A stretch of DNA of 64,000 nt from Bacteroidales bacterium (GTDB taxonomy: Bacteria; Bacteroidota; Bacteroidia; Bacteroidales; UBA932). The translations under genes were made by a program, and so were the position numbers. The notes under the pieces were generated by a model. It was not told the DNA's origin, did no database searches, and saw only the letters and a list, made by a program, of their open reading frames with translations. The stretch is from assembly GCA_017428945.1 (NCBI GenBank), contig JAFRPW010000006.1:1-64000 (forward strand). Reading direction: 5' to 3'. Positions 1-64,000 of this stretch are shown in pieces (position 1 is the first letter of the stretch; every line of letters begins with the position of its first letter).

Positions 1-122
1 TCTTCGTCAAGGAAGTGGGAGCCGTGTTCCTGATACAGTTTGCGGAATGCGCGGGCGAAGTCATCGTCGGACTGGAGAAGGTATTCGCGCATGATGTCTC
101 CGAGTTTGCGTGGCTGGCTCAT
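1..122 (-). CDS. Start of an unknown gene, cut by the window edge
   Basis: The first 40 codons of a minus-strand frame that runs off the left edge. The protein begins MSQPRKLGDIMREYL and continues with a charged, probably helical stretch. Its ATG overlaps the TGA of the HTH gene in front of it by four bases (ATGA, 119-122), so the two are probably translated together. The basic N-terminus followed by LGDIMREYL loosely recalls the start of DciA/DUF721-type proteins, but forty residues are too few to assign a family. It belongs to the gene set that follows the integrase. Confidence 0.55.
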   Translation of the reverse strand, partial: MSQPRKLGDIMREYLLQSDDDFARAFRKLYQEHGSHFLDE

Positions 123-412
123 ATCCGTCCCTCCTCGATGGCTGCGATGTCGGACTCGTTGTAGAGGACCTTACGTCCGAGCCTGGTCGGAATAAGATAG
201 CCGTCCCTTTCCCATCTCCACAAGGTGGAGGGGTCGACGCTGAGTCTCTGGGAGACTTGCTTGATGGTGAGCTTGGGTTCGCGCTTGGCGACTTCGTAGC
301 GCTCAATGATGCGTTCCACCAGTTTGGTGAGAACGGTTTCCAGATCCTCTTTGTTGAGTTGGTACTGGATGAACTGTTTGGTCTGAAGGGTTTCTTCTAC
401 ATTGTTATTCAT
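119..412 (-). CDS. Excisionase-like helix-turn-helix protein
   Basis: A 97-residue protein starting MNNNVEETLQTK. Residues about 50-95 carry a winged-helix DNA-binding domain of the excisionase/HTH_17 type: LTIKQVSQRLSVDPSTLWRW is the helix-turn-helix and LGRKVLYNESDI the wing. The N-terminal half is helical and charged (LTKLVERIIERYE). I start it at 412; an in-frame ATG at 484 would add 24 low-quality residues (PGNRGDASRRAG) of the kind seen in noncoding sequence. It lies downstream of the integrase and its partner gene, as recombination directionality factors or element repressors often do. Its stop overlaps the next start, which suggests translational coupling. Which target it binds is unknown; inverted repeats at 555-599 and 2941-2965 are candidates. 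Confidence 0.75.
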   Translation of the reverse strand: MNNNVEETLQTKQFIQYQLNKEDLETVLTKLVERIIERYEVAKREPKLTIKQVSQRLSVDPSTLWRWERDGYLIPTRLGRKVLYNESDIAAIEEGRI

Positions 413-554
413 TTGGTTTCCCGCGGCGCCTGCACTCCCTGCTCGTCGGGAGGCATCGCCCCGGTTGCCAGGAAGAGGATACATCGAGCAGCCGTCCCTC
501 TTCGATTGGCTTGTGCAAATTTTGCCATATTAAAAGAGGGGTACAAGAAATTGA

Positions 555-599
555 AATGGAGATAAATGGCGTTAATTCGTTGCTCCATTTATCTCCATT
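555..599. repeat. Perfect 15-bp inverted repeat upstream of the HTH gene
   Basis: Positions 555-569 (AATGGAGATAAATGG) and 585-599 are exact reverse complements separated by 15 bases. The element lies between the stop of the unknown gene (622) and the start of the HTH gene (412). It is AT-rich and has no T-run after it, so it looks more like an operator or recombination site than a terminator. An 11-base word at 512-522 (TGTGCAAATTT), also present in front of the integrase at 2941-2951, lies between it and the HTH gene. Confidence 0.6.
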
Positions 600-621
600 A
601 AAAACCGGTTTTGGCGGCTAT

Positions 622-1509
622 TTATGCAAGATTATTCAATTGCTCGATGATGGGTTTGAGCTCTGCTGCGGTGAAACCACGGTCGGCCATCTTGGCATTA
701 AAACCGGAGGATGCGCCCAGGTGGCCGAAGGTTTCTTCGACTGCGCTGTAGGCAGGCCGGGTGATGATGCCGGCCTTGACGGCGGCGGCCAGGATGATAT
801 AGGCGTCGGAACCTTTCTTGTCTCCGATGAGGGATTTGAGTTCAGTCGTGACCGTATCGACCTTGGTCTGGTCAACGATGAATTCGGAGAAGGATTTGCG
901 GGGCTTGCCACGGCCTTTCTTGCCGGGCTTGGGCTTTGGGGCCGGTGCGTCTATCGGGTCAGGACCGATGCCGTCGATACCAATCTCCATAAGGTCTTTC
1001 AGGAAGGTGTCCTGGGTGCGCTGCATCTGGCGGACGAGAGCATCCCGAACGCCTTCGAGGGCCTCTATCCGGCGCTGTGCGACGGTGGTTGAGAGTGTGC
1101 CTTTGTAGGTGGACTTCTTGTAAACGTCCAGTTTCTGCTCCTCTATGATTTCGTCGATGATGTCCGTGGTTGTCTCCACCCATTTCTCGCCAAGTTCGAT
1201 GATGTCATCCACCTCGTGCTGCTTGGACTCGACCAGGCGGTTGATATAGTCGGTGAGCAGATAGTCCATTCGGCGTTTCTCGAATTCCAGCAGGCTGTTC
1301 CAGTTGCCGCCGTTGCTGTAGCCGATGATGATGTAACGGTATATCTCGCCCAGGCGCTTGTTGCGCTCTGCAGCGAACATTTCAATGTTATCGTCCGTGT
1401 AGACGAACGGACGGTCAACGGCAGGAAGGGCAATCTTACCCTTCAGGCGCTTGCGTTCCTTCTGGTAAACTCCTTCCTTCCAGATGTTGTAGGGCATTTC
1501 GGGCATCAT
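622..1509 (-). CDS. Unknown integrase-linked protein
   Basis: A 295-residue protein of unknown function. The chosen start (MMPEMPYNIW) has an AAGGAG ribosome site placed inside the end of the integrase gene, which stops four bases earlier, so the two form one unit. The N-terminal two thirds look helical, with EKRRMDYLLTDYINRLVESK and long acidic helices. A proline/lysine-rich basic linker (about residues 193-212: PAPKPKPGKKGRGKPRK) follows, then a C-terminal segment of roughly 80 residues with GSDAYIILAAAVKAGIITRP. The basic linker suggests contact with nucleic acid. No signal peptide or membrane segment is visible. I do not recognise the family; position next to an integrase is the only functional hint. 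Confidence 0.7.
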   Translation of the reverse strand: MMPEMPYNIWKEGVYQKERKRLKGKIALPAVDRPFVYTDDNIEMFAAERNKRLGEIYRYIIIGYSNGGNWNSLLEFEKRRMDYLLTDYINRLVESKQHEVDDIIELGEKWVETTTDIIDEIIEEQKLDVYKKSTYKGTLSTTVAQRRIEALEGVRDALVRQMQRTQDTFLKDLMEIGIDGIGPDPIDAPAPKPKPGKKGRGKPRKSFSEFIVDQTKVDTVTTELKSLIGDKKGSDAYIILAAAVKAGIITRPAYSAVEETFGHLGASSGFNAKMADRGFTAAELKPIIEQLNNLA

Positions 1510-1513
1510 AGGC

Positions 1514-2920
1514 TTATTCTCCTTCTTCAATGATATTGAGATCAGCATCGACCTTGTAGGGTTTCTGGTCGAAGGCCACGTTCATCAAGGCGAAGTGGTC
1601 CTTGATTTCCATATTGGTGTAGCGGTTCACGGCCGAGCTGCCTTCGCGGTGAAGTCCGGCAGCGTAGAGGTTGACCTGGACCTTGCTCATCATATCGACG
1701 TGGGTCTTGCGGGCCAGCTTGGAAGAGGCTTCTTCGTAGAGGGGGACGTACACGTTGTCGTGCTTTTCCTGGTCATAGATGGAGACCTTGCGGTCGATGC
1801 CGGCAGTCTTGATGAGGTCGCGGACTTTCTTGTTGTAGTAGTTGGCCCCGGACTTGGAGAGACTGAAGCCGAAGTCGAAGTTGGTGCGCTTGATGATGTC
1901 GAAGGCCAGGCGGATGATGGGGGTGGTGATTTCCTTGTTGGTCTCCTGGGTGCCGCTAGTTTTGGAGGGAATGTAGTGGATGTACGGGATTCCTTCCGGA
2001 CTGACGGAGATCTTGTCCATCGAGAGGCGGGAGAAGTCGCCGATGCGGCAGCCGAAGCAGCAGTTCAGGATGAAGGCGTCCTTGGTGCCCTGCATTCGTT
2101 TGGGGACCTCAGTGTCGATGACTTTCTGGAATTCTTCCTGACGGAGGTAGATGGGGCTGTCGTACATCGTGTGCATGACGGCACGTTTCTTCTCAGTGGT
2201 GAGGCGGCGGAAGGGAGACTTCATGATTTCGTCCGTCTTCTCCAGCTCATTGAAGAGGGCCTGGAGATTCTTCATTGTGTTGACCACAGTATTGACGGAG
2301 GCACGGTGATCCGGGTTGCGGCGGGCTCCGCGCTTCTTTTCCACCTTATAGAGTTTGGGGTACTTCTCGACATACTCGTATTCATCGAATACGAACTGGC
2401 GGTATTCGAGGAGGAGGTTTGTATCGAATTCTTCCGGGGAGATTTTGGAAAGGCCGTTGATGAGGAGGAAGCGCTTGAGTTTGTCTGCCTGGCCGATGAT
2501 CATCTTGTAGCGCTCTGCACCGATGATACCGTCACGGCGGGATTCGTCGGCAAAGCGGACGTAGCGCTCGCAGAGGGTCTCTCCGGAGGCGTTGCGGACT
2601 TCGACGACGGGGTTCAGAATCTTCTCTATCTCTTTCTCCAGGACATCGGAGGTCATGTCCATACCCTTGGCCTGCATCAGATGGTAGGCCTTGCTCATGG
2701 CCTTCATGTGGGTATTGATGTCCGCCTTCAGCTGCTTGTTGTAGACGGTGACTCTGGGGCGGAGTTCTCCGTTAAGTTCAAATTTGTCCAGGTCGGTTTT
2801 CTTGGCCCGGATGCCGGTCTTGTGATAAAGCGCAATGTCTCTCCCATCTACGAGACGAAGCCGGATGCGGAGGGTGTCGCCCTTGGCGGAAGTCCGGTTG
2901 TACATCAAGATTCTTTCCAT
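1514..2920 (-). CDS. Tyrosine-type site-specific recombinase (integrase)
   Basis: A 468-residue phage/transposon-type integrase of the Bacteroidetes kind. It has an N-terminal arm-binding domain (about 1-110), a SAM-like core-binding domain (about 111-240) and a C-terminal catalytic domain. Visible catalytic residues are Arg292 (FGCRIGDFSRL), Lys320 (PSKTSGTQ), Arg404 (KLARKTH), His424 (GLHREGS) and the nucleophile Tyr434 (NRYTNM). The usual His of the HxxR box is Lys401 here. The enzyme would cut and join attachment sites by a 3'-phosphotyrosine intermediate. It is preceded by a Bacteroides-type promoter overlapped by an inverted repeat (2941-2965). Downstream genes follow closely. Upstream lies a truncated host gene, so this is probably the integration end of the element. 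Confidence 0.93.
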   Translation of the reverse strand: MERILMYNRTSAKGDTLRIRLRLVDGRDIALYHKTGIRAKKTDLDKFELNGELRPRVTVYNKQLKADINTHMKAMSKAYHLMQAKGMDMTSDVLEKEIEKILNPVVEVRNASGETLCERYVRFADESRRDGIIGAERYKMIIGQADKLKRFLLINGLSKISPEEFDTNLLLEYRQFVFDEYEYVEKYPKLYKVEKKRGARRNPDHRASVNTVVNTMKNLQALFNELEKTDEIMKSPFRRLTTEKKRAVMHTMYDSPIYLRQEEFQKVIDTEVPKRMQGTKDAFILNCCFGCRIGDFSRLSMDKISVSPEGIPYIHYIPSKTSGTQETNKEITTPIIRLAFDIIKRTNFDFGFSLSKSGANYYNKKVRDLIKTAGIDRKVSIYDQEKHDNVYVPLYEEASSKLARKTHVDMMSKVQVNLYAAGLHREGSSAVNRYTNMEIKDHFALMNVAFDQKPYKVDADLNIIEEGE

Positions 2921-2940
2921 AATTCACTCGTTTTTTTCTA

Positions 2941-2965
2941 TGTGCAAATTTAAGCAATTTGCACA
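2941..2965 (-). promoter_or_regulatory. Integrase promoter with overlapping inverted repeat
   Basis: On the minus strand TAAATTTG (2952-2945) matches the Bacteroidetes -7 box TAnnTTTG and sits 24 bases before the integrase ATG. A perfect 10-bp inverted repeat (2941-2950 and 2956-2965, five-base spacer) covers this box. An operator here could switch the integrase off. No clear -33 TTTG at the ideal distance is visible. Confidence 0.5.
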
Positions 2966-3074
2966 ACAAAAACAAGTTTGAGTACAATTTCTTTGCAAGA
3001 AAGCACAAGAAAGAAACGGACTACAACGCAGTAAATTAGCTATTTACGGGTATGTTCTTGCGTGATTCGTTTAT

Positions 3075-3173
3075 TTATATAATCCCATCGGAATTAAGAG
3101 TATACACATCGGCCTTCTTCCCGCAGGAGATGAGTGAGAGCGCCAGCGCTGTCAGGATAACCGCCTTTTTCAT
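3075..3173 (-). pseudogene. Lipoprotein gene truncated after 32 codons at element boundary
   Basis: The frame starts at 3173 with an ATG that overlaps the TAA of the SGNH gene by one base (TAATG), which is typical of the tight spacing in this operon. It encodes a normal lipoprotein signal (MKKAVILTALALSLISCGKK, lipobox LISC) and about twelve mature residues (ADVYTLNSDGII), then stops at TAA. Mature starts of this kind are common in secreted glycoside hydrolases of Bacteroidales (for example GH31-type), but that is only a guess. The DNA after the stop is AT-rich and leads straight to the integrase promoter. I infer that the integrative element entered this gene and removed its coding continuity; the rest should lie at the far end of the element. 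Confidence 0.6.
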
Positions 3174-4255
3174 TATTTAATACCGTATTTACGCAAGATC
3201 TTGATAATTGGTTTTTCAATGGAACGCGCCCAGAGGTAATAGCCGTAGTCGCCGGGATGGATTCCGTCTACCGACCACTCGTGGGAGCCGTCGTCACTTT
3301 CAGGCTGTATATAGTAGACATCGCTGTAGCGCTTTACCGCAATCTTCATAAGTGAGTCGGCCACCTGCTGAACCCCGGACTGGTTTGCTTCGTGATGACC
3401 GCAGAAATTGCGGTTCTCCCGCCTTATCGTTTGCTGGAAAATAAGCGGCTTGCCGGGATGTGCGGCCTTCAGCCTTTCAATGAAAGGGAAAAGACGCTCC
3501 TTGATTGTTGCCACGTTGGGATTGGAGAAGGTATCGAAGACATAAGCATCCGCCTCAACATCGGCAAGTACATCGGCAAAATACGGCTGCATCTTGCAGT
3601 TGCCGCTGCAGCCCAGGGGAAGCATCTGGATGCCGGTATGGCGGGTGAACTGGTCCGGGTACGACATTCCGGCCCGTGAAGTGGATATCCCCTGGGTGAA
3701 ACTTGAGCCATAAATGGCTACCCTGTGCCTGAACGGAGGGTCGATGGCTTCCAGAACGCTCCCATCCTCAACCCCTATCTTCAGTGATGTAAGTTCACTG
3801 TAAATGGGAAGGTATAGAAGATACTCCTCCATCGAGTTTCCAGTATAACGGATAAGACTGATTTCCTTTTCAGGGTTGTCCAGATTGGCGCCACGGCTGA
3901 TCGCCCAAACCCAATTGCCATTCTTTTTGATATAAAGGTCATAGCCGTGCTGGGCATGTCCGGTGGTAGAACTGCTCTTATGTGAGAAATTTCCGGTATG
4001 ACGGATACGGATAGACGGAGAATCCGTGCGGAAAGCAACCGCAAGGCCTGCCGGGCATCTTACCTGGAAGTTCTCGTGGGAGGTAAAGCCCTTATATACT
4101 GCCGTATCCACCCTGTGATAGGGATTGGGCGTATCCATAAGTTTACCGATAAGCGTAAGATCGGATGCTTCGGTGAAGATGTAGCCAGGGCCATCCTGGG
4201 CATAAATCTCAAGGGCACAACCCCATAACAATAATACAAGGACAAGTCTTTTCAT
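3173..4255 (-). CDS. Secreted SGNH/GDSL hydrolase (GxDLY type esterase)
   Basis: A 360-residue secreted protein with a cleavable signal (MKRLVLVLLLWGCALEIYAQ). Residues about 30-180 form the beta-rich GxDLY domain; the motif itself is seen as GYDLYIKKNG. Residues about 185-355 form an SGNH hydrolase: the nucleophile serine is in YGSSFTQG (a variant of GDS), a Gly/Asn-bearing block is GCSGNC, and the Asp/His pair is in VDGIHPGDYGY. Such enzymes usually remove acetyl or other acyl groups from polysaccharides. The gene is three bases from GH97 and is the last intact gene of the operon, which fits de-esterification of a glycan. Exact ester substrate cannot be read from the sequence. Confidence 0.85.
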   Translation of the reverse strand: MKRLVLVLLLWGCALEIYAQDGPGYIFTEASDLTLIGKLMDTPNPYHRVDTAVYKGFTSHENFQVRCPAGLAVAFRTDSPSIRIRHTGNFSHKSSSTTGHAQHGYDLYIKKNGNWVWAISRGANLDNPEKEISLIRYTGNSMEEYLLYLPIYSELTSLKIGVEDGSVLEAIDPPFRHRVAIYGSSFTQGISTSRAGMSYPDQFTRHTGIQMLPLGCSGNCKMQPYFADVLADVEADAYVFDTFSNPNVATIKERLFPFIERLKAAHPGKPLIFQQTIRRENRNFCGHHEANQSGVQQVADSLMKIAVKRYSDVYYIQPESDDGSHEWSVDGIHPGDYGYYLWARSIEKPIIKILRKYGIK

Positions 4256-4258
4256 AAG

Positions 4259-6211
4259 CTATAAAACTAAAACACAACCTCCTCCGGGTGCAAGATGCAC
4301 GGTAACGGAGTCTGATTCTATACTGATTGTTTCCTTTTTATAATCCTGCCCGTTGCGGTGGGCGTTGACGCCGTCCCTCCAGAGGGTGGCCGATGCTGCC
4401 GTTACAGGCAGCTTGATGGTGATATCCCTTGATGTCCAGTCCGTCATTGCCGCCACATACCATCTGGAACCGCTTCGGCGGGTCATAACCACATATTCGC
4501 CAATACTTCCGTCCAGAGCTATTGTCTCATCCCATACCGTTGGAATAGAAGCTATGAAGGAGGCACATTCCTGCTCCTTCATATAGGCCGATGGAGAGTC
4601 GCACAGCATGGTGAAAGGGGCGTCAAATACCACGTACTCCGCCAACTGGCGACAACGCGTTCCCTGGCTCATGGGCTCACTGTTGATAGGAGCATAATGA
4701 CCTTTGGCTGCGTTTCGCATTGCTCCCTGGGTATAGTCGGCCGGACCGGCTACTAGACGTACGAAAGGAATGGTGACGTCGTATGTCACCTCATCCCAGT
4801 CCGGCTTTGCCCATTTCATATTCTCAAGGCCTGCTACGCCCTCATGATTGAGTACATTTGGCCATGTGCGGGTAAGGCCGGAAGGCTTGAAAGCCCCGTG
4901 GAAATCCACGAATTGATGGTACTTGGCCGCAGTCCGTGCCGCCTTCTCATAGAACTGTACCATGGGCTGGTCGTCCCTGTCCATGAAATCAATCTTCCAG
5001 CCGGCGATTCCCATCTTGGAATAGTGCTCACATACGGCCTCCATATCCTTGTTGAAAGCCCAGTATCCGGCCCAAAGGACCAGCCTCACACCATGGTCGA
5101 TGGCGTATTTACTGAGCATCGGCAAGTCTATTTCCGGGACCACCTGGAACAGGTCGGCCTTCTTGTTTACCGCCCACCCTTCGTCAAGTATGACGTATTC
5201 GATGCCGTTAGCGGCTGCGAAATCAATGTAGTATTTATAGGTGTCATTGTTTACCCCGGAGGGGAAATCCACACCGGTTATGTTCCAGTCGTTCCACCAG
5301 TCCCAGGCTACCTTTCCTGGCCGGACCCAGGAGAAATCTCCTTCTGCCGGTGCAGACAGGCGCCAAACCAGGTCATTGTCGGCCAGATTCTTGTCTTCAC
5401 GCGCAATGACTACAATTCTCCAAGGTAGAGCCTCACCCTCCGAACCTTTGTATATAAAGTCTTCGCGCTCCGTAACGATGCCCTGGAGCATGTTGTGGCC
5501 GCCTTGCTCAATCACCTTGGGATAAGGTGCAAATACGCCCTGAAGGCACTTCCCGCCATCCGGGTTTGTCAGGTACATTCCCGGATAGTTCCGGAGGTCG
5601 GTTTCAGTTATGCAGAGCTTAACGCCTCCCACACCGCTCACTGTAACGGGCAGGAATGCAAGCCTGCCGTTTTCCCATTCTGACAGGCCGATGTTCGAAT
5701 AAAGGTTCTCGAAAGAGCTGAAGAACTGGTCTCCCAGCTTTCTTCCTGGATTAACGTAAGGCACCCAGGCCTTATGGTCTCCGGGGAAGTTGAAGGAGGC
5801 CCTCTCAGAAGCTATTGTAACGCCTTTTTTGGTAACGAACCGGTATGCGGCGCCGTCATCGTACACCCGGACCACAAGATCGAACTCCTTTGCCTGTAAT
5901 TTAAGCTCATTGAAACTGTCCTTCACTGAGCCGCGCTTGAAGTTCTGTGCCGGGAGAATCTGATTGACACTCTTGCGCGTCACCTTCCTGAACTTTGCCT
6001 TGGGACCATAGACACTGCCGTCGGCAAGCGTCAAAGATAATTCCGACGGGGCAATAAGAACCTCTCCCCCCAAGGAGACGCTCCAAATAAGGCTTTCTCC
6101 GTTTTGAATCATGACAGAGACTTCTCCGCCCGGAGACTGCACCCTGTAATCTTTGGCCTGAAGAACCAGAGCGACAAAGACTGCCGCAATTATTGTCAGA
6201 ACACGCTTCAT
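4259..6211 (-). CDS. GH97 family alpha-glycosidase
   Basis: A 650-residue secreted enzyme with signal MKRVLTIIAAVFVALVLQAK. It has the three-part GH97 plan: an N-terminal beta-sandwich (SPGGEVSVMIQNGESLIWSV), a TIM barrel (about 295-550) containing EYVILDEGWAV and GWKIDFMDRDDQ, and a short C-terminal beta-domain. GH97 includes inverting alpha-glucosidases such as SusB and retaining alpha-galactosidases. An aspartate in the KIDFMDRDD segment is where retaining members are expected to carry the nucleophile, so I favour a retaining alpha-galactosidase-like enzyme with moderate confidence. It probably acts in the periplasm on imported oligosaccharides. Its ATG overlaps the TGA of the chimeric kinase gene (ATGA), indicating one transcript. 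Confidence 0.93.
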   Translation of the reverse strand: MKRVLTIIAAVFVALVLQAKDYRVQSPGGEVSVMIQNGESLIWSVSLGGEVLIAPSELSLTLADGSVYGPKAKFRKVTRKSVNQILPAQNFKRGSVKDSFNELKLQAKEFDLVVRVYDDGAAYRFVTKKGVTIASERASFNFPGDHKAWVPYVNPGRKLGDQFFSSFENLYSNIGLSEWENGRLAFLPVTVSGVGGVKLCITETDLRNYPGMYLTNPDGGKCLQGVFAPYPKVIEQGGHNMLQGIVTEREDFIYKGSEGEALPWRIVVIAREDKNLADNDLVWRLSAPAEGDFSWVRPGKVAWDWWNDWNITGVDFPSGVNNDTYKYYIDFAAANGIEYVILDEGWAVNKKADLFQVVPEIDLPMLSKYAIDHGVRLVLWAGYWAFNKDMEAVCEHYSKMGIAGWKIDFMDRDDQPMVQFYEKAARTAAKYHQFVDFHGAFKPSGLTRTWPNVLNHEGVAGLENMKWAKPDWDEVTYDVTIPFVRLVAGPADYTQGAMRNAAKGHYAPINSEPMSQGTRCRQLAEYVVFDAPFTMLCDSPSAYMKEQECASFIASIPTVWDETIALDGSIGEYVVMTRRSGSRWYVAAMTDWTSRDITIKLPVTAASATLWRDGVNAHRNGQDYKKETISIESDSVTVHLAPGGGCVLVL

Positions 6212-6954
6212 GACTCAATAGGTTTATATTTAGGAACCAGGGCTTTCATTATGCCCCAGGCCAGCAGGTAAGCCAGGCCGCAGTAACAAAACAGGATGAA
6301 GTACCCGGCAGGCTTGCCCTCAAAGCCTTCGGGCTTGATGCCGAATTCCTTTTCCGCATCTTCCTCGTTGCCAAGGATGAGGTTGCAGCCTGCAACCAGT
6401 TCCGGCATTACCTCTGAGGCAGACTTTCCGTATTGCCAAAGTTTCTTGCGGTAATTCAGATCGCAGGAAACTTTCACGCCCATCTCATTTGCGATCTTAA
6501 TCGCTTCAAGGCACGTATCTGCAGCACCTTGAGAAAGAGCAGGTGTAATGCCGGTCCAATGGAACCATTCAGCACCCTTCAAGACTTCCCTCCAGTTAAC
6601 CATGCCGGGCCGAATCTCCGACATGGCGCTGTGGGCACGGTCATACACCACCTTGGAGCCACGGGCCATGGCGCCAGTTTCCAGGTAGTATATTCCCACG
6701 CGGTAGCCGCCGTAAACAACTCCGTCCAGGTTTACGCCAAAGCTGCGCAGCTCGGCCGTACACATGTCTGCAATGTCATTCTTGGGAATGCGCGTCACAA
6801 AGTGCGAATCAATCCCGTAATTTGCCAGCGACACGGCCACATTGGCCTCACCGCCGCCGAAAGTGGCGTCGAACTGCCGGGCCTGACCAAAACGCAGGTA
6901 GCCAGGGTTTGAAAGGCGAAGCATCACCTCTCCGAAGGTTACTACTTTGGGCAT
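6208..6954 (-). pseudogene. KDG kinase 5' part fused in frame to an MFS transporter 3' end
   Basis: The 248-residue frame is a chimera. Residues 1 to about 215 are a PfkB-family sugar kinase closest in style to 2-keto-3-deoxygluconate kinase: PKVVTFGEVMLRLS, the signature FGGGEANVAVSLANYG, YYLETGAMARGSKVVYDR, and ILGNEEDAEKEFG. From about residue 216 (nt 6309 downwards) the sequence becomes a membrane helix with a short basic tail, YFILFCYCGLAYLLAWGIMK then LVPKYKPIES, typical of the end of hexuronate-type MFS transporters. The kinase catalytic GAGD/anion-hole region is absent, so kinase activity is not expected. The simplest reading is a deletion that removed the 3' third of the kinase and most of a downstream transporter gene. 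A mis-assembly could look the same. I start at 6954, directly after the uxuA stop. Confidence 0.8.
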
Positions 6955-6955
6955 A

Positions 6956-8122
6956 TCAGAGTGTTTTTGCAATGGCGTGCTCCAGGCCGCGGAGTTCCGC
7001 CAGCGAGCGCAGGCGGCCGTAACAGGAGTAGCCGGGGTTTGAGCGGCGGTTAAGGTCGTCGCACATCTGGTGGCCGTGGTCCGGACGCAGGTATATGCGG
7101 AAGCCGCGCTTCTGCTCCACTTCCAGCATGGCCTTCATCATCTCATACACCGGGACGTCGCCCTCCAGGAGATTAGCCTCGTAGAAGTTGCCTTCCGCAT
7201 CGCGCTTGGTGGAACGCAGATGGACAAAGTCCACACGGTCACCAAATTCACGCATCATGGCCGGGCAGTCATTGTCGGCCCTTACGCCGAAGGAACCGGT
7301 GCACAGATTGAGTCCGTTGGACGGATTGGGGACCGCTGCAATGAGCTTGCGGAAATCCTCCGCCGTGGAAAGAATGCGCGGCAGGCCCAGGATGGGATAC
7401 GGCGGATCGTCCGGATGAATGACCATGCGCGAACCAACCTCATCGCAAACAGGACACACCTGCTGCAGGAAGAAGATGAGGTTGGCGCGCAGTGTCTCTG
7501 CGTCAATGTCCTTATAGCGATCCAGGGCCTGCTGGAACTGCTTCAGGGTGAAGCTTTCCTCGCTGCCTGGAAGGCCGGCTATGATATTGCTGGTAATGAG
7601 CTTCTTTTCGTCTTCAGACATGGAATCGTACCTCTCCTTGGCACGGGCCACCTCCTCCGTGGGATACTCAGCCAGAGCACCTGGACGCTTCAAGATAAAC
7701 AGGTCGAAGGCCATGAAGGGGGCACGCTCAAAACGAAGGGCCCTTGAGCCGTCCGGCATCTCGTAGGCAAGGTTTGTGCGCGTCCAGTCCAACACCGGCA
7801 TGAAGTTATAGGTGATGACATGGATATCGCAGGCGGCAAGGTTCCGGATGGTCTGCTTGTAATTCTCAATGTAATCCAGGTACCGGCCCTCCCGTGTTTT
7901 GATATGTTCATGCACCGGGACGCTTTCCACCACGCTCCATACAAGGCCCTTTGCGGCACACTGGTCCTTACGTTTTTGAATCTCCTCAACGGTCCACACT
8001 TCCCCGTTGGGGATGTGGTGAAGGGCGCTCACGATATCGGTAACACCGGCCTGGCGGATGTTGTCAAGGGTGACCGGGTCATTTGGACCGTACCACCGCC
8101 AGCTCTGTCTCATCAGATACAT
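6956..8122 (-). CDS. uxuA: Mannonate dehydratase
   Basis: A 388-residue cytoplasmic enzyme that dehydrates D-mannonate to 2-keto-3-deoxygluconate, a late step of glucuronate degradation. Recognisable family segments are [19 protein letters not shown] at the start, [58 protein letters not shown] and RPDHGHQM with its metal-binding His/Asp residues near the end. Length is normal for UxuA. It sits between the SDR partner and the broken KDG kinase, so the operon encodes the path uronate to KDG but then stops short. The start is three bases after the SDR gene's stop. Confidence 0.95.
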
Positions 8123-8125
8123 AGG

Positions 8126-8944
8126 CTATATGGTAAAGCTGTTAAACCCTCCGTCCACCACGGCCACGGTGCCAGTAACTCCTTTGGAAGCGTCGCAGGC
8201 CAGATAATGCAGGGCGCCAACCAGTTCGTCAGGCTCCAGGAAGCGGCCGAAGGGGGTATGCGCAAGAATCTTATGAGAGCGGTCTGTCAAACTTCCGTCG
8301 GGATAAGTAAGCAAAGAACGGTTCTGATTGGTCAATAAGAATCCCGGTGCGATGCCGTTCACACGTATGCCCTCTCCAAACTTGAGAGCAAGTTCACCTG
8401 CGAGCCACTGTGTCCAGCTGGCCATACCGGCCTTGGCTATACCATAACCCGCCACGCGCGTAAGCGGGCGGAAGGAAGACATTGAGCAGAAGTTGATGAT
8501 AGAGCCCTTCTTCTGGGCCACCATCGGCTTAACAAAAACTTTGGTAGGAATAACTGTGCCGAAGATATTGAGGTCGCAGACCTTCCTCATCGCGTCAATG
8601 TCCAGGTCGGCAATGGTCTGCTCCGGCTGAACGTTTGCCGGGCCCATATTACCTCCGGCGGCATTCAGCAGGATGTCGATGGTGCCATAGGCGGCAAGGA
8701 TATCGGAAAGGTTCTTCTCCAGGGCCGATTCATCAAGGACATTGGTGGGAAGGAACATTGCCTCCCCACCGGCGGCCTTGATTTCACTAACCAAATAATA
8801 ACCAATATTCTCTGCCCGCTCCAAATCCAAAAGCACAACCTTGCAACCTTCCGAGGCAAAGTATTTTACTATGGTGGACCCCAGTACCCCGCAGGCACCG
8901 GTCATTACCACAACTTTTCCCTTGATGTCAAATAAACCGTTCAT
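8126..8944 (-). CDS. SDR oxidoreductase, probable fructuronate reductase
   Basis: A 272-residue classical short-chain dehydrogenase. The Rossmann glycine motif TGACGVLGS is near residue 16, NAAGG near 95, and the active-site pair is in the YGIAK motif near 176-180. The C-terminal half carries GIRVNGIAPGF and TGTVAVVDGGF, as in NAD(P)-dependent sugar-acid reductases. In Bacteroidetes an SDR directly before uxuA usually supplies the reduction of D-fructuronate to D-mannonate (a UxuB function performed by a non-orthologous protein). Position gives that assignment; specificity is not proven by the motifs. It is cytoplasmic and lacks any signal peptide. Confidence 0.85.
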   Translation of the reverse strand: MNGLFDIKGKVVVMTGACGVLGSTIVKYFASEGCKVVLLDLERAENIGYYLVSEIKAAGGEAMFLPTNVLDESALEKNLSDILAAYGTIDILLNAAGGNMGPANVQPEQTIADLDIDAMRKVCDLNIFGTVIPTKVFVKPMVAQKKGSIINFCSMSSFRPLTRVAGYGIAKAGMASWTQWLAGELALKFGEGIRVNGIAPGFLLTNQNRSLLTYPDGSLTDRSHKILAHTPFGRFLEPDELVGALHYLACDASKGVTGTVAVVDGGFNSFTI

Positions 8945-8954
8945 AAGACGATGA

Positions 8955-11015
8955 TTACCTAACTGTATAATCCAGACTGATTTTAATATCGCTTGACGAT
9001 GAGCCTACAAGGATTTTGTAATCACCCGCATCAACTTTCCAGCTGCGCGAAGCCACATCGTAGTAGGAGAAATCCTGATAACTAAGCGGTATGCAGAATT
9101 CCACGCTCTTGCCTTTGGCTATCATCTTCTTGTCAAAGCCTTTCAGTTCATAAGCCGGGCGTATTACGGAAGGATTCTGAGGGGCCACGTAGACTTGCAC
9201 AGTCTCCATTGCGTCAACCTTTCCGGTATTGGAAACAGTAAGTACGATCTCGCAGCCATCGGCAGTAGGAACCACAGTTCCGCCCGAATAAGCAAAACTT
9301 GAGTAACTGAGGCCGTAGCCGAAGGGAAACATAGGTTCCACCCCGAACTTCTCCGCTCCGCGGTATCCTACGAACAGGCCCTCCTTATAGGTTGAATGCG
9401 GATACTCCGGGCGGCTCTTGCTTGAGCGATGAATTGCAGCCGTATCAGCGTGATAGTACTTCGCTGCCGGATTCTTATCCTCCGATCCCCAGAAGGTGAA
9501 AGGAAGCCTGCCAGAAGGAGACACCTTTCCTGAAATGATGTCGGCAAGCGCCCTGCCACCCTCCTGGCCACCGTACCAGGCCATGATAATGGCCGCGACG
9601 TTATCCTTGAATGGAGTAATGTCTACTTCTCCGCCGGAGTTGATGATCACAACCGTATTCTTGTTCAGGGCCGATGCCGCCGCTATCAGTTCGTTCTGCC
9701 CGTCAGGCAATCTGTAGGTCCGGTCGTGGTTTTCAAGTTCTGTCTTATAGTTGAACCCGGCAACCACAATAACGGCATCTGCCTTTTGGATGGCTTTCTT
9801 TTCAGCAGAGGTAAAATCAACACTTTCAATGAATTGGACATCATATTTCTTTCCCAGAGCCTTAAGCCCGGCATAAGGGGTGATATTACGGCCCGGGATG
9901 GGATCCATCCTGCCGGAGCCACCGCCGTATGCTACGGTATTGGCGTTGGGGCCAAGAACAACGATACGTCCTTTCTTCAAGGGTAACAGGCCATTATTGG
10001 TAAGGAGCACGGGAGCCTCCACAGCCGCGTTATACGCCATATTCCTGGAGTACTCGTAATCCTCCGGGATGGACTCGTCCTTTGCCGGAAGGTCAAGAAG
10101 GCCGAAGGCTATGAATGCCTGCAGTATGTGCTGACACATCAAATCCAGATTGGCCTCCGGGACGACTCCGTTTTCAATGAGAGGCTTCACCATTTCCACC
10201 TTGGTGGTGAAGTTCTCCGGCATCTCAAGATCCAGCCCGCTGGTTAGAACACCCAGTGTTGTATAGGTAGACTTCCAGTCCGACATCACAATTCCGTCAA
10301 AGCCCCAGGCGCGGAGGTTATCCTTGATGAGCCAGGCGTTCTCTGCCGCGTGGACTTCGTTCACGGGGTTGTAGCTGGTCATGACGGCAGCCACATCACC
10401 CTGTTCAACAGCCTTGCGGAAGGCTGGGAAGTATATCTCATTCAGGGTCCTTTCATCGGCCACGGAGCCAACGCGGTGGCGCTGGTACTCCTGATTATTC
10501 AGGGCGAAGTGCTTGATGGTAGCCATCACCCTGTGCTGCTGGATGCCCTGGATGTAATTAAGGGCAATCTCGGACGTGAGGAAAGGGTCTTCTCCGTAGT
10601 ACTCGAAGTTACGCCCGCACAGGGGTGAACGGTAAATGTTCACCCCCGGGCAGAGCATAATGCGTACACCGCGGGCCGTGGCATCCAGGCCAATGCCGTT
10701 GCCCACACCTTTGGCCACGTCACGGTCGAAGCTAGCCGCGAGGCCTATCCCGCAGGGGTAGTACGTACTGTAGGTGTTGTTACGTACGCCCTGTGGGCCG
10801 TCGGCCATACGGACGGAAGGAATGCCGAGGCGCGGGATGGCCGCGGTATGGAATCCGTCGTCCTTGCCAGAAATGAGGGCTATCTTTTCGTCCAGGGTCA
10901 TCCTGCTCACAATCTCCGCCGCGCGGTCCTTGTCACTTTGGGTGATGATGTAGGGCTGCGCGAAGGCGAAGCTTGCGAGCAGGAGTGACGCTGCTGTGAG
11001 GATGAGTTTTCTCAT
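8955..11015 (-). CDS. GH3 family beta-glycosidase
   Basis: A 686-residue secreted enzyme with signal MRKLILTAASLLLASFAFAQ. The GH3 barrel runs to about residue 330: substrate-binding ADGPQGVRNN, KHFALNNQE, and the nucleophile Asp246 in GIVMSDWKST. A second alpha/beta sandwich follows (GRIVVLGPNANTVAYGGGSG), then a C-terminal fibronectin III-like domain (VSNTGKVDAMETVQVYVAPQ). This is the common architecture of periplasmic beta-glucosidases and beta-xylosidases. It would release terminal beta-linked glucose or xylose from oligosaccharides. The acid/base residue cannot be fixed by eye. It lies in the operon between the SDR and a beta-helix lipoprotein. Confidence 0.95.
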   Translation of the reverse strand: MRKLILTAASLLLASFAFAQPYIITQSDKDRAAEIVSRMTLDEKIALISGKDDGFHTAAIPRLGIPSVRMADGPQGVRNNTYSTYYPCGIGLAASFDRDVAKGVGNGIGLDATARGVRIMLCPGVNIYRSPLCGRNFEYYGEDPFLTSEIALNYIQGIQQHRVMATIKHFALNNQEYQRHRVGSVADERTLNEIYFPAFRKAVEQGDVAAVMTSYNPVNEVHAAENAWLIKDNLRAWGFDGIVMSDWKSTYTTLGVLTSGLDLEMPENFTTKVEMVKPLIENGVVPEANLDLMCQHILQAFIAFGLLDLPAKDESIPEDYEYSRNMAYNAAVEAPVLLTNNGLLPLKKGRIVVLGPNANTVAYGGGSGRMDPIPGRNITPYAGLKALGKKYDVQFIESVDFTSAEKKAIQKADAVIVVAGFNYKTELENHDRTYRLPDGQNELIAAASALNKNTVVIINSGGEVDITPFKDNVAAIIMAWYGGQEGGRALADIISGKVSPSGRLPFTFWGSEDKNPAAKYYHADTAAIHRSSKSRPEYPHSTYKEGLFVGYRGAEKFGVEPMFPFGYGLSYSSFAYSGGTVVPTADGCEIVLTVSNTGKVDAMETVQVYVAPQNPSVIRPAYELKGFDKKMIAKGKSVEFCIPLSYQDFSYYDVASRSWKVDAGDYKILVGSSSSDIKISLDYTVR

Positions 11016-11021
11016 GAGATG

Positions 11022-13793
11022 TTAGTTCTGATAAGCGCCCGGCCACCAGTTGTCGTTGCCGCGGCCGACACCACGCTGATCTTTGACAAAGTCAGAGCCG
11101 GACCAGGTCATAAACGCAGAACTAGCGGAGTTAACACGAGTGTTGACCGCAGTTTTATTGGTCTTTGAGGGCTCAGCGCCACCGAAGGTTCCGTCCCATT
11201 TCCAGTAGTAGGAAGGGCTGCCGGTATTGCTCCATGACAAATTATCAATACTACTGGATAGAATATCGCTTACATTACCACCGCTGTCCGTAAAGGAAGA
11301 AGCACTATAATAATGGTTGTAATTCAAATCCAATGTAGATCCAGCGCTATGGATAGATTCCGTACTGGATGCACTGGAAGTAATGATGTTATTGGTGAAG
11401 TAATTGGTCCATGAACCAGTACATGCCCATACGAGAGCGGAACTTGCCGCGTCTCCAATTATTGAGCAGTTGCTGATACTAGTACAACTTTGTATTCCAT
11501 CAAAATCTATCCAACTTCCCGCTTCACCAGTCTGACTGGGTGTGACATAAGATCCTCTGACTGAACTATTGTGCATAATAAAGCTATTGGCCGAGGCAAT
11601 GTTAAAAACGCACCCATAATTCGTCGTAATGTAATTAGCGTCAAAAGAGCACTCATCAATAAATAGATTAGGATAGTATGTAGTCGCATCAATCTTTGCG
11701 CTATTTGTATATGCCACGCCTCCAGTCTTTGCATAGTTTCCATTGAAAGAGGTTTGGAATAATCGGAACATCGTGTCTCCCTTGATGCAAATTGCGCCAC
11801 CTTTGTTGTGTGCATTATTTTGAATGAATGATGAAGAAGTCATGTTGACAAAACTGTCATTTTCTGCATGAATGGCTCCGCCGTCTGCATCATTCGTTTT
11901 ATCTACCTTAGTCACATAGTTGGGCTCTCCAGTTCCCACACCGCCAAAAGTGCAGTTTTCGAAATAGACTTTTGTTGTCTTGCTTGTAGTACCGTCAATT
12001 TCTACCGCTCCACCCCACTGAGCATGATTACCTTTAAAAACTGCATGGCATATCCAGTTATTTATTGAGGAGTTTGAACTCTCTATATCCAACGATCCTC
12101 CATATTTGGCCGCATAGTTGTCAGTGAAAAGGGTTTCTTTGCCAATTACATCTTTATTTATATATATGGTCGCTCCAGCTTCTGATGCAATTGCGCCACC
12201 TTTTACAGATGCCGTATTATCTGTGAACGAGCCGCCTATGATGGTCACCACCGGCGAGGATGTATCTTTAAAGCTATCTATAGCTCCGCCAATTTCTCCA
12301 GAATTACCAGAGAAAGAGCATTCTTCAATTCTTATTGTGCCAGCTTTAAGTGAGAGAGCGCCACCATCCGAAGAAGATGTATTACTGCTGAACGTTGTGC
12401 GAGTGAGTGTTAAGCTACCAGTGGAGTCGAAGCGTATAGCTCCGCCCAATACAGCAGAGTTCTCGCTAAATGTACAATCAACAAATGAATGTGATCCTGC
12501 TTTAATCCACACACCGCCACCAAACCTAGCATCGCCTGAGCCTGAAGTAAGTCCCTTGGTAAAGGTAATGCCATCAAAAGTGATACTCATATCTCCGTCC
12601 AGAGTAAGAATGCGATGGTCACCCGTTCCGTCGGCATCATCATCTCCTGTGAAGGATGTATCATAGTTTGCCAAGTCGCGGCTACCGCCGGCAGCAGGAT
12701 AGCCGCCCTTGAACGTGATATTCAGAGTGCTGGCTTCAGATACAGCCAAAGAAGCAGCTGCGCCAAAGTTGTAGTCTCCGGCACCAAGGTGGAAGGTTGC
12801 ACCGTCAATGGCGGCAAACAGCGCGGACTTTTTCGCCGAATCGTCTCCAGCAGAAGCGAGGGTGATCATATTCCACATCTGCACAGGTGTAAGAGCACTT
12901 GACCAGCTGAGGCCGTTTCCACCGGAACCGGAAGCCTTCACATAATAGTCCTTCGTGGGCTCGAAAGCGCCGAACTGCCAGTTGTCGTTTCGTTCAATAG
13001 CGAGACTCTTATTCAAATAATAAGTACCCGTTTCAGTATAACTGCCAGTGTAGTAGGTAAACTTCAGGCCCTTGTCATGAGTTCCGGGGACAACTGAGAA
13101 ATAATAGGTTCCGGCTGTACCAGGGAGCAGAAGTGTGATGCTGGGATATTCTGTCCCGCTATTTGAATAAGTGATTGGATCCGCAGGGTCTTCCGGATAC
13201 GTCACTTCCACGCCACTCGCCAAAGTAGTGCCGTCAACGCTTTCTACAACTACTTTTGTAACGGCAGCGCTGACTGTGACAGAAAGAAAAGCATTGACAT
13301 TGGTAAAATTCAAGTTGTTACCTGCCCCCACCTTGGACGTCGCAATGTTACCTGTCTTGAAACCGCCGGTAGTAGCATCAAGGGTCTGCTCATTTGGAAT
13401 AGTAACTGTAACCTTCCTGTTTGCAATGTCAACAGAAGAAGTGTTTGCCGCAGGATAAACCGCGTAGAAACCAGTTTTTCCGCTGGGGACAAGGCCGCTG
13501 AATATGCCTTTCGTCGAACCTATGCCATCTTGAATCTCAAAGTTTTGGGAATCATCATTGGCATAGTATACTTTCACATTATCCTCGGCTGACCAAATTG
13601 TATGTCCGTCACCATCCATAGATGTTTTAGTCACAGCTCCAGTAAATGCCGTATATGTCTCAAGAACCATTTCCTGAGAGGGTTCCTGTCCCTCTGAAGG
13701 AATGTCTGTTTCCTCTTCAATCAGTTGAGCCTGACATGAGATTATCGCTGCAGTCAATACTGCATAAGCTAATGCGTTAATAATTCTTTTCAT
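11022..13793 (-). CDS. Surface lipoprotein: fimbrillin-like N-domain plus parallel beta-helix
   Basis: A 923-residue lipoprotein (signal MKRIINALAYAVLTAAIISC). Residues about 40-270 resemble the N-terminal fimbrillin/Mfa-like domain: VTKTSMDGDGHTIWSAEDNV and YAVYPA. Residues about 290-870 form a right-handed beta-helix with repeats of the polymorphic outer-membrane-protein type, for example FSENSAVLGGAI, FSSNTSSSDGGAL, FSGNSGEIGGAI and FTDNTASVKGGAI. The last residues DQRGVGRG and WWPGAYQN look like a degenerate choice-of-anchor-Q end. It has a close paralogue at 32592-35423. It is probably exposed at the cell surface and may bind or cleave polysaccharide; no catalytic residues are evident. 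A short peptide gene (13812-13955) lies 18 bases ahead of it. Confidence 0.88.
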   Translation of the reverse strand: MKRIINALAYAVLTAAIISCQAQLIEEETDIPSEGQEPSQEMVLETYTAFTGAVTKTSMDGDGHTIWSAEDNVKVYYANDDSQNFEIQDGIGSTKGIFSGLVPSGKTGFYAVYPAANTSSVDIANRKVTVTIPNEQTLDATTGGFKTGNIATSKVGAGNNLNFTNVNAFLSVTVSAAVTKVVVESVDGTTLASGVEVTYPEDPADPITYSNSGTEYPSITLLLPGTAGTYYFSVVPGTHDKGLKFTYYTGSYTETGTYYLNKSLAIERNDNWQFGAFEPTKDYYVKASGSGGNGLSWSSALTPVQMWNMITLASAGDDSAKKSALFAAIDGATFHLGAGDYNFGAAASLAVSEASTLNITFKGGYPAAGGSRDLANYDTSFTGDDDADGTGDHRILTLDGDMSITFDGITFTKGLTSGSGDARFGGGVWIKAGSHSFVDCTFSENSAVLGGAIRFDSTGSLTLTRTTFSSNTSSSDGGALSLKAGTIRIEECSFSGNSGEIGGAIDSFKDTSSPVVTIIGGSFTDNTASVKGGAIASEAGATIYINKDVIGKETLFTDNYAAKYGGSLDIESSNSSINNWICHAVFKGNHAQWGGAVEIDGTTSKTTKVYFENCTFGGVGTGEPNYVTKVDKTNDADGGAIHAENDSFVNMTSSSFIQNNAHNKGGAICIKGDTMFRLFQTSFNGNYAKTGGVAYTNSAKIDATTYYPNLFIDECSFDANYITTNYGCVFNIASANSFIMHNSSVRGSYVTPSQTGEAGSWIDFDGIQSCTSISNCSIIGDAASSALVWACTGSWTNYFTNNIITSSASSTESIHSAGSTLDLNYNHYYSASSFTDSGGNVSDILSSSIDNLSWSNTGSPSYYWKWDGTFGGAEPSKTNKTAVNTRVNSASSAFMTWSGSDFVKDQRGVGRGNDNWWPGAYQN

Positions 13794-13811
13794 GGCAATG
13801 AACTGATTTGA

Positions 13812-13955
13812 TTAAGACCAGGGGTTTTTAGGATTATAGTCATCAGTATTACCTGACTCGCAAACTATTTGCTCGAGGGAGACCTCGATGACTTCACTCG
13901 AGGGACTGTCATACGCAATCCTCTCGCCGGTTAGAGGTTTGTTTTCCTTTTTCAT
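13812..13955 (-). CDS. Short conserved-pattern peptide (47 aa)
   Basis: A 47-codon frame starting MKKENKPLTGER and containing YDSPSSEVIEV, then IVCESGNTDDYNP and a final NPWS. It shares a pattern with four other peptides of this window: Y-x-x-P, three residues, V or L, then about ten residues later a C-x-S-G-like motif and an acidic tail. It lies 18 bases in front of the fimbrillin-like beta-helix lipoprotein and 29 bases after the histidine phosphatase gene, all on one strand. It has no signal peptide. The repeated pattern and repeated position are the evidence that it is translated; its function is unknown. Confidence 0.7.
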   Translation of the reverse strand: MKKENKPLTGERIAYDSPSSEVIEVSLEQIVCESGNTDDYNPKNPWS

Positions 13956-13984
13956 AATACATTAGTTTTATTGTTAGAATATCA

Positions 13985-15238
13985 TTATTTGTTTCCAAGG
14001 TATTTCTTCACATCCTCCCAGCGGTAGTAGGGACCGAAGAAAGGTTCTATTTCAGGGACAAGAGTTTCCTGCTCGTTCGCCAGGAACTTGACGAGGACTT
14101 CACCCTTGCGGTTTTTGTAGAATATCATTTGCAGGTTGGAGGCAAATGTGCACAGCTTGGCACCCGGCCAGGAGCTGTACGCCTCCTGAGCAGTGAGCCT
14201 GGGATAGCCGAAGCCTTCCAGGCCAAGGTAAGAGCAGAGGCACATGAAGGGCAGGTCGTGCCCGAAAATAAGGTCCGCTGCAACGGGCGCTCCGGCGATG
14301 GCCTCATCGGCCTTCTTGACCATCATATCGGCCAAAACACCAACTTCACTCAGAGCCTCGTCACCATAGGGAACCGAGTTGCAATACGAAAGATAGCTCT
14401 GCAGGGCGTGCCTCGCATACGCCGTTTCAACAGCTTCCCATGGGAGGAAACTGTAGCGGTTCTCCTCTATATCATAGGCTTCCGTAAACCTTGCCAGATT
14501 AAAAATGGCGGAGATAAAACTCCTGGGCTTTCCGGTAAGCTGCCTTCCCCTGGCTGTGTCCGTAAAGAATCTCTCATAAACGGCCGTCGTATCAATGGGT
14601 ATATTTGTCAAAGCACTGTGGGCGTCATCGTAACCCTTTTGCTTGATTGATTTTGGGCTGTTTAAGGTGATTACGCGCTGATAAACCGCTCCACAATCAA
14701 AGGTAAAGGGGATGTCTTTCTTGCAGGCCTTGAGCGAGGAAGTGAAAGCCGCCATGCTCACAAGGCAGCGCGGCACATCCGATGAGATGACATGCACTTC
14801 CCCTTTCTTGAATACGCTTTTATAACGCTGATACATCCTTTTTGCAAGCTGCTCATGTTCGCGTGCTCCCCTGGATGTAAGGCGGCCGTCCATGCCGTTG
14901 TGTAATTCTATCATCTGCTTTGCACAGGCTAGGAGAGAATCACCCGAAGGAGTAATAATACCCTCATCCGCTGCGGCTTGCAAGCAATCCCTTAACAGAA
15001 CATAAGGCTTGTCCGACGAATGCGAACGAGAACCGTGCCTGCCGTAATGGCTGATATAGAAAGGCTTGAAGCCGCCAGGAGCGGGAGTGTCTTTAATAGG
15101 CAGGAACTCATAAGAATGGATGACGGCTGCAGCGCGCCGGGGATTTTCGCGTATGTATGCTTCCATCTGGGGCGACAGTTGGGCATAAGAAGCCAGAGTC
15201 ACTCCAAGAAAGAATAAGGTTGTGAGAAAACGTTTCAT
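13985..15238 (-). CDS. Secreted histidine acid phosphatase (MINPP/phytase-like)
   Basis: A 417-residue secreted protein (signal MKRFLTTLFFLGVTLASYAQ) of the histidine phosphatase clade 2. The phosphate-binding motif is ISHYGRHGSRSH (Arg67, His68) and the proton-donor motif is FGHDLPFM near residue 330. Family members remove phosphate from inositol phosphates, sugar phosphates or phosphoproteins. It is one of three paralogues in the window (others at 42537-43811 and 47555-48835). Its ATG overlaps the stop of the upstream GH2 gene (ATGA), so it is certainly part of the glycan operon. That position makes a glycan-related phosphate more likely than a stand-alone phytase role, but this is inference. 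Confidence 0.9.
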   Translation of the reverse strand: MKRFLTTLFFLGVTLASYAQLSPQMEAYIRENPRRAAAVIHSYEFLPIKDTPAPGGFKPFYISHYGRHGSRSHSSDKPYVLLRDCLQAAADEGIITPSGDSLLACAKQMIELHNGMDGRLTSRGAREHEQLAKRMYQRYKSVFKKGEVHVISSDVPRCLVSMAAFTSSLKACKKDIPFTFDCGAVYQRVITLNSPKSIKQKGYDDAHSALTNIPIDTTAVYERFFTDTARGRQLTGKPRSFISAIFNLARFTEAYDIEENRYSFLPWEAVETAYARHALQSYLSYCNSVPYGDEALSEVGVLADMMVKKADEAIAGAPVAADLIFGHDLPFMCLCSYLGLEGFGYPRLTAQEAYSSWPGAKLCTFASNLQMIFYKNRKGEVLVKFLANEQETLVPEIEPFFGPYYRWEDVKKYLGNK

Positions 15239-17127
15239 TCTTTTCCGAGTTTAGTTATCCAATTGCTGTTTTGGCTCTCTATCACATCCAGATTTATGGC
15301 CCTGATGACATCTGCATCCACTTTCTCCAACCTGTCATAGGTCATAAGGCCGTTAAGCTCCAGTTCCACATCCGTGGTCTGCGTGTAAACGGCTGCAGCG
15401 CAGCCAATATCTATAAGGGTCTTAAGCCGCTCTGCGTAAAGCCTGTAACGTCTAAGGAGTTCATCCGTGGTCTTGCACAGGCCGGAGTAACCCCAGTTCT
15501 GTCCTTCCGGCTTCCATATGTGACCTTCCACCAGATAGCCGATGCCACCGTATTCTCCAAGAACGTTGATCTTGGTCCTGTCGAATATGTTCATCCTGGG
15601 CTCCGGATAATGGTGGATATCAAGGATATCTCCTGAAAGGTGGAAATTGCCGCCAGATGCCTCATTGACAAGGCGTGTAGGGTCTTTCTCTTTTGTAAAC
15701 TTGACGACGTCTTCCGTGTCAAACTGCCCCCAGCCCTCATTGAAGGGCACCCAGACCACAATGCAGGGGAAACCTTTAAGGCAGTCGATGATTTCTCCCC
15801 ATTCCTTGTAAAAGTTCTTCTTCCAGTATTCCGGGACATCGCAGTCAGTCCCCCCGCGGAAGGAATTAAGGGCCCATACGTTTCTCTGGGCATCACCTAC
15901 ACCTTCCGGACGGGATGCGTTGTTTGTTTTGCTGTGGTCGGCTATGCAGGGCATATCCTGCCACACCATTATTCCCAGGACGTCACACCAGTAGTACCAG
16001 CGGGCCGGTTCCACCTTGATGTGCTTGCGAATCATGTTGAATCCCCATTCCTTTGTCTTTTCTATATCGAAGCGGAGGGCCTGGTCCGACGGTGCGGTAT
16101 AGAGGCCATCCGGCCACCAGCCCTGGTCAAGCGGACCGAACTGGAACAGTATCTCATTGTTCAGCGCCAGCCTCAGGGAACCTTGAGGGACGCTTTCTTT
16201 GTTTATTTCAAATGTATCGCTATCCATCCGGGCCGATATCTTCCGGAGGGCTGTATATCCGGCGACCTTGTCTGCCACTTTGCCTTTACGAAGAATGGAA
16301 ATGTCAAGGCCATAAAGATATGGATGTGAAGGAGACCAGAGTTCAGGTGCTGAAATTGCAATATCCACATCTGTTCCTTCAGCGCTGGCAAGGACGGCTC
16401 CGGACGGTTTCTCAGCACTGTAGCCTATACCTCCTTCCCTAAGTTCGACCCTTACCAAGTCGCCGTCCTTCAGACCTTCTGTTTCTACTTTTACGCTGAT
16501 GGAGGATTTATCAACATCGGCCACGGCCAGATATGACAGGATTCTGGTTTCTGGCACAGCCTCCAACCATACCGTCTGCCATATTCCGGTGACCGGTGTA
16601 TACCAGATGGTGCGTGGACGTGCAACCTGCTTTCCGCGAGGTTGCCAACTCTGGTCCGATGCATCCAGGACCTTTACCTTCAGTTGCTGTTGCCCCTTCT
16701 TTTTAAGAAGGTCTGTGATATCGAAAGAGAACGGCGCATAACCTCCGGTATGGACACCGGCCTTCAGGTCATTCACCCATACCTCAGCCTGCCAGTCTAC
16801 TGCGCCGAAGTGCAGCAGCACGCGCTTTCCTTTCCACTGCCTGGGAACAGTGAAACTGCGCTGGTACCAAAGAGCTTTATCCGGTCCCACCTGCTTCCGG
16901 ACGCCCGACAGTTTTGATTCTGCTGCGAACGGCACGACAATCTGACCCTCAGGGGAATCATACTGCTGCTCCTTGTCAAGAATGGCGTAATCCCACTGTC
17001 CGTTAAGGTTACTCCACTCTGCCCGCACCATCTGCGGACGCGGATACTCCGGAAGCGGAATATCGGCCTGTGCCCGTGTGACGGAACAGAAAAGGTTTAA
17101 TGTAAAGAATAATAAGAGCCGTTTCAT
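15235..17127 (-). CDS. GH2 family glycosidase (630 aa)
   Basis: A secreted GH2 enzyme (signal MKRLLLFFTLNLFCSVTRAQ) with the usual order: sugar-binding jelly-roll (about 30-190, WYQRSFTVPRQWKG), immunoglobulin-like domain (about 195-300) and TIM barrel (about 310-630). The acid/base is Glu464 in VPFNEGWGQFD and the likely nucleophile Glu525 in NVLGEYGG. The barrel motif GFNMIRKHIKVEP is typical of a Bacteroidetes subgroup annotated as beta-galactosidase-like. At 630 residues it lacks the extra C-terminal domains of classical LacZ. Beta-galactosidase, beta-glucuronidase or beta-mannosidase activity cannot be told apart by eye. It starts two bases after the GH28-like gene and overlaps the phosphatase gene. 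Confidence 0.9.
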   Translation of the reverse strand: MKRLLLFFTLNLFCSVTRAQADIPLPEYPRPQMVRAEWSNLNGQWDYAILDKEQQYDSPEGQIVVPFAAESKLSGVRKQVGPDKALWYQRSFTVPRQWKGKRVLLHFGAVDWQAEVWVNDLKAGVHTGGYAPFSFDITDLLKKKGQQQLKVKVLDASDQSWQPRGKQVARPRTIWYTPVTGIWQTVWLEAVPETRILSYLAVADVDKSSISVKVETEGLKDGDLVRVELREGGIGYSAEKPSGAVLASAEGTDVDIAISAPELWSPSHPYLYGLDISILRKGKVADKVAGYTALRKISARMDSDTFEINKESVPQGSLRLALNNEILFQFGPLDQGWWPDGLYTAPSDQALRFDIEKTKEWGFNMIRKHIKVEPARWYYWCDVLGIMVWQDMPCIADHSKTNNASRPEGVGDAQRNVWALNSFRGGTDCDVPEYWKKNFYKEWGEIIDCLKGFPCIVVWVPFNEGWGQFDTEDVVKFTKEKDPTRLVNEASGGNFHLSGDILDIHHYPEPRMNIFDRTKINVLGEYGGIGYLVEGHIWKPEGQNWGYSGLCKTTDELLRRYRLYAERLKTLIDIGCAAAVYTQTTDVELELNGLMTYDRLEKVDADVIRAINLDVIESQNSNWITKLGKE

Positions 17128-17129
17128 GT

Positions 17130-18440
17130 CTAATACAATAGCTTTTTCTCTTCCTCAATCCAACCGCGGCGTACATCCATCTCTTCCTGAGATAGCTTTT
17201 TCTCCTTGAATGATCCGCCCTCAACTACAACACTGGCATTTATACGTTCATACTCCGCCGGAATATCCACTTTCTTAAAGACTATATTTTGGAAAGGGGC
17301 CGCCGCCTTTGCCCAGAGATGGGAGTCGTTGGGTGCCGTACCGCTCACGCAGTCAAAAGTGATATCACGGATTGAGCATGACTTGGAGCGCATATGATGG
17401 ATACGAAGCAGTTCATTAGCCTCTACCCTGATATCACGGAACGCGATGTTGTCTATATCAGGGCCGCGTTCGCCCTTTGAGTATGCGCCCACGATATTGA
17501 AGGCGACGTTAGTGTCGGAAATGGAGATTCCTGACAGGACCGAATCGTGGATATGACCTTCGCCCACTCCTATGCGTATGGCATTGCAACTGGAGGAAAT
17601 AATACAGTTTTCAACCCTCACCCGGGCGCAATCCTGCGGTTTTTCCAGGAGATGGGCTCCGGACGCCCGGAGGGTGATGCAGTCGTCGGAAGTGTCTATT
17701 GTGCAGTTGGAAACAGTTACGTCCTGGCAGCGGTCTATGTCAATCCCGTCACCGTTGAATGTATGATAGTCCTTCCTGCGGGTATGCACATAGCACCCGG
17801 AGACAGTCACCTTGTTGCAGTTCAGGAGGAAACAGCTCCAGTAGGGAGAATCGGCCAGCTCTATATCCTTAATAGTGATATTGTCACTGTCCACGAACCA
17901 TACCATCTGGGAAGGACGTGCGGGGATAAGCGATTTATTGGAATATGGCGCCCCATTGGAATCCAGCAAAAACGCATCCGAATTGCCGTCAATCCGGCCC
18001 TTTCCGCTGAGGGTCACATTACTTACGCCCACACCAAGGATGAGATGTCCTCCGCTGATATAATCGCCCCATCCTATTTCAGCCTCGTTCTGAGGGCAGC
18101 AGTCGGCCGTGCAGTAATCCTTTATGTCAGGACTGCCTTTGATGGTGGCGCCCTCCTCAAGGTGGAACTCCACGTTGCTCCTGAGCCAGATGGAACCGCA
18201 GAGATAAGTACCCTTAGGCGCCGTCACTACTCCGCCGCCATTCGCGGCAACATGGTCAATTGCATCTTGGACGGCCTTGGTATCAAGCGTGCTGCCTTTT
18301 CCCGTGGCGCCAAAATCTTTCACGGACACCCTGCAGGGTTCCGTAGCCGGGTTGGGCGTATTATCATGAGAACTCACCTGTCCACTTCCGGAACAGGTCA
18401 GCGTCAAAGCCATCATTAACAGGCACAATAATGTCTTCAT
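17130..18440 (-). CDS. GH28-like (polygalacturonase-type) lipoprotein
   Basis: A 436-residue lipoprotein (lipobox around TLTCSGSG, Cys16) with a right-handed beta-helix of the pectin-hydrolase type. The entry segment VSVKDFGATGKGSTLDTKAV is characteristic. Acidic catalytic positions are present: Asp231 in FNGDGIDID and Asp252-Asp253 in TSDDCITLRAS. The GHG motif with the conserved His and the RIK motif are replaced by SSCNAIRIGVGEG, so it is a divergent member. It may hydrolyse galacturonan or rhamnogalacturonan side structures, or act on another uronic-acid glycan. Flanking GH2 genes and the downstream uronate pathway support a uronate-containing substrate. Confidence 0.85.
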   Translation of the reverse strand: MKTLLCLLMMALTLTCSGSGQVSSHDNTPNPATEPCRVSVKDFGATGKGSTLDTKAVQDAIDHVAANGGGVVTAPKGTYLCGSIWLRSNVEFHLEEGATIKGSPDIKDYCTADCCPQNEAEIGWGDYISGGHLILGVGVSNVTLSGKGRIDGNSDAFLLDSNGAPYSNKSLIPARPSQMVWFVDSDNITIKDIELADSPYWSCFLLNCNKVTVSGCYVHTRRKDYHTFNGDGIDIDRCQDVTVSNCTIDTSDDCITLRASGAHLLEKPQDCARVRVENCIISSSCNAIRIGVGEGHIHDSVLSGISISDTNVAFNIVGAYSKGERGPDIDNIAFRDIRVEANELLRIHHMRSKSCSIRDITFDCVSGTAPNDSHLWAKAAAPFQNIVFKKVDIPAEYERINASVVVEGGSFKEKKLSQEEMDVRRGWIEEEKKLLY

Positions 18441-18441
18441 T

Positions 18442-21060
18442 CTACTGAATTCTTATAATCCTTATTGCATTCAGGACAGGCAGGCCTTCAGACCTGATAA
18501 AACCAATGTCCAGGCCGCTTCCGCCCTCCACTTCCACGGGGAAACGCTGGACGACGGCCGTATTGTATCCATATTCCTGAGCAATGTTGAAATCACTCAG
18601 GACGGTGGTGCCATTGATGGAAACCGAGAAAATGCGATTTGTTTCCCCCGAGGAAACCACTTCATTCCCAATCCCGTAAAGCATGGGCTTTCCGCGGAAG
18701 GGTCCGGTGAGGTCTGCAAAATATAGGTAAACCAAGTATCTCCCGTCCGGGACATCGGCCTTGAATGCGTCCATACCGGCCCTTTGGGTTTGGAACAAGG
18801 GATCAAGGTCCGTACCGATAATATCGGCTTCAAAGGCAGGACGGTGCCCGCTGCTGTATTGCTGGTACATCCGTTCTCCGCCCACATATCCCCAGGAACC
18901 GGGACGATATTCCTGCTCCGGAATCCATATCTGGCCGCCGGCTCTGTCTTCAAAATACCGGTGCGTACCCATCATAACACTTATTTCCCTGAATTTGGAC
19001 ATTTCCTCCGGTACCATTCTGAAATCTATGCGTAGGATGTCTGCCGTTCCATCTGCCCCACGCGCTTCCAGGATGTTTTCCCCGCCCCTGAACGGCACGT
19101 CAAACAGGGCCGAACCATCACTTACGGCCTTTGTTCCCAGTGATTGTCCGTTAATGAACAATTCAACCTTGGGGGTTGTTGCAAAGACCTCTACTGGCTG
19201 GATGCACTTTCCGTCCACCTCCTGTCCGCCACGGATCTTCCAATCCGAGCCGCCAATCCGTATTAACGGGTTCTTGCCCAGCAGGGCCTTATAAAGCCAA
19301 TAGCTGTCTTTAGGTGTCCTGTCAGATGTTGTTATTCCTTTTAAGTTGAAGTGAGGAACTGCAAAGCCCCTGGCCTCTGAATGGAAGTCATTCAGATTCC
19401 AAACAGCACCGCCGGCAAGATACTCCTTCTCCAGGATTACCGGGATATAGCTTTTGTGGTACAAGAGGGCATAGTCACAGGAATAATCATGGCACTCCGG
19501 CTCATAATTATGGAGGCGGGAGTCTGCATCGGCCCCGTATTCTGAAATAATGAGCGCCTTGCCCGGGAATGCATCGTGTATCTTGTCAAGGGCCGGGCCC
19601 AGTTTGTCAAATGAACTGTAATACCAGCCGTGGTAGAGGTTGAATCCCAAGATGTCCGGGATTTCCCCGATACCGCTTTCCTGATATTTCTTCCTGTCCC
19701 CGTCACATGGAATCATGGTGGGCCTGGAAGGGTCGGCCCCACGCAGTGCGTTGTCAATAGCCCATGCGCAATCAGTTACTGTTTGGTAGTACTCCTCTTT
19801 GGACATGTCACCGTTTTGCCAAGGGAAATTGTCAAGAAGCACTTCGTTCATATAGGCCCAGGCAACCATGGAAGGATGGTTATAATTCTGGTATACCATT
19901 TCCTTTGCCATGGTCTCGCAGTTTTGGGTGAAATCATCGGCAAGGCCTATGCGGTTGACAACCGGAATCTCTGTGCAGGTGAGGATTCCCAGGCGGTCAC
20001 ATTCGTCCGATATCAGTTCATCCTGAGGATAATGGGATATTCTGAGGAAGTTGCCACCCATGTCCTTGAGAAGACGGATGTCGCGAAGGTGCATTTCGTC
20101 CGGGAGCGCATTGCCTTCCCCAAGATAATCCTGATGGCGGTTGGTACCTATAAGCTTAAGGTGCCGTCCATTCAGGAAGAAACCTTTGTCCGGGTCAAAT
20201 CTGAATGTACGGATGCCAAAAGTGTTTCTCCTTGAATCAATTACATCGCCCTTCCTGTCCAGGAGACGGGTTACGACGGAATAGAGCCGGGGAGAATCGA
20301 TATCCCATAGCAACGGCTGAGGCACTGCTACAGCCATCTTGATTACTTCACTTGCCGATGGCTTTTTGATGCTCTTCCTGATTGTGGCTACATGACTTCC
20401 TTCCGGATCAAACACCTGATGTTCCAGATACAGTTTCTTCTCCGGGCGGCAGATACTCAAATGGGTTTCTATATGAACTGAAGCCTGTTCGGAGGACACC
20501 TCCGGCGTTGTGATATACACCCCGCTGCTGGCGTAATGCTCAATACTGATATGATTATCCGGGACAAAGACCAGCGACACATCACGGTAGATTCCCCCGA
20601 AGAATGTGAAATCGGCCCCCTGTGGCGGTATACCCTCATCATGGGAATTGTCAACCTTTATCTTGAAGTTGTTATCCCCCGCGCGGATGTAATCGCTTAT
20701 GTCAAATACGAAAGCCGTATATCCACCCTTGTGGTTCCCTGCGTGTGTGCCGTTTACATAAAGGTCCACGACCTGGTTGGCACCTTCAAATCGTACAAAA
20801 ACCTTCTTGCCGGTAAGGGCGTCGTTAATACGGACAGTCCTCTCATACCATCCAGTTCCCCGGTAGTACCCGGGGACATCATCAACGGCATCCTCCGCAT
20901 TCCACGTATGCGGAAGCGATACAGTCTCCATGACCGCATCGCCCTCTTTCCGGAAGGTCCAGCCGGCGTTTATGCTTCTCTCATATCCTGGCGCCGCCAT
21001 TAAAGGAAGGCACTCAAGATATGAAAGAAGAATAAAGACAATATGAGAAAACTTGGTCAA
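18442..21060 (-). CDS. GH2 family glycosidase with C-terminal malectin-like region (872 aa)
   Basis: A secreted GH2 enzyme with an uncharged signal helix (IVFILLSYLECLPLMAA). Domains: jelly-roll (about 28-165), Ig-like (about 170-285), TIM barrel (about 290-590), then a beta-domain (about 600-690) and a malectin-like carbohydrate-binding region (about 700-872, ending GLDIGFIRSEGLPVLNAIRI). The acid/base is Glu406 in AYMNEVLLD and the nucleophile Glu507 in IISEYGAD. LIGTNRHQDYLGEGNALP is a barrel signature shared with Bacteroidetes beta-galactosidases and beta-glucuronidases. The malectin-like end may anchor the enzyme to its polysaccharide. It follows the giant GLUG lipoprotein gene by six bases. 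Confidence 0.92.
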   Translation of the reverse strand: MTKFSHIVFILLSYLECLPLMAAPGYERSINAGWTFRKEGDAVMETVSLPHTWNAEDAVDDVPGYYRGTGWYERTVRINDALTGKKVFVRFEGANQVVDLYVNGTHAGNHKGGYTAFVFDISDYIRAGDNNFKIKVDNSHDEGIPPQGADFTFFGGIYRDVSLVFVPDNHISIEHYASSGVYITTPEVSSEQASVHIETHLSICRPEKKLYLEHQVFDPEGSHVATIRKSIKKPSASEVIKMAVAVPQPLLWDIDSPRLYSVVTRLLDRKGDVIDSRRNTFGIRTFRFDPDKGFFLNGRHLKLIGTNRHQDYLGEGNALPDEMHLRDIRLLKDMGGNFLRISHYPQDELISDECDRLGILTCTEIPVVNRIGLADDFTQNCETMAKEMVYQNYNHPSMVAWAYMNEVLLDNFPWQNGDMSKEEYYQTVTDCAWAIDNALRGADPSRPTMIPCDGDRKKYQESGIGEIPDILGFNLYHGWYYSSFDKLGPALDKIHDAFPGKALIISEYGADADSRLHNYEPECHDYSCDYALLYHKSYIPVILEKEYLAGGAVWNLNDFHSEARGFAVPHFNLKGITTSDRTPKDSYWLYKALLGKNPLIRIGGSDWKIRGGQEVDGKCIQPVEVFATTPKVELFINGQSLGTKAVSDGSALFDVPFRGGENILEARGADGTADILRIDFRMVPEEMSKFREISVMMGTHRYFEDRAGGQIWIPEQEYRPGSWGYVGGERMYQQYSSGHRPAFEADIIGTDLDPLFQTQRAGMDAFKADVPDGRYLVYLYFADLTGPFRGKPMLYGIGNEVVSSGETNRIFSVSINGTTVLSDFNIAQEYGYNTAVVQRFPVEVEGGSGLDIGFIRSEGLPVLNAIRIIRIQ

Positions 21061-21066
21061 ATCCTT

Positions 21067-24000
21067 TTACTCGGCAAAATAGCAGTCAGTAGGATCATTT
21101 CCTATGCCGACTATGTAGCCTCCATAGTTGGAGGATGTAATGGTAACAAGATTGCCGCTGCTGGTTCTGCTCTTGACGGCTCCGCCGACATAGCACTTGG
21201 TGATAGTTCCGTCACATGCCAGATATGGCGCGTCGTCGGTAGTTTTATACCAGCCTGCAATAGACCCTGCTCTGCCTGCATTGTACTTGCCGTTAACATC
21301 AGCGTATTGACTTGATTTCTCTCCAGCCTCTATGGTACCATAATTTGAACAGGCCTGGATAGTACCATGATGAAGTACACCCACGACGCCTCCTGCAGCA
21401 GAAGCTCTGTTTTGAACAGCCAGTGCAAGTACATCACCCCTGTTCACATTATTATTATCATTGGAGTAGGATTCCTTGTATCCGATGATGCCACCTGCAA
21501 TTGCCGCGACATATTCATTGTTACTACAGGTGTTACAAGTCACGGCACCCGTGTTTTCACAGTCACTCACCACGCAGGATGTGTCATCCTCAATCCAGCC
21601 TGCTATGCCACCGGCATAATTGGACAGGGCTGAGGTTCCGGTGAGACTCTTTAAGGTTACGGCGCCGCTGTTGGAACAACCGGTGATTTCTTCGGCCTGG
21701 TCCCATATATCTCCTGCTATTCCTCCTACAACCGCGAAAGCGTTGACTGTTTTGACATATAGATATCGTACTTCGTTAGTGTTCTCACTGTCGATAATCC
21801 TGCCACCGAGCATCTGGCCTACGATGCCGCCCACAACTGCCCTGTTGCTCTTGACATAAAGGAAGCCGTTATTAGTGCAGGTATTAATCTCGGAACCGTC
21901 CTGACCAGCGCCTGAAGGTGCGGAAATACGTCCGGCGATGCCTCCTACGGAATATATCATCAAAGGAGTTGATTCCGAAACATAATACACATCAATGTCT
22001 GCTTCGTTCACACAATCCGTGCAGTCGTTGTCTTCGTCCACGTTATCTCCGAAGATACCTCCTGCAATCACACCGGCCTTGTTGGTATCACCGGACATGT
22101 CAACTTGAATATGACCATTGTTGGTGCAGGAAGAATACAATACCTGGGCATTTCCGCGGCCGGCGATTCCTCCGACGACAATGTGGTCTTGGGCAGATTT
22201 AGTGCTCTCGTTCGAGATACTTATCTCACCTTCATTCTCACAATCATCAAACTCTGAAGCAGCCGTTCCTACAACCTTCCCGGCCAGGCCGCCTACGCGG
22301 ATAGCCCCGGATTCGGAAGTAATTGATATCGCTCCAGTATTATGACAGGAATCCAATGTGATGGCATCAATAATACCTGCAACTCCGCCAAGGCAGAGTT
22401 CCGTTGTTGCCACTCCGCTGTTGGAAACAGCCCCTGAGTTTGTGCAGGACGTCAGATTATTCCCAACTTCACCAATAATTCCTCCCAGATACACGTATCC
22501 TTTGGAATTGGCGGAATTGGTAACGGTTCCGGTATTCTCACAATTACTGATGCTGCATGCCGACTGGCCATAGCCCACAATGCCGCCTATCTCTATGTAT
22601 TGGCCGCTCCTTGTCACCGGACAGTCATTTGAAACTAGTCCGCTGTTGGTGCAGGATGTGACGTTGGCTTTGCCGCGCCCAACAATGCCGCCCACGAACA
22701 TATCGTAAGAACTGGTGGAACCGGAAGTCAGGACCACGTCACCTGCGTTGCTTGCAGTCACCACAGCGCTGTTCTCTCCTGTAACACCACCTATGCACGC
22801 AACATTGGTAATTGTCAGGCCTGCAATGAAAATATCTCCAGCAGCCAGGTTGGCAGAGCCCGTAATGATATCACCTTTATTCAGACCTGTCAAGCCGCCC
22901 AAATACAATTGATAACAGGACAACTCCGTCACGGTAACAGTACCGCTGTTGGTAGCTTTAAAGTCTCCAGACTGATGGTGACCGGCTACGCCTCCGACGT
23001 AAAACATTTTTCCGGATTGCGTTGAAGTGTTGATAACGACGGCGCCGCTATTGGTAACACCGGTAACAATATCACCGCTAAAGCCGCTGGCTATTCTTCC
23101 CACCACGCCTCCAACAGGCACATTCTCATTTGTGGACGAACCCGTGAAAGAAACAGTCCCGGAGTTTTCACCTCCTTGAATGGGGCCATTGGTATATCCG
23201 CAGATTCCGCCAAGGGCCATATATCCACCGGCGGTAGCGGAGAAAGTGATTGCGGCCGTATTTGTATTGTCAACAAGTTCCCAGTCACCTTTGTTGTATC
23301 CGACTATGCCACCGACAGAATAATACTTGCTGCTGACATCAACGCTAAAAGAACCGCCTGCAATGATTGCAGTTGCGTTTGTACACGAAGTAACGCTATG
23401 AAGCACAATTCCTGCGATACCGCCTATACTGAGTTCACCGGCAGCGGCATCTCCGGAATATTCAATGGTCCCGCCGGTATTGGTGCAGGCCTCGATGAAA
23501 GCACCCTCGTCGCACCGGCCTACTGTTCCGCCAATGTATGCGCCAGAGGAAGCTCCTGTAGCGGCGACATTGATATTGCCGGCATTTGAAAGACCCGAAT
23601 AAGTTTCAGTTGTGTTATTGATTCGGCCGATGACACCTCCCTGGCAGAGATAGGTTCCGACGGCTCCGGCCTCGGTAGTGACCGTGCCGTCACTTGCGTT
23701 GGCGCATTCCTCCACCGAGCCCTTAGCCACACCTGCAACGCCTCCAATATGGAGCGGACCGGTGGTGGAGAAATCTGATGTGATTTTTACAAGTCCGTGG
23801 TTGACGCAGCCTCTCATGGATTCTGCCTTTTCAACCTGATAGCCAAGTACACCGCCTATATATACGCCCTGGCCGAAATCAGCCGAGCTCGCCACCGTAC
23901 CATAGTTTGCACAGTTGGCGATGTCACCTTGAGTCTTGAGATCACCGCCTTTCTGGGTGCGACCTATGACGCCGCCTATCGAAGGCTGACAGTCGTTAAC

Positions 24001-25362
24001 TCCGCCATTGTCAGCAAATGTCACCGAAGCATAGTTGGTGCAGTTGTTGAATGCACCACCCTTATTGTTGCCCACAAGACCGCCAATCTGGCAGTTTATG
24101 TTCTCCCCCTCAATGGCAGCAGAAGGCGTCCAGGTGATGGATCCCATGGCCGTACAGTTCTGCAGGCCGGCAATGTCATCAATCTCCGTTGAAGGGAGGA
24201 CTCGTTTTGCAAAGATACCCCAGTTCAAGTCATCGTCAGCTGTGGTGGTTATTGTGGAATTCAGCGTAAGGTTCTTCACTACGCCCTTCAGATCGGCGAA
24301 CATGGGTTTGGTAAGGCCACTGATGGTCTTGCCGTTGCCGTCGAAGATGCCCTTGTAGTCTTCTATCGGCTCAAAGGTGGCTGCGATGGAAGACAGGTCA
24401 AGGGTACCTGAGCTCTGGACAAGGCGTGCATTGAGCGTTTTGTTTCCGCCTGCAACGGCAGATACAAACTCCTGGAAGGTAGCGACGCTGTTAATCTGTT
24501 TGAGATTGGTCACCTTGTCGGGCGAATAAACCACGTTGTCAAACTCGCGAACCTTACCGGCGGCAATGGTCTTTGTGGCATTACTGTCCATTACCTTCAC
24601 TGTCATGTGGCCGGACGAGTTGTCCACCACATCCAGGGTAATACCACCCTCATACGTGCCTGCCGGAATCGCAATATAGAACACAAACGGATCGTTGGAC
24701 AGCTGCTTGTTGGAGCCGAAGCTGTAAATGAGCGGGGCTCCGCCGGAGGCAGGTGTAAGACTGCCGTTCAGGATTCCTGCAGTGGCGCCAATAGTGAAAT
24801 TTCCGGAAAGCGACTTGGCTCCGTCGGCGGCCGTAAGGGTGATTGAACTAAGCTTTTTGTCACCAGTGAAGGAGAATTTTAGCAATGCAGCCACGTGACT
24901 GAAGGTTACATTGTCACTCCTGGACGCCAGTGATGCGTACATTGGCATGGCAGTAGGGTCAAACCCGCCGGACTCATAGTGCTGCGTAGAAGGGAAACAC
25001 ACCTGGTTGCCCTGGTCTGAAACTCCGCAGTAAAGGAAATTGTACGGGGCCGAGAGGCTCGCCAATTTGAACGTAGCTGTGGCGGTAGTATTTCCGTCAC
25101 CTGGAGTGAATGATGTGGCAGCCGTCCCGTTGAGCGTAATCACGTCGGAATCGCCCCAAAGCACGGGATAAGAGCTACCGTCCTTGCTGCCAAGGGTTGT
25201 CTTGGTCTCCGGGCTCTCCGGGACAGAAAGTGTTACGGTTATTTCTCCGCTATTATTCTCACCAGGGATTTCCTCCCTGATGGGATTGTCAATTTCCTTG
25301 GCACAGCCTGCTGCCAGAAGAATCAGTGAAAATGCGAATACAAGTGTATAAATCTTTTTCAT
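21067..25362 (-). CDS. Giant GLUG-repeat lipoprotein with fimbrillin-like N-domain
   Basis: A 1431-residue lipoprotein (signal MKKIYTLVFAFSLILLAAGC). The N-terminal region (about 35-290) is fimbrillin-like: ETKTTLGSKDG, VLWGDSDVITLNG and, later, FVFYIAIPAGTYEGG. From about residue 400 to the end it is a tandem array of GLUG-type units with GG[ILV]xG turns such as IGGLVGNNKGG, IGGIVGYGQSA, VGGIAGRGNAQ and AGGVVGVLHHG. I count 26 GGxxG copies plus two degenerate ones. Units contain C-x-N-x-G segments (CTNSGAVS, CENTGTVT). The array should fold as a long beta-solenoid projecting from the surface, suited to adhesion or polysaccharide binding. No enzymatic motif is visible. It follows the EEP lipoprotein by twelve bases. 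Confidence 0.9.
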   Translation of the reverse strand: MKKIYTLVFAFSLILLAAGCAKEIDNPIREEIPGENNSGEITVTLSVPESPETKTTLGSKDGSSYPVLWGDSDVITLNGTAATSFTPGDGNTTATATFKLASLSAPYNFLYCGVSDQGNQVCFPSTQHYESGGFDPTAMPMYASLASRSDNVTFSHVAALLKFSFTGDKKLSSITLTAADGAKSLSGNFTIGATAGILNGSLTPASGGAPLIYSFGSNKQLSNDPFVFYIAIPAGTYEGGITLDVVDNSSGHMTVKVMDSNATKTIAAGKVREFDNVVYSPDKVTNLKQINSVATFQEFVSAVAGGNKTLNARLVQSSGTLDLSSIAATFEPIEDYKGIFDGNGKTISGLTKPMFADLKGVVKNLTLNSTITTTADDDLNWGIFAKRVLPSTEIDDIAGLQNCTAMGSITWTPSAAIEGENINCQIGGLVGNNKGGAFNNCTNYASVTFADNGGVNDCQPSIGGVIGRTQKGGDLKTQGDIANCANYGTVASSADFGQGVYIGGVLGYQVEKAESMRGCVNHGLVKITSDFSTTGPLHIGGVAGVAKGSVEECANASDGTVTTEAGAVGTYLCQGGVIGRINNTTETYSGLSNAGNINVAATGASSGAYIGGTVGRCDEGAFIEACTNTGGTIEYSGDAAAGELSIGGIAGIVLHSVTSCTNATAIIAGGSFSVDVSSKYYSVGGIVGYNKGDWELVDNTNTAAITFSATAGGYMALGGICGYTNGPIQGGENSGTVSFTGSSTNENVPVGGVVGRIASGFSGDIVTGVTNSGAVVINTSTQSGKMFYVGGVAGHHQSGDFKATNSGTVTVTELSCYQLYLGGLTGLNKGDIITGSANLAAGDIFIAGLTITNVACIGGVTGENSAVVTASNAGDVVLTSGSTSSYDMFVGGIVGRGKANVTSCTNSGLVSNDCPVTRSGQYIEIGGIVGYGQSACSISNCENTGTVTNSANSKGYVYLGGIIGEVGNNLTSCTNSGAVSNSGVATTELCLGGVAGIIDAITLDSCHNTGAISITSESGAIRVGGLAGKVVGTAASEFDDCENEGEISISNESTKSAQDHIVVGGIAGRGNAQVLYSSCTNNGHIQVDMSGDTNKAGVIAGGIFGDNVDEDNDCTDCVNEADIDVYYVSESTPLMIYSVGGIAGRISAPSGAGQDGSEINTCTNNGFLYVKSNRAVVGGIVGQMLGGRIIDSENTNEVRYLYVKTVNAFAVVGGIAGDIWDQAEEITGCSNSGAVTLKSLTGTSALSNYAGGIAGWIEDDTSCVVSDCENTGAVTCNTCSNNEYVAAIAGGIIGYKESYSNDNNNVNRGDVLALAVQNRASAAGGVVGVLHHGTIQACSNYGTIEAGEKSSQYADVNGKYNAGRAGSIAGWYKTTDDAPYLACDGTITKCYVGGAVKSRTSSGNLVTITSSNYGGYIVGIGNDPTDCYFAE

Positions 25363-25374
25363 AAGGCAGCGTGA

Positions 25375-27303
25375 TTAGTCAAAAGTTATGTAAGAGACAA
25401 CCGGGAAGTGGTCAGAAGGGCACCAGGTATCATCTTCCACATCATAAGTGGTCCGGACAGTCCTGTAAGACTGGGCATTGACTGCGTTGGAGGACCCGTC
25501 GTGAAGGATGATATGGTCTATGCGGAACTGAGGGTATTTCAGATTCTTCATATAATCTGCGCCCCAGTTGCTGCCGGTCTCCGTGCCGGGATAATTGACG
25601 TAGAAACTGGACATGTTACCAGCATCATAAACCTGGTCATATGCATCGGCAAAACCTGCGGAATATAATGCGGTATAAAGAGGCTGTACCTGCGTTTTCT
25701 TGGTGTCGATATAGGGGCCGAAATTAAAATCTCCCACAACGATATAAGGAAGGGAGCCGGCCTTTGCGGCAGTGAAATAGATGAGGTTGTTAAGCAGCCT
25801 CAGGCGCCTGGCCGCAGCGGCTGCCTGGTCCGCGGCAGTGTATTCGCCGTCCACCTTTTCAGCACCTATTTCATTATATGTATGGTCCAGGGTGGACAAG
25901 TGTGTCACGAACAGATAGAACTGCTTGCCGGACACCTTATGGGTAAACTTGGCATACGCACAGGTGGTTTCAGGGTTGCCGCAATTATCGTATGCGTCCT
26001 TCCTGTTATCATAGTAAGTGTTGTCGGCCGAATGGGAGAGCCAGACATAGTCCTGGTCCGATACGTCAAACATCGATGTCTTGTAGGCATATCCGTCGGC
26101 ATATCGGTTATAGGTCTCATAACTGGGACTCAGCCATGTGCCTTCTTTCTTAATATCGTCCGGATTGTCCAACTCCCAGGTATAACCCGTAAAGCCCTGG
26201 GCTTCAGCCATGGTTTTCAGCGAATACGTCCCTCCGTTCTGGAAATTGGAGTCCAGTTCGTTGAATCCTATGATATCTGCGCCTGTACCGGCAATGGCCT
26301 TTCCCAATGCTTCGCGTACGTCGGCATTGGACAGATACATATACGATATGTCCCTGCTTTGATTCTCACGGGATTCCTGCTGGAAAACATTGTATATGGC
26401 CACAGTGATTCCGGGAGGCGTTGCCGTGGGCTCGCCGCCGTCTTCGGCCGTAAGGTCACTTATGGAAAGGAGGTTCTCCGTACGTCCTGCGGCATATGTA
26501 AAGCTGGTGAACTGGACCAGTTTGTTGGATTCAAGAGTGTAACCGCTGCCCCAGAACTTCAGGCGCATGAAAGCGCCGTCGTCCTGATAGACCAGGGCCT
26601 CGATTCCGGCAGCGTAGGTCTGTGCAGGAACTGCAATATAGAAATAGGTATCCGTATTACTGAGCGTGACGTCACAGTCATAGACAAGCGTTCCCGCAGT
26701 TCCGCCGGAGAATGCCCCGGTGAAACCATTTGCGTCTGTAGCAAGGGTGAAATCACCGCGGAGTTTCTCACTTCCCAGGCTGTTAAGTTCTATACGGTCA
26801 AGCGTTGCACTTCCTTTAACGGCAAAACCAATTAGACCGCAGAAATTACTGAGCTTGACATTGTATTTATCCCCGGATTTCTGGGCATTGCCGTAAGAAG
26901 CGGCGGCAGCGCCATCAAAGCTGCCAGCCACATAGTTCTGCGTGGACGGCAGGCTTATCACGTTAGCCGACGTGGTGCCGGGATAGAGCACTTTATATGG
27001 CGCCGACAGGGAGCCGCTGACGGTAAAGTCAACTTTCCTGGTGCCGTTTTCTCCCGCCGTTACGGCGTTGTCCGACAGGGTTCCGTTTACGGATACTTTA
27101 TCTCCGGTTTTCCAGAGCACTTCGCATACGCCGTCGCTTGGGGCGCCAAGCATGGTTTTGGTCTCCTGGCCGGAGACGGAAGCGCTGAGAATCATTGTCC
27201 CCTCATTGAGGTCTGCCTCAGAAAGGCCGTTCTTTGCGCAGCTGAGAGTTAACCCAAGTGCCATAGCGGTCAACAGACCGGTTTTAATATAATGGTTTAT
27301 CAT
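25375..27303 (-). CDS. EEP-family phosphohydrolase lipoprotein with fimbrillin-like N-domain
   Basis: A 642-residue lipoprotein (lipobox LTLSCAKN). Residues about 35-285 are fimbrillin-like (ETKTMLGAPSDG, VLWKTGDKVSVNG, KVLYPG, FYIAVPAQTYAAG), closely matching the N-domain of the next gene. Residues about 305-640 are an endonuclease/exonuclease/phosphatase (DNase I/sphingomyelinase-like) domain with the metal- and phosphate-binding motifs FNELDS, FVTHLS, VVGDFNFGP, RIDHIILHD and PSDHFPV all present, so it should be active on phosphodiesters or phosphomonoesters. Its ATG overlaps the TGA of the short peptide gene before it (ATGA, 27300-27303), linking peptide and lipoprotein translation. It lies just after susD. 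Confidence 0.9.
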   Translation of the reverse strand: MINHYIKTGLLTAMALGLTLSCAKNGLSEADLNEGTMILSASVSGQETKTMLGAPSDGVCEVLWKTGDKVSVNGTLSDNAVTAGENGTRKVDFTVSGSLSAPYKVLYPGTTSANVISLPSTQNYVAGSFDGAAAASYGNAQKSGDKYNVKLSNFCGLIGFAVKGSATLDRIELNSLGSEKLRGDFTLATDANGFTGAFSGGTAGTLVYDCDVTLSNTDTYFYIAVPAQTYAAGIEALVYQDDGAFMRLKFWGSGYTLESNKLVQFTSFTYAAGRTENLLSISDLTAEDGGEPTATPPGITVAIYNVFQQESRENQSRDISYMYLSNADVREALGKAIAGTGADIIGFNELDSNFQNGGTYSLKTMAEAQGFTGYTWELDNPDDIKKEGTWLSPSYETYNRYADGYAYKTSMFDVSDQDYVWLSHSADNTYYDNRKDAYDNCGNPETTCAYAKFTHKVSGKQFYLFVTHLSTLDHTYNEIGAEKVDGEYTAADQAAAAARRLRLLNNLIYFTAAKAGSLPYIVVGDFNFGPYIDTKKTQVQPLYTALYSAGFADAYDQVYDAGNMSSFYVNYPGTETGSNWGADYMKNLKYPQFRIDHIILHDGSSNAVNAQSYRTVRTTYDVEDDTWCPSDHFPVVSYITFD

Positions 27304-27443
27304 ATCGCAAACGTGGGTGTATCAGAATCAAGATCAAAGACTCCGGGCTCTATCGTATAGTCTTCTCCGGAGATGCATATCGGCGCCATACAGGAATCCA
27401 TACGGATTACCTCTGTCTGTGGAGAAATGTAGTTCTCTTTCAT
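27300..27443 (-). CDS. Short conserved-pattern peptide (47 aa), coupled to EEP lipoprotein
   Basis: A frame starting MKENYISPQTEVIRMD, with PICISGEDYT in the middle and an acidic tail (VFDLDSDTPTFAI). An alternative in-frame ATG at 27452 would add three residues. It shows the Y-x-x-P-x-x-x-V pattern and C-x-S-G motif shared with the peptides at 13812, 46111, 48935 and 53404. The TGA stop overlaps the ATG of the following lipoprotein gene by four bases, the strongest sign that this frame is really translated. It begins about 15 bases after susD. Function unknown. Confidence 0.75.
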   Translation of the reverse strand: MKENYISPQTEVIRMDSCMAPICISGEDYTIEPGVFDLDSDTPTFAI

Positions 27444-27458
27444 TTTGTTCATCAATAA

Positions 27459-29291
27459 TTAGTCAATCCACCCTTCATTCTGGGTCAGGGCCGTATTGAG
27501 TTGTCGCTCGGTTGCTGGGAGAGGCCATTTGGTGTAATACTCTCCATTTCTGGTCCAAGATTGCTTAGTTTCGCCCCAACACTGTTTCAGGCCGGCGCCT
27601 TCAAAAAGCTTTGAATCGTACCAAGTGCCCCAGCGGAGTTCATCAAAATACAGTGTCCCTTCGCAGGCAAGTTCCCATCTCTTTTCACGACGGATGCGGT
27701 TCCTGAGGTCATCCTGCCCTGCCACCGTTGTGTATGTATTGCTGTTAAGCAGAGCTACACCGGCACGCTTGCGGACCATATTTACATACGGGATGGCATC
27801 ATTTGTCTTTCCCTGCTCATTGAGGGCTTCTGCCAGAGACAGCAGGACATCGGCATAACGGATAACAGGGACGTCAATAGGCGAATACTCGCGATAGAGA
27901 AGTTCGTTCCCTTCGGAGACAAACTTGCGTACCAGATAATGGAAATATTTTGCGGTATCCGAACGAAGATCGAACGGATCGCTGATATCATTCTGGATAA
28001 ATGGCCAGCGCAAGGTGTATGTATATTCTATTCCATTGGGGGAACCCAGATACTCCGAATAAGGCGTGATGTAAGTTTGCATAAGCCTGGGGTCGCGGTT
28101 TTCATACACGGCCTTGATGCGGGCTTCGTTGCCCTGGTCCAGATACTTTGAGAAGTCGGCGCCATAGTCAGACATCTTTTTCTTAAGGCTCTTGTAGTCC
28201 GCTTCCCCAAAGTTGCCGTTTCCGGAGGTCAGGCCGTCACGCAGAAAGTAAACCGAACGGGCGACGGGAGTCATGCCGGAATAACCGGGGATGAAGTCGT
28301 TCCAATTGAATGGTTTTCCTTCCTTAGTCTCATACGTATCGATGAAATCTGCGTCACCATAGAAGTCGTTCCAGCCACTGCCGCTGGTTACGCGTGAGCC
28401 ATACTTGAAACTCATCTGGTTGCCATAGGTATCCTTCTCAAAGCACTGTATGGAAAAGACCATCTCAGGGCACTGCTCGTTCTTCTCCTTGAACAACTGC
28501 TTGTACTCTCCCTGAAACAGGCTGAAGCCCAGTTCTCCTACTTTTTTAAAGTCTGATTCGGCGTTTGCATACTCTTTTGTCCAGAGGTAAGTTTTCCCGC
28601 GGAGAGCATAAGCGGCACCTTTGGTTGCGCGGCCGTAGTTAGGGTCACCGGCATTGTATTTACCAGGAATGTTAGGCTCATTAATCACGTCCGTGAGGTC
28701 GTTTATTACAGCCTCCCATACTTCAGCCTCGGTGTTACGGGGTTTTGTGAACTCGTCAACAGGGGTGCTTTTCAAATAAAGGGGCACGCCCCGGAAATAG
28801 CAGTTCAGCCTGTAATAGAAGTAGGCCCTGAGGAATTTTGCCTCGGCCTTGTACTGCGCACAAAGCTCTGGCTTCATGTCGGGTACTGTTTCAATATTGT
28901 CGATGACCTCGTTCGCCCTTGAGACTCCTTCATAGAGCTGCCTCCAGGCGGCTTTGAAAATAGCGTCTCCGGATGAAGCGTTTCCCAGCAGCAGTTTGTG
29001 CGTGCTGGACCAGTTGCTTCTGGGGCTCACCGTAGGGTCAAGGGCGGAAAGGGTATGGGCGTCAAGGCCAAGATAATTGCCCTGGGAAACAGAGTTCTGG
29101 AAGTCTTCTCCCGAATTCTCAAGCAATATGTTGTAAATGCCGTTGACGGCCAGAGTTGCCAGGTTGGTCGAAGTCCAGATACTGCCGGAACTGACTGCAT
29201 TGTAAGGTGTAGTTTCCAGCAAGTCTTTACGGCAGGCTGTAACACCCAGTATGAGCAGTGATACGAATGCAAAATATTTGATTGCTTTCAT
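27459..29291 (-). CDS. SusD/RagB-type nutrient-binding lipoprotein
   Basis: A 610-residue surface lipoprotein (lipobox VTACRKD, Cys20) that would lid the SusC channel and bind oligosaccharide. The SusD N-terminal segment LLETTPYNAVSSGSIWTS, the TPR-like region LCAQYKAEAKFLRAYFYYRL, RATKGAAYALRGKTYLWTKE, and the C-terminal RYADVLLSLAEALNEQGKT followed by RIRREKRWELACEG are classical. Length is normal for larger members. It directly follows susC and precedes the short-peptide/EEP pair, so the phosphohydrolase belongs to the same uptake system. Confidence 0.96.
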   Translation of the reverse strand: MKAIKYFAFVSLLILGVTACRKDLLETTPYNAVSSGSIWTSTNLATLAVNGIYNILLENSGEDFQNSVSQGNYLGLDAHTLSALDPTVSPRSNWSSTHKLLLGNASSGDAIFKAAWRQLYEGVSRANEVIDNIETVPDMKPELCAQYKAEAKFLRAYFYYRLNCYFRGVPLYLKSTPVDEFTKPRNTEAEVWEAVINDLTDVINEPNIPGKYNAGDPNYGRATKGAAYALRGKTYLWTKEYANAESDFKKVGELGFSLFQGEYKQLFKEKNEQCPEMVFSIQCFEKDTYGNQMSFKYGSRVTSGSGWNDFYGDADFIDTYETKEGKPFNWNDFIPGYSGMTPVARSVYFLRDGLTSGNGNFGEADYKSLKKKMSDYGADFSKYLDQGNEARIKAVYENRDPRLMQTYITPYSEYLGSPNGIEYTYTLRWPFIQNDISDPFDLRSDTAKYFHYLVRKFVSEGNELLYREYSPIDVPVIRYADVLLSLAEALNEQGKTNDAIPYVNMVRKRAGVALLNSNTYTTVAGQDDLRNRIRREKRWELACEGTLYFDELRWGTWYDSKLFEGAGLKQCWGETKQSWTRNGEYYTKWPLPATERQLNTALTQNEGWID

Positions 29292-29316
29292 GATTTAATC
29301 CGTTTACTGAAGATTG

Positions 29317-32300
29317 TCAGAATGTCAGGTTCGCTCCCAGGGAGATCTGACGCATGGTAGCATATCCCAGGCCGGCACCCATCTCGGGGTCCTGTCCTGG
29401 ATAAGAGGTAATATTGAAAAGGTTTTCTCCTGACACGTATACTCTGAGACCTTTCATGAAGACTTTATTGGCTATTTTCTCCGGGAGAGAATAGCCTATC
29501 GTCAGGTTCTTCAGTTTTAGGTAATCTCCTTTGTAAAGGTGCAGAGTGCTGGTCTCTCCCTGCTGGTTGTTACCTTCATTGGCAGTGAGACGGGCGTTTT
29601 TGCTGGAAGTATTGGTCCTGGGATCATCGGGATTGTCCGGATCATAGAAGTAGTGGTCATTCGCTATGGCAGACATAATGTTGTAGCCGATACGGGTTCC
29701 GGTACTGTAGGCTCCGGTGGTGTTCCAATAAAGCCAGAAGCCGGCGGCGCCTGCAAAGCTCATCTGGATATCAATTCCTTTCCAGGATGCGTTGGCCTGG
29801 AAACCGAAGGTATACTTGGGCGTAGCAGACTTTCCGGTGAAGATGTTGTCGTAAGTGTTGCCGTATACACCGTCACCGTCGATATCGGCATATATGTAGT
29901 CGCCGTACCATATCTTATCCTTGGCAATTCCCTGCTGGGGGCGGAAATTATATCCGGCGTTCATCATGGCCTTGAGCCACAGCATATCCATATCCGTGCG
30001 TATCATGCCGTCCCGGGGGCCGCCATTGATATTGACGTTGCCTTCATCGTCGAAGTAGGATCCGTCGCCCGAATATGGAGTGAGCATATAGTATTCGCTG
30101 ATGGTATGCCCTTCCAGGATTCGGGTTGACGAACCTGTTGATACGTCTCCAAGATTGGATACATAGGTACGCACTCCGTTGGGATCTTCCTGCCATCCTT
30201 CAACCAGCGCACCCTTGTACTTGGATACCCGGTTATGATTGAAGGAGAAGTTTCCACTCACGCCGTAACTGAAATCCTTGACATGGCTGCGCCAGCCCAG
30301 TGTAAGCTCTATACCCTTGTTCGTAACCTCCGCTATGTTCTCCATTGGCGCTGTTGCCAGACCGGCCGTCTGGTATATGGTAGGCCTGTAGAGTATACCG
30401 TCCGTCACCCTGTTGTAAAGGTCAATCTCCGCTGTGAGCCTGTTATTCAGAACGCCGATATCCAGGCCGATGTCGGTAGAAGTGGTGGTTTCCCAGCGGA
30501 GCGCATCATTGGCGTGGACGCTGACGGCCAGGCCGTTGACAAGAGTATTGTTGAAGCTGTAATTGTGAGCCTTATAGGTTGACTGGTATTCGTAGTTTCC
30601 TATACTGTTGTTACCAAGTTTCCCCCATGAAGCCCTGAGCTTGAGCAGGTCGAAACCTGCATTTTTCATGAAGCGTTCCTGTTCTATACGCCATCCGGCA
30701 GAAAATGACGGGAAGAATCCCCATCGTACATTTGAAGCGAATCTGGATGAGCCGTCACAACGGAGGTTGGCTTCGAAGAGGTATCTGCTGGCAATTACGT
30801 AATTCAACCTTCCGAAGAAAGAGCGGGAAGAATAGTCTGTGGCCGAGCCGCCCACGTGAATGGGGTCCACGGCCGTATCGGCAGTCCAGAGGCTGGGATC
30901 CACAAGTCCCTTCTTTGTGCCGTTGTGATTGTATTCGAAACTGTAGTACTCCTCATATCCGGCCAGGGCGCTAAGCTCATGCCGGCCGAACGTGTGGCTC
31001 CAATTGAGGGTTGATTGGATAGTATAGTCCCAGTCTCCGTTGGCCCTGAACCAAGTCTCCATGTTCTCTGGAAGTTCCGGAGTGGTCATCTGTACTCCTG
31101 TGGCAAAGTTCATTTTGACAGGCTGGGGAACGACGGGCGTGTATTGATAGTCATACCAGTGACGTCCGTAATTGACAAGTGACTTGAAGGAGAAGTCCTT
31201 GAGAAAGACTATCTTGGCATAGCCGGACACCTTGATTCTGGAATAGGTCCTCATAGCTTCTTCCTCGTTGACTGTATAAAGAGGATTACAGGCCGTCGCA
31301 CTTTCCTCATTTGCCGCCGGGAAGCCATAGTAACCTTCATAATAAGGATAAACGCCGGGGGTTGACTGATTGATGTATTTGACTGCGGTAGAATAATCTC
31401 CGGCCTGCTTGTCCATTACCGAGCCGTATGTCTGCATGCCCACTGTGAGCCATTGGACAGGCTTTACGTCTATATTGGCCCTAATCTGGTATTTCTTTGC
31501 GGCGGTATTGGAGATAAGGCCGGGATTGTCCACATAGTTGGCGGAAATCAGATAGCTGGATTTCTTGCTCCTTCCGGTTATGGAAATATTATGGTCCTGG
31601 GAGGCCACATTGCGGTACATATAGTCCTGCCAGTCAATATTTGGATATGCCACGTAGTTGGGATAACCGGATTCGGCAATTGCATTGGGATCCTTTTTGG
31701 CGTTGCGCCAGGTCTCGATGGTTGACGGCAGGAAGTTTTCCGCCTGGCCGATGTTGTAAAGAGATTCGTTGATCATCTCCATGTAATCGGCGTAATCTGT
31801 CAGATATGAGAGCCTGTGCATGGGGCTGTTGAAGGATACGCTTCCGGAATAGGTTACGTTGACTGTACCTTCCTTGCCCTGTTTGGTGGTGATAAGGACA
31901 ACTCCGTTGGCGCCCCTGTTACCATAGATAGCGCAGGATGCCGCATCCTTGAGAATCGTTATCGTGGCAATGTCGTGCGGGTTGACATAACTCATATGGC
32001 TCTCCACACCATCCACGATATAAAGCGGTGATGCCGTGTTGAGCGTTCCCGTACCTCTGATCCTGATAGTGTTGGATTCGTTGCCCGGATCGGACGAGGT
32101 TGTGCGTACGGAAAGACCAGCGCTGGTTCCGGCAAGGGCGGATGCCACCGATGTTACCGGGCGTGAATCGGCCATTTCCTCAAAATTAACTGTTGAAACG
32201 GCGCCAGTCAGGTTGACTTTCTTCTGAGTGCCATATCCTACTACCACCACCTCTTCAAGAAACTGGGCGGACGGTTTTAAAAGGATGTCAAGGGACCCCA

Positions 32301-32571
32301 TTCCTGTTCCAGCCACAAAGGAGTAATCTTCGTACCCCATGGCACTTACAAGGATTTCACTCCCCGATGGCGCACTGAGGGAAAAGACACCGTCAAGGTC
32401 GGTAATCGCTCCGGTGGTGGTACCTTTCACCATCACCGAAGCGCCGATCACGCTTTCACCTGTTTCAGCGTCCTTGATTACACCGCCAAGCGGCACATTC
32501 TGCGCCGTGGCGATTAAGGGAGCCGCAATACAGATGATTGCCAAAAGAGATTTAAGAAGAATACTTCTCAT
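29317..32571 (-). CDS. SusC/RagA-type TonB-linked outer membrane transporter
   Basis: A 1084-residue TonB-dependent porin. The start is MRSILLKSLLAIICIAAP; a frame extension upstream (MARFISELTELNLR) lacks signal character. After the signal come a carboxypeptidase-like regulatory beta-domain (VPLGGVIKDAETGESVIGAS), the TonB-box-like EEVVVVGYGTQKK, the plug domain (RIRGTGTLNTASPLYIVDG, ASCAIYGNRGANGVVLITTK) and a 22-strand barrel ending in a terminal Phe (ISLGANLTF). There is no STN signalling domain, so regulation by anti-sigma factor is not expected here. With SusD it imports glycan pieces across the outer membrane. Confidence 0.96.
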   Translation of the reverse strand: MRSILLKSLLAIICIAAPLIATAQNVPLGGVIKDAETGESVIGASVMVKGTTTGAITDLDGVFSLSAPSGSEILVSAMGYEDYSFVAGTGMGSLDILLKPSAQFLEEVVVVGYGTQKKVNLTGAVSTVNFEEMADSRPVTSVASALAGTSAGLSVRTTSSDPGNESNTIRIRGTGTLNTASPLYIVDGVESHMSYVNPHDIATITILKDAASCAIYGNRGANGVVLITTKQGKEGTVNVTYSGSVSFNSPMHRLSYLTDYADYMEMINESLYNIGQAENFLPSTIETWRNAKKDPNAIAESGYPNYVAYPNIDWQDYMYRNVASQDHNISITGRSKKSSYLISANYVDNPGLISNTAAKKYQIRANIDVKPVQWLTVGMQTYGSVMDKQAGDYSTAVKYINQSTPGVYPYYEGYYGFPAANEESATACNPLYTVNEEEAMRTYSRIKVSGYAKIVFLKDFSFKSLVNYGRHWYDYQYTPVVPQPVKMNFATGVQMTTPELPENMETWFRANGDWDYTIQSTLNWSHTFGRHELSALAGYEEYYSFEYNHNGTKKGLVDPSLWTADTAVDPIHVGGSATDYSSRSFFGRLNYVIASRYLFEANLRCDGSSRFASNVRWGFFPSFSAGWRIEQERFMKNAGFDLLKLRASWGKLGNNSIGNYEYQSTYKAHNYSFNNTLVNGLAVSVHANDALRWETTTSTDIGLDIGVLNNRLTAEIDLYNRVTDGILYRPTIYQTAGLATAPMENIAEVTNKGIELTLGWRSHVKDFSYGVSGNFSFNHNRVSKYKGALVEGWQEDPNGVRTYVSNLGDVSTGSSTRILEGHTISEYYMLTPYSGDGSYFDDEGNVNINGGPRDGMIRTDMDMLWLKAMMNAGYNFRPQQGIAKDKIWYGDYIYADIDGDGVYGNTYDNIFTGKSATPKYTFGFQANASWKGIDIQMSFAGAAGFWLYWNTTGAYSTGTRIGYNIMSAIANDHYFYDPDNPDDPRTNTSSKNARLTANEGNNQQGETSTLHLYKGDYLKLKNLTIGYSLPEKIANKVFMKGLRVYVSGENLFNITSYPGQDPEMGAGLGYATMRQISLGANLTF

Positions 32572-32591
32572 ATCACGCAGGTTTAATTCAG

Positions 32592-35423
32592 TTAGTTCTG
32601 ATATGAACCGGGCCACCAGGAGCCGCCACGTGCCACATTCCGCTGGTCCATGTTAATGTCTTCGCCGCACCAGCCTACGAACTCGGGGCAGATTGCATTA
32701 AGCCGCTCAAGGATGGCATTTTGTGTAATCAGGGAAGGAGCGGAACCGCCAATCTGGCCATTCCACTGCCAGCAGTTTGTATCAGCACCCCATGTGAGGT
32801 TTCCGATTGCAGAGGCCAATACACCGCTTGCATTGCCGCCATTGTCGGTATTGGTGCCGATTTTGACAAGCTTGTTGTAATGTGTATAACTCATGTCGAT
32901 GACCTCGCTCTCGGCCTCTCCGCCGATGGAGGCGACGCCGTCAGACTCGGGGGCAATGATGTTGTTGGTGAAATAATGCGTTGCAGTTCCCATTACGCCA
33001 ACCAAGGCGGTGTTGCTGGTCAAAACGTCGCCCTCTGCGCCGTTACGTGTATCGCCGATAATGGAGCAGTTGCTGATGCTGGAGCAGGTCTGAATTACGT
33101 CGATGGCTATCCAGGATGCATTCAGCCCCTTCTTATAGGATGATTTGCTGGTTGTGGTATAGGAGCCCTTCACAGAACTGTTGTTCATGCAGAACTTGTC
33201 CAGCCCGTTGACGTTGAACGTGCAGCCATACCTGCTTGTAATGTAGTTGGCGTCGAAAGAGCACTCGTCTATGTAAAGCCAGGAATACTTTTCCCCGGAG
33301 CCTTCGGTATAGATTGCACCGCCGGTGCCCGCGTAATTGCTGTTGAAGGTACTGCGGAATGCCTGGACGCCCTTCCATCCGTGGATGCATATGGCGCCGC
33401 CCTTGTCGTCGGCATGATTCTCTACGACGGATGTCCTGGCCAGGTCGATAAGCGATTCGTCCTCAACATAGAAGGCTCCGCCGTCTTTGGTAGCATAGTT
33501 TTCTTCAACCGTGCAATCTTTGAAGTACATATGTGTGGATTTGCCACTCTTGCCGTACACGGCGACGGCACCGCCCCATTGGGCATTATTACCCTTGAAA
33601 ACGGAATTGTGGATGTTATTGCCGGAGCTCTCCCTGAAGCTTTCAACCTCAAGCGCTCCTCCATATGAGCCTGCGGAGTTGCCCTGGAATGTGACAGGCT
33701 CTTCATTACCTATCTCAAGTCTTCCTTTCTCGCCCACGGAGATGGCACCGGCGTTTCCGGAAGCGATATTGTCAACGAAGCTGCCGCCTTCGATGGAAAT
33801 GTGATGATTTATAAGTTTAATAGCTCCGCCAAATTTTGCCTTGTTCCCGGTCAGAGTACAGCCACGCATGGAAGTACTGGCCGCTATATAGAGAGCGCCA
33901 CCGTCGCGGGTGTTGTCATTGCCGTTGTTGGTAAAAGTTGAGCCGGTTACTGTCGCTTCTGTGCTTCCGGTTTTGTAAAGGTCTACGGCTCCGCCCCTCC
34001 AAGCCACGTTGCCCGTGAAGGAGCACCCGGAAATGACGATGGTCCCTGACTCACTGTCAAAATCGACGGCTCCGCCAAAACCGGTACCATCCTTCCTTTC
34101 CGGGTCGTCATTCAATGCCTCGTTGTCTTTGAAAGTACAGTCTGTGATTGTTACCGTTCCTCCGGTGATTTCAATTGCGCCGCCGTTTGTGGCTTTGTTG
34201 TCGGAGAATGAGCAGTCCTTCAGCGTCCAGGTACCGGAGGAGATATACAGGGCTCCGCCATCTTCTCCACCTTCTGCCGCAACTGTAACCTGACCGCCCA
34301 TGAAACTGATTCCCTCTATTTCAACATCTACCTCGCCGTCCACTTTGAGAATACGGTGCTCACTGTTGCCGGTGAAAATGGTTTCACCTTTGATACCAAC
34401 GAAGCTGAAACGTGCGCCCTCGTCAAAAGTCAATGTAGACTCTGCGCCCCAGTCATAAATGCCAGCGCCGAGATTGAAGACCGAGCCGTTAAGATCGGAC
34501 AAAGTCTTGTCTTCCAATTTGAGGAAACTCCACATCTGGGCTGCGCTCATGGAGTTTTCGAGGCTCTTGCCGTCTTTGGTGCCCGCGCCCTCAACGGAGA
34601 CGTACCGGATTTTGCTCTCGATTACCTCAACAATTTCATATACATACACGTTGTTGGCGGCCAAGGCGTTAATCTCCCAATCATATTCACCGGCCTCGGT
34701 GTAAGTTTCGCTGCCAGAATAAGTTTTTATCTTTAATCCCTTAGCATGCGTTACGGGGAAAACGGTCACATAATAAGTTCCAGCCCCGAAGGTTGTCGTC
34801 GAAATAGTAGAGGCGGGGGTCTTGGCGGAACCAGCTACCGGAGCGGAGCCGGAACAGTCTATGGCCATTACACCAGCAAGCGGGCTTCCGTCCGCACTGG
34901 AAACTTCAATTTTGCTTACTTCGGTGCCACCCTTGAGCTGAAAGCCAAGGACTGCATTTATATTCTTGAAGGCTATTTTGTTGCCAGATTCAATCTTGCC
35001 CACAGACATGGTTTCCTGTGCCGGGTTACCGGGCTGTGAATCTGGGATGCTGATAATAACCGCATTTCCTTCGGCGGAATCCAATGCAGATGTAGGATGT
35101 ACGGCATACTTGGCCGTTCTGCCGGCAGGAATTGTACCTACAAAACTGCCCGTAGCGGTTCCTGAACCGTCGACCAAGGTGGCATTAACTGAACTACCGT
35201 CGTCCAGGACAATCTTTATCTGCTCACCAGGCAGCCAGAAGGCTTCTGCATCGCCGGCCTGTTCAAGATTCTCGGTAGTGGCGGTGAAAACCACTTTACC
35301 GCCATTACCGTTATTGCCATTATTCCCGTTATTGCCGTTGTTATCCGGCTGCTCCTTGTTGTCGCAGGAATAGAATGCCACGGCAAAAAGGGAAAGTGTT
35401 AATAAAAGAAAAGACTTTTTCAT
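32592..35423 (-). CDS. Surface lipoprotein: fimbrillin-like N-domain plus parallel beta-helix (paralogue)
   Basis: A 943-residue lipoprotein (signal MKKSFLLLTLSLFAVAFYSC) followed by an Asn/Gly-rich spacer with four N-G-N repeats (residues 27-40). The fimbrillin-like region (about 42-270) has FWLPGEQIKIVL and YAVHPT. The beta-helix (about 330-900) is built of POMP-type repeats: FSDNKATNGGAIEI, FTGNVAWRGGAVDL, LTGNKAKFGGAIKL, FKGNNAQWGGAV. The end DQRNVARGG and WWPGSYQN matches the paralogue at 11022-13793, and long stretches agree (SSISNCSIIGD, CSFDANYIT). It precedes susC by 20 bases, so it may act as a surface glycan-binding protein of the system. No short peptide gene lies in front of this copy. 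Confidence 0.88.
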   Translation of the reverse strand: MKKSFLLLTLSLFAVAFYSCDNKEQPDNNGNNGNNGNNGNGGKVVFTATTENLEQAGDAEAFWLPGEQIKIVLDDGSSVNATLVDGSGTATGSFVGTIPAGRTAKYAVHPTSALDSAEGNAVIISIPDSQPGNPAQETMSVGKIESGNKIAFKNINAVLGFQLKGGTEVSKIEVSSADGSPLAGVMAIDCSGSAPVAGSAKTPASTISTTTFGAGTYYVTVFPVTHAKGLKIKTYSGSETYTEAGEYDWEINALAANNVYVYEIVEVIESKIRYVSVEGAGTKDGKSLENSMSAAQMWSFLKLEDKTLSDLNGSVFNLGAGIYDWGAESTLTFDEGARFSFVGIKGETIFTGNSEHRILKVDGEVDVEIEGISFMGGQVTVAAEGGEDGGALYISSGTWTLKDCSFSDNKATNGGAIEITGGTVTITDCTFKDNEALNDDPERKDGTGFGGAVDFDSESGTIVISGCSFTGNVAWRGGAVDLYKTGSTEATVTGSTFTNNGNDNTRDGGALYIAASTSMRGCTLTGNKAKFGGAIKLINHHISIEGGSFVDNIASGNAGAISVGEKGRLEIGNEEPVTFQGNSAGSYGGALEVESFRESSGNNIHNSVFKGNNAQWGGAVAVYGKSGKSTHMYFKDCTVEENYATKDGGAFYVEDESLIDLARTSVVENHADDKGGAICIHGWKGVQAFRSTFNSNYAGTGGAIYTEGSGEKYSWLYIDECSFDANYITSRYGCTFNVNGLDKFCMNNSSVKGSYTTTSKSSYKKGLNASWIAIDVIQTCSSISNCSIIGDTRNGAEGDVLTSNTALVGVMGTATHYFTNNIIAPESDGVASIGGEAESEVIDMSYTHYNKLVKIGTNTDNGGNASGVLASAIGNLTWGADTNCWQWNGQIGGSAPSLITQNAILERLNAICPEFVGWCGEDINMDQRNVARGGSWWPGSYQN

Positions 35424-35454
35424 AATGCGGTTGTTTTATTGATTATTTCTATAT

Positions 35455-36420
35455 TCAGAACTTGACTTTTGCAGAAACAGTCAGATGGTCTGACGGACAC
35501 CACACGGTGTCGTCAATAGTGTAGGTCACTACTACGCGGCGATAATCGGAAGCCGAGCAGTTTTTTGTCATGATATGGTCTATCCGACGCTCCGGATGGC
35601 CATCTGAAAAGCTTTCCATGGGATAGTAATACTTTTTTGAACTTCCGCTCATCGTTCCCCATTTGGCGTTGATATTGCCATCTCTCCAGTATTCGATAAG
35701 AGCATCGTATACTTCAGGCTCAGACCCGGGCGAACTGTTCATGTCGCCCAATAGAATTGCAGGTGCATCCCCGGCCTTCAGATTTGCAAAGCGGTTTACC
35801 ACTTTTGCCATGTTCAGAGCCCCGCCGTGATCCGGGTGCGGAAGATGGGTCGGGAACACCCAGAATTCCTTTCCACTGGCTATGTGCGTGAATCTAATCC
35901 AGATGAGTATACGTTCCGGATTTCCGCATTTCTGGTATGCGTCAGTGGCATTTGTGTACCATGTGTCTTCCTCTTTCGAAAGCCACACAAAGCCGCTTTC
36001 CTCCACTTTCAATTTTGTTCTGTCGTAGGCAAAACCGTCAGAGAAGTAGTACGAAAGAGTTCCCACGGAATTCATCCTGTTCGGATATTTGAGTTCCCAC
36101 TGCCAGTTCTTTATGGAAGCGCACATGGCCTCAAGGGAATACTTTCCTCCGCTTATATGGGTCTCATCAACTTCGTTGAAACATATGACGTCCGCTTTGG
36201 TCGCACCTATAGTCCCTGCCAGGGCGCTGCGCACTTTCTGGTTATCCATTGACATCTCAGTGCGCCGGGTTGACGGCTTAAGAAGGTTGCAAGTGGCAAC
36301 GGTGATGGTAACTTCGTCCGGAATCTGCGAACCGTCCGGGTCTTTACCATTTTTACCGCATGCGCACATGAGCACCTGCGAAATAACTGCGAACAAAATA
36401 AGTTTATTTATGTGTTTCAT
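35455..36420 (-). CDS. EEP-family phosphohydrolase lipoprotein
   Basis: A 321-residue lipoprotein (lipobox LMCACGKNG). It is a single endonuclease/exonuclease/phosphatase domain with ICFNEVDE, VFPTHLPHPDH, ILLGDMNSSPG, RRIDHIM and PSDHLTV, the full set of metal/phosphate residues. It is a paralogue of the C-terminal domain of the lipoprotein at 25375-27303 (shared segments such as NAxDAYxxCGNPE and TWCPSDH near the end) but lacks that protein's fimbrillin-like domain. Substrate could be nucleic acid, phospholipid, inositol phosphate or a sugar phosphodiester. It is second in the operon. Confidence 0.88.
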   Translation of the reverse strand: MKHINKLILFAVISQVLMCACGKNGKDPDGSQIPDEVTITVATCNLLKPSTRRTEMSMDNQKVRSALAGTIGATKADVICFNEVDETHISGGKYSLEAMCASIKNWQWELKYPNRMNSVGTLSYYFSDGFAYDRTKLKVEESGFVWLSKEEDTWYTNATDAYQKCGNPERILIWIRFTHIASGKEFWVFPTHLPHPDHGGALNMAKVVNRFANLKAGDAPAILLGDMNSSPGSEPEVYDALIEYWRDGNINAKWGTMSGSSKKYYYPMESFSDGHPERRIDHIMTKNCSASDYRRVVVTYTIDDTVWCPSDHLTVSAKVKF

Positions 36421-36427
36421 AAGGCAC

Positions 36428-37441
36428 TTACTTCAATTTTGAAATCTTGAAATCAGCAATGATGGGATAATGGTCTGAAGGAATATAGAACTTGTCCACT
36501 CCGGAATGCTCCCGTTTTGTATAGCTGTCGGGTTTCTGACAGATATCGATACAGGCGTCAAGTATCGGCTTGGAAACGTACATATAGTCGATTCTCACGT
36601 CACCACACGTGGGCTGGAAGTCGTCTGGATAGCGGGCATCGAACAGGTCGATAAATGGAGAATGGGTAATCATGTAATCCTGAGTCTGGAATGCCAGCGA
36701 TTCCGGGTTCCAATTGTATGCGTGATTATCCTTCCTATTGTATGAGTTATAGTCTCCGGCCATTATCCAGAGTTCTTTATCCGGGTTTTGAGTCTTGCGG
36801 ACTGTATGGTCCAGAATACAGGTCAGTTCCTTGATACGGTGCTGTTCTCCCTCATGATTCCTGGCACTTTCTTCCCGCCTTTCTTTTGGTACGGCATAGC
36901 CATATTTGCCATGTTTGAGATGAAGTGTCACAATGTTGACAGGTTTCTTCACCCCCTCTACGTGAACCTGATACCAGCCGCTGTAGTTTACGATGACAGT
37001 GTCCGGTTTATGGCCCCTGACAATGGTGACGCTATCTATGGGAAAGCGCGAAGTGACCACCTGAGGATAATTGGTGAAGCCGCCCGGGGTGGAAGTGGAG
37101 GGACGACGGGGCGTTACAACATGATACTGATGCCCCCATCTGGCGCAGAGTTCACCCCAATGGGCGGGGAGATAACGCTCTTCGTTGGGCATATGTTCAT
37201 GAGTCCCGTCATAGTAAATCTGGGCGCCTTCGTCAAAGATGCAGATGTCCGGCCCCTGGGATTTGATCCACTCCGCAAATTTCTGGTAGTGGTCCGGCTG
37301 ACCAGCCCACATACCGTTCTGGATGTTCCAGTACAGAACACGGAGCGTGTCCTTCTTGGGTGGGACATCACAACTCACAACAAGAGCCGTGAGGAAAAGC
37401 ATTAAAGCAAAACGCTTTAGGATGTTTGTTGCGACTGCCAT
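36428..37441 (-). CDS. EEP-family phosphohydrolase, first gene of the operon
   Basis: A 337-residue predicted lipoprotein (lipobox VVSCDVPP). The EEP fold motifs are LYWNIQNGMW, CIFDEGAQ, TLHLKHGKYG, AGDYNSYN, RIDYMYVS and PSDHYPI. It is only distantly related to the other two EEP proteins. The ICFNE position reads CIFDE, keeping the metal-binding Glu. A TAnnTTTG-like box lies 19 bases before the start, and a terminator hairpin from the preceding regulator gene lies just upstream. This makes it the probable first gene of the 34-kb unit, so phosphohydrolase products would be made first. Confidence 0.87.
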   Translation of the reverse strand: MAVATNILKRFALMLFLTALVVSCDVPPKKDTLRVLYWNIQNGMWAGQPDHYQKFAEWIKSQGPDICIFDEGAQIYYDGTHEHMPNEERYLPAHWGELCARWGHQYHVVTPRRPSTSTPGGFTNYPQVVTSRFPIDSVTIVRGHKPDTVIVNYSGWYQVHVEGVKKPVNIVTLHLKHGKYGYAVPKERREESARNHEGEQHRIKELTCILDHTVRKTQNPDKELWIMAGDYNSYNRKDNHAYNWNPESLAFQTQDYMITHSPFIDLFDARYPDDFQPTCGDVRIDYMYVSKPILDACIDICQKPDSYTKREHSGVDKFYIPSDHYPIIADFKISKLK

Positions 37442-37459
37442 GAAAATAAACTTTCATAG

Positions 37460-37467
37460 CAAAGCTA
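37460..37467 (-). promoter_or_regulatory. Possible -7 box of the large operon
   Basis: TAGCTTTG on the minus strand fits TAnnTTTG and lies 19 bases before the first ATG of the operon, downstream of the terminator hairpin. No TTTG is seen at the expected -33 distance, so the site may need an activator, for example the adjacent regulator. Confidence 0.35.
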
Positions 37468-37469
37468 TA

Positions 37470-37504
37470 AAAAAAAGCCGGAGCATCTATAGCTCCGGAA
37501 AAAA
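37470..37504 (-). terminator. Terminator after the regulator gene
   Basis: CCGGAGC (37478-37484) and GCTCCGG (37492-37498) form a seven-pair stem with a seven-base loop. A-runs lie on both sides, so each strand gives a T-run after the stem. It closes the regulator unit (stop at 37600) and insulates the operon that starts at 37441. Confidence 0.75.
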
Positions 37505-37599
37505 TGGGAAAGAAATCACAAATCGGGATAGTATTTAATATTGATTATCAACCAACTAAATACTTTTAAAAATAAAAATCGGGAAATGGGTATTTCTGG

Positions 37600-39189
37600 T
37601 CACAACCCAGAAATGGCATTTTTGAACTGTTCCTCCGTAACGGCAAGACGTGCTTTGAGTATGGACCGAAGGTTCTGCACGGTCTTGACCGAGCAATGCA
37701 GCATACTTGCAATTTCAGTATTATCCTCTATGCCAAGCTTTATCAGCGCAAGTATACGGAGCTCGTTGCTCAGGATCTCCGTGCGCTTCGGAACAATCTT
37801 CTGGTCCGGCTTGAGACATGAGTTTACTACCTCTATATAATTAGGGAAAATATCTACGAATGCACGGTCGAAATTCTGGAACAACTCCCTCCTCTCTTCT
37901 GAAGCTATCTCACCGGACGGACTGGTCAATTCAAGCGCCTGCTCAACGTGTCCTTTCCGGAGACTGGAGTGAATCTTGGTGCGGAAAACATCAAGACGTT
38001 TGATATAGGAAGAGTAAAGCCTGAAAGCTACTCCTATATAGCTTTTCGATATTCTGTCCGACCGCTCAAGGTTGTTTTTCAGACCAATAATCTTCAATCG
38101 GGAGCGGTTTATTTTCAGCAGGGCCTGGACAAAGGATATCAGGAGTATAGAGATAAGGGTAATTGCAACCCAGAGTTGCCTGTTCTTCTTCTCTATAAGC
38201 CGCGTATTGCTGTCATTAATCTTGATTGTCTGCTCAACCCCGTCCACAACGCGCTTTTTTGAGCCCAGCCTCTGAAGTGAGGAAAAATAGTAGTCCGATA
38301 TCTTTTTGGCCGCTTCCACTTCATTAATACTGTTCAGCAGTGATTCCACCCTGAGCAGTGATGCAATGTCCTGGTTATTGTTCTCCACCTCCAATATTGC
38401 CGATTGCAAAAGGTCATCAAACGCCTCACCGGTTAGCTTTCGCTCATATAAATACGCTATTGCAAAACGGTCATATAGACATGTGGCGTACGCAGCAGAA
38501 TGATGGTCTTCAAGAATGGACAGGCGCAAGTCGTTATATCTTCTTGCCCTGGCATAGTTCCCGGCGCGGGCTTCCTTCCTTTCAATGCCGCGAAGATACT
38601 CTATGCTCATTGTGTCCGCCACCATCAGAAGGGAATCCCTGTAGATGTTATACTGCTCACGATACTTCTTCCTTAAGTTACCGGGCTCATTGTAATCAGT
38701 GTATTTGTTGCTATAGAACAGTTCCATAGCCCGGTAATACCTTACTAAAAGTTTACCAGTAAGCTTTTCTCTTGCCACGGATGCAAAAGTCTCGTGAGCC
38801 TCCAGATAATAACCATATTCCGACAACTGGGCGGCCAGCCCAATCTGAGCCTCTTGACTTAGAGAATCTATACCGGACAACTGCGCAACCTGTACGGCTT
38901 TTTCCAAATACATAATGGCAGAGTCCGCCACGTTGTGGGAGAAAACCATAGCTATGTCATAATACAAAGAGTAGGTCTCCTCGATTGTTTCTCCCGGAAG
39001 CCTCTTCTTCAACAACTCTACCTCCTTCTCCTTCTTCGCAGCGTAAACGTCCGTACTGTCCAGTTTGGTAAGCAGTTCCTTTACCAGCCCGCGGGTCCTC
39101 TCCGTGTGCGGCAATGTCTCCTTATGACAGGAAGAAGAAGCCACGACAATGGCTAAAAGCAGTATTATAACATGACACTTTCTCATCAT
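37600..39189 (-). CDS. Membrane-spanning TPR/HTH regulator (DUF6377-like)
   Basis: A 529-residue protein with an N-terminal export signal (HVIILLLAIVVASSSCHKE), a helical TPR-like sensor region (about 60-320), one membrane helix (about 325-345, WVAITLISILLISFV) and a C-terminal cytoplasmic part. The end carries a LuxR-like helix-turn-helix: LSNELRILALIKLGI, NTEIASMLHCSVKTVQN. This plan (external TPR, membrane helix, HTH) is found in Bacteroidetes regulators next to glycan loci. It sits directly upstream of, and in the same direction as, the 34-kb operon but is separated from it by a terminator. I infer that it senses a glycan-derived signal in the periplasm and controls that operon. Confidence 0.85.
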   Translation of the reverse strand: MMRKCHVIILLLAIVVASSSCHKETLPHTERTRGLVKELLTKLDSTDVYAAKKEKEVELLKKRLPGETIEETYSLYYDIAMVFSHNVADSAIMYLEKAVQVAQLSGIDSLSQEAQIGLAAQLSEYGYYLEAHETFASVAREKLTGKLLVRYYRAMELFYSNKYTDYNEPGNLRKKYREQYNIYRDSLLMVADTMSIEYLRGIERKEARAGNYARARRYNDLRLSILEDHHSAAYATCLYDRFAIAYLYERKLTGEAFDDLLQSAILEVENNNQDIASLLRVESLLNSINEVEAAKKISDYYFSSLQRLGSKKRVVDGVEQTIKINDSNTRLIEKKNRQLWVAITLISILLISFVQALLKINRSRLKIIGLKNNLERSDRISKSYIGVAFRLYSSYIKRLDVFRTKIHSSLRKGHVEQALELTSPSGEIASEERRELFQNFDRAFVDIFPNYIEVVNSCLKPDQKIVPKRTEILSNELRILALIKLGIEDNTEIASMLHCSVKTVQNLRSILKARLAVTEEQFKNAISGL

Positions 39190-39205
39190 AGTTGGTTGCC
39201 AATCG

Positions 39206-39213
39206 CAAAAATA
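39206..39213 (-). promoter_or_regulatory. -7 box of the regulator gene
   Basis: TATTTTTG on the minus strand matches TAnnTTTG and lies 16 bases before the regulator ATG. A second TATTTTTG lies about 40 bases further upstream (near 39246-39253). No consensus -33 element is obvious. Confidence 0.5.
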
Positions 39214-39300
39214 CTAAAATAAACAACACACAGGTGTCTCCAAGCAAAAATAAGTGGAGTTTCAAAAGAAATTTTGGGATATTTTTGGGGATATTTTTAT

Positions 39301-39338
39301 ATAAAAATGCCTCCTACGCTATTGTAGAAGGCATTTCA
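39301..39338 (-). terminator. Terminator after tRNA-Ser
   Basis: AAATGCCTCCTAC (39305-39317) and GTAGAAGGCATTT (39324-39336) form a thirteen-pair stem with one G-T pair. On the minus strand it is followed by TTTTTATAT. It begins four bases after the tRNA end. Confidence 0.85.
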
Positions 39339-39339
39339 G

Positions 39340-39428
39340 CGGAGGGGACGAGATTCGAACTCGTGGTACAGAATAACCCGTACGGCAGTTTAGCAAACTG
39401 CTGGTTTCAGCCACTCACCCACCCCTCC
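39340..39428 (-). tRNA. tRNA-Ser (anticodon GCT)
   Basis: The minus strand folds as a class II tRNA. The acceptor stem is GGAGGGG with CCCCTCC and discriminator G. The anticodon stem GCAGT/ACTGC encloses loop TTGCTAA (anticodon GCT, for AGC/AGT codons). There is a long variable arm with a GTAC/GTAC stem, and a T-arm ACGAG-TTCGAAT-CTCGT. CCA is not encoded. A good promoter lies upstream and a terminator downstream. No integrase is next to it, so it is not acting as an obvious attachment site here. Confidence 0.97.
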
Positions 39429-39469
39429 GGGGATCTTGGTCCGAAACGCCCGCTACTGAAGCGGGACTG

Positions 39470-39500
39470 CAAAGATACGAAAAAAAGGACAATCCGCAAG
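39470..39500 (-). promoter_or_regulatory. tRNA-Ser promoter
   Basis: On the minus strand TTG, nineteen bases, then TATCTTTG (39477-39470) fit the Bacteroidetes promoter. A small hairpin (CCCGCT/AGCGGG, 39449-39465) lies in the transcribed leader before the tRNA. Confidence 0.6.
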
Positions 39501-39519
39501 AATTTCGGGTGTTTTTGTT

Positions 39520-39527
39520 TATATTTG
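39520..39527 (+). promoter_or_regulatory. -7 box of the YhhN-family gene
   Basis: TATATTTG matches TAnnTTTG, 26 bases before the ATG at 39554. It is back to back with the tRNA promoter. Confidence 0.55.
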
Positions 39528-39553
39528 TGTCTGACACAATAAAAACCATAACC

Positions 39554-40228
39554 ATGAAAGCTTGCAAATACTGGATAGTCCCCGGACTGTTTTTCCTTGT
39601 AGCATCTGTCCTGAACATATGCGGAAAAATTTGGAACCCCGCTCTGGCAGAGACCGTGAAACCCGCCCTGATGCCGCTCCTGGCTCTTACAGCAGTAGTT
39701 GCCGCAGGAGGCGCGGAGCGCAAAGAGATACGTATCCTGCTTACCGCCCTTCTGTTCGGCTGTGTGGGCGACGTGTTCCTTATCTTTGACGGATTCCTGC
39801 CGTTCGTGTTCGGCATGGTGGCCTTCCTTACAGGACATATCTTCTACATGTGCCTGTTCGGCGGGAAGTCCTGGAAGGGCTTCACCTGGAAGACATGGGT
39901 TCCCGCTATCGTTGCAATGGCGGCGCTTACGGCTGTGCTCATCGTCCTTATCGGCGTCAACGGAGCCATGCTGGTGCCCATGTGCGTGTACGGCTTCGCC
40001 CTCATGATGCTCATGTTCAGCGGCCTTTCCGGAGCTGTAAGGTTTGGCGGCTGCGCCTGGTGGACCATCTTCTGCGGCACCGTGCTGTTCACCTTCAGCG
40101 ACGCGTGCATCGCCCTTGGCACCTTCGGGCACGATTTTGCCGGCCGCGACGCCACCATAATGATCACCTACCTTGCCGCCCAGGCCCTGCTTGCCTGCGG
40201 CGCAATCAAGTTGTCAAAGCAGGATTAA
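39554..40228 (+). CDS. YhhN-family (TMEM86/lysoplasmalogenase-type) membrane protein
   Basis: A 224-residue integral membrane protein with seven to eight predicted helices. It has family features in the second and third quarters: FGCVGDVFLIFDGFLPFVFGM (positions about 75-95, with the GDxxL segment) and FLTGHIFYMCLF. The later FTFSDACIALGTF matches the conserved SD motif. YhhN relatives hydrolyse the vinyl-ether bond of lysoplasmalogens in some organisms; in Bacteroidetes the role is untested. I start at MKACKYWIVPGLF, since upstream codons (MFLFIFVSDTIKTIT) run over the promoter. It is followed after 80 bases by the GH18-phosphatase gene. Confidence 0.85.
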   Translation: MKACKYWIVPGLFFLVASVLNICGKIWNPALAETVKPALMPLLALTAVVAAGGAERKEIRILLTALLFGCVGDVFLIFDGFLPFVFGMVAFLTGHIFYMCLFGGKSWKGFTWKTWVPAIVAMAALTAVLIVLIGVNGAMLVPMCVYGFALMMLMFSGLSGAVRFGGCAWWTIFCGTVLFTFSDACIALGTFGHDFAGRDATIMITYLAAQALLACGAIKLSKQD

Positions 40229-40308
40229 AGAGTTCTCCTGCGCTTATTGTGTGCAGTTTCACGCAAAAAGCGAAGCCGGTAACTCTCTCAACGATTTACT
40301 TTGTAAAT

Positions 40309-42528
40309 ATGAAACAGTTACTGACCACACTCTTCTGCACTATCTTTGTTTTACTGTCCTGCGAGAAGCCTTCGCAGGGTATTGTCATAGCCCCCCCCAA
40401 CACCCACCCCACCCTGAACCCCGGAGGCCAGGGAGACAATCAGGGCGGTAACCAGGAAGGTGGCCAGGAAGGCAACCAGGAGGACAACCAGGCCAATCCG
40501 GTGACTCCGCCGGACGGATGTATCATCGTGGGCTACGTCACTTATTGGGGTAACACCTTGCCGGATCCGGCTCTGCTCACCCACATTAACTATGCATTCG
40601 CCCATATCAAGAGCGATTTCGAGAGCCTCGATATCAAGTCAACGTCCCGCCTGTCAAAGGTTGCAGACCTCAAGAAGGTCAATCCCAACCTGAAGATATC
40701 CCTTTCCGTGGGCGGATGGGGCGCCGGAAACTTCAGCGAGATGGCGGCCGATGAAAACCACCGCAAAAAGTTCTGCCAGAACTGCCTTGCGGCGGTGAAG
40801 AAATACAATCTGGACGGCATAGACCTGGACTGGGAATACCCTACAAGCAGCAGTGCCGGCATCTCGTCATCGCCCGATGACAAACAGAACTTCACCCTAC
40901 TGGTGAAGGACCTCCGTGCAGCGCTGGGCGACGACAAGCTTGTGACCATGGCATCTTCCGCAAGCGCAAAATACGTGGACTTCAAGAGTTGCGCAGACTA
41001 CATGAACTTCGTGAACCTCATGACCTACGACATGGGCGATCCGCCGTACCACAATGCCGGCCTGTACAGATCGTCCATGACAAAACGCAGCTGCGACGAG
41101 TCGGTCACCCTTCACCTCAACGCCGGCGTCCCGCTTGAAAAAATTGTTCTGGGGGTTCCTTTTTACGGCAGGGACAACAATAAGGCTTTCACCTCTTCCG
41201 ATCCGGACGACAATTTCATCTACTACAAGGACATCGTCAAAGGAAGCTACACGGATCGTTGGGACGACAATGCCAAGGTCCCGTACCTTACCGACGCCTC
41301 CGGCTCCATGGTGCTCAGTTACGACAATGAGACATCCATCGGCCTGAAGGCAGATTACGTCAAGCAGAAAGGCCTGAAAGGCGCCATGTACTGGGCAGTC
41401 GAGGGGGACGATGCCAACTGGACCCTTTCCAAGGCAATAGCCAGCCGCCTTATAGGCTGGACCGACCCCAACCCTCCGCAGCAGCAGACAGAGGCTTTCC
41501 TGGCCACAAACCAATACGTGGAGAAGTTTCTGGAGGAGGTGAACTACCCTTGTACCAACAATCCGGATACCGATGCGGAATACAGCTACTCCAGTGTCAT
41601 AGGCTACCCCGGCGGCGGCCCAAGTGTAAACAACGAGGAAATCCCGCCGACATATACCATAACGTGGACGGCATCGTCCTCAAGCCAGAAACTCCGCGTA
41701 TGGGAAGGCAGCTGGAGCCGGGAGTACTCCCTTTCCGGAGGCGTGGGGAAGCAGGATATCACCAACCTTGTTCCCAACACCACATACCAGTGGCAGGTAA
41801 CCAATTCCAACAGCGAAATAGTGGCCAACGGTAAGTTTGACACCCGCGGCATGCTTCACCAGGTGTTCTACCAGCCCAATGTCCGAAACGGCCGCGACCT
41901 GGGTGGCTACAAAGGCTATGGCGGCAAGACAACCGTTTTCCATAAGCTCTACCGTGGCGGACGAATCGACAAGAAGTATTGCAACGAGACCGGCCGTGCG
42001 GAAATGCTGGCCGAGGGCATCCGCGCAGAGATAGATCTGCGCGAAGCCTCCGACGTCCCCTCCGGCTCCCCTCTGGGCAGTAGCGTGGCCTTCTATGCAC
42101 CGGGCTTCGACAGCGGCTACAACCACATGGTCCGGGACAATCCGGAAAAGGTCAAGAACACATTCTGCTGGGTTGTTGCACGCCTGCGGGAGAACAAGCC
42201 CGTCTACTTCCACTGCGCCGCCGGCCGTGACCGCACCGCCACGCTGGCAGTCCTCCTGGAAGGAGCTCTTGGCGTGAGCGAGAGCGACATGGCCAAGGAC
42301 TATGAGCTAACCTATTTTTCCCCCGCCGAATGGGGGATGTCAAAGGATGACAACGGCAACTATTATTACGGCCACGTACGCACCACCTACAGCTACAAAT
42401 CCATCCGCAAGACCATCTTCAGCCAGACGGACAGCGGCACCTACCAGGAGCGCATAGTGAAATACCTCCTCAAGATTGGCGTTCCCCAGAAAGACATAGA
42501 CGATCTCCGGTCAATAATGCTGAAATAA
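40309..42528 (+). CDS. GH18 glycosidase fused to a protein-tyrosine-phosphatase-type domain (lipoprotein)
   Basis: A 739-residue lipoprotein (signal MKQLLTTLFCTIFVLLSC, Cys18). A Gly/Asn/Gln/Glu-rich spacer (about 36-66) leads to a GH18 barrel (about 70-385) with SLSVGGWGAG and the catalytic DGIDLDWE (169-176, acid Glu176) plus LMTYDMGDPP. A beta-domain (about 445-512, fibronectin-like, TYTITWTASSSSQKLRVWEG) follows, and then a dual-specificity phosphatase-like domain (about 515-739) with RDLGGYKGYGG, RGGRID, IDLREASD and the loop HCAAGRDRT (Cys636, Arg642; C-x5-R). Both active sites are intact. Standalone secreted phosphatases with the same beta-domain occur in Bacteroidetes; joining one to GH18 is unusual. 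The unit continues into a histidine acid phosphatase eight bases later. I reject a longer frame from 39850 because it overlaps the YhhN gene and lacks a signal peptide. Confidence 0.92.
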   Translation: MKQLLTTLFCTIFVLLSCEKPSQGIVIAPPNTHPTLNPGGQGDNQGGNQEGGQEGNQEDNQANPVTPPDGCIIVGYVTYWGNTLPDPALLTHINYAFAHIKSDFESLDIKSTSRLSKVADLKKVNPNLKISLSVGGWGAGNFSEMAADENHRKKFCQNCLAAVKKYNLDGIDLDWEYPTSSSAGISSSPDDKQNFTLLVKDLRAALGDDKLVTMASSASAKYVDFKSCADYMNFVNLMTYDMGDPPYHNAGLYRSSMTKRSCDESVTLHLNAGVPLEKIVLGVPFYGRDNNKAFTSSDPDDNFIYYKDIVKGSYTDRWDDNAKVPYLTDASGSMVLSYDNETSIGLKADYVKQKGLKGAMYWAVEGDDANWTLSKAIASRLIGWTDPNPPQQQTEAFLATNQYVEKFLEEVNYPCTNNPDTDAEYSYSSVIGYPGGGPSVNNEEIPPTYTITWTASSSSQKLRVWEGSWSREYSLSGGVGKQDITNLVPNTTYQWQVTNSNSEIVANGKFDTRGMLHQVFYQPNVRNGRDLGGYKGYGGKTTVFHKLYRGGRIDKKYCNETGRAEMLAEGIRAEIDLREASDVPSGSPLGSSVAFYAPGFDSGYNHMVRDNPEKVKNTFCWVVARLRENKPVYFHCAAGRDRTATLAVLLEGALGVSESDMAKDYELTYFSPAEWGMSKDDNGNYYYGHVRTTYSYKSIRKTIFSQTDSGTYQERIVKYLLKIGVPQKDIDDLRSIMLK

Positions 42529-42536
42529 AGTAGACT

Positions 42537-43811
42537 ATGAAAAAAGTACTGTTCATTTCTGTAATAGCCCTTACAGCCCTTGTATCCTGCAAGGAGCAAG
42601 CACCCAAGGAAACGCCCGTTATGGCTCCCGTGGATGCCGAGGCTCTTGTGGCGGAGCATCCTGAGTACCTGGACGGAACGGATATGCTCTGCCCCTCGGA
42701 CGATGTGAAGCTCACCGCCGCTCCCAAGGGCTACAAGGCCTTCTACCTCAGCCACTACGGCCGCCACGGCGCCCGCTACGCCTGGCAGAGCGATATGTAC
42801 AGGCGCCTCCACAAGGTCTTGGGCGCAGCCAAGGAGGAGGACAACCTCACCGAGCTCGGCCTTGACTACCGCGAGCGTTTCGAGAGCCTGTATCTGGACG
42901 TGAAGCACCGCACCGGAGACCTCTCCCGCAAGGGCTGGGAGCAGCAGAAGGCCCTCGCAAAGCGTATGTACCTCAACTTCCCGGAACTCTTCACCGACGA
43001 CGCCTACGTGATGGCCCGCACCTCCACCAGCACCCGCTGCGTGATGACGATGAGCGCCTTCTGCCTGGGCCTTCAGGCAATGAACCCAGATCTTGAGATA
43101 TTCGAGAACTTCGGCAAGTTCTTCCTTCCCGCCATCCTGCCTCTCGACGGCAGCAACCCCTTCAGGGAGGAGGAATACAAGATTACGGAGGAGCCCTTCG
43201 AAGAGACTTATGAGCAGTATGTAGAGCGGACCGTTGAATACAAGCCTATCCTGGCCCGCCTTTTCAAGGACCCGGACAAAGCCGTAGAGCCCAAAGAGCA
43301 GTGGGATTTTACATCCTACCTATACTTCTTCGCCGCGGGGATGAAGAGCCTGGACACGGACCTGGAGTTCTACGACATCTTTACTCCGGAGGAGCGCCTG
43401 GCCCTCTGGAAAGCCGATAACTTCCAGTTCTACTGGTACGCCTGGCCCACCCGCTACGGCTATATGCCCATCGTCAGGGACATCATCGCCTGCGCCGACG
43501 AGCGCATCGCCTCCGGAAAGATTGGTGCCGACCTCCGCTTCGGCCACGACTACACCATCCTTCCGCTTATGATGCTCCTTGACCTTGACGGTATGGGCCA
43601 CGAGGTCACGGACCCGGACGACATCTCCTCCTGGTGCCGCACCAGCCAGGTCCCCATGGGCGCCAACGTGCACTTTGTGTTCTATAGGAACAAGGAAGGC
43701 AACGTCCTGTTCAAAGTCCTCCACAACGGCAAGGAAGCCACCATTGGCCTGGAGACGGACAATTGGCCGTACTACAGCTGGGAGGCGTTTAAGGCTAAGT
43801 TCAGCGAGTAG
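42537..43811 (+). CDS. Histidine acid phosphatase lipoprotein (MINPP/phytase-like)
   Basis: A 424-residue lipoprotein (lipobox LVSCKEQ, Cys18). The phosphate-binding motif is LSHYGRHGARYAW and the distal HD motif is FGHDYTILPLM. Residues about 110-130 (DLSRKGWEQQKALAKRMY) match the helical cap of the family. It follows the GH18-phosphatase gene by eight bases, so two different phosphatases are made together with a GH18 enzyme. It resembles the other two histidine phosphatases of the window mainly around the motifs. Substrate unknown; inositol phosphates or glycan phosphates are plausible. Confidence 0.9.
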   Translation: MKKVLFISVIALTALVSCKEQAPKETPVMAPVDAEALVAEHPEYLDGTDMLCPSDDVKLTAAPKGYKAFYLSHYGRHGARYAWQSDMYRRLHKVLGAAKEEDNLTELGLDYRERFESLYLDVKHRTGDLSRKGWEQQKALAKRMYLNFPELFTDDAYVMARTSTSTRCVMTMSAFCLGLQAMNPDLEIFENFGKFFLPAILPLDGSNPFREEEYKITEEPFEETYEQYVERTVEYKPILARLFKDPDKAVEPKEQWDFTSYLYFFAAGMKSLDTDLEFYDIFTPEERLALWKADNFQFYWYAWPTRYGYMPIVRDIIACADERIASGKIGADLRFGHDYTILPLMMLLDLDGMGHEVTDPDDISSWCRTSQVPMGANVHFVFYRNKEGNVLFKVLHNGKEATIGLETDNWPYYSWEAFKAKFSE

Positions 43812-43818
43812 CCTTCCC

Positions 43819-43881
43819 CGTCATTGCCGGAACCCCCGTCATTGCCGGCACTTCTCCGTCATCCCCGACCTGATCGGGAAT
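43819..43881. repeat. Dispersed intergenic palindrome family with two partial copies
   Basis: GTCATCCCCGACCTGATCGG continues to 43881 as an imperfect palindrome (43858-43881). Two partial copies of its left part, CGTCATTGCCGG, precede it (43819-43830 and 43837-43848). A related palindrome, in the opposite orientation, lies at 53954-53974. Such GTCAT...CCGG palindromes are a common type of dispersed bacterial intergenic repeat. Confidence 0.55.
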
Positions 43882-43886
43882 CTCAT

Positions 43887-44071
43887 CCACCGAAATGCCG
43901 TTTTTGGTGGACAAGTTGCCCATTTCCCAGGTTTGTCCACCGATTTGCCGTTTTCCGTGGATAAGTTGGCGCTTTCCCGGGTTTGTCCACGGATTTCCCG
44001 TATTTTGGTGGACAAGTTCCCGTTTTCCCGGGTTTGTCCACGAAAATGCCCTGTTTTGGTGGACACCCGTG
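43887..44071. repeat. Tandem repeat, about 3.6 units of 50-51 bp
   Basis: Units start at 43887, 43937, 43987 and 44038 (last one partial). Each opens with CCACSGAWWT and contains GTGGACAAGTT and CCCRGGTTTGT. GGTGGACAA in one half and TTGTCCACC at the unit junction are inverted copies, so each junction can form a hairpin of about nine pairs. The block is noncoding and lies between two convergent genes (ends at 43811 and 44139). There is no spacer/repeat alternation, so it is not a CRISPR array. Confidence 0.85.
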
Positions 44072-44081
44072 CCATATACAA

Positions 44082-44113
44082 CACTCGCCAGCCCGGCGAG
44101 GGGCTGGCGAGTG
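44082..44113. terminator. Strong hairpin between convergent genes
   Basis: CACTCGCCAGCC (44082-44093) and GGCTGGCGAGTG (44102-44113) are a perfect twelve-pair GC-rich stem with an eight-base loop. It lies between the phosphatase (plus) and the lipoprotein at 44139 (minus). T-runs are weak on both sides, so it is a probable rather than certain bidirectional terminator. Confidence 0.6.
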
Positions 44114-44138
44114 AGAAAGTATGATGCTGCGTCAGAGA

Positions 44139-46094
44139 TTACTCATCAACGGCGCAACGGACAGAGTTACCGCAAGCGGTACGATGCTGCCATTCGGGTT
44201 CAGATTTCCACTCGGCGTCATACCATATTTGCTGGTCATATGCATAACCAGTGGTGCTCTTATGTGCATTCCAAATCCTGGCCCTGTCATAAGCGTGAGC
44301 AACGCTACCGCCACTGTAATCGATATAACCTGCAAACGGGAATACAGCGGTACCAAGTTTCCACCAGCCATAAGTGCTATTGGGCTCCCAGCCATAAGAA
44401 GGATCCAAAGTGACCACTTTTGACCAAAGAGGATCGCTGCTGTTTCTGGCAGGGACACGATATCCGGGCGGGCAGGGATCATAGATTGACTTGTCTCCAC
44501 CTTCTGTCCACAGAGTTGTACTCTCAGGAGTCATCCAGTCACCCTTATAAGCCACATAGGTTGTAGGATTGGCGATAGACTGGGCTATCGTATACTGGGA
44601 TGTTGTTTCGCTCTTTGCGGTACCGGAATTCAGTGCCTGAGATGAGCTGTTGAATCTCTTTGATCCAAGGAACGGATCCTTACGGCCCCATTGATAAATA
44701 AGACCGAAGGAACGGGCGTCAACTGTTGTTTCTGATGCATCAGTATCTACAAGAGCGCCAAGGTTGCGACTCATAATATCCACGGAGGAAATACCATAAT
44801 CGTCTCTGGATATTGTTGTTGCAGGGACCCATATGTGCCAGCTCCATACAATCTCGTCAGAACCGTTCTTTGCTGCTATTAAAGCGTTTCCGGCGTGCAG
44901 GGTTGTAGGCATCTTGAAACAAATCTCATAGTAATCATTTGCATCCTGCTTGTCAAAATCTGCCTCAAGAATAACAGAATTAGCGGTTACATCCTGATCA
45001 TTATTATAAGACTCCCAAAGGATGGAAACGGAAGCAATCTCGCCAACGCCGGTTGTGCTATTACCTTTATAAGCTTTAAACTTGAACACCTTTCCTGCGT
45101 TGCCGGCGACGCTTGCATCAACAATGTAGCAGTTTGCCGTCCCTGACGCGCCCAGGTCTGTCGCTCCTGTAATTGCCGGATGTGTGGCATTGTGGTTAGT
45201 GGGGGCGACGTATTCGTGAACTGCTCCCGAGGGAAGGAGGCCAAGATTTACACAGTGGCCATGGGACAATGAGAACGATGAGTTTGTCGTAATATAATGA
45301 GTGTAAGCACCAGCTTTATAGAAACGGATTGTGAAGCCGCTCGTGAAATTCACTTCATTAGGAATATAAATGTAGTTGATCGTGGATCCATCTCCGACAA
45401 CGGGGCCAGAAACAACCGTCTTTGGTCCAATGGTACCATAAGATTCTCCTGGTTTCTTCAAATAGTTAGGAGAACTCACGTTAACCTCCACAAGATAATC
45501 ATCGTATCCAACAGTTTCATCATTGTTTCCGGAAAGTCTGTATTCATCAAAATCACCGGACACTTTAAACATAATGGCTCCACAGAGGTTGTTAAACGTA
45601 ATCTCACCACCAGCACTCATTCCGCCGGCAAGCAGAAGTTGGTTGGTCTCAGAGAATCTTGCACGAGCGCTACTATACCACATAGAATAGAAGCCCCAAT
45701 CGTCTGCAGGGTATGCTGCATTGTAAGGGAGTAGACCATCTGGGTCAGGCTCCAAACCAGAAAGATCCTCAGTGAAAACTGCAACTTTAGGATCGGCTAC
45801 TTCTGCCGCCGTTAAGGTGTGGATAACGGGAGAAAGAGGGGTTTCAGTATTGTTCTCGTGATTACGTTTACCATAAATCACAATCTTGTCACCTGCCTCC
45901 CATCCTGTATGACCGGCGGCATCAAGAGTAACCTTGGTGCCATTCTGGTCAGTCATTGTAGGGAATGCGCAAGTAATGGTGGTAAGCTGAGGGGATACCT
46001 CATTGTTGGGCTGATCAAATTCTACAGCTTTCTCGCAGGAAAGTGCTAAAACGGCTACGCAGAGGGAAGCCATAAAAAACTTTACATTCTTCAT
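44139..46094 (-). CDS. Lipoprotein: fimbrillin-like N-domain plus Fib_succ_major-type C-domain
   Basis: A 651-residue lipoprotein (signal MKNVKFFMASLCVAVLALSC) with an excellent AAGGAGG ribosome site. I reject a 16-residue N-terminal extension, which overlaps that site. Residues about 30-320 are fimbrillin-like (TKVTLDAAGH, WEAGDKIVIYG, YNAAYPADD). Residues about 335-651 form the C-terminal module shared with the lipoproteins at 56158 and 58329: TANCYIVDASV, AGNALIAAK, WSWHIWVPATTI, MSRNLGALVD, IYQWGRKDPF, YDPCPPGYRVPA and the terminal SVRCAVDE, typical of Fibrobacter-succinogenes-major-paralogue domains. Probably surface exposed; function unknown. A 42-residue peptide gene lies 16 bases in front. 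Confidence 0.87.
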   Translation of the reverse strand: MKNVKFFMASLCVAVLALSCEKAVEFDQPNNEVSPQLTTITCAFPTMTDQNGTKVTLDAAGHTGWEAGDKIVIYGKRNHENNTETPLSPVIHTLTAAEVADPKVAVFTEDLSGLEPDPDGLLPYNAAYPADDWGFYSMWYSSARARFSETNQLLLAGGMSAGGEITFNNLCGAIMFKVSGDFDEYRLSGNNDETVGYDDYLVEVNVSSPNYLKKPGESYGTIGPKTVVSGPVVGDGSTINYIYIPNEVNFTSGFTIRFYKAGAYTHYITTNSSFSLSHGHCVNLGLLPSGAVHEYVAPTNHNATHPAITGATDLGASGTANCYIVDASVAGNAGKVFKFKAYKGNSTTGVGEIASVSILWESYNNDQDVTANSVILEADFDKQDANDYYEICFKMPTTLHAGNALIAAKNGSDEIVWSWHIWVPATTISRDDYGISSVDIMSRNLGALVDTDASETTVDARSFGLIYQWGRKDPFLGSKRFNSSSQALNSGTAKSETTSQYTIAQSIANPTTYVAYKGDWMTPESTTLWTEGGDKSIYDPCPPGYRVPARNSSDPLWSKVVTLDPSYGWEPNSTYGWWKLGTAVFPFAGYIDYSGGSVAHAYDRARIWNAHKSTTGYAYDQQIWYDAEWKSEPEWQHRTACGNSVRCAVDE

Positions 46095-46110
46095 AAGACT
46101 ATCCTCCTTG

Positions 46111-46239
46111 CTAGAAAATCCAATCAATTGAGAAATCATCAAGAATCATATCCGGAATCTCGCCTGACTCACAGAAATTAGTCTCCAAAGTAAAGCGCAA
46201 GAGCTCCACTTCGGGCGTTTCATAGGTTTTTAGTTTCAT
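46111..46239 (-). CDS. Short conserved-pattern peptide (42 aa)
   Basis: Starts MKLKTYETPEVELLRFTLE, continues NFCESGEIPD and ends DDFSIDWIF. The Y-x-x-P-x-x-x-L pattern and the C-x-S-G-E motif match the other four peptides. It is the first gene after a near-ideal promoter (46292-46322), so the peptide is transcribed at the head of the lipoprotein unit. I use the ATG at 46239; an upstream in-frame codon at 46302 would fall at the promoter's start point. No signal peptide. Function unknown. Confidence 0.72.
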   Translation of the reverse strand: MKLKTYETPEVELLRFTLETNFCESGEIPDMILDDFSIDWIF

Positions 46240-46291
46240 GGTATTGAAAGTTAGTTGGTTGTTATTCAGTTTTATGCGGTTATAGTCAGAG

Positions 46292-46322
46292 CAAAAATAC
46301 ACAATAGGGATGTAAAGTCAAA
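46292..46322 (-). promoter_or_regulatory. Promoter of the peptide/lipoprotein unit
   Basis: TTTG (46322-46319), nineteen bases, then TATTTTTG (46299-46292) is a perfect Bacteroidetes promoter. The leader to the peptide ATG is about 45 bases. Confidence 0.8.
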
Positions 46323-46338
46323 GCGCAAAAGCCACCAG

Positions 46339-46445
46339 TTGCGCAAAAAGAGAGTATTTAAGCGCAATTTGCGAAATCGCCCTTCTAATCCACGCTTGAA
46401 CTGAACCCTTCAAAATCGAATCACTGAAACGGATAATGAAACGGA
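46339..46445. promoter_or_regulatory. Upstream element shared with the 53.7-kb locus
   Basis: TTGCGCA (46339-46345), sixteen bases, GCGCAATTTGCGAAA, later CTTCT, and at 46426-46445 GAAACGGA-TAAT-GAAACGGA. The same ordered set occurs at 53654-53738 in front of the other minus-strand peptide/lipoprotein unit, with the same sixteen-base spacing. Both lie upstream of a TTTG-N19-box promoter. The rest of 46240-46752 shows a small inverted repeat (GTTTCAA/TTGAAAC near 46577-46595) and no convincing gene. Confidence 0.5.
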
Positions 46446-46752
46446 AACTTGAAATTCTCTTATTTATATATGGTTATTCTTGCCATTTGGCACATGCTTC
46501 CTGGAAAGATTCCGAATTCTCAATTATTCTCAAATGTAAAATGATGGAATTCACCGTGTTATCCGTTAAACGTTTCAATGGTGTTGAAACCGATAACTAT
46601 TCTTACCTTGCCGTCAAAAATACGAGCGATTGTTCACGCTTGAAGCTATTGCACAATGGATATGAAAAATCGAACAAGGCTTTTAATAACTTAAAAGTTA
46701 ACAAAAACTGCTTAAAACATTGTTTAATAAAATAATACTTATTATTTTTGCC

Positions 46753-47262
46753 ATGAAAGACCAAAGTAAAACAAAAGTCGAGTTTATTCCACTGTTACTG
46801 ACTGAAAAAACAGACATTTATACAATCCGTTTGAATGAGGAAAAGGATACTGAATTCAACAAGTTCCTCATTATGTTTAAAGACTCTGAGGATGAGTACC
46901 TCAAAGGAGACCTGGATAGAATAATAAGAGCAATTGAGAAAATATCAGAGAACGGTGCGCTTGAATCTTATTTTAGGAATGAAGGGTTGTTTAAGGACAG
47001 AGTATGTGCTATACCCTTACTCATTGAGCCAAGGGATAAGACCAAACACGGGACGTTGCGCTTGTATTGCATAAGAGTCTCGGACAGCCTGCTGATAGTT
47101 GGCGGCGGAGGTTTGAAGGTAACCGATAATTATGAGGCTGATGAAAACCTTGAATCTAAGGTTAAAACTCTGCAAGCAATAGACAACGAACTAATGAAAC
47201 TCGAAAGGCAAAAGACAGAACTAATAGACGAAATTGTAAACATCTCGGTTCAAATAGATTAG
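46753..47262 (+). CDS. Probable toxin of a HigB/RelE-like toxin-antitoxin pair
   Basis: A 169-residue protein starting MKDQSKTKVEFIPLLLTEKT, with lower GC than its neighbours. The central part (about 85-125) reads FRNEGLFKDRVCAIPLL, LRLYCIRVSDSLLIVGGGG, LK, which fits the core strands of RelE/HigB-type ribosome-dependent RNases (the LRLYC-x-R strand is distinctive). The C-terminal third is a coiled coil (LQAIDNELMKLERQKTELID). It is followed after three bases by an HTH gene, the toxin-first order of HigBA modules. The assignment rests on pattern and context. TATTTTTG (46743-46750) ends two bases before the ATG, so the message would be nearly leaderless or start elsewhere. Confidence 0.65.
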   Translation: MKDQSKTKVEFIPLLLTEKTDIYTIRLNEEKDTEFNKFLIMFKDSEDEYLKGDLDRIIRAIEKISENGALESYFRNEGLFKDRVCAIPLLIEPRDKTKHGTLRLYCIRVSDSLLIVGGGGLKVTDNYEADENLESKVKTLQAIDNELMKLERQKTELIDEIVNISVQID

Positions 47263-47265
47263 CCC

Positions 47266-47553
47266 ATGGCACGAATCAGGTACATAGACCCAGAACTCAA
47301 AAAAGCCCTTGGCAAAGTGCCACCATCAATCCGACGGGAAGTCGGGTTGTCTTTTGATATTGCCGGGCGCATAAGTGAGATTCTCAAGCTAAAGCATCTG
47401 TCGCAAGCGGACCTGGCAAGGGCAGTGGGAAAGAAGCCTGCTCTGGTATCCCGCTGGCTTAGCGGCACACACAATTTCACAATTCAAACACTGTCCCAGA
47501 TTGAAGCCGCCCTTGGCGTCTCAATCATTCATGTCACCAAGGCCAGGAAATAG
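47266..47553 (+). CDS. XRE-family HTH antitoxin
   Basis: A 95-residue protein with a Cro/CI-type helix-turn-helix: ISEILKLKHLSQADLARAVG, KKPALVSRWLSGTHNFTIQT, LSQIEAALGVSI. The N-terminal 30 residues (IRYIDPELKKALGKVPPSIR) are the part likely to grip the toxin. It follows the toxin gene by three bases and would bind both toxin and operator. Its stop lies one base from the stop of the convergent phosphatase gene, leaving no room for a terminator between them. Confidence 0.85.
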   Translation: MARIRYIDPELKKALGKVPPSIRREVGLSFDIAGRISEILKLKHLSQADLARAVGKKPALVSRWLSGTHNFTIQTLSQIEAALGVSIIHVTKARK

Positions 47554-47554
47554 T

Positions 47555-48835
47555 TTAAAGTTCAAGTCCGGAGTCCTTAATCTTGGCCCTGTAGTACTTC
47601 TTGACGTCGGACCAGTGGTAGAAGGGGTAGCAGTCCGTCTTGACGGGGATGGAGGTCTCGTTCTCGTTCATGAGGAACTTCACGAGGACATCCTTTGATT
47701 TTGCCTTGCGGAAGAAGATAAGCTGGATATTGGCGCCCATGGGGATGAGGCGGAAGATGGAGAACTGAGTATGGAGGTTCTCCATATCGGTGGTGGCGCC
47801 TGTGGCCTCAGGGAAGCCCAGAACGTATGCGAACGGCAGCACAACGCTGTCGTGGCCGAAACGGAGGCGAAGGCCGCTGCCGCCAGATTCTATCATGGCG
47901 TCGGCCTGGTCCAGGAAGTCCTTAAGGAGCGGATAGATGCGCAGCCAGCTCTTCTTTGAGCCGGGCATTAGACCCTCCCAGAGGCACCAGCTGGCGTTGT
48001 AGGCGCGGAAGCCGTCAATCATGCCGTCCTCTCCAAAAAGGTCCGTGAAGTCCAGTTTCAGCTCCGGCAGGCAGTACATATCGGCGGCAACGTTGTAAAG
48101 GTCGTCCGCAAAGGTATACTGGTCGATGAACCCTTTGGCCTTTTCCGGATCCGTGAACAGAGCCTTAAGCTGGGGCTCGCCGCTGAGCATCTTCTGCTTG
48201 AACTGCTTGAGTTTGCGGTACAGCGCGTCATCTTCCGGGGCGTCAGGGACGGGGATGCTCTTGACCGATTTCACAATGAGCTGGTCAGCCTCGGAGGCCG
48301 ACATGGCTATGTCCAGCGAAGGGTTCAGCTCCTTGAGCTCCCCGCAGAAGTTCTCCATACTGCGGATTACCCGGCGGGAACTTGACGAAATTGCGCTCAC
48401 ATGCAGCGGCTGGCCAAGGAGCCCGGAATAATTGTCATACATCCTCTTGGCGATGGCCTTGTGCTGCCTGGCGCCGAGTTCCGTAAGGAGGCCGGCGCAC
48501 TTGTTGGCATCCGCCTCCGCCGTCATTATGCGGATGCGGACCGCCTTGCCGTATTCCGTGAGGAGCCCCAGAGTCAGGGCCGAGTCCAACTGCTTGCGCA
48601 GGTGGCGGAAATGCTTGTCGCTGGTCATATACCTTGACCCGTGACGGCCGTAATGGCTGATGTAGAACGGCTCATAGCCCTTTGGCGCCGGGGTCAGGTG
48701 ACCGGTTGGCAGCGGATAGTTTGCGTAATTGCCCGCCGTGAGTTCCATATGCGAGAGGAGTTCCTCACGGGACGTCTGCGCCGCCGCCGAGACCCCCAGC
48801 AGCAGGCAGGAAAGGATGATGACAAAGCGTTTCAT
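47555..48835 (-). CDS. Secreted histidine acid phosphatase (MINPP/phytase-like)
   Basis: A 426-residue secreted protein (signal MKRFVIILSCLLLGVSAAAQ). The phosphate motif is ISHYGRHGSRYMTS and the HD motif RFGHDSVVLPFAYVLGF. Start region, motif spacing and the C-terminal end (PFYHWSDVKKYY) match the copy at 13985-15238, so these two are the closest pair of the three in the window. It is a single-gene unit with a good promoter at 48857-48888. Probable role is removal of phosphate from inositol or sugar phosphates in the periplasm or outside. Confidence 0.9.
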   Translation of the reverse strand: MKRFVIILSCLLLGVSAAAQTSREELLSHMELTAGNYANYPLPTGHLTPAPKGYEPFYISHYGRHGSRYMTSDKHFRHLRKQLDSALTLGLLTEYGKAVRIRIMTAEADANKCAGLLTELGARQHKAIAKRMYDNYSGLLGQPLHVSAISSSSRRVIRSMENFCGELKELNPSLDIAMSASEADQLIVKSVKSIPVPDAPEDDALYRKLKQFKQKMLSGEPQLKALFTDPEKAKGFIDQYTFADDLYNVAADMYCLPELKLDFTDLFGEDGMIDGFRAYNASWCLWEGLMPGSKKSWLRIYPLLKDFLDQADAMIESGGSGLRLRFGHDSVVLPFAYVLGFPEATGATTDMENLHTQFSIFRLIPMGANIQLIFFRKAKSKDVLVKFLMNENETSIPVKTDCYPFYHWSDVKKYYRAKIKDSGLEL

Positions 48836-48856
48836 TGGATAAATCCTGCGTTATTA

Positions 48857-48888
48857 CAAATTTAACCATCTTCACCAAATAAAGCAAA
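48857..48888 (-). promoter_or_regulatory. Promoter of the histidine phosphatase gene
   Basis: On the minus strand TTTG (48888-48885), twenty bases, TAAATTTG (48864-48857). This matches the Bacteroidetes consensus. It lies back to back with the promoter of the peptide gene at 48935. Confidence 0.7.
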
Positions 48889-48900
48889 TTGGAAAATCAC

Positions 48901-48908
48901 TATATTTG
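48901..48908 (+). promoter_or_regulatory. -7 box of the peptide/DUF4832 unit
   Basis: TATATTTG fits TAnnTTTG and lies 26 bases before the peptide ATG at 48935. No clear -33 TTTG is visible. Confidence 0.55.
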
Positions 48909-48934
48909 CGAAGTAACACAAAACTATCACACAT

Positions 48935-49084
48935 ATGAAAGTCACATATGTCAAACCGGACGCCGACGTCATTCAGCTGGACCTCCGGGACGGAACGCTT
49001 GCGCCCATGTCGGGCGGACTGGGAACCGGCAGCGATATGCTGGAACCGGATCTGGGACAGAACCCTTTCAATGTTTTAATCTAG
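48935..49084 (+). CDS. Short conserved-pattern peptide (49 aa)
   Basis: Starts MKVTYVKPDADVIQLDLRD, continues LAPMSGGLGTGSDML and ends with LGQNPFNVLI. It keeps Y-x-x-P-x-x-x-V and an M-S-G in place of C-x-S-G. The ribosome site of the next gene (TAGGAGGA) begins inside this gene's stop codon, so the two are tightly linked. It is the first gene after the TATATTTG box. This is the only plus-strand member of the five peptides. Function unknown. Confidence 0.72.
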   Translation: MKVTYVKPDADVIQLDLRDGTLAPMSGGLGTGSDMLEPDLGQNPFNVLI

Positions 49085-49095
49085 GAGGACGAGCC

Positions 49096-51861
49096 ATGAA
49101 GAAATATTTCATTCCCACCGTAATCGCCCTCCTGGCCGCCTGCACACAGGTAGAGAAGGAAAGCCCCGAGACCACTCCGGAGCCCGTCGTTCCCGCCGGA
49201 TACAAGGTCCTTACCATCAAGGCCACCAAGGCGGACGCCTCCACAAAGACGTCCTACGCCGGAGACAAAACCTTCTCCTGGTGCGTCGGGGACAAGATTT
49301 CCGTCATCTGCAACGACGGCTCCGCCAACTGCTGGCAGACCTTCACGGCCACAACCGCAGCGGCAACATCCTCGTTCACGGCCACCGTTCCGGACGGCGT
49401 CAACCTGGGCCCTATGGGGTCCGACTATAAAGTAGCGATGTACCCCGCCAGCAACGACCACGTCTATTCCGGCACCTGGAGCCTCAAGTACAACATCCCG
49501 GCAGAACGGGATTTCCGGGCCGCCTCCGGAGGGCACCGGGAGAGCGCCATCCCTATGTTCGCCTGGGGCCAGGACGACGACACCTACGCCTTCTCCAACC
49601 TCACCGGAGCCGCCAAGTTCACCTTCTCTGGCGTCCCCTGCCCGGCCGTAAAGATGACCTTCACCGTACCGGGCGTGAAGCTCAACGGCACATTCAGCCT
49701 CCTGTACGACACCATAGACAAGGCTAACTCGTCCAACGTCCACTGGAGCGTGGCAGGCGCCGGGGATGAGTCCGAGAAAACCGTCACCTATTATGCCGAC
49801 GTCACGGACGGAAATGTTTCCTTCTACCTCCCTTACGGAGAGGGAGGCATCTGGGGGTACAGTACCCTCACCCTCCAGGACGCCGCCACGGACGCCACCC
49901 TCTATAGCAACACTCACGTGGGTAACATATCCATTACCAAGAACCAGATTGCCGTACTGCCCACGCTGGACCTGAGCTTCAAGTCCGCCTTCGGGATAGA
50001 CTGGAGCGGGGTGGTAGCCTCGGCCAACGCCCACGCCACCTACAAGGCCATCAAGACCCTGAAGGCCACCGCCGATGACAACTACGTCTACTTCTACATC
50101 GAGGCGGATCCGGACCAGATGAGCCGCTCCAACAAGTACGACTGCCGTTTCCGCTGGTTCATTGAGGATCTTGCCGGCAGCACGGACTACTGGGGCTCGG
50201 AAAAGTACCGTGAGATTGACTCCGGCCACGACAAGTTCGCAGTCAAGAACGGTGATATCTATTTCAGCCCTTACGGCACCACTGCCTACACCGCCAACCT
50301 CCTGATGCATCCCTCCACCTGGTACTATGAGATCCGTATGGAAAGGAGCGTGGACACCGGACTTTCCGGAGCGGGCCCGGTAAAGATAGGCGTCGCCCTT
50401 GACGCAACTTACGTGGACAGCGAGGACAACTGGGGCAACTCCAACTCCTGGTACCCCTACGGCGTCATCCCCACCTACGGCACGGATATGTACGATCTTA
50501 TCCTGCCCTCCACCCTTAGCATCCCCTTCACGGAGGCCTCCGGCGAGGTCGCCAACCCGGAGCGCGGAATGATGAGCTACTCCAAGTTCACCTTCAAGGA
50601 CGACGACATCCCGGACGTTAAGAACATCCCGCTGGACTACACCGGAGAGAGCCTGGCCTTCCTCCTTTTCTACATCACCGACTATATGAACAAGGACCTC
50701 GACGCCGCGGCCACTGACTTTATAAGTGCCGAGTTGGACAAGGTCCGTGCGGCCAACAAGAAGGCCGTGCTGCGTTTCGCCTATACGGAAACCCACGTGG
50801 CCGACGAGCAGCACGAGGCCACGCCCACGCAGGTCCTTGCCCACGTAGACCAGGTTGCGGATATTCTGGAAGCCAACAAGGACATCATCTACACCGTCCA
50901 GGCCGGCTGGCTGGGCACCTACGGCGAATGGTATTACAAGACCAACAACAACGGCGAGTTCAAGCCTGGCTACACGGACTATTACCTCTATACCAAGGAC
51001 GGCAGTACGGTCACGGACTTCAACAACAACCACAAGAACCTCCTGGACAAGCTGCTTACTGCCGTTCCGGAGCCCATCCACATCGGTCTCCGAACGGCTT
51101 TCTACAAGAGGTATTACCTCTCTCCCGGGGCCATAGATTCCTGGACAACCATCTCCGACTGGGGCACTGGCGCCAATGACCGCCTTGGCTTCTTCAATGA
51201 CGGCATCCGCGGCTCTGACAGCGACGTGGGCACGTTCAACAGTTCCACGGACCGGGATATGTGGTACTCGCAGGGCAACTGGCTTGTCTGCGGCGGCGAG
51301 ATGTCGTACCGCAGCGCGGAAACTTTTGCCGCCCTCAGTGACGACCTCAAGGACTGCGACCTGGGCATCGAGGAGATGCAGAGGCAGCATCTGTCCTATC
51401 TGCACTACTCAGAGTCCAATGCTTTTATGGCAAAATGGATTGGTGAAGGCCGATTGGAGGACCTGAAGAAGATGCTTGGCTATCGCCTGGTGCTGGGAGA
51501 CGTAAATCTCGGTTATGCCAGTCTTGCTGCGGATGAGACTGTGAGGTACAGCATTGAGATCAAGAACACGGGCTGTGCGCCCGTGGTGTACCCCAGGCCG
51601 TTCAAGCTGGTCCTGCTGCATAGCGGCACGCCCACGGTGCTGGCAGACCTGGGCGATGTCAGGGACATCGCTCCCGGCGCCGGGTTCACCACCCTGACCG
51701 GCAGCTTTGACCTTCCAGCCGCCGTCACCGCCGGCGACAAACTCGCCATCTGGCTCCCTGACAACGCCTCCGGCCTCCGCTCCAACGCCGCCTACTCCAT
51801 CCGCCTCGCCAACACCGAAGTCACCTGGGACAGCGGCTATAACGTGCTTTATACCTTCTAA
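49096..51861 (+). CDS. Lipoprotein: fimbrillin-like N-domain plus DUF4874/DUF4832-type barrel
   Basis: A 921-residue lipoprotein (signal MKKYFIPTVIALLAAC). Residues about 30-290 are fimbrillin-like: STKTSYAGDKTFSW, CVGDKISVICNDG, VAMYPASNDH. Residues about 300-470 are a beta-sandwich with ADDNYVYFYIEADPDQMSRS, a possible carbohydrate-binding region. Residues about 475-921 match the DUF4874 barrel and DUF4832 end: GEVANPERGMMSYSKF, KKAVLRFAYTETHV, VQAGWLGTYGEWYY, HIGLRTAFYKRYY, then a beta-domain. Those families are suspected glycosidases, but catalysis is unproven here. It follows the 49-residue peptide gene by eleven bases. GC is higher than in the neighbouring minus-strand lipoproteins. Confidence 0.85.
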   Translation: MKKYFIPTVIALLAACTQVEKESPETTPEPVVPAGYKVLTIKATKADASTKTSYAGDKTFSWCVGDKISVICNDGSANCWQTFTATTAAATSSFTATVPDGVNLGPMGSDYKVAMYPASNDHVYSGTWSLKYNIPAERDFRAASGGHRESAIPMFAWGQDDDTYAFSNLTGAAKFTFSGVPCPAVKMTFTVPGVKLNGTFSLLYDTIDKANSSNVHWSVAGAGDESEKTVTYYADVTDGNVSFYLPYGEGGIWGYSTLTLQDAATDATLYSNTHVGNISITKNQIAVLPTLDLSFKSAFGIDWSGVVASANAHATYKAIKTLKATADDNYVYFYIEADPDQMSRSNKYDCRFRWFIEDLAGSTDYWGSEKYREIDSGHDKFAVKNGDIYFSPYGTTAYTANLLMHPSTWYYEIRMERSVDTGLSGAGPVKIGVALDATYVDSEDNWGNSNSWYPYGVIPTYGTDMYDLILPSTLSIPFTEASGEVANPERGMMSYSKFTFKDDDIPDVKNIPLDYTGESLAFLLFYITDYMNKDLDAAATDFISAELDKVRAANKKAVLRFAYTETHVADEQHEATPTQVLAHVDQVADILEANKDIIYTVQAGWLGTYGEWYYKTNNNGEFKPGYTDYYLYTKDGSTVTDFNNNHKNLLDKLLTAVPEPIHIGLRTAFYKRYYLSPGAIDSWTTISDWGTGANDRLGFFNDGIRGSDSDVGTFNSSTDRDMWYSQGNWLVCGGEMSYRSAETFAALSDDLKDCDLGIEEMQRQHLSYLHYSESNAFMAKWIGEGRLEDLKKMLGYRLVLGDVNLGYASLAADETVRYSIEIKNTGCAPVVYPRPFKLVLLHSGTPTVLADLGDVRDIAPGAGFTTLTGSFDLPAAVTAGDKLAIWLPDNASGLRSNAAYSIRLANTEVTWDSGYNVLYTF

Positions 51862-51878
51862 ATTCGCCCCATTTACGC

Positions 51879-51999
51879 TTTGGGTGATAAAGGTTGGCTT
51901 TTGCACCGCCTTCCTTTATCACCCAAAACTGTTTCTACAGGTTATGTCCGGTATTCAATGATAAAGGCTGGCCCTTGTCATATTGACTTTGGCCAGCCT
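51879..51999. terminator. Two hairpins between convergent genes
   Basis: TTTGGGTGATAAAGG (51879-51893) and its exact complement (51913-51927) form a fifteen-pair stem. AGGCTGGCC (51965-51973) and GGCCAGCCT (51991-51999) form a second of nine pairs. The second begins with TGATAAAGGCTGGC, a near copy of the first hairpin's left side. They lie between the ends of genes at 51861 (plus) and 52023 (minus) and probably stop transcription from both sides. Confidence 0.6.
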
Positions 52000-52022
52000 C
52001 TAAGAATTAACAATTGCAAGAA

Positions 52023-53387
52023 CTAATCTGCCTTGTAATATATTGTAATAGTTCCCTGTATTCTGTCACTCCAGACATTCTTCTGTTTTAATGCGAAGTG
52101 GGTATAATCGGTTGCTCCAGCCAGAACATAAGTTGTTGATGTTTGAGAATCTCCTGATCCTTCTGTCGCAGAATATGATATGGTTGTGCTGGAAGGATCA
52201 GCGGATGTCCCCGCATAAAGAATGTAATTGTCACGGTAGTATTTTCCCGTTGCCGTGTTGCTTACTACTATCTTCACAATTGTTCCAAGGGAGGTGTCGT
52301 TGTAAATACGTTCACTTCCGCCACCATCACCGGAGAATTTAATATAATCCCCATCTTTAACCACATAATATGAGTAGAAATCCAAGCCGCTGATTGTGAA
52401 TTTTGTGGCCGATGTTGCGGTACTGGGAAGAGATGAGGGACTGATGGCTACGGAGCTCAGTCCAGGATATCCATCAAAGCCTATTACATTCATATTAACC
52501 CGATACATAGTGTTGCGAGCAAGTGTCACATTTGCCAAACCACCAAGCGTGGTAGTCCTGGAACAAATCTCATCTCCACCAGAATCTTTAAATGTGAAAG
52601 TAAAGTTACCAGAAGGAGAAACATCGCAACCATACGGCAGGTAGAAAGTATATTTGCCGTCTACTCCGGGAGTAAAGCTATATGTTACAGACCTCTGCTC
52701 CCCATCATCACCAGTACCTGATGTATAATAGACTAAATCATTGGCGCTGTCATATGTTGTATAATAGCGACCGGCAAGATCACGACTATCATTTGATATA
52801 ACAAGTTGTCTTGCGGTGGACGGAATATTCGTAAACTTAAACCTTATCACGCTTCCCATATGTTTAAGATGATACGTTCCGTCAAAACTTGCCTTAAGGG
52901 TATGAGCCAGCATAGGAATGCCATCGGCACCACTTCCGGTATATTCGGTCGGCAACGTTATCGTTGTGCTTTCTTTATAAGGTTCAGACGATGACGGATA
53001 CAAGTCATTACAAATATTATAAGGATATATGGCCCAATATGCATAAGTACCACCTTCGGTTCCACCAGGCGTTCCGGTAAAAGAACCATCTCCTGACGTT
53101 GTTTCAAACTCGTATTTCTTATAACCGCCGTTGGAATAAAGAATACTGATCTTATCACCGGCTTCCCATCCAACAATTGCTTTCATCGTTCCGGTATCTT
53201 CAGTATAAGTTGTTTTTGTCTCCCCGCCTTCAATTGTGGCCTTAATCGTGACAATATTCTCAACTGGAGTAATCTCTTCAACTGTGTTTGAGTTCTCTTC
53301 AGTTATGTCCTCTTCGACGACAGGATGAACCTTTTCACAGGCATAAAACGCAAGAAGGACTGCAAATACGTAGATAATCTTTTTCAT
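52023..53387 (-). CDS. Fimbrillin-like lipoprotein without recognised cargo domain
   Basis: A 454-residue lipoprotein (signal MKKIIYVFAVLLAFYAC) with a GGAGGG ribosome site. I reject a 13-residue upstream extension. Residues about 45-300 are fimbrillin-like: ETKTTYTEDTG, VGWEAGDKISILYSNGG, YWAIYPYN, TFYLPYGCDVSPSGNFTFTF. The remaining ~150 residues (SSVAISPSSLPSTATSATKF, TISGLDFYSYYVVKDGDYIK) look like an IPT/TIG-like beta-domain ending TITIYYKAD. It resembles the N-domain of the 49096 protein. It may be a surface or fimbrial stalk protein. A 37-residue peptide gene lies 16 bases in front. Confidence 0.82.
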   Translation of the reverse strand: MKKIIYVFAVLLAFYACEKVHPVVEEDITEENSNTVEEITPVENIVTIKATIEGGETKTTYTEDTGTMKAIVGWEAGDKISILYSNGGYKKYEFETTSGDGSFTGTPGGTEGGTYAYWAIYPYNICNDLYPSSSEPYKESTTITLPTEYTGSGADGIPMLAHTLKASFDGTYHLKHMGSVIRFKFTNIPSTARQLVISNDSRDLAGRYYTTYDSANDLVYYTSGTGDDGEQRSVTYSFTPGVDGKYTFYLPYGCDVSPSGNFTFTFKDSGGDEICSRTTTLGGLANVTLARNTMYRVNMNVIGFDGYPGLSSVAISPSSLPSTATSATKFTISGLDFYSYYVVKDGDYIKFSGDGGGSERIYNDTSLGTIVKIVVSNTATGKYYRDNYILYAGTSADPSSTTISYSATEGSGDSQTSTTYVLAGATDYTHFALKQKNVWSDRIQGTITIYYKAD

Positions 53388-53403
53388 AGCAAAACCCTCC
53401 TTA

Positions 53404-53517
53404 CTAGATATTGTACTCTCCGCCAAGATCCATATTCTCGGGCGAACCGTTAAGTAAAACGGATTCCATTTGAACGTCGTAAACGATCGTTTCGGGTGAT
53501 GTGTACTCTTCTTTCAT
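53404..53517 (-). CDS. Short conserved-pattern peptide (37 aa)
   Basis: Starts MKEEYTSPETIVYDVQMES and ends LNGSPENMDLGGEYNI. It keeps Y-x-x-P-x-x-x-V; the C-x-S-G motif is replaced by L-N-G-S. It is the shortest of the five. It is the first gene after the promoter at 53598-53628, and its leader (53518-53597) contains an eight-pair hairpin (CACATAAG/CTTATGTG, 53554-53579). Function unknown. Confidence 0.68.
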   Translation of the reverse strand: MKEEYTSPETIVYDVQMESVLLNGSPENMDLGGEYNI

Positions 53518-53597
53518 ATTGGTGTAAAATAATTATTTTGTGTCCTTATTCCACACATAAGTGCTGTATCTCTTATGTGCTTTTAATGCCCAAGTCG

Positions 53598-53628
53598 CAA
53601 AAATGCAAAAAAATTCCGTTTGAGCAAA
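53598..53628 (-). promoter_or_regulatory. Promoter of the peptide/fimbrillin-like unit
   Basis: On the minus strand TTTG (53628-53625), nineteen bases, CATTTTTG (53605-53598), one mismatch from TAnnTTTG. The layout equals that at 46292-46322. Confidence 0.65.
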
Positions 53629-53653
53629 CTATAATGGTATAATAAACACCCAA

Positions 53654-53738
53654 TTGCGCATAATGCCACCAAAAATGCGCATTTTGCGAAAAAATGGACT
53701 TCTGACAGAGGAATCTGTGAAACTAATAATGAAACGGA
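53654..53738. promoter_or_regulatory. Upstream element shared with the 46.4-kb locus
   Basis: TTGCGCA (53654-53660), sixteen bases, GCGCATTTTGCGAAA, then CTTCT and GAAACTAATAATGAAACGGA (53719-53738). Order and the sixteen-base spacing match 46339-46445. The element ends nine bases further from its -33 box than in the other copy (25 against 16 intervening bases), close to one DNA turn. Confidence 0.5.
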
Positions 53739-53778
53739 TACTCGGAACTGTCTGATTCACAAGATGGCTCTTATTATC

Positions 53779-53809
53779 TTGGAGAATGAAAATAAATGCT
53801 CTATATTTG
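53779..53809 (+). promoter_or_regulatory. Plus-strand promoter of a possible small RNA
   Basis: TTG (53779-53781), twenty bases, TATATTTG (53802-53809) fits the Bacteroidetes consensus, but no open frame of note follows. Confidence 0.55.
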
Positions 53810-53815
53810 CAGTGT

Positions 53816-53892
53816 TGGAATAACGTGGCCCATTGAGAAAGGGCACCAAACATAGAGCATTTCTCTTAATAAGGGGGATGCTCTACTTTTTG
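53816..53892 (+). ncRNA. Possible small RNA of about 75 nt
   Basis: Starting about seven bases after the -7 box, the transcript would hold a GGCCC/GGGC hairpin (near 53827-53844). It would then end in a longer hairpin built from TAGAGCAT (53853-53860) and ATGCTCTA (53878-53885), with an inner CTCTT/AAGGG stem, followed by CTTTTT. That is a good intrinsic terminator. AAATGCTCTAT at 53794-53804, overlapping the promoter, is the exact complement of 53852-53862. I do not recognise an RNA family. Confidence 0.45.
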
Positions 53893-53903
53893 CACATTAT
53901 CTC

Positions 53904-53936
53904 CCAAAAAGCCCCCTCCATCCGGAAGGGGCTTTG
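53904..53936 (-). terminator. Terminator of the GH18/BACON operon
   Basis: On the minus strand AAGCCCCTTCC, loop GGAT, GGAGGGGGCTT is followed by TTTGG. It comes 55 bases after the GH18 stop and closes the second SusD-led operon. Confidence 0.75.
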
Positions 53937-53953
53937 GTAGCAGGTTGTTTAAG

Positions 53954-53974
53954 ATTCCGGGTCAAGCCCGGAAT
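53954..53974. repeat. Dispersed intergenic palindrome
   Basis: ATTCCGGG-TCAAG-CCCGGAAT followed by GACG. It belongs to the same loose family as the palindrome at 43858-43881, in opposite orientation. Confidence 0.5.
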
Positions 53975-53990
53975 GACGTGGGGCAGGCCG

Positions 53991-56090
53991 CTACAGGTTA
54001 GTAAACTCAACCTTATGCAACCACGAAGGATTGCCGCTGTCGCAGTCGTCACCTATCCAGATGCAGTTGTTCTTGTGGTCCACACAGACGGCTTCGGGGT
54101 TCCAGTTGGCGAAGTTGGCAAGAGAATATGTTGCCAGCAGCTTGCTGCCGTCACCGGTGAACAGGTAAAGCGTGAACGGCAGGTACTGAGGCTTGTCCTT
54201 GTTGGAGTTGGAATCCAGCACCCAGAGATAGTCGCTCACGGGATCGTAGCAAAGATCGCCCACCTCGGAGATTGTAGACGTGACGTCGCGGAGACTCTTC
54301 TTCCAGAGCCGAGTGCCGTCAAGCTTGTACTCGAACAGCCTGGCGCCCGTCTGCGTACCGAAGTAAAGGTTCCCCTTGTGCCAGGCAATGCCCTCACAGC
54401 CGGAATTACCCATATCCTCAACACCCTCAACCTTGATGGTGAAATTGTCATCCTTGCCGTTATAGCCGGGAGCGGGAACACGATAGACAGATTTGGAGCT
54501 GCTCTCGAGACCAATATACAGGTCCCCGGTTGCAGGATCCATGGTAAGGCCCTCAAAATCCGCCTCACGGTACCACTGCTTCACGAAAGTGCCGTCGAAG
54601 TTAATTCTGTACAAGGTTCCCTTGTCGTGCACTCCCCAGAGGAAGTCACCGTCCTTGGACAGACACAGGCCGGAGAGCTCCTGGACCATGTCGCCGCCGC
54701 TCTTGCCAAGGACATACTTGGTATACTTACCCATTACAGGCAGTTCCTTGGGCTTCTGATCCTTGTACTCATCCGGGCGCTCGTACCTTCCGGGCGCGTC
54801 AGGATTTCCGTCCATGGCGTGCTTCACGGCGTGACGGAGCGTACCCTCATCGTTGTCGTGGCGGTATTCCCAGATCATCACGCCAAGCATATTGCGGCTC
54901 ATTGCGTATTCCACCTTGGCGTTGATGGACTCTATGTCCTCGTAGCTGGCGTACATACGGCCCAGGGCATCGCCAAGATAAGGGACCTTTGCAACATCGT
55001 CCCAGATGCGGTAGTTGACGCCCTTGACGTCCATGCCGTCGCAGGTACCCTTGAAGAAGATATCCTCCAGCTTGCTGTAGTCTACGCTGGAAGGGTAGCG
55101 GTTGCCCACGGACTGCTTGTAGCCGTCGCCGTGGCCGTAGAAAGCCAGGCCGAAGTTCATCATCTGGTAAGGTATGCCCTGCTTGCCGTGGAAAATATCG
55201 TCCACAGCCTCAGAGGCGCAGCGGTCCTTGCATATGGCGCTGCGGTACAGCGGAGAGTTATGGTACGGAGGATTGCCCTCGTCGTACGTCATCACGTTGA
55301 TATAATCGATGTAAGGCAGCACGCCGTAGTTGTCCGTGTACTTGCCGCTGTCCGACGCAGCGTAGGACAGAATCTTGTCCGGCATGGCCTCACGCATCTC
55401 CTTGAAAAGGGTGACGAAGTTTTCATAGTCGGCCGGGGAGGCTCCGTTCACGTGGTCCCCGTCCTTGGCGGCGTAAGTGGGATACTCCCAGTCGATGTCG
55501 AAGCCGTCCACTCCGTACTGCTCGCATATGGCGACGCAGTCATCGATGAACGCCTTGCGCTTTGCGGCGTCACGGGCCATCTGGGACCAGCCGTCCGCAT
55601 TCTTTCCCCAGCCGCCCATCTGGAGCTTAACCTTGAGCTCCGGGTAGTCCGCCTTGTAGGCCACGAACTTCTGCACCAGGGCTATGGATGCAGCCGGAAT
55701 GTCGATTCCCGTGCCGTTGTCCTTATCCTTGAAACGAACATGTCCCACGTTGATGTGGGTGAAGTTCCTGACTTCCTCAAGCGAAGGGAATACGCTGCTT
55801 TTGGTGTACTCCGTATAATAAATCTCGATAATGGGAGTAATGCCGATACGCGCAAGACGCTCAGGATTGTTGACGATGGCGTTCATGGGGTCGTCCGGGT
55901 CCACGGGGTTCACCGGGCCGGGGCTGTCCGGATTGAACGGGTCTCCGTCCGGAATTGTTCCCGCAGTGGGCTTGGTTCCGGGGTTAGGGACTGTCATCCC
56001 CATCACCGTATCTCCCGTGCAGGAGCACAGGGCAAAGACTGCGCTTGCAATGGCGACAAGGGATAATGTGATAAGCTTAGAAGTTTTCAT
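53991..56090 (-). CDS. GH18 glycosidase fused to an SdiA-regulated-type propeller (lipoprotein)
   Basis: A 699-residue lipoprotein (start MKTSKLITLSLVAIASAV, lipobox LCSC, Cys24). I reject a 33-residue upstream extension without signal character. After a Pro/Asp-rich spacer comes a GH18 barrel (about 85-430) with KLQMGGWGKN and the catalytic GVDGFDIDWEYP (Glu202), plus VMTYDEGNPPYH. Residues about 455-699 form a beta-propeller of the SdiA-regulated type: LSGLCLSKDGDFLWG, EADFEGLTMDPATGDLYI, GCEGIAWHKGNLYFGT, NPEAVCVDHKNNCIWIGDD. GH18 includes chitinases and endo-beta-N-acetylglucosaminidases; with SusD and BACON lipoproteins in one operon an ENGase-type glycan role is plausible. The propeller may bind a ligand or calcium. 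It is last in its operon. Confidence 0.9.
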   Translation of the reverse strand: MKTSKLITLSLVAIASAVFALCSCTGDTVMGMTVPNPGTKPTAGTIPDGDPFNPDSPGPVNPVDPDDPMNAIVNNPERLARIGITPIIEIYYTEYTKSSVFPSLEEVRNFTHINVGHVRFKDKDNGTGIDIPAASIALVQKFVAYKADYPELKVKLQMGGWGKNADGWSQMARDAAKRKAFIDDCVAICEQYGVDGFDIDWEYPTYAAKDGDHVNGASPADYENFVTLFKEMREAMPDKILSYAASDSGKYTDNYGVLPYIDYINVMTYDEGNPPYHNSPLYRSAICKDRCASEAVDDIFHGKQGIPYQMMNFGLAFYGHGDGYKQSVGNRYPSSVDYSKLEDIFFKGTCDGMDVKGVNYRIWDDVAKVPYLGDALGRMYASYEDIESINAKVEYAMSRNMLGVMIWEYRHDNDEGTLRHAVKHAMDGNPDAPGRYERPDEYKDQKPKELPVMGKYTKYVLGKSGGDMVQELSGLCLSKDGDFLWGVHDKGTLYRINFDGTFVKQWYREADFEGLTMDPATGDLYIGLESSSKSVYRVPAPGYNGKDDNFTIKVEGVEDMGNSGCEGIAWHKGNLYFGTQTGARLFEYKLDGTRLWKKSLRDVTSTISEVGDLCYDPVSDYLWVLDSNSNKDKPQYLPFTLYLFTGDGSKLLATYSLANFANWNPEAVCVDHKNNCIWIGDDCDSGNPSWLHKVEFTNL

Positions 56091-56157
56091 TTCCGTGCTA
56101 TTTTTAGTGTTTATTGGTACCCAAGGGGCAGGTTCAGTGCCCCCTGGATAAAAAGCG

Positions 56158-58302
56158 TTATTCCGCCACGCAGCGGACGCTGCCTGCACGGGACTTGCCG
56201 GCAGTGCTCAGCTTGTGGGCGTTACCGCCGGAAGTGGCCTCACGGACGTTCATGCCGTATGCAGCCTTGTCGTCGCTCTTGTGAGCGGTCCAGTACAGGA
56301 CGCGGAGGCCGTTCTTGGCCACGCCGCCTGCAGGATCATAGTCGTCACAATAACCGGCAAACGGGAACACCGCAACGGGATCACCCATCATGAAGATGTG
56401 GTTGTCCTTGCTCTCGGCCCAACCGGCAACTGCAGTGAAGTCACCGCTGTGCAGAGGCTGGTCAGAGAGTCTTGCGGGAACGCGGTATCCGGGAGGGCAG
56501 GGATCGTACATGGTCTTTGACTCGTCTACCCACAGGGTGTTGTCGGCGGGGGTAATCCAGTCGCCATTGTTGGCACGGCCCATGAGGAGAGGATTCTGGA
56601 TGGACTGCTCCAGAGTTATCTTGCAGGCCTCGGTTGCGCCGTCACCGTCAATCTGTGAAGGGGCGGGGCCGGTAGTCTTTGCAAAACTGCTGCCGGAAGT
56701 GGCCTTGGGTCCAGGGAACGGGTCCTTGCGGCCCCACTGGTAGAAGAAGCCGTATGACTCTACGGGAGCTTCAGCATCGGCGGGAGCTGCAACAAGGGCA
56801 CCCAGGTTGCGGTCCATCATGGGAACGCTGTAGATGCCATTGGTATTGGTTGTGATTTCCGTTGCAGGAATCCAGATGTGCCAGCTCCAGAGAATGACGT
56901 CGTTGGCGTCCTTGGCGGCGATGACTGCGTTACCGGGCTTAAGGGTCTCCGGAGTGGAGAAGTTGATGAAACCATCGGCAAAGGAGACTGCAGCTATGAC
57001 GCTGTTCACGGTCACTTCTTCTGCATTGTTGTAGGTTTCCCAGTAGAGCTCCGCCTTTGCAACTGCACCCACGGATTCCGTGGAATTACCCTTGACGGGA
57101 GCAAACTTGTAGTCGCCTGCGGCAGTTACGATGTAGCTGTTTGCGGTTTCCTTCTTACCAAGATCCTTAGGGCCGGGGATAATCTTGTCCTGGGCGATGG
57201 TAATGGTCTGGATGACGGTGTCCGTACCCTTCTTGACGATGTTAACCGTGCCTTCGCGGAGGGCGCCGGTCTCGTTGTTGGCAAGGGCCAGGGTAATTAC
57301 ATAGGCCTGTGCCTTGACGCTCACGAGGGTAATCCATTCGGCCTGGGGCTTCACGTCGAATTCCACGTTGGAGACTACGTTTGCCACAACAATGGCGTCT
57401 TCGCCCTCGGCCATATAGTCGACGGTGCCGCTGTAGGGAGTGTCGATGACCTCTACGCCCTCTGCCTCAACGGTGAGGTTCACCAGGGAAGTAAGACCCA
57501 CCTTGGAATCTGCATAGGCAAGGAGAACGGCCGATGACTTCATGGTGACGGGAGTGACCACAATCTTGTCGGCCTCCACCTTTACGGTGAACTGCTTGGG
57601 GTTGTAACCGGCCACGCCGACGACGGTGCCGGAGGTCTTAGCGCTCACGCTGTAGGGAATCTCGATGGGGTCAAGCGTGGAGAAGGTGAACCCGGTGGTC
57701 TCGATGTTCAGCTTGAAAGCCTCTGCGAAGGGGATGTTGACCTTGGTATTGTCGCTGAGGGTGAGGACGACCTTGTCCTGCTCTACCTTGATGTCGGTGA
57801 AAATACCGTCTACAAGCGTAGCTCCTTCGTTCTGGACCTGGCCAAGGACTACGGGATCGGAGCCGTCGATGGAAACAAGGAGGTTGCCGTCCTCGTCAAT
57901 GGTGAAGACGGGGGTCTGGTAGACAGGTACTTCCTTGCCGTCAATCTTGATGGCGACGCCGTCGATGGCCCATACGAGGTCTCCGGATCCGCTCTTGATA
58001 ACACCCAGCACAGGTGCGGTATAATCGGCCTTGGGGCTGATTTCGAAGTACTTGACATCACCGTTGGTATAAGTGACGGTTATGCCGACAGTCTTGCCAG
58101 TATCGGGGTCTGCGTACTCCTGAACCTTGGCCACGAACACGCCTTCGCCGATGGCGGACTGCAGGCTCCGGATATTGCCTTCCAGCTCATTGAGCCTGGT
58201 CTCTACGGCATCCAGACGGGCTTTGATGCCGGAGTCGTCATAATTGCTTGTGCAACCTGCCAGAAGCAGAACTGCAGCAACGCTTATCAATAACTTTTTC
58301 AT
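56158..58302 (-). CDS. Lipoprotein with DUF4988-like N-end, BACON-like region and Fib_succ_major-type C-domain
   Basis: A 714-residue lipoprotein (signal MKKLLISVAAVLLLAGC). Residues about 25-60 are a short coiled coil (IKARLDAVETRLNELEGNIR), as in DUF4988-bearing lipoproteins, followed by beta-rich repeats (VYQTPVFTIDEDGNLLVSID). Residues about 290-380 look like BACON or related Ig folds (FDVKPQAEWITLVSVKAQAY, NIVKKGTDTVIQTITI). Residues about 385-714 are the shared C-terminal module (ETANSYIVTAAG, GNAVIAAKDA, WSWHIWIPATEI, MMDRNLGALVA, YQWGRKDPFPGP, YDPCPPGYRVPA, SVRCVAE). Probably surface exposed and glycan- or protein-binding. It lies between the paralogous lipoprotein and GH18. Confidence 0.85.
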   Translation of the reverse strand: MKKLLISVAAVLLLAGCTSNYDDSGIKARLDAVETRLNELEGNIRSLQSAIGEGVFVAKVQEYADPDTGKTVGITVTYTNGDVKYFEISPKADYTAPVLGVIKSGSGDLVWAIDGVAIKIDGKEVPVYQTPVFTIDEDGNLLVSIDGSDPVVLGQVQNEGATLVDGIFTDIKVEQDKVVLTLSDNTKVNIPFAEAFKLNIETTGFTFSTLDPIEIPYSVSAKTSGTVVGVAGYNPKQFTVKVEADKIVVTPVTMKSSAVLLAYADSKVGLTSLVNLTVEAEGVEVIDTPYSGTVDYMAEGEDAIVVANVVSNVEFDVKPQAEWITLVSVKAQAYVITLALANNETGALREGTVNIVKKGTDTVIQTITIAQDKIIPGPKDLGKKETANSYIVTAAGDYKFAPVKGNSTESVGAVAKAELYWETYNNAEEVTVNSVIAAVSFADGFINFSTPETLKPGNAVIAAKDANDVILWSWHIWIPATEITTNTNGIYSVPMMDRNLGALVAAPADAEAPVESYGFFYQWGRKDPFPGPKATSGSSFAKTTGPAPSQIDGDGATEACKITLEQSIQNPLLMGRANNGDWITPADNTLWVDESKTMYDPCPPGYRVPARLSDQPLHSGDFTAVAGWAESKDNHIFMMGDPVAVFPFAGYCDDYDPAGGVAKNGLRVLYWTAHKSDDKAAYGMNVREATSGGNAHKLSTAGKSRAGSVRCVAE

Positions 58303-58328
58303 AAGAGGTTATATTTTTAGTTTATATA

Positions 58329-60137
58329 TTATTCCACTACACAGCGCACGGATCCCAGACGGGCCTTGGGGGCCGAGCCGAAGGTGTACGCCTTGTCTGA
58401 ACGGAGGTCTGCTCCGCTGCCCTTTGCGCCCGCGCCGCGGGACACCCAGTAGAGTGTACGCACGCCCACTTTGGCCATTCCGCCTACGGAATAGTCGTCA
58501 CGGTAGCCGGCGATGGGGAAGACGGCAGCTTCCGGAGAGCCCAGCTTGAGCCAGCCGGCAGCTACGTTCACGCCCCAGCCGCTCTGGGTGGTGAGGTCGC
58601 TTGCCCAGAAGGGTGCGCTGCCCACGGGAGTGGGAACGCGGTATCCGGGAGGGCAGGGATCGTAGAGGGACTTCTCCGTCTCCGTCCACATAAGGTCATC
58701 GGTCTCAAGCAGCCAGTCGCCGTTGTCCACGTGGCCAAGGAGTTTGGGGTGCCTGATGGATTCCTCAAGGGTGATCTGTCCGGGGGCAACCTCGTCCTGC
58801 TCACCTGCGCAGGTTGCGGGAGAACCGCTGTTGAATGCACCTGCTGCGGTGAACGGGTCCTTGCGGCCCCACTGGTATACAAGACCGTAGGAGAGAGGAT
58901 CTATCTGGGTGTCCGTCTCCTCGGTTGCCACGAGGGCGCCGAGGTTGCGGTCCATAAGGTCCTCGCCGAACACGCCGCTGAAGCTGCCGGTCTTAATTGT
59001 GGTTGCAGGAATCCAGATGTGCCAGCTCCAGAGGATGTCGCCGGCTGCGTTCTTCACTGCGACCACGGCATTGCCGGGACGGAGCTCGTCAGGAGTATGG
59101 ATGATGACATAGTCCTCAGCATAGTCCGCGGATACGAGTACGCTGCCGGGAGTGACCTCGGAGGCGTCGTTCCAGGTTTCCCAGAGGACAACGGCGTTGT
59201 CCGGCTCCTCGAGGAAGGCGATGGAATTGTTGCCCTTCACGGCCTTGAACTTGTAGCCGCCGGGAGCGGTGACGATGTAGCTGTTGGCATTGCCGTCGGT
59301 GTCAAGGTCAAGGATGTCGGCCGCGAAAGGATTCACGTAGTCCTGTATTTCCGCCGTTACGTCACCTATTTCGGTGACGGCGCCGCGGGTGATCTCCACG
59401 GGGTCCGTATGCTTGTAGATCTTGACATAGTCGCCGTCCTTCTTGAGCTTGAGAGTGAACCCTGCGGAAAGCTCAGTGCCGTCCGGGAGGTAGATAAGGA
59501 TGTCGGAACCGTTCATCGGGGCCTCTATCTGAAGCACGGGAGTTCCCTTGTACTGGGAATAGAGCTGCTCCTGGTCCGTGATCTTCACCTGGATGAACTC
59601 ATAGCCGAGGGCCTCTTTCTTGGGAGAGGAGAGGAGATATCCTTCGTAATCCCCGTCAACGGACATCGAAAGGACTCCGGTGATGTTCTGGAACCTGAAG
59701 GTATCGCCGTCGTTGCAGGCGGCCATAAGCTGCTCGTTGGTGGTGGAGAACTTGCTGTAGAAGAAGCAGTGCGTGAGATTGTCCACGACCGATGCCGGAT
59801 AGGAGGCGTAGAGGCTGCTGGTGCAGTCGTCCCTCTTGTAGGGCCTGAGGCCGTCCACCTTCTTGGTGGCGGTCTTGCCGCTTATTTCTCCGGCCTCGAG
59901 GGTCACGGTGACCTGGTCCTCGGCATACTCGCCGTGAACCACTATCTGGTCACCGGCAGCCCAGGCGGTCTTGGCACCGTCGTCCGGGAGGACGAAGGTG
60001 AGAGTATGGGTTTCCGGTGCGGGCTTCTCTTTCTTGGGATTAACGGGATCAACAGGATCCACGGGGTCCTTCCCGCCGCAGGCGGCAAGGACGGACAAAG
60101 CGCTGCAAAGAATTGCTATTCTGTAAATTGCTTTCAT
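58329..60137 (-). CDS. Lipoprotein: fimbrillin-like N-domain plus Fib_succ_major-type C-domain
   Basis: A 602-residue lipoprotein (signal MKAIYRIAILCSALSVLAAC). Residues about 45-275 are fimbrillin-like (GAKTAWAAGDQIVVHG, YASYPASVVDN, DILIYLPDGTELSAGFTL). Residues about 285-602 carry the shared module: NANSYIVTAPGG, GNAVVAVKNA, WSWHIWIPATTI, LMDRNLGALVA, YQWGRKDPFTAA, YDPCPPGYRVPT and terminal SVRCVVE. It matches the 44139 protein in domain order and the adjacent 56158 protein in the C-terminal half. No short peptide gene lies in front of it. Function unknown, likely surface exposed. Confidence 0.86.
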   Translation of the reverse strand: MKAIYRIAILCSALSVLAACGGKDPVDPVDPVNPKKEKPAPETHTLTFVLPDDGAKTAWAAGDQIVVHGEYAEDQVTVTLEAGEISGKTATKKVDGLRPYKRDDCTSSLYASYPASVVDNLTHCFFYSKFSTTNEQLMAACNDGDTFRFQNITGVLSMSVDGDYEGYLLSSPKKEALGYEFIQVKITDQEQLYSQYKGTPVLQIEAPMNGSDILIYLPDGTELSAGFTLKLKKDGDYVKIYKHTDPVEITRGAVTEIGDVTAEIQDYVNPFAADILDLDTDGNANSYIVTAPGGYKFKAVKGNNSIAFLEEPDNAVVLWETWNDASEVTPGSVLVSADYAEDYVIIHTPDELRPGNAVVAVKNAAGDILWSWHIWIPATTIKTGSFSGVFGEDLMDRNLGALVATEETDTQIDPLSYGLVYQWGRKDPFTAAGAFNSGSPATCAGEQDEVAPGQITLEESIRHPKLLGHVDNGDWLLETDDLMWTETEKSLYDPCPPGYRVPTPVGSAPFWASDLTTQSGWGVNVAAGWLKLGSPEAAVFPIAGYRDDYSVGGMAKVGVRTLYWVSRGAGAKGSGADLRSDKAYTFGSAPKARLGSVRCVVE

Positions 60138-60149
60138 AACCTGTCTCTT

Positions 60150-61703
60150 TTATTCGTCCCAAACCATAGGTGCGGTGTACTCGTACCATTCAAGTATGGC
60201 GCTGCCGGCGGTATCACAACCGATATACATGTTGATGGAGGCGCCGAAGTATACTGAACGGAGCAAGTCGGAAGCAGTGTCGAAGGTACCTGCAACGTTG
60301 CCGTTCACAAGGTAGGTCACGTGGCAGTAATCCACATCGCTGTCACCGAAGGTACCGGTCTTGCCGTTGTTCTCGAACTTGTATGTGAACTCAACGGGGG
60401 CCGCCCAGTCAACTTCAGTGTAGCCGCTGAGGCTGGGCTTGTTGCCGTCACCTGCAGCATTGAAGTCAAAGCTCACCTTGCCGTCGGAAGGACGGATATC
60501 GGCCTTGAGCTCCGCGCTTTCACCGAAGCAGAACCAATGGCGGACACGAGGGCCACCATTCTCCGGATCCGGAGTGAGGGCGCTCCAGCGGAAGGTGTAG
60601 GTGCCGAACGGCATGCTGCGGTTCAGACGGGCCTTTGCCACGAAGGACAGGCCCACATCCTTGATATAGGTAGGAGTGTTGGCCCAGTCGGACTTCCAGT
60701 TGGACATTTCGTCGGCATTCATCATTACCCTTACGGGCTCAATCTTGTATGCCTGCTTGACGGTGACCGTCTTCTCTGCCTGGTAGTCGCCTTCGTTTTC
60801 CACGACGTTCTTGATAACGACTTTGGCCTGACGCACGCCATCCTCGTCGTTCTGGGTGAAGACGATGTGGACGGTTCCGTTGCCGTCGCCGGAAGCGTTC
60901 TCAAGGGTGAACCAGTTGTCAGCCTCGGACTCCTTGGCTGCAGTCCACTTGGTGTTGGAAACAATGTCGATGTCGGCGGAAGCCTGGTCGTAGCCGGCGC
61001 GGATCTCCAGGGTGGCTGGATCCAGCTGGACACCGTCCTGGGTGAACTTTACCTTGTACATAGCCACGTTGTGGCGGTCGTAGATGGTAACTTCCGCATA
61101 GCGCTTTTCCGTGGAGTTGTCAACTGCCGACACGGTAATTGTGCCGTCGCTGTTGCCCGTGGCGCCGTCGGCGATGGAAACCCAGTCGCCGTCGGTAACC
61201 TTTGAGCTCCAGTTCTGGTTGGAGTTGATATGGATGGTGTAGTCTCCGCCGGCCTTGATTACCTCCTGGTCAAGGTCTTCCTCCGGAATGGTGAGGAAGG
61301 CGATGCCCTTCTGGTGGACGCTGATAACCTTGCCGATCCAATAATCGCTGCCGATGGTTATCTTGTCGTCACGGTCGTCGAGAGAGGTATTGTCGTAGTA
61401 CTGTACACGGACGGTGGTGATGGGCGCATGGCCGATTCTCACGGAATCGATGGGCGCACCTTCACCCTCTTCCTGGCTTATTATGCACCAGTCCGGATGC
61501 TCGCTGGCAATGTACCAGGGGTCGGAGGAAGAGACCAGGATGGTGAAGCTCTGCGCATCGGTAGCGGCCAGGTCGTAATTGTCCAGGGCCCTGTAGCGCA
61601 GGTCTACCACCTTCGTGTTCTCCTGCCCCGGCTTCTCCTGGCAGGCGGAAATGACCGCCAGGAGAGCTGCGGAGGCGCAGAGTATGTTAAGGATCTTTTT
61701 CAT
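60150..61703 (-). CDS. BACON-domain lipoprotein
   Basis: A 517-residue lipoprotein (signal MKKILNILCASAALLAVISA then Cys). Three BACON-type Ig domains occupy about 30-320: SFTILVSSSDPWYIASEHPD, YTIHINSNQNWSSKVTDGDW and ASADIDIVSNTKWTAAKESE. Each strand pattern ends in VTVKQ- or VKFTQ-like tails. The C-terminal 190 residues (about 325-517) are beta-rich without a recognised name (YTFRWSALTPDPENGG, FTYKFENNGKTGTFGDSDVD, IGCDTAGSAILEWYEY) and resemble a carbohydrate-binding or concanavalin-like fold. Its place after SusD and a second BACON protein suggests a surface glycan-binding role. Confidence 0.86.
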   Translation of the reverse strand: MKKILNILCASAALLAVISACQEKPGQENTKVVDLRYRALDNYDLAATDAQSFTILVSSSDPWYIASEHPDWCIISQEEGEGAPIDSVRIGHAPITTVRVQYYDNTSLDDRDDKITIGSDYWIGKVISVHQKGIAFLTIPEEDLDQEVIKAGGDYTIHINSNQNWSSKVTDGDWVSIADGATGNSDGTITVSAVDNSTEKRYAEVTIYDRHNVAMYKVKFTQDGVQLDPATLEIRAGYDQASADIDIVSNTKWTAAKESEADNWFTLENASGDGNGTVHIVFTQNDEDGVRQAKVVIKNVVENEGDYQAEKTVTVKQAYKIEPVRVMMNADEMSNWKSDWANTPTYIKDVGLSFVAKARLNRSMPFGTYTFRWSALTPDPENGGPRVRHWFCFGESAELKADIRPSDGKVSFDFNAAGDGNKPSLSGYTEVDWAAPVEFTYKFENNGKTGTFGDSDVDYCHVTYLVNGNVAGTFDTASDLLRSVYFGASINMYIGCDTAGSAILEWYEYTAPMVWDE

Positions 61704-61715
61704 GGTTTACGCGGT

Positions 61716-63422
61716 TTAATAAGCCTCGTTTACAACTGTAAAGTCACAGCTATTGATCACATACCAAGAGCCGTCAGACACTGCGGCATTGTAGCCGAAG
61801 TAATAGGAAACGGTACCTGTGAGGTCATAGTAGAAGCAGTTTGGACCGGTGTGGGCTGCCTTTGACGTGCCGTTGATAAGGAATGCCATATCCATCTTGG
61901 TGGGATCTTCGGCATTGGGATTAACCTTAAACTCATAGGTGGTCATGGCGTTGAGCTCGTCCACGGTAATGTCGTAGTTCGTGCTCTTGTAGCCGCTGGC
62001 CGCATTGGCCATGTTTCCGTCGGTACGGATTCTGTGCTGGCCGTCAACGGTGAGTATGTTGTAGATGTTCACCTCGCCAAGCTTGCCGTGGAACCAGAAC
62101 TGGGAGCTTCCCGCAAAGTTCTTGTCGCCCATGGTAAGCACTGCGTCAAACATCCTGTAACCGTCCTTGAAGGTAACCCTGGAGCCGTTTGCGCCGGTGA
62201 GTTTCACGGAACCGTCGTCCTGAATCTCGCAGCCGCTGAACTCGAAGTTCACGTCCTGGGTGAGCTCAAGCTGGGCCTCCGCACCGCCGGTGCCGGAAAT
62301 CTTTACCGTGCCGGTCTTGGCCTTGAAGATGTTGTTGAAAGGAGCCGTTACCTTGAAGTGGGTGGCGTCCACCTTCTCGACGGTCCAGCCTGCGGTCTCG
62401 GTGGAGGGTTCCCAGGCAATTGAGGAGTTGACCTCCAGGGTCATCTCGCCGCCAAGGCGGGGCAGTTCTGCGGAAGCGGGAGCAACTATCTCGAAGGTGA
62501 ATCCCAGCTGGGATACCTCGAAGGTCTTGTCCACGCCGCCTGCCGATACGGTTACCACGGCCTTGCGGAGGGCGCCGTCGTTGGCGGCTGCCGTTGCGGT
62601 GATGGTCTTGGTGGAGCCGTCGCCGGTGCCGGATGTGGCATCAAAAGTGAGCCAGCCCTTGTCGGAACTTATTTCCCAGGGAAGGTCTGTCTTGATGGTG
62701 AAGGTCTTGGCTCCGCCAGCGGACGCAAAGGTTTCGGAGAGTTCGGTCACATTGAAGGTGCCCTTCTGGGTGACGTCGAAGCTTTCTTCCTGGTCACCTG
62801 CGGTAACGGTAACGGTGGCGGTACGCTCAATCACGTTACTTGCCGCTGCAGTGGCGATGATGGTGAGGGTACGGCCTTCCGGATCCGGCTCGCCATTTTC
62901 ACGGTTGAAGGTGAGCCAGCCCTCGCTGGAGCGGACCGCCCAGGACTGGTTGGTCTGGATGGTGAAGCTGAGCGGGCCTCCGGCGGCGGAGTAGTCACTT
63001 ACCATCGGCGTAATGAACAGTTTGCCTGCACGCGCCTGCTTGATGGTGATTATCCTGCCGTTGGCGATATTGTCTCCGCGGAGAGTGAGCGTTGCGCTGC
63101 GGTCTGCGGCTCCGGTATTCTCCTTTGCGGTTACCACCACGTCGGTGATGAGGGCGCTGCTGGAGCTGGAAGAAGGAGTGACGTTGAGCCAGTCGGCACC
63201 GCTGGAAAGGGTGATTGTCCAGGGCGTGTTGGAGCTCACGTTGAAAGTGATACTGCCCGGATTCTGGGCCGGGAGGTTGTAGGTGTCCACGGCACTGCAC
63301 TCCATACGGATGGATGCAGCAGCCTTCTCGGGGGTCATCTGCGTGTCTATCTCGTACATCTGGCAAGCCGCCACGGTGCCGAGCACAGCCAAACCGGCAA
63401 AGATTTTTGTAAGGGTTTTCAT
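61716..63422 (-). CDS. BACON-domain lipoprotein directly after susD
   Basis: A 568-residue lipoprotein (start MKTLTKIFAGLAVLGTVAAC). An alternative start at 63443 would add seven polar residues. Four BACON-type units cover about 40-385: ITFNVSSNTPWTITLSSGAD, FTIQTNQSWAVRSSEGWLTF, FTIKTDLPWEISSDKGWLTF and MTLEVNSSIAWEPSTETAGW. The second and third are very alike, suggesting recent duplication. The C-terminal 180 residues (AVLTMGDKNFAGSSQFWFHG, VDGQHRIRTDGN, TVSYYFGYNAAVSDGSW) are probably the ligand-binding part. It follows susD by 29 bases, the usual place of a surface glycan-binding protein. Confidence 0.87.
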   Translation of the reverse strand: MKTLTKIFAGLAVLGTVAACQMYEIDTQMTPEKAAASIRMECSAVDTYNLPAQNPGSITFNVSSNTPWTITLSSGADWLNVTPSSSSSSALITDVVVTAKENTGAADRSATLTLRGDNIANGRIITIKQARAGKLFITPMVSDYSAAGGPLSFTIQTNQSWAVRSSEGWLTFNRENGEPDPEGRTLTIIATAAASNVIERTATVTVTAGDQEESFDVTQKGTFNVTELSETFASAGGAKTFTIKTDLPWEISSDKGWLTFDATSGTGDGSTKTITATAAANDGALRKAVVTVSAGGVDKTFEVSQLGFTFEIVAPASAELPRLGGEMTLEVNSSIAWEPSTETAGWTVEKVDATHFKVTAPFNNIFKAKTGTVKISGTGGAEAQLELTQDVNFEFSGCEIQDDGSVKLTGANGSRVTFKDGYRMFDAVLTMGDKNFAGSSQFWFHGKLGEVNIYNILTVDGQHRIRTDGNMANAASGYKSTNYDITVDELNAMTTYEFKVNPNAEDPTKMDMAFLINGTSKAAHTGPNCFYYDLTGTVSYYFGYNAAVSDGSWYVINSCDFTVVNEAY

Positions 63423-63451
63423 ATGGCTTTTATTATTATTCATAGGTTAGA

Positions 63452-64000
63452 CTACCATCCGGTATTTTGAGTGAGGTTGGGATTGTTGAAGGTCTCGGCC
63501 TGCGGGATGGGGTACAGGTTCATCTTGTCTGCCCAGGTGCGGGTTTCGACCGTCTTCCTGCTGTAGGTGAGGGTTGCACCGTTCTTGACTATTTCCACAC
63601 CGTCCAGCTGGCCCATCACGCTTTGTGCGATGCTCCAGCGGCGGATGTCCCAGAAGCGGTGGTCCTCGAAGGCGAACTCAACCCTCCATTCGCGGCGCAC
63701 CGCATCGCGGAATGCCGTCTGGCTGGTTGCGGTGACGTCCGGCATACCGGCGTTGGCGCGTACCTGGTTGAGTGCGTCGAGTGCGCTCAGGGTGAACGTG
63801 CCGTCCGTTGCGGTGGGACCGCCCAGATACTCGTTGAGGGCCTCCGCATAGCTCAGGAGAGCCTCTGCGTAGCGGTAAACGATCCACTGGTGCTTGTTGG
63901 TCACCGTGTTCTCAGGAGTGAAGCTTGTGCTCTCCTGGATGTAGCGGCGCAGGTAGTAACCGGTTACGGTACCCAGCTCCGTGCGGGTTGCGGAATAATC
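63452..64000 (-). CDS. SusD/RagB-type lipoprotein, C-terminal part
   Basis: The last 182 codons of a SusD homologue whose start lies beyond the window. Features are GYYLRRYIQES, RYAEALLSYAEALNEYLGG, the helix LSALDALNQVRANAGMPDV, RREWRVEFAFEDHRFWDIRR and the usual end LYPIPQAETFNNPNLTQN. The RRE-x-R-x-E-x-x-x-E-x-x-R-x-x-D pattern is diagnostic for the family. A SusC gene is expected just outside the window. This SusD is not close to the one at 27459, so the two loci take up different substrates. Confidence 0.93.
   Translation of the reverse strand, partial: DYSATRTELGTVTGYYLRRYIQESTSFTPENTVTNKHQWIVYRYAEALLSYAEALNEYLGGPTATDGTFTLSALDALNQVRANAGMPDVTATSQTAFRDAVRREWRVEFAFEDHRFWDIRRWSIAQSVMGQLDGVEIVKNGATLTYSRKTVETRTWADKMNLYPIPQAETFNNPNLTQNTGW

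What the first reader, a model, noticed from the sequence alone, without database searches (positions are those of the whole stretch)
13812..53517. Five short peptides, each encoded directly in front of a fimbrillin-like lipoprotein
Seen in sequence: peptides of 37-49 residues at 13812, 27300, 46111, 48935 and 53404 share Y-x-x-P-x-x-x-[VL], a C-x-S-G-like motif (CESG twice, CISG, MSG, NGS) about 14-18 residues after the Pro, and a short acidic or Asn-rich tail. Every one lies 0-18 bases in front of a lipoprotein that starts with the same fimbrillin-like domain but carries different cargo (beta-helix, EEP enzyme, Fib_succ_major, DUF4832, none). Three are first genes after a promoter. Five of five is hard to explain by chance. 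Known: small uncharacterised proteins are common in Bacteroidales, and I know of no assigned function. Inference: they may be translation-coupling leaders, chaperone-like partners, or precursors of secreted or modified peptides acting with the lipoprotein.
Basis: partly seen in the sequence, partly recalled or inferred. Interest (0 to 1): 0.85.

Follow-up and report, generated by a model that had tools for sequence, protein, structure and literature searches.

The report
Phosphopeptide precursors paired with surface lipoproteins
Gut bacteria of the Bacteroidales carry many tiny genes, most of them placed directly before a gene for an adhesin-like surface protein, and these tiny genes look like precursors of cut, phosphorylated and exported peptides, a pathway reported in 2026 from Bacillota and without a known role.

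Summary
The window's genome has 15 such peptide genes; 14 precede a fimbrillin-like lipoprotein gene. In a context-blind scan, 103 of 120 untruncated matches are followed by one (background 9 of 335 ORFs). The peptides are under purifying selection (dN/dS about 0.2).

They share a YxxP leader and a conserved Ser, usually 19 residues after the Tyr, mostly within [AC]-x-S. This resembles precursors of linear polyphosphorylated peptides (LPPs), RiPPs published in May 2026 as restricted to Bacillota and of unknown role. The matching machinery is present: PqqD-like RRE, SipW-like peptidase, HprK-like kinase, NTP transferase, MsbA-like exporter. The RRE lies within 6 kb of a peptide in 7 of 20 family genomes; at order level 8 of 8 genomes with peptides have it, against 2 of 141 without.

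The part after the inferred cleavage site co-varies with the partner lipoprotein (r 0.59), unlike leader (0.21) or signal peptide (0.15). Best reading: each lipoprotein has its own co-translated, trans-matured, exported acidic (phospho)peptide partner. Chemistry and partnership are inferred, not shown. I call it LPP-like: the full LPP leader consensus is not met.

The parts
13812..13955 (-). LPP-like precursor peptide 1 (47 aa), YDSP leader, CES motif
11022..13793 (-). partner 1: fimbrillin-like lipoprotein, 923 aa, Chlam_PMP (beta-helix-like) cargo; gap 18 nt
27300..27443 (-). precursor peptide 2 (47 aa from the MKEN start; an ATG three codons upstream at 27452 is also possible), YISP leader, CIS motif
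25375..27303 (-). partner 2: fimbrillin-like lipoprotein, 642 aa, Exo_endo_phos-like C-terminal part (below Pfam cut-off); overlaps the peptide stop by 4 nt
46111..46239 (-). precursor peptide 3 (42 aa), YETP leader, CES motif
44139..46094 (-). partner 3: fimbrillin-like lipoprotein, 651 aa; AGGAGG before its ATG; gap 16 nt
48935..49084 (+). precursor peptide 4 (49 aa), YVKP leader, atypical APMS motif
49096..51861 (+). partner 4: fimbrillin-like lipoprotein, 921 aa, DUF4874 + DUF4832; AGGAGG before its ATG; gap 11 nt
53404..53517 (-). precursor peptide 5 (37 aa), YTSP leader, atypical NGS motif
52023..53387 (-). partner 5: fimbrillin-like lipoprotein, 454 aa; AGGAGG before its ATG; predicted structure matches Bacteroidales adhesins and fimbrillins; gap 16 nt

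Best explanation
The peptides are precursors of an LPP-like RiPP system, in most cases with one precursor per fimbrillin-like surface lipoprotein. Steps: (1) peptide and lipoprotein genes are adjacent or overlapping, so they are made together. (2) A discrete PqqD-type RRE binds the Y-x-x-P leader. (3) An HprK-like kinase phosphorylates the conserved Ser, which by homology is core residue 3. (4) A SipW/Sec11-like peptidase removes the leader in front of [A/C]-x-Ser. (5) An MsbA-like ABC protein exports the short acidic core; an NTP_transf_5 protein may modify it further. (6) The core meets its own lipoprotein at the cell surface as a ligand or subunit. In the window's genome the maturation genes would act in trans from other places: S26-PqqD-ABC at C35:99592-101965, HprK-like at C9:7845-8933, NTP_transf_5 at C14:114200 and C16:74288; the 15 precursor genes are scattered. 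Shown by sequence here: the genes, their pairing, selection, linkage and co-occurrence with the module, and the co-variation. Inferred from the published LPP pathway: steps 2-5. Inference alone: step 6.
For: Pairing: 14 of 15 in the own genome and 53 of 65 in the family set pass a lipoprotein HMM built from other loci; context-blind scan 103 of 120 untruncated matches (background 9 of 335 in the first 80 loci). Selection: dN/dS 0.20 over 23 pairs chosen by the neighbour's similarity (dS near saturation). Module in one locus with peptide and lipoprotein, checked with HMMs (peptidase, kinase and RRE models were partly trained on these loci): G006 PqqD-NTase-ABC-peptide-fimbrillin-HprK; G023 PqqD-NTase-ABC-HprK-S26-peptide-fimbrillin; G011 and G049 (one genus) HprK-S26-PqqD-ABC-peptide-fimbrillin; G009 peptide-fimbrillin-HprK-S26-PqqD-NTase-ABC; G037 peptide-fimbrillin-PqqD-HprK-S26; G170 peptide-fimbrillin-ABC-S26-PqqD-HprK. 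A peptide lies within 6 kb of the PqqD in 7 of 20 family genomes, 0.57 expected. Family level: 20 of 24 peptide genomes have module-type PqqD versus 4 of 35 without (p 5e-8; by genus 11 of 11 versus 2 of 14). Order level: 8 of 8 versus 2 of 141 (the same 8 were found beforehand with an own-family profile). Homology: RRE profile finds lasso RRE TfuB1 in the PDB; peptidase profile finds Sec11A/C and signal peptidase I and keeps SM.P, HR and GD (85, 90, 74); kinase keeps SGxGK[ST]T and DD. Ser at Y+19 in 54 of 64 family and 27 of 31 order peptides, mostly with A or C two residues before; LPP has its phosphorylated Ser in core A-Q-S, Y+18 by the published motif. Core-lipoprotein r 0.59 versus leader 0.21, pre-leader 0.16, signal peptide 0.15.
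Against: The full LPP consensus YxxPxVLxHQxIxFETxxS is not met (ours Y..P..EV.E...E.GFA.S). The conserved Ser is one residue further from the Tyr than in LPP, only 7 of 15 own-genome peptides have it at Y+19 and 7 of 15 have A or C two before; two window peptides lack [A/C]-x-S. Four family genomes have peptides but no PqqD found (G021, G026, G033, G051) and four have module-type PqqD but no peptide (G002, G027, G030, G058; the G030 gene has an in-frame stop). In G168 only 1 of 15 peptides precedes a fimbrillin-like gene and in G076 none of 3, so the lipoprotein partnership is not universal for this peptide family. Core co-variation may partly reflect co-inheritance, since the linked controls may saturate faster. 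The peptide profile matched nothing in the PDB up to E=10. HprK homology is weak against curated models. No expression or mass-spectrometry data.
Confidence: 0.74

Rival explanations
1. Coupling leaders only: the peptide ORF exists to deliver ribosomes to the lipoprotein start (reinitiation at a strong SD in a phylum that, from recall, seldom uses SD), and the peptide itself is inert.
For: Short or overlapping gaps; SD match of 5 of 6 or better at 8 of 15 lipoprotein starts versus 4 of 77 other genes and 0 of 15 peptide starts.
Against: dN/dS about 0.2 before and after the Ser (78); conserved Y..P and Ser; co-occurrence and shared loci with RRE/peptidase/kinase/exporter; many partner starts in other genera show no SD by eye; members in G168 not followed by a lipoprotein.
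Confidence: 0.12
2. RiPP-type precursor whose product acts independently (signal, antimicrobial or cofactor); the lipoprotein is only a co-regulated neighbour, or the receptor/protection for the product.
For: The same peptide family occurs without a fimbrillin-like next gene in G168 and with module genes but no fimbrillin between in L140 and L213; published LPPs often lie at capsular polysaccharide loci, and such lipoproteins are not mentioned in the sections I read.
Against: Core co-varies with the lipoprotein, and the pairing recurs in several families.
Confidence: 0.25
3. [A/C]-x-S is the signal-peptidase -3/-1 cleavage site, so the core starts after the Ser and this Ser is not phosphorylated.
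For: Module peptidase is of the signal peptidase I type (74, 90), whose usual -3/-1 rule (recalled) fits A-x-S.
Against: The position is mostly Ser rather than a mixture of small residues; in LPP the similar peptidase cuts before A-Q-S and Ser3 is the phosphosite.
Confidence: 0.15
4. Cytoplasmic chaperone or escort for the fimbrillin-like domain.
For: 1:1 gene pairing and core co-variation with the lipoprotein.
Against: No reason for linkage to RRE, peptidase, kinase and exporter; the peptides are short, with a leader-like half.
Confidence: 0.04

Closest known systems
Linear polyphosphorylated peptides (LPPs), lpp clusters of Bacillota (PMC13381572, Nat Commun May 2026)
   Same: Discrete PqqD-like RRE, archaeal-type/SipW-like peptidase, HprK-like kinase, NTP transferase, MsbA-like exporter; precursor with YxxP leader, a conserved Ser just after the (here inferred) cut, variable C-terminal part
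   Different: Phylum Bacteroidota (the paper's discussion calls LPPs restricted to Bacillota); leader consensus differs; Ser at Y+19 not Y+18; up to 15 dispersed precursors with maturation genes elsewhere in the genome; precursors placed directly before fimbrillin-like lipoproteins, where the paper reports capsule loci
Lasso peptides with kinase/NTase (paeninodin, pseudomycoidin, Bsf; PMC8498205 and PMC10368454, passages seen)
   Same: YxxP leader motif recognised by B1/RRE (Tyr -17, Pro -14); HprK-like kinase and nucleotidyltransferase; our RRE profile finds TfuB1 and, weakly, TbiB1
   Different: No cyclase C or B2 peptidase noticed beside the module; SipW-like peptidase instead; acidic core
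Fimbrillin-like lipoproteins / type V fimbriae (Pfam Mfa_like_1, Mfa2-4, BACOVA and BF cell-adhesion proteins)
   Same: The partner proteins: lipobox, TK/TR..W..GD.I..A.YP..P..Q pattern, fold matches
   Different: Several carry unrelated C-terminal cargo; no small paired peptide came up for them in the searches made here

Membership tests
LPP (linear polyphosphorylated peptide) RiPPs | discrete PqqD-like RRE | tested here: met
   own genome C35:100073-100339, PF05402 E 2e-15 (56, 62); 10 of 149 order genomes at E<1e-20 (81)
LPP RiPPs | archaeal/SipW-type signal peptidase with Ser-His catalytic residues | tested here: met
   TIGR02228 best hit, below its cut-off; SM.P, HR and GD invariant in 13 sequences; PDB hits Sec11A/C and SPase I
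LPP RiPPs | HprK-like kinase | tested here: met
   profile A10 finds C9:8400-8927 E 7e-69 in own genome; SGxGK[ST]T and DD; curated models only weak
LPP RiPPs | NTP transferase | tested here: met
   PF14907 in own genome at C14 and C16 (98) and beside the module in L140 and L213 (59)
LPP RiPPs | MsbA-like exporter | tested here: met
   ABC_membrane + ABC_tran directly after PqqD
LPP RiPPs | precursor with YxxP leader and variable C-terminal part | tested here: met
   alignments and counts
LPP RiPPs | full leader consensus YxxPxVLxHQxIxFETxxS | tested here: not met
   consensus of 144 peptides is Y..P..EV.E...E.GFA.S
LPP RiPPs | phospho-acceptor Ser at core position 3 | tested here: inconclusive
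   Ser at Y+19 in 54 of 64, 27 of 31 and (own genome) 7 of 15, versus Y+18 in LPP (117, 110, 111); phosphorylation not testable
LPP RiPPs | no macrolactam cyclase | not tested
   none noticed among the neighbours listed in 64, 67, 84; genome not searched for it
LPP RiPPs | RRE falls in the LPP clade | not tested
   LppB sequence not at hand; no tree made
LPP RiPPs | linear polyphosphorylated product | not testable with these tools
   needs mass spectrometry
Lasso peptides | B2 transglutaminase-like peptidase and C cyclase in the cluster | tested here: inconclusive
   not noticed in module neighbourhoods; PF13471 and PF00733 not searched
Fimbrillin-like (partner proteins) | Pfam Mfa_like_1 PF13149 | tested here: inconclusive
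   6 of 75 partner N-terminal parts at E<=0.01 (40)
Fimbrillin-like (partner proteins) | fimbrillin/adhesin fold | tested here: met
   one model: Foldseek top hits 3ufi, 3t2l, 4rdb, 4h40, then 3pay, Mfa3, Mfa4 (116); TM-scores low (0.2-0.5) and model mean pLDDT 64 (109)

The most novel reading that the evidence does not exclude
Bacteroidales decorate or assemble their adhesin-like surface lipoproteins with dedicated, one-to-one, exported polyphosphopeptides: each surface protein is made together with its own precursor, all precursors are matured by one trans-acting RRE-peptidase-kinase set, and the mature acidic peptide is the specific ligand, plug or subunit of that lipoprotein. This would be a first function for LPP-type peptides and a new principle of surface-protein pairing.
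Probability: 0.42. Interest if true: 0.95.

Novelty: new variant of a known kind. Interest (0 to 1): 0.85.

Why it matters
LPPs were reported in May 2026 as restricted to Bacillota, with an unknown role. Here the same toolkit is found in another phylum, with up to 15 precursors in one genome, most of them tied to a surface lipoprotein, which makes the role testable. It would give biochemical meaning to a class of unannotated Bacteroidales small proteins (no Pfam or NCBIfam model matched 79 of them beyond chance) and to many fimbrillin-like lipoproteins.

Tried and rejected
Contig breaks at peptides (C3/C8, G034:C9, G052:C4, G014:C18) first suggested invertible or shuffled DNA. In C3 two divergent peptide genes flank a tyrosine-recombinase-like gene and share a 67-nt inverted repeat of 78%, but the peptide genes are too divergent elsewhere for recombination sites; kept as noticed in passing, no enrichment test made.

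My first reading of [A/C]-x-S as the signal-peptidase cleavage site was demoted to a rival after reading PMC13381572.

Peptide profile against the PDB: nothing up to E=10. The own-genome-only lipoprotein HMM was too narrow: 28 of 60 other partners at E<0.01 against 7 of 267 background ORFs; replaced by one built on 72 of the 75 rows of A5 (rows L106, L114, L125 dropped as doubtful) for the pattern loci, and by one built on the pattern loci for the own, family and order sets. Next genes were sought with their ATG from -60 to +300 nt of the peptide stop; 101 of the 103 passing in the pattern set lie within 60 nt. Five pattern loci (L176, L186, L192, L206, L232) are loci also used in the first HMM and were left out of the second. 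Forty loci (L246-L285) were not printed and were analysed later: 36 of 38 with a next gene pass. For dN/dS, a first set of 61 pairs chosen by peptide similarity (0.25) is biased low and is not used. For the co-variation tests 85 and 87 peptides were kept: those with a recognisable Ser, a core of 6 or more residues and a lipobox-bearing, fimbrillin-like next gene; G168 and G076 left out. A7 omits G168 and G076 peptides, near-duplicates and 13 further rows. Three PqqD genomes (G017, G019, G038) were set aside by eye as another PqqD type. The E<1e-20 line at order level was drawn after seeing the gap (2e-22 to 3e-14).

Papers: PMC13381572 abstract, outline and sections 6, 7, 11, 12 read whole, passages elsewhere; PMC10352776, PMC8498205, PMC10368454, PMC7533575 and PMC12710340 passages only; others search listings. 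That no paired peptide for fimbrillins and no Bacteroidota LPP was found in print rests on searches of this library only.

On rereading the calls I mended: 'nearly all' in the family set is now 53 of 65 (126); the gap range; G034:C5 (L090) added as an exception; 'near-invariant' Ser softened; locus labels checked by HMM.
Full report
1. The observation. None matches Pfam or NCBIfam beyond chance (nor do the 79 peptides of A4, 41, 42). A profile of the five finds more in the same genome, and a second round plus one weak hit accepted by its context (C36) gives 15 distinct loci. With an HMM built only from loci of other genomes, 14 of the 15 next genes pass at E<1e-3; the one at C8 is another kind of secreted protein.

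2. Not chance, and not local. In 59 genomes of the family (own included), 35 have a match at E<=1. I fetched all 65 non-own matches at E<=0.1. In 53 of 65 the next gene passes that HMM, with gaps of -56 to +70 nt and, in three G003 loci, 138-146 nt. Of the 12 others, three score 0.006-0.04 and look alike (L067, L080, L089), L082 has such a lipoprotein about 390 nt away and L113 ends with its contig, L090 has another secreted protein, L125 is a false match, and L093, L106, L107, L114 and L116 have none. It gave 120 loci with 124 matches: 103 are followed by a protein passing an HMM of the lipoprotein N-domain at E<1e-3 (101 of them within 60 nt), 11 by another protein, 6 by none, and 4 are cut off. 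Among other ORFs of the first 80 loci 9 of 335 pass. Named isolates among the 120 loci include Alistipes sp. An66, Prevotella sp. 10(H), Bacteroides rodentium, Coprobacter secundus and Dysgonomonas sp. Marseille-P4677; the B. rodentium partner did not pass. Two matches look like chance (L228, L260).

3. Selection. For 23 pairs chosen by similarity of the next gene (not of the peptide), pooled dN/dS is 0.20, about the same before and after the Ser (0.20 and 0.21). Pooled dS is above 1, so the ratio is rough, but pairs with few changes point the same way.

4. What they travel with. The exceptions gave the clue: in L140 and L213 the peptide heads a row of an HprK-like kinase, an S24/S26 peptidase, a PqqD protein and an NTP_transf_5 protein. 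The window's genome has one strong PqqD, in a row S26-like peptidase, PqqD, ABC exporter at C35:99592-101965, an HprK-like gene at C9:7845-8933 (the contig that also bears two peptide pairs) and NTP_transf_5 genes at C14 and C16. In other family genomes the module sits in one locus with peptide and fimbrillin-like gene: G006, G009, G011, G023, G037, G049, and outside the family G170. In G014 two peptides lie 2.5-3.6 kb from PqqD. A peptide lies within 6 kb of the PqqD in 7 of 20 family genomes that have both; 0.57 expected; G011 and G049 are one genus.

5. Co-occurrence. Family: 24 of 59 genomes have peptides (A7, E<=0.01), 27 have any PqqD, 24 a module-type one (three of another type set aside by eye). 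Both: 20; peptide only: 4; PqqD only: 4, one with an in-frame stop; Fisher 5e-8, which ignores relatedness; by genus 11 of 11 against 2 of 14 (75). Order (149 genomes, drawn evenly): peptides in 8 (43 with an own-family profile; 82 with A7), module-type PqqD at E<1e-20 in 10, which include all 8; the next best score is only 3e-14 (81); Fisher 9e-12 (84). Two of the 8 are of the window's genus; the others are of six further families. A8 was trained on family members plus L140 (G076) and L213; the other order-level hits outside the family were not in its training.

6. What the parts are. The PqqD profile's best solved relative is TfuB1, a lasso RRE, with TbiB1 far weaker. The peptidase profile finds Sec11A/C and signal peptidase I and keeps SM.P, HR and GD. 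The kinase keeps SGxGK[ST]T and DD (86) but scores only weakly against curated models. The partner lipoprotein's predicted structure (pLDDT 64) has Bacteroides adhesins and Porphyromonas Mfa proteins among its best matches.

7. Link to a known pathway. PMC13381572 (May 2026; sections 6, 7, 11, 12 read) describes LPPs: the same five kinds of protein; precursor motif YxxPxVLxHQxIxFETxxS; cleavage after T by the SipW-like LppS with LppB; HprK-like LppK phosphorylates Ser3 of a core starting A-Q-S; restricted to Bacillota by its discussion, role unknown; the word-start Bacteroid has 0 occurrences in its text. In the present peptides Ser stands 19 residues after the Tyr in 54 of 64 family and 27 of 31 order peptides, preceded two residues earlier by A or C in 53 of 61 and 28 of 30 of those with a Ser at 18-21; in the own genome 7 of 15 are at 19 (all 15 within 18-21) and 7 of 15 have A or C. 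I therefore read [F/I/L/V] | [A/C]-x-Ser as cleavage site and phospho-Ser. The full LPP consensus is not met, so I call the system LPP-like and do not file it as LPP.

8. Leader and core. The part from A/C1 onward (median 18 aa, net acidic, Trp among the last five residues in 55 of 87) is similar where the partner lipoproteins are similar (r 0.59), whereas leader (0.21), pre-leader (0.16) and lipoprotein signal peptide (0.15), equally linked, are much less so; among dissimilar partners it is still 0.37 (p 0.002); within genomes p 0.01 on 37 pairs. This fits a leader read by shared machinery and a core fitted to its lipoprotein, though co-inheritance with faster saturation of the controls is not excluded.

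9. Translation. In the own genome 8 of 15 partner starts have a near-perfect AGGAGG, against 4 of 77 other genes in the own-genome stretches held and 0 of 15 peptide starts. This supports coupled synthesis but, by eye, many partner starts in other genera lack it.

10. Against. In G168 1 of 15 peptides precedes a fimbrillin-like gene and in G076 0 of 3, although both have the module; in the other order-level genomes outside the family it is 7 of 8. The peptide-module link is thus broader than the peptide-lipoprotein link. Four family genomes lack a detected PqqD. Nothing here shows phosphorylation, cleavage, export or binding.

11. Verdict. Real, widespread and not ordinary: an LPP-like RiPP pathway in Bacteroidota whose precursors are mostly paired with surface lipoproteins. 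Searches of the library brought up no description of it.

Noticed in passing
L127 (G000:C3:36706-38086) and L128 (C8:1-184): Two divergent peptide genes flank a tyrosine-recombinase-like gene and share a 67-nt inverted repeat of 78%; the contigs end inside one peptide gene with a 141-base overlap. Possible phase-variable or recently duplicated locus.
   Followed up: partly
L148-L160 (G168), L138-L139 (G076): Members of the same peptide family without a fimbrillin-like next gene and, in G168, with another C-terminal end (SYRNSLWGDDE, WSDYEN), 15 fetched from a genome that also has the module.
   Followed up: partly
L328 (G104:C471), L330 (G084:C11), L331 (G142:C158): More distant PqqD proteins in other Bacteroidales families, beside HprK-like (L328, L331) and S26-like (L331) genes or beside a small YxxP-like ORF (L328: KYRKIYIKPEVEKI..; L330: MKKKYFRPSIIKC..); the class seems broader still.
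   Followed up: no
L170, L209: In two loci the peptide precedes an M48-like peptidase lipoprotein (CGVVSFTGRKQ..) instead of a fimbrillin-like one (family named from recall).
   Followed up: no
L324 (G135:C2:79011-82274), L327 (G108:C75): Module-type PqqD in genomes without a detected peptide; G135 has the row HprK-like, S26-like, PqqD, NTase-like, ABC-like by eye. Its precursor is unknown.
   Followed up: no
window 44139-46094, 49096-51861, 52023-53387: AGGAGG sites before the partner lipoproteins, part of an excess in the genome (8 of 15 against 4 of 77 other genes); from recall this phylum seldom uses them.
   Followed up: yes
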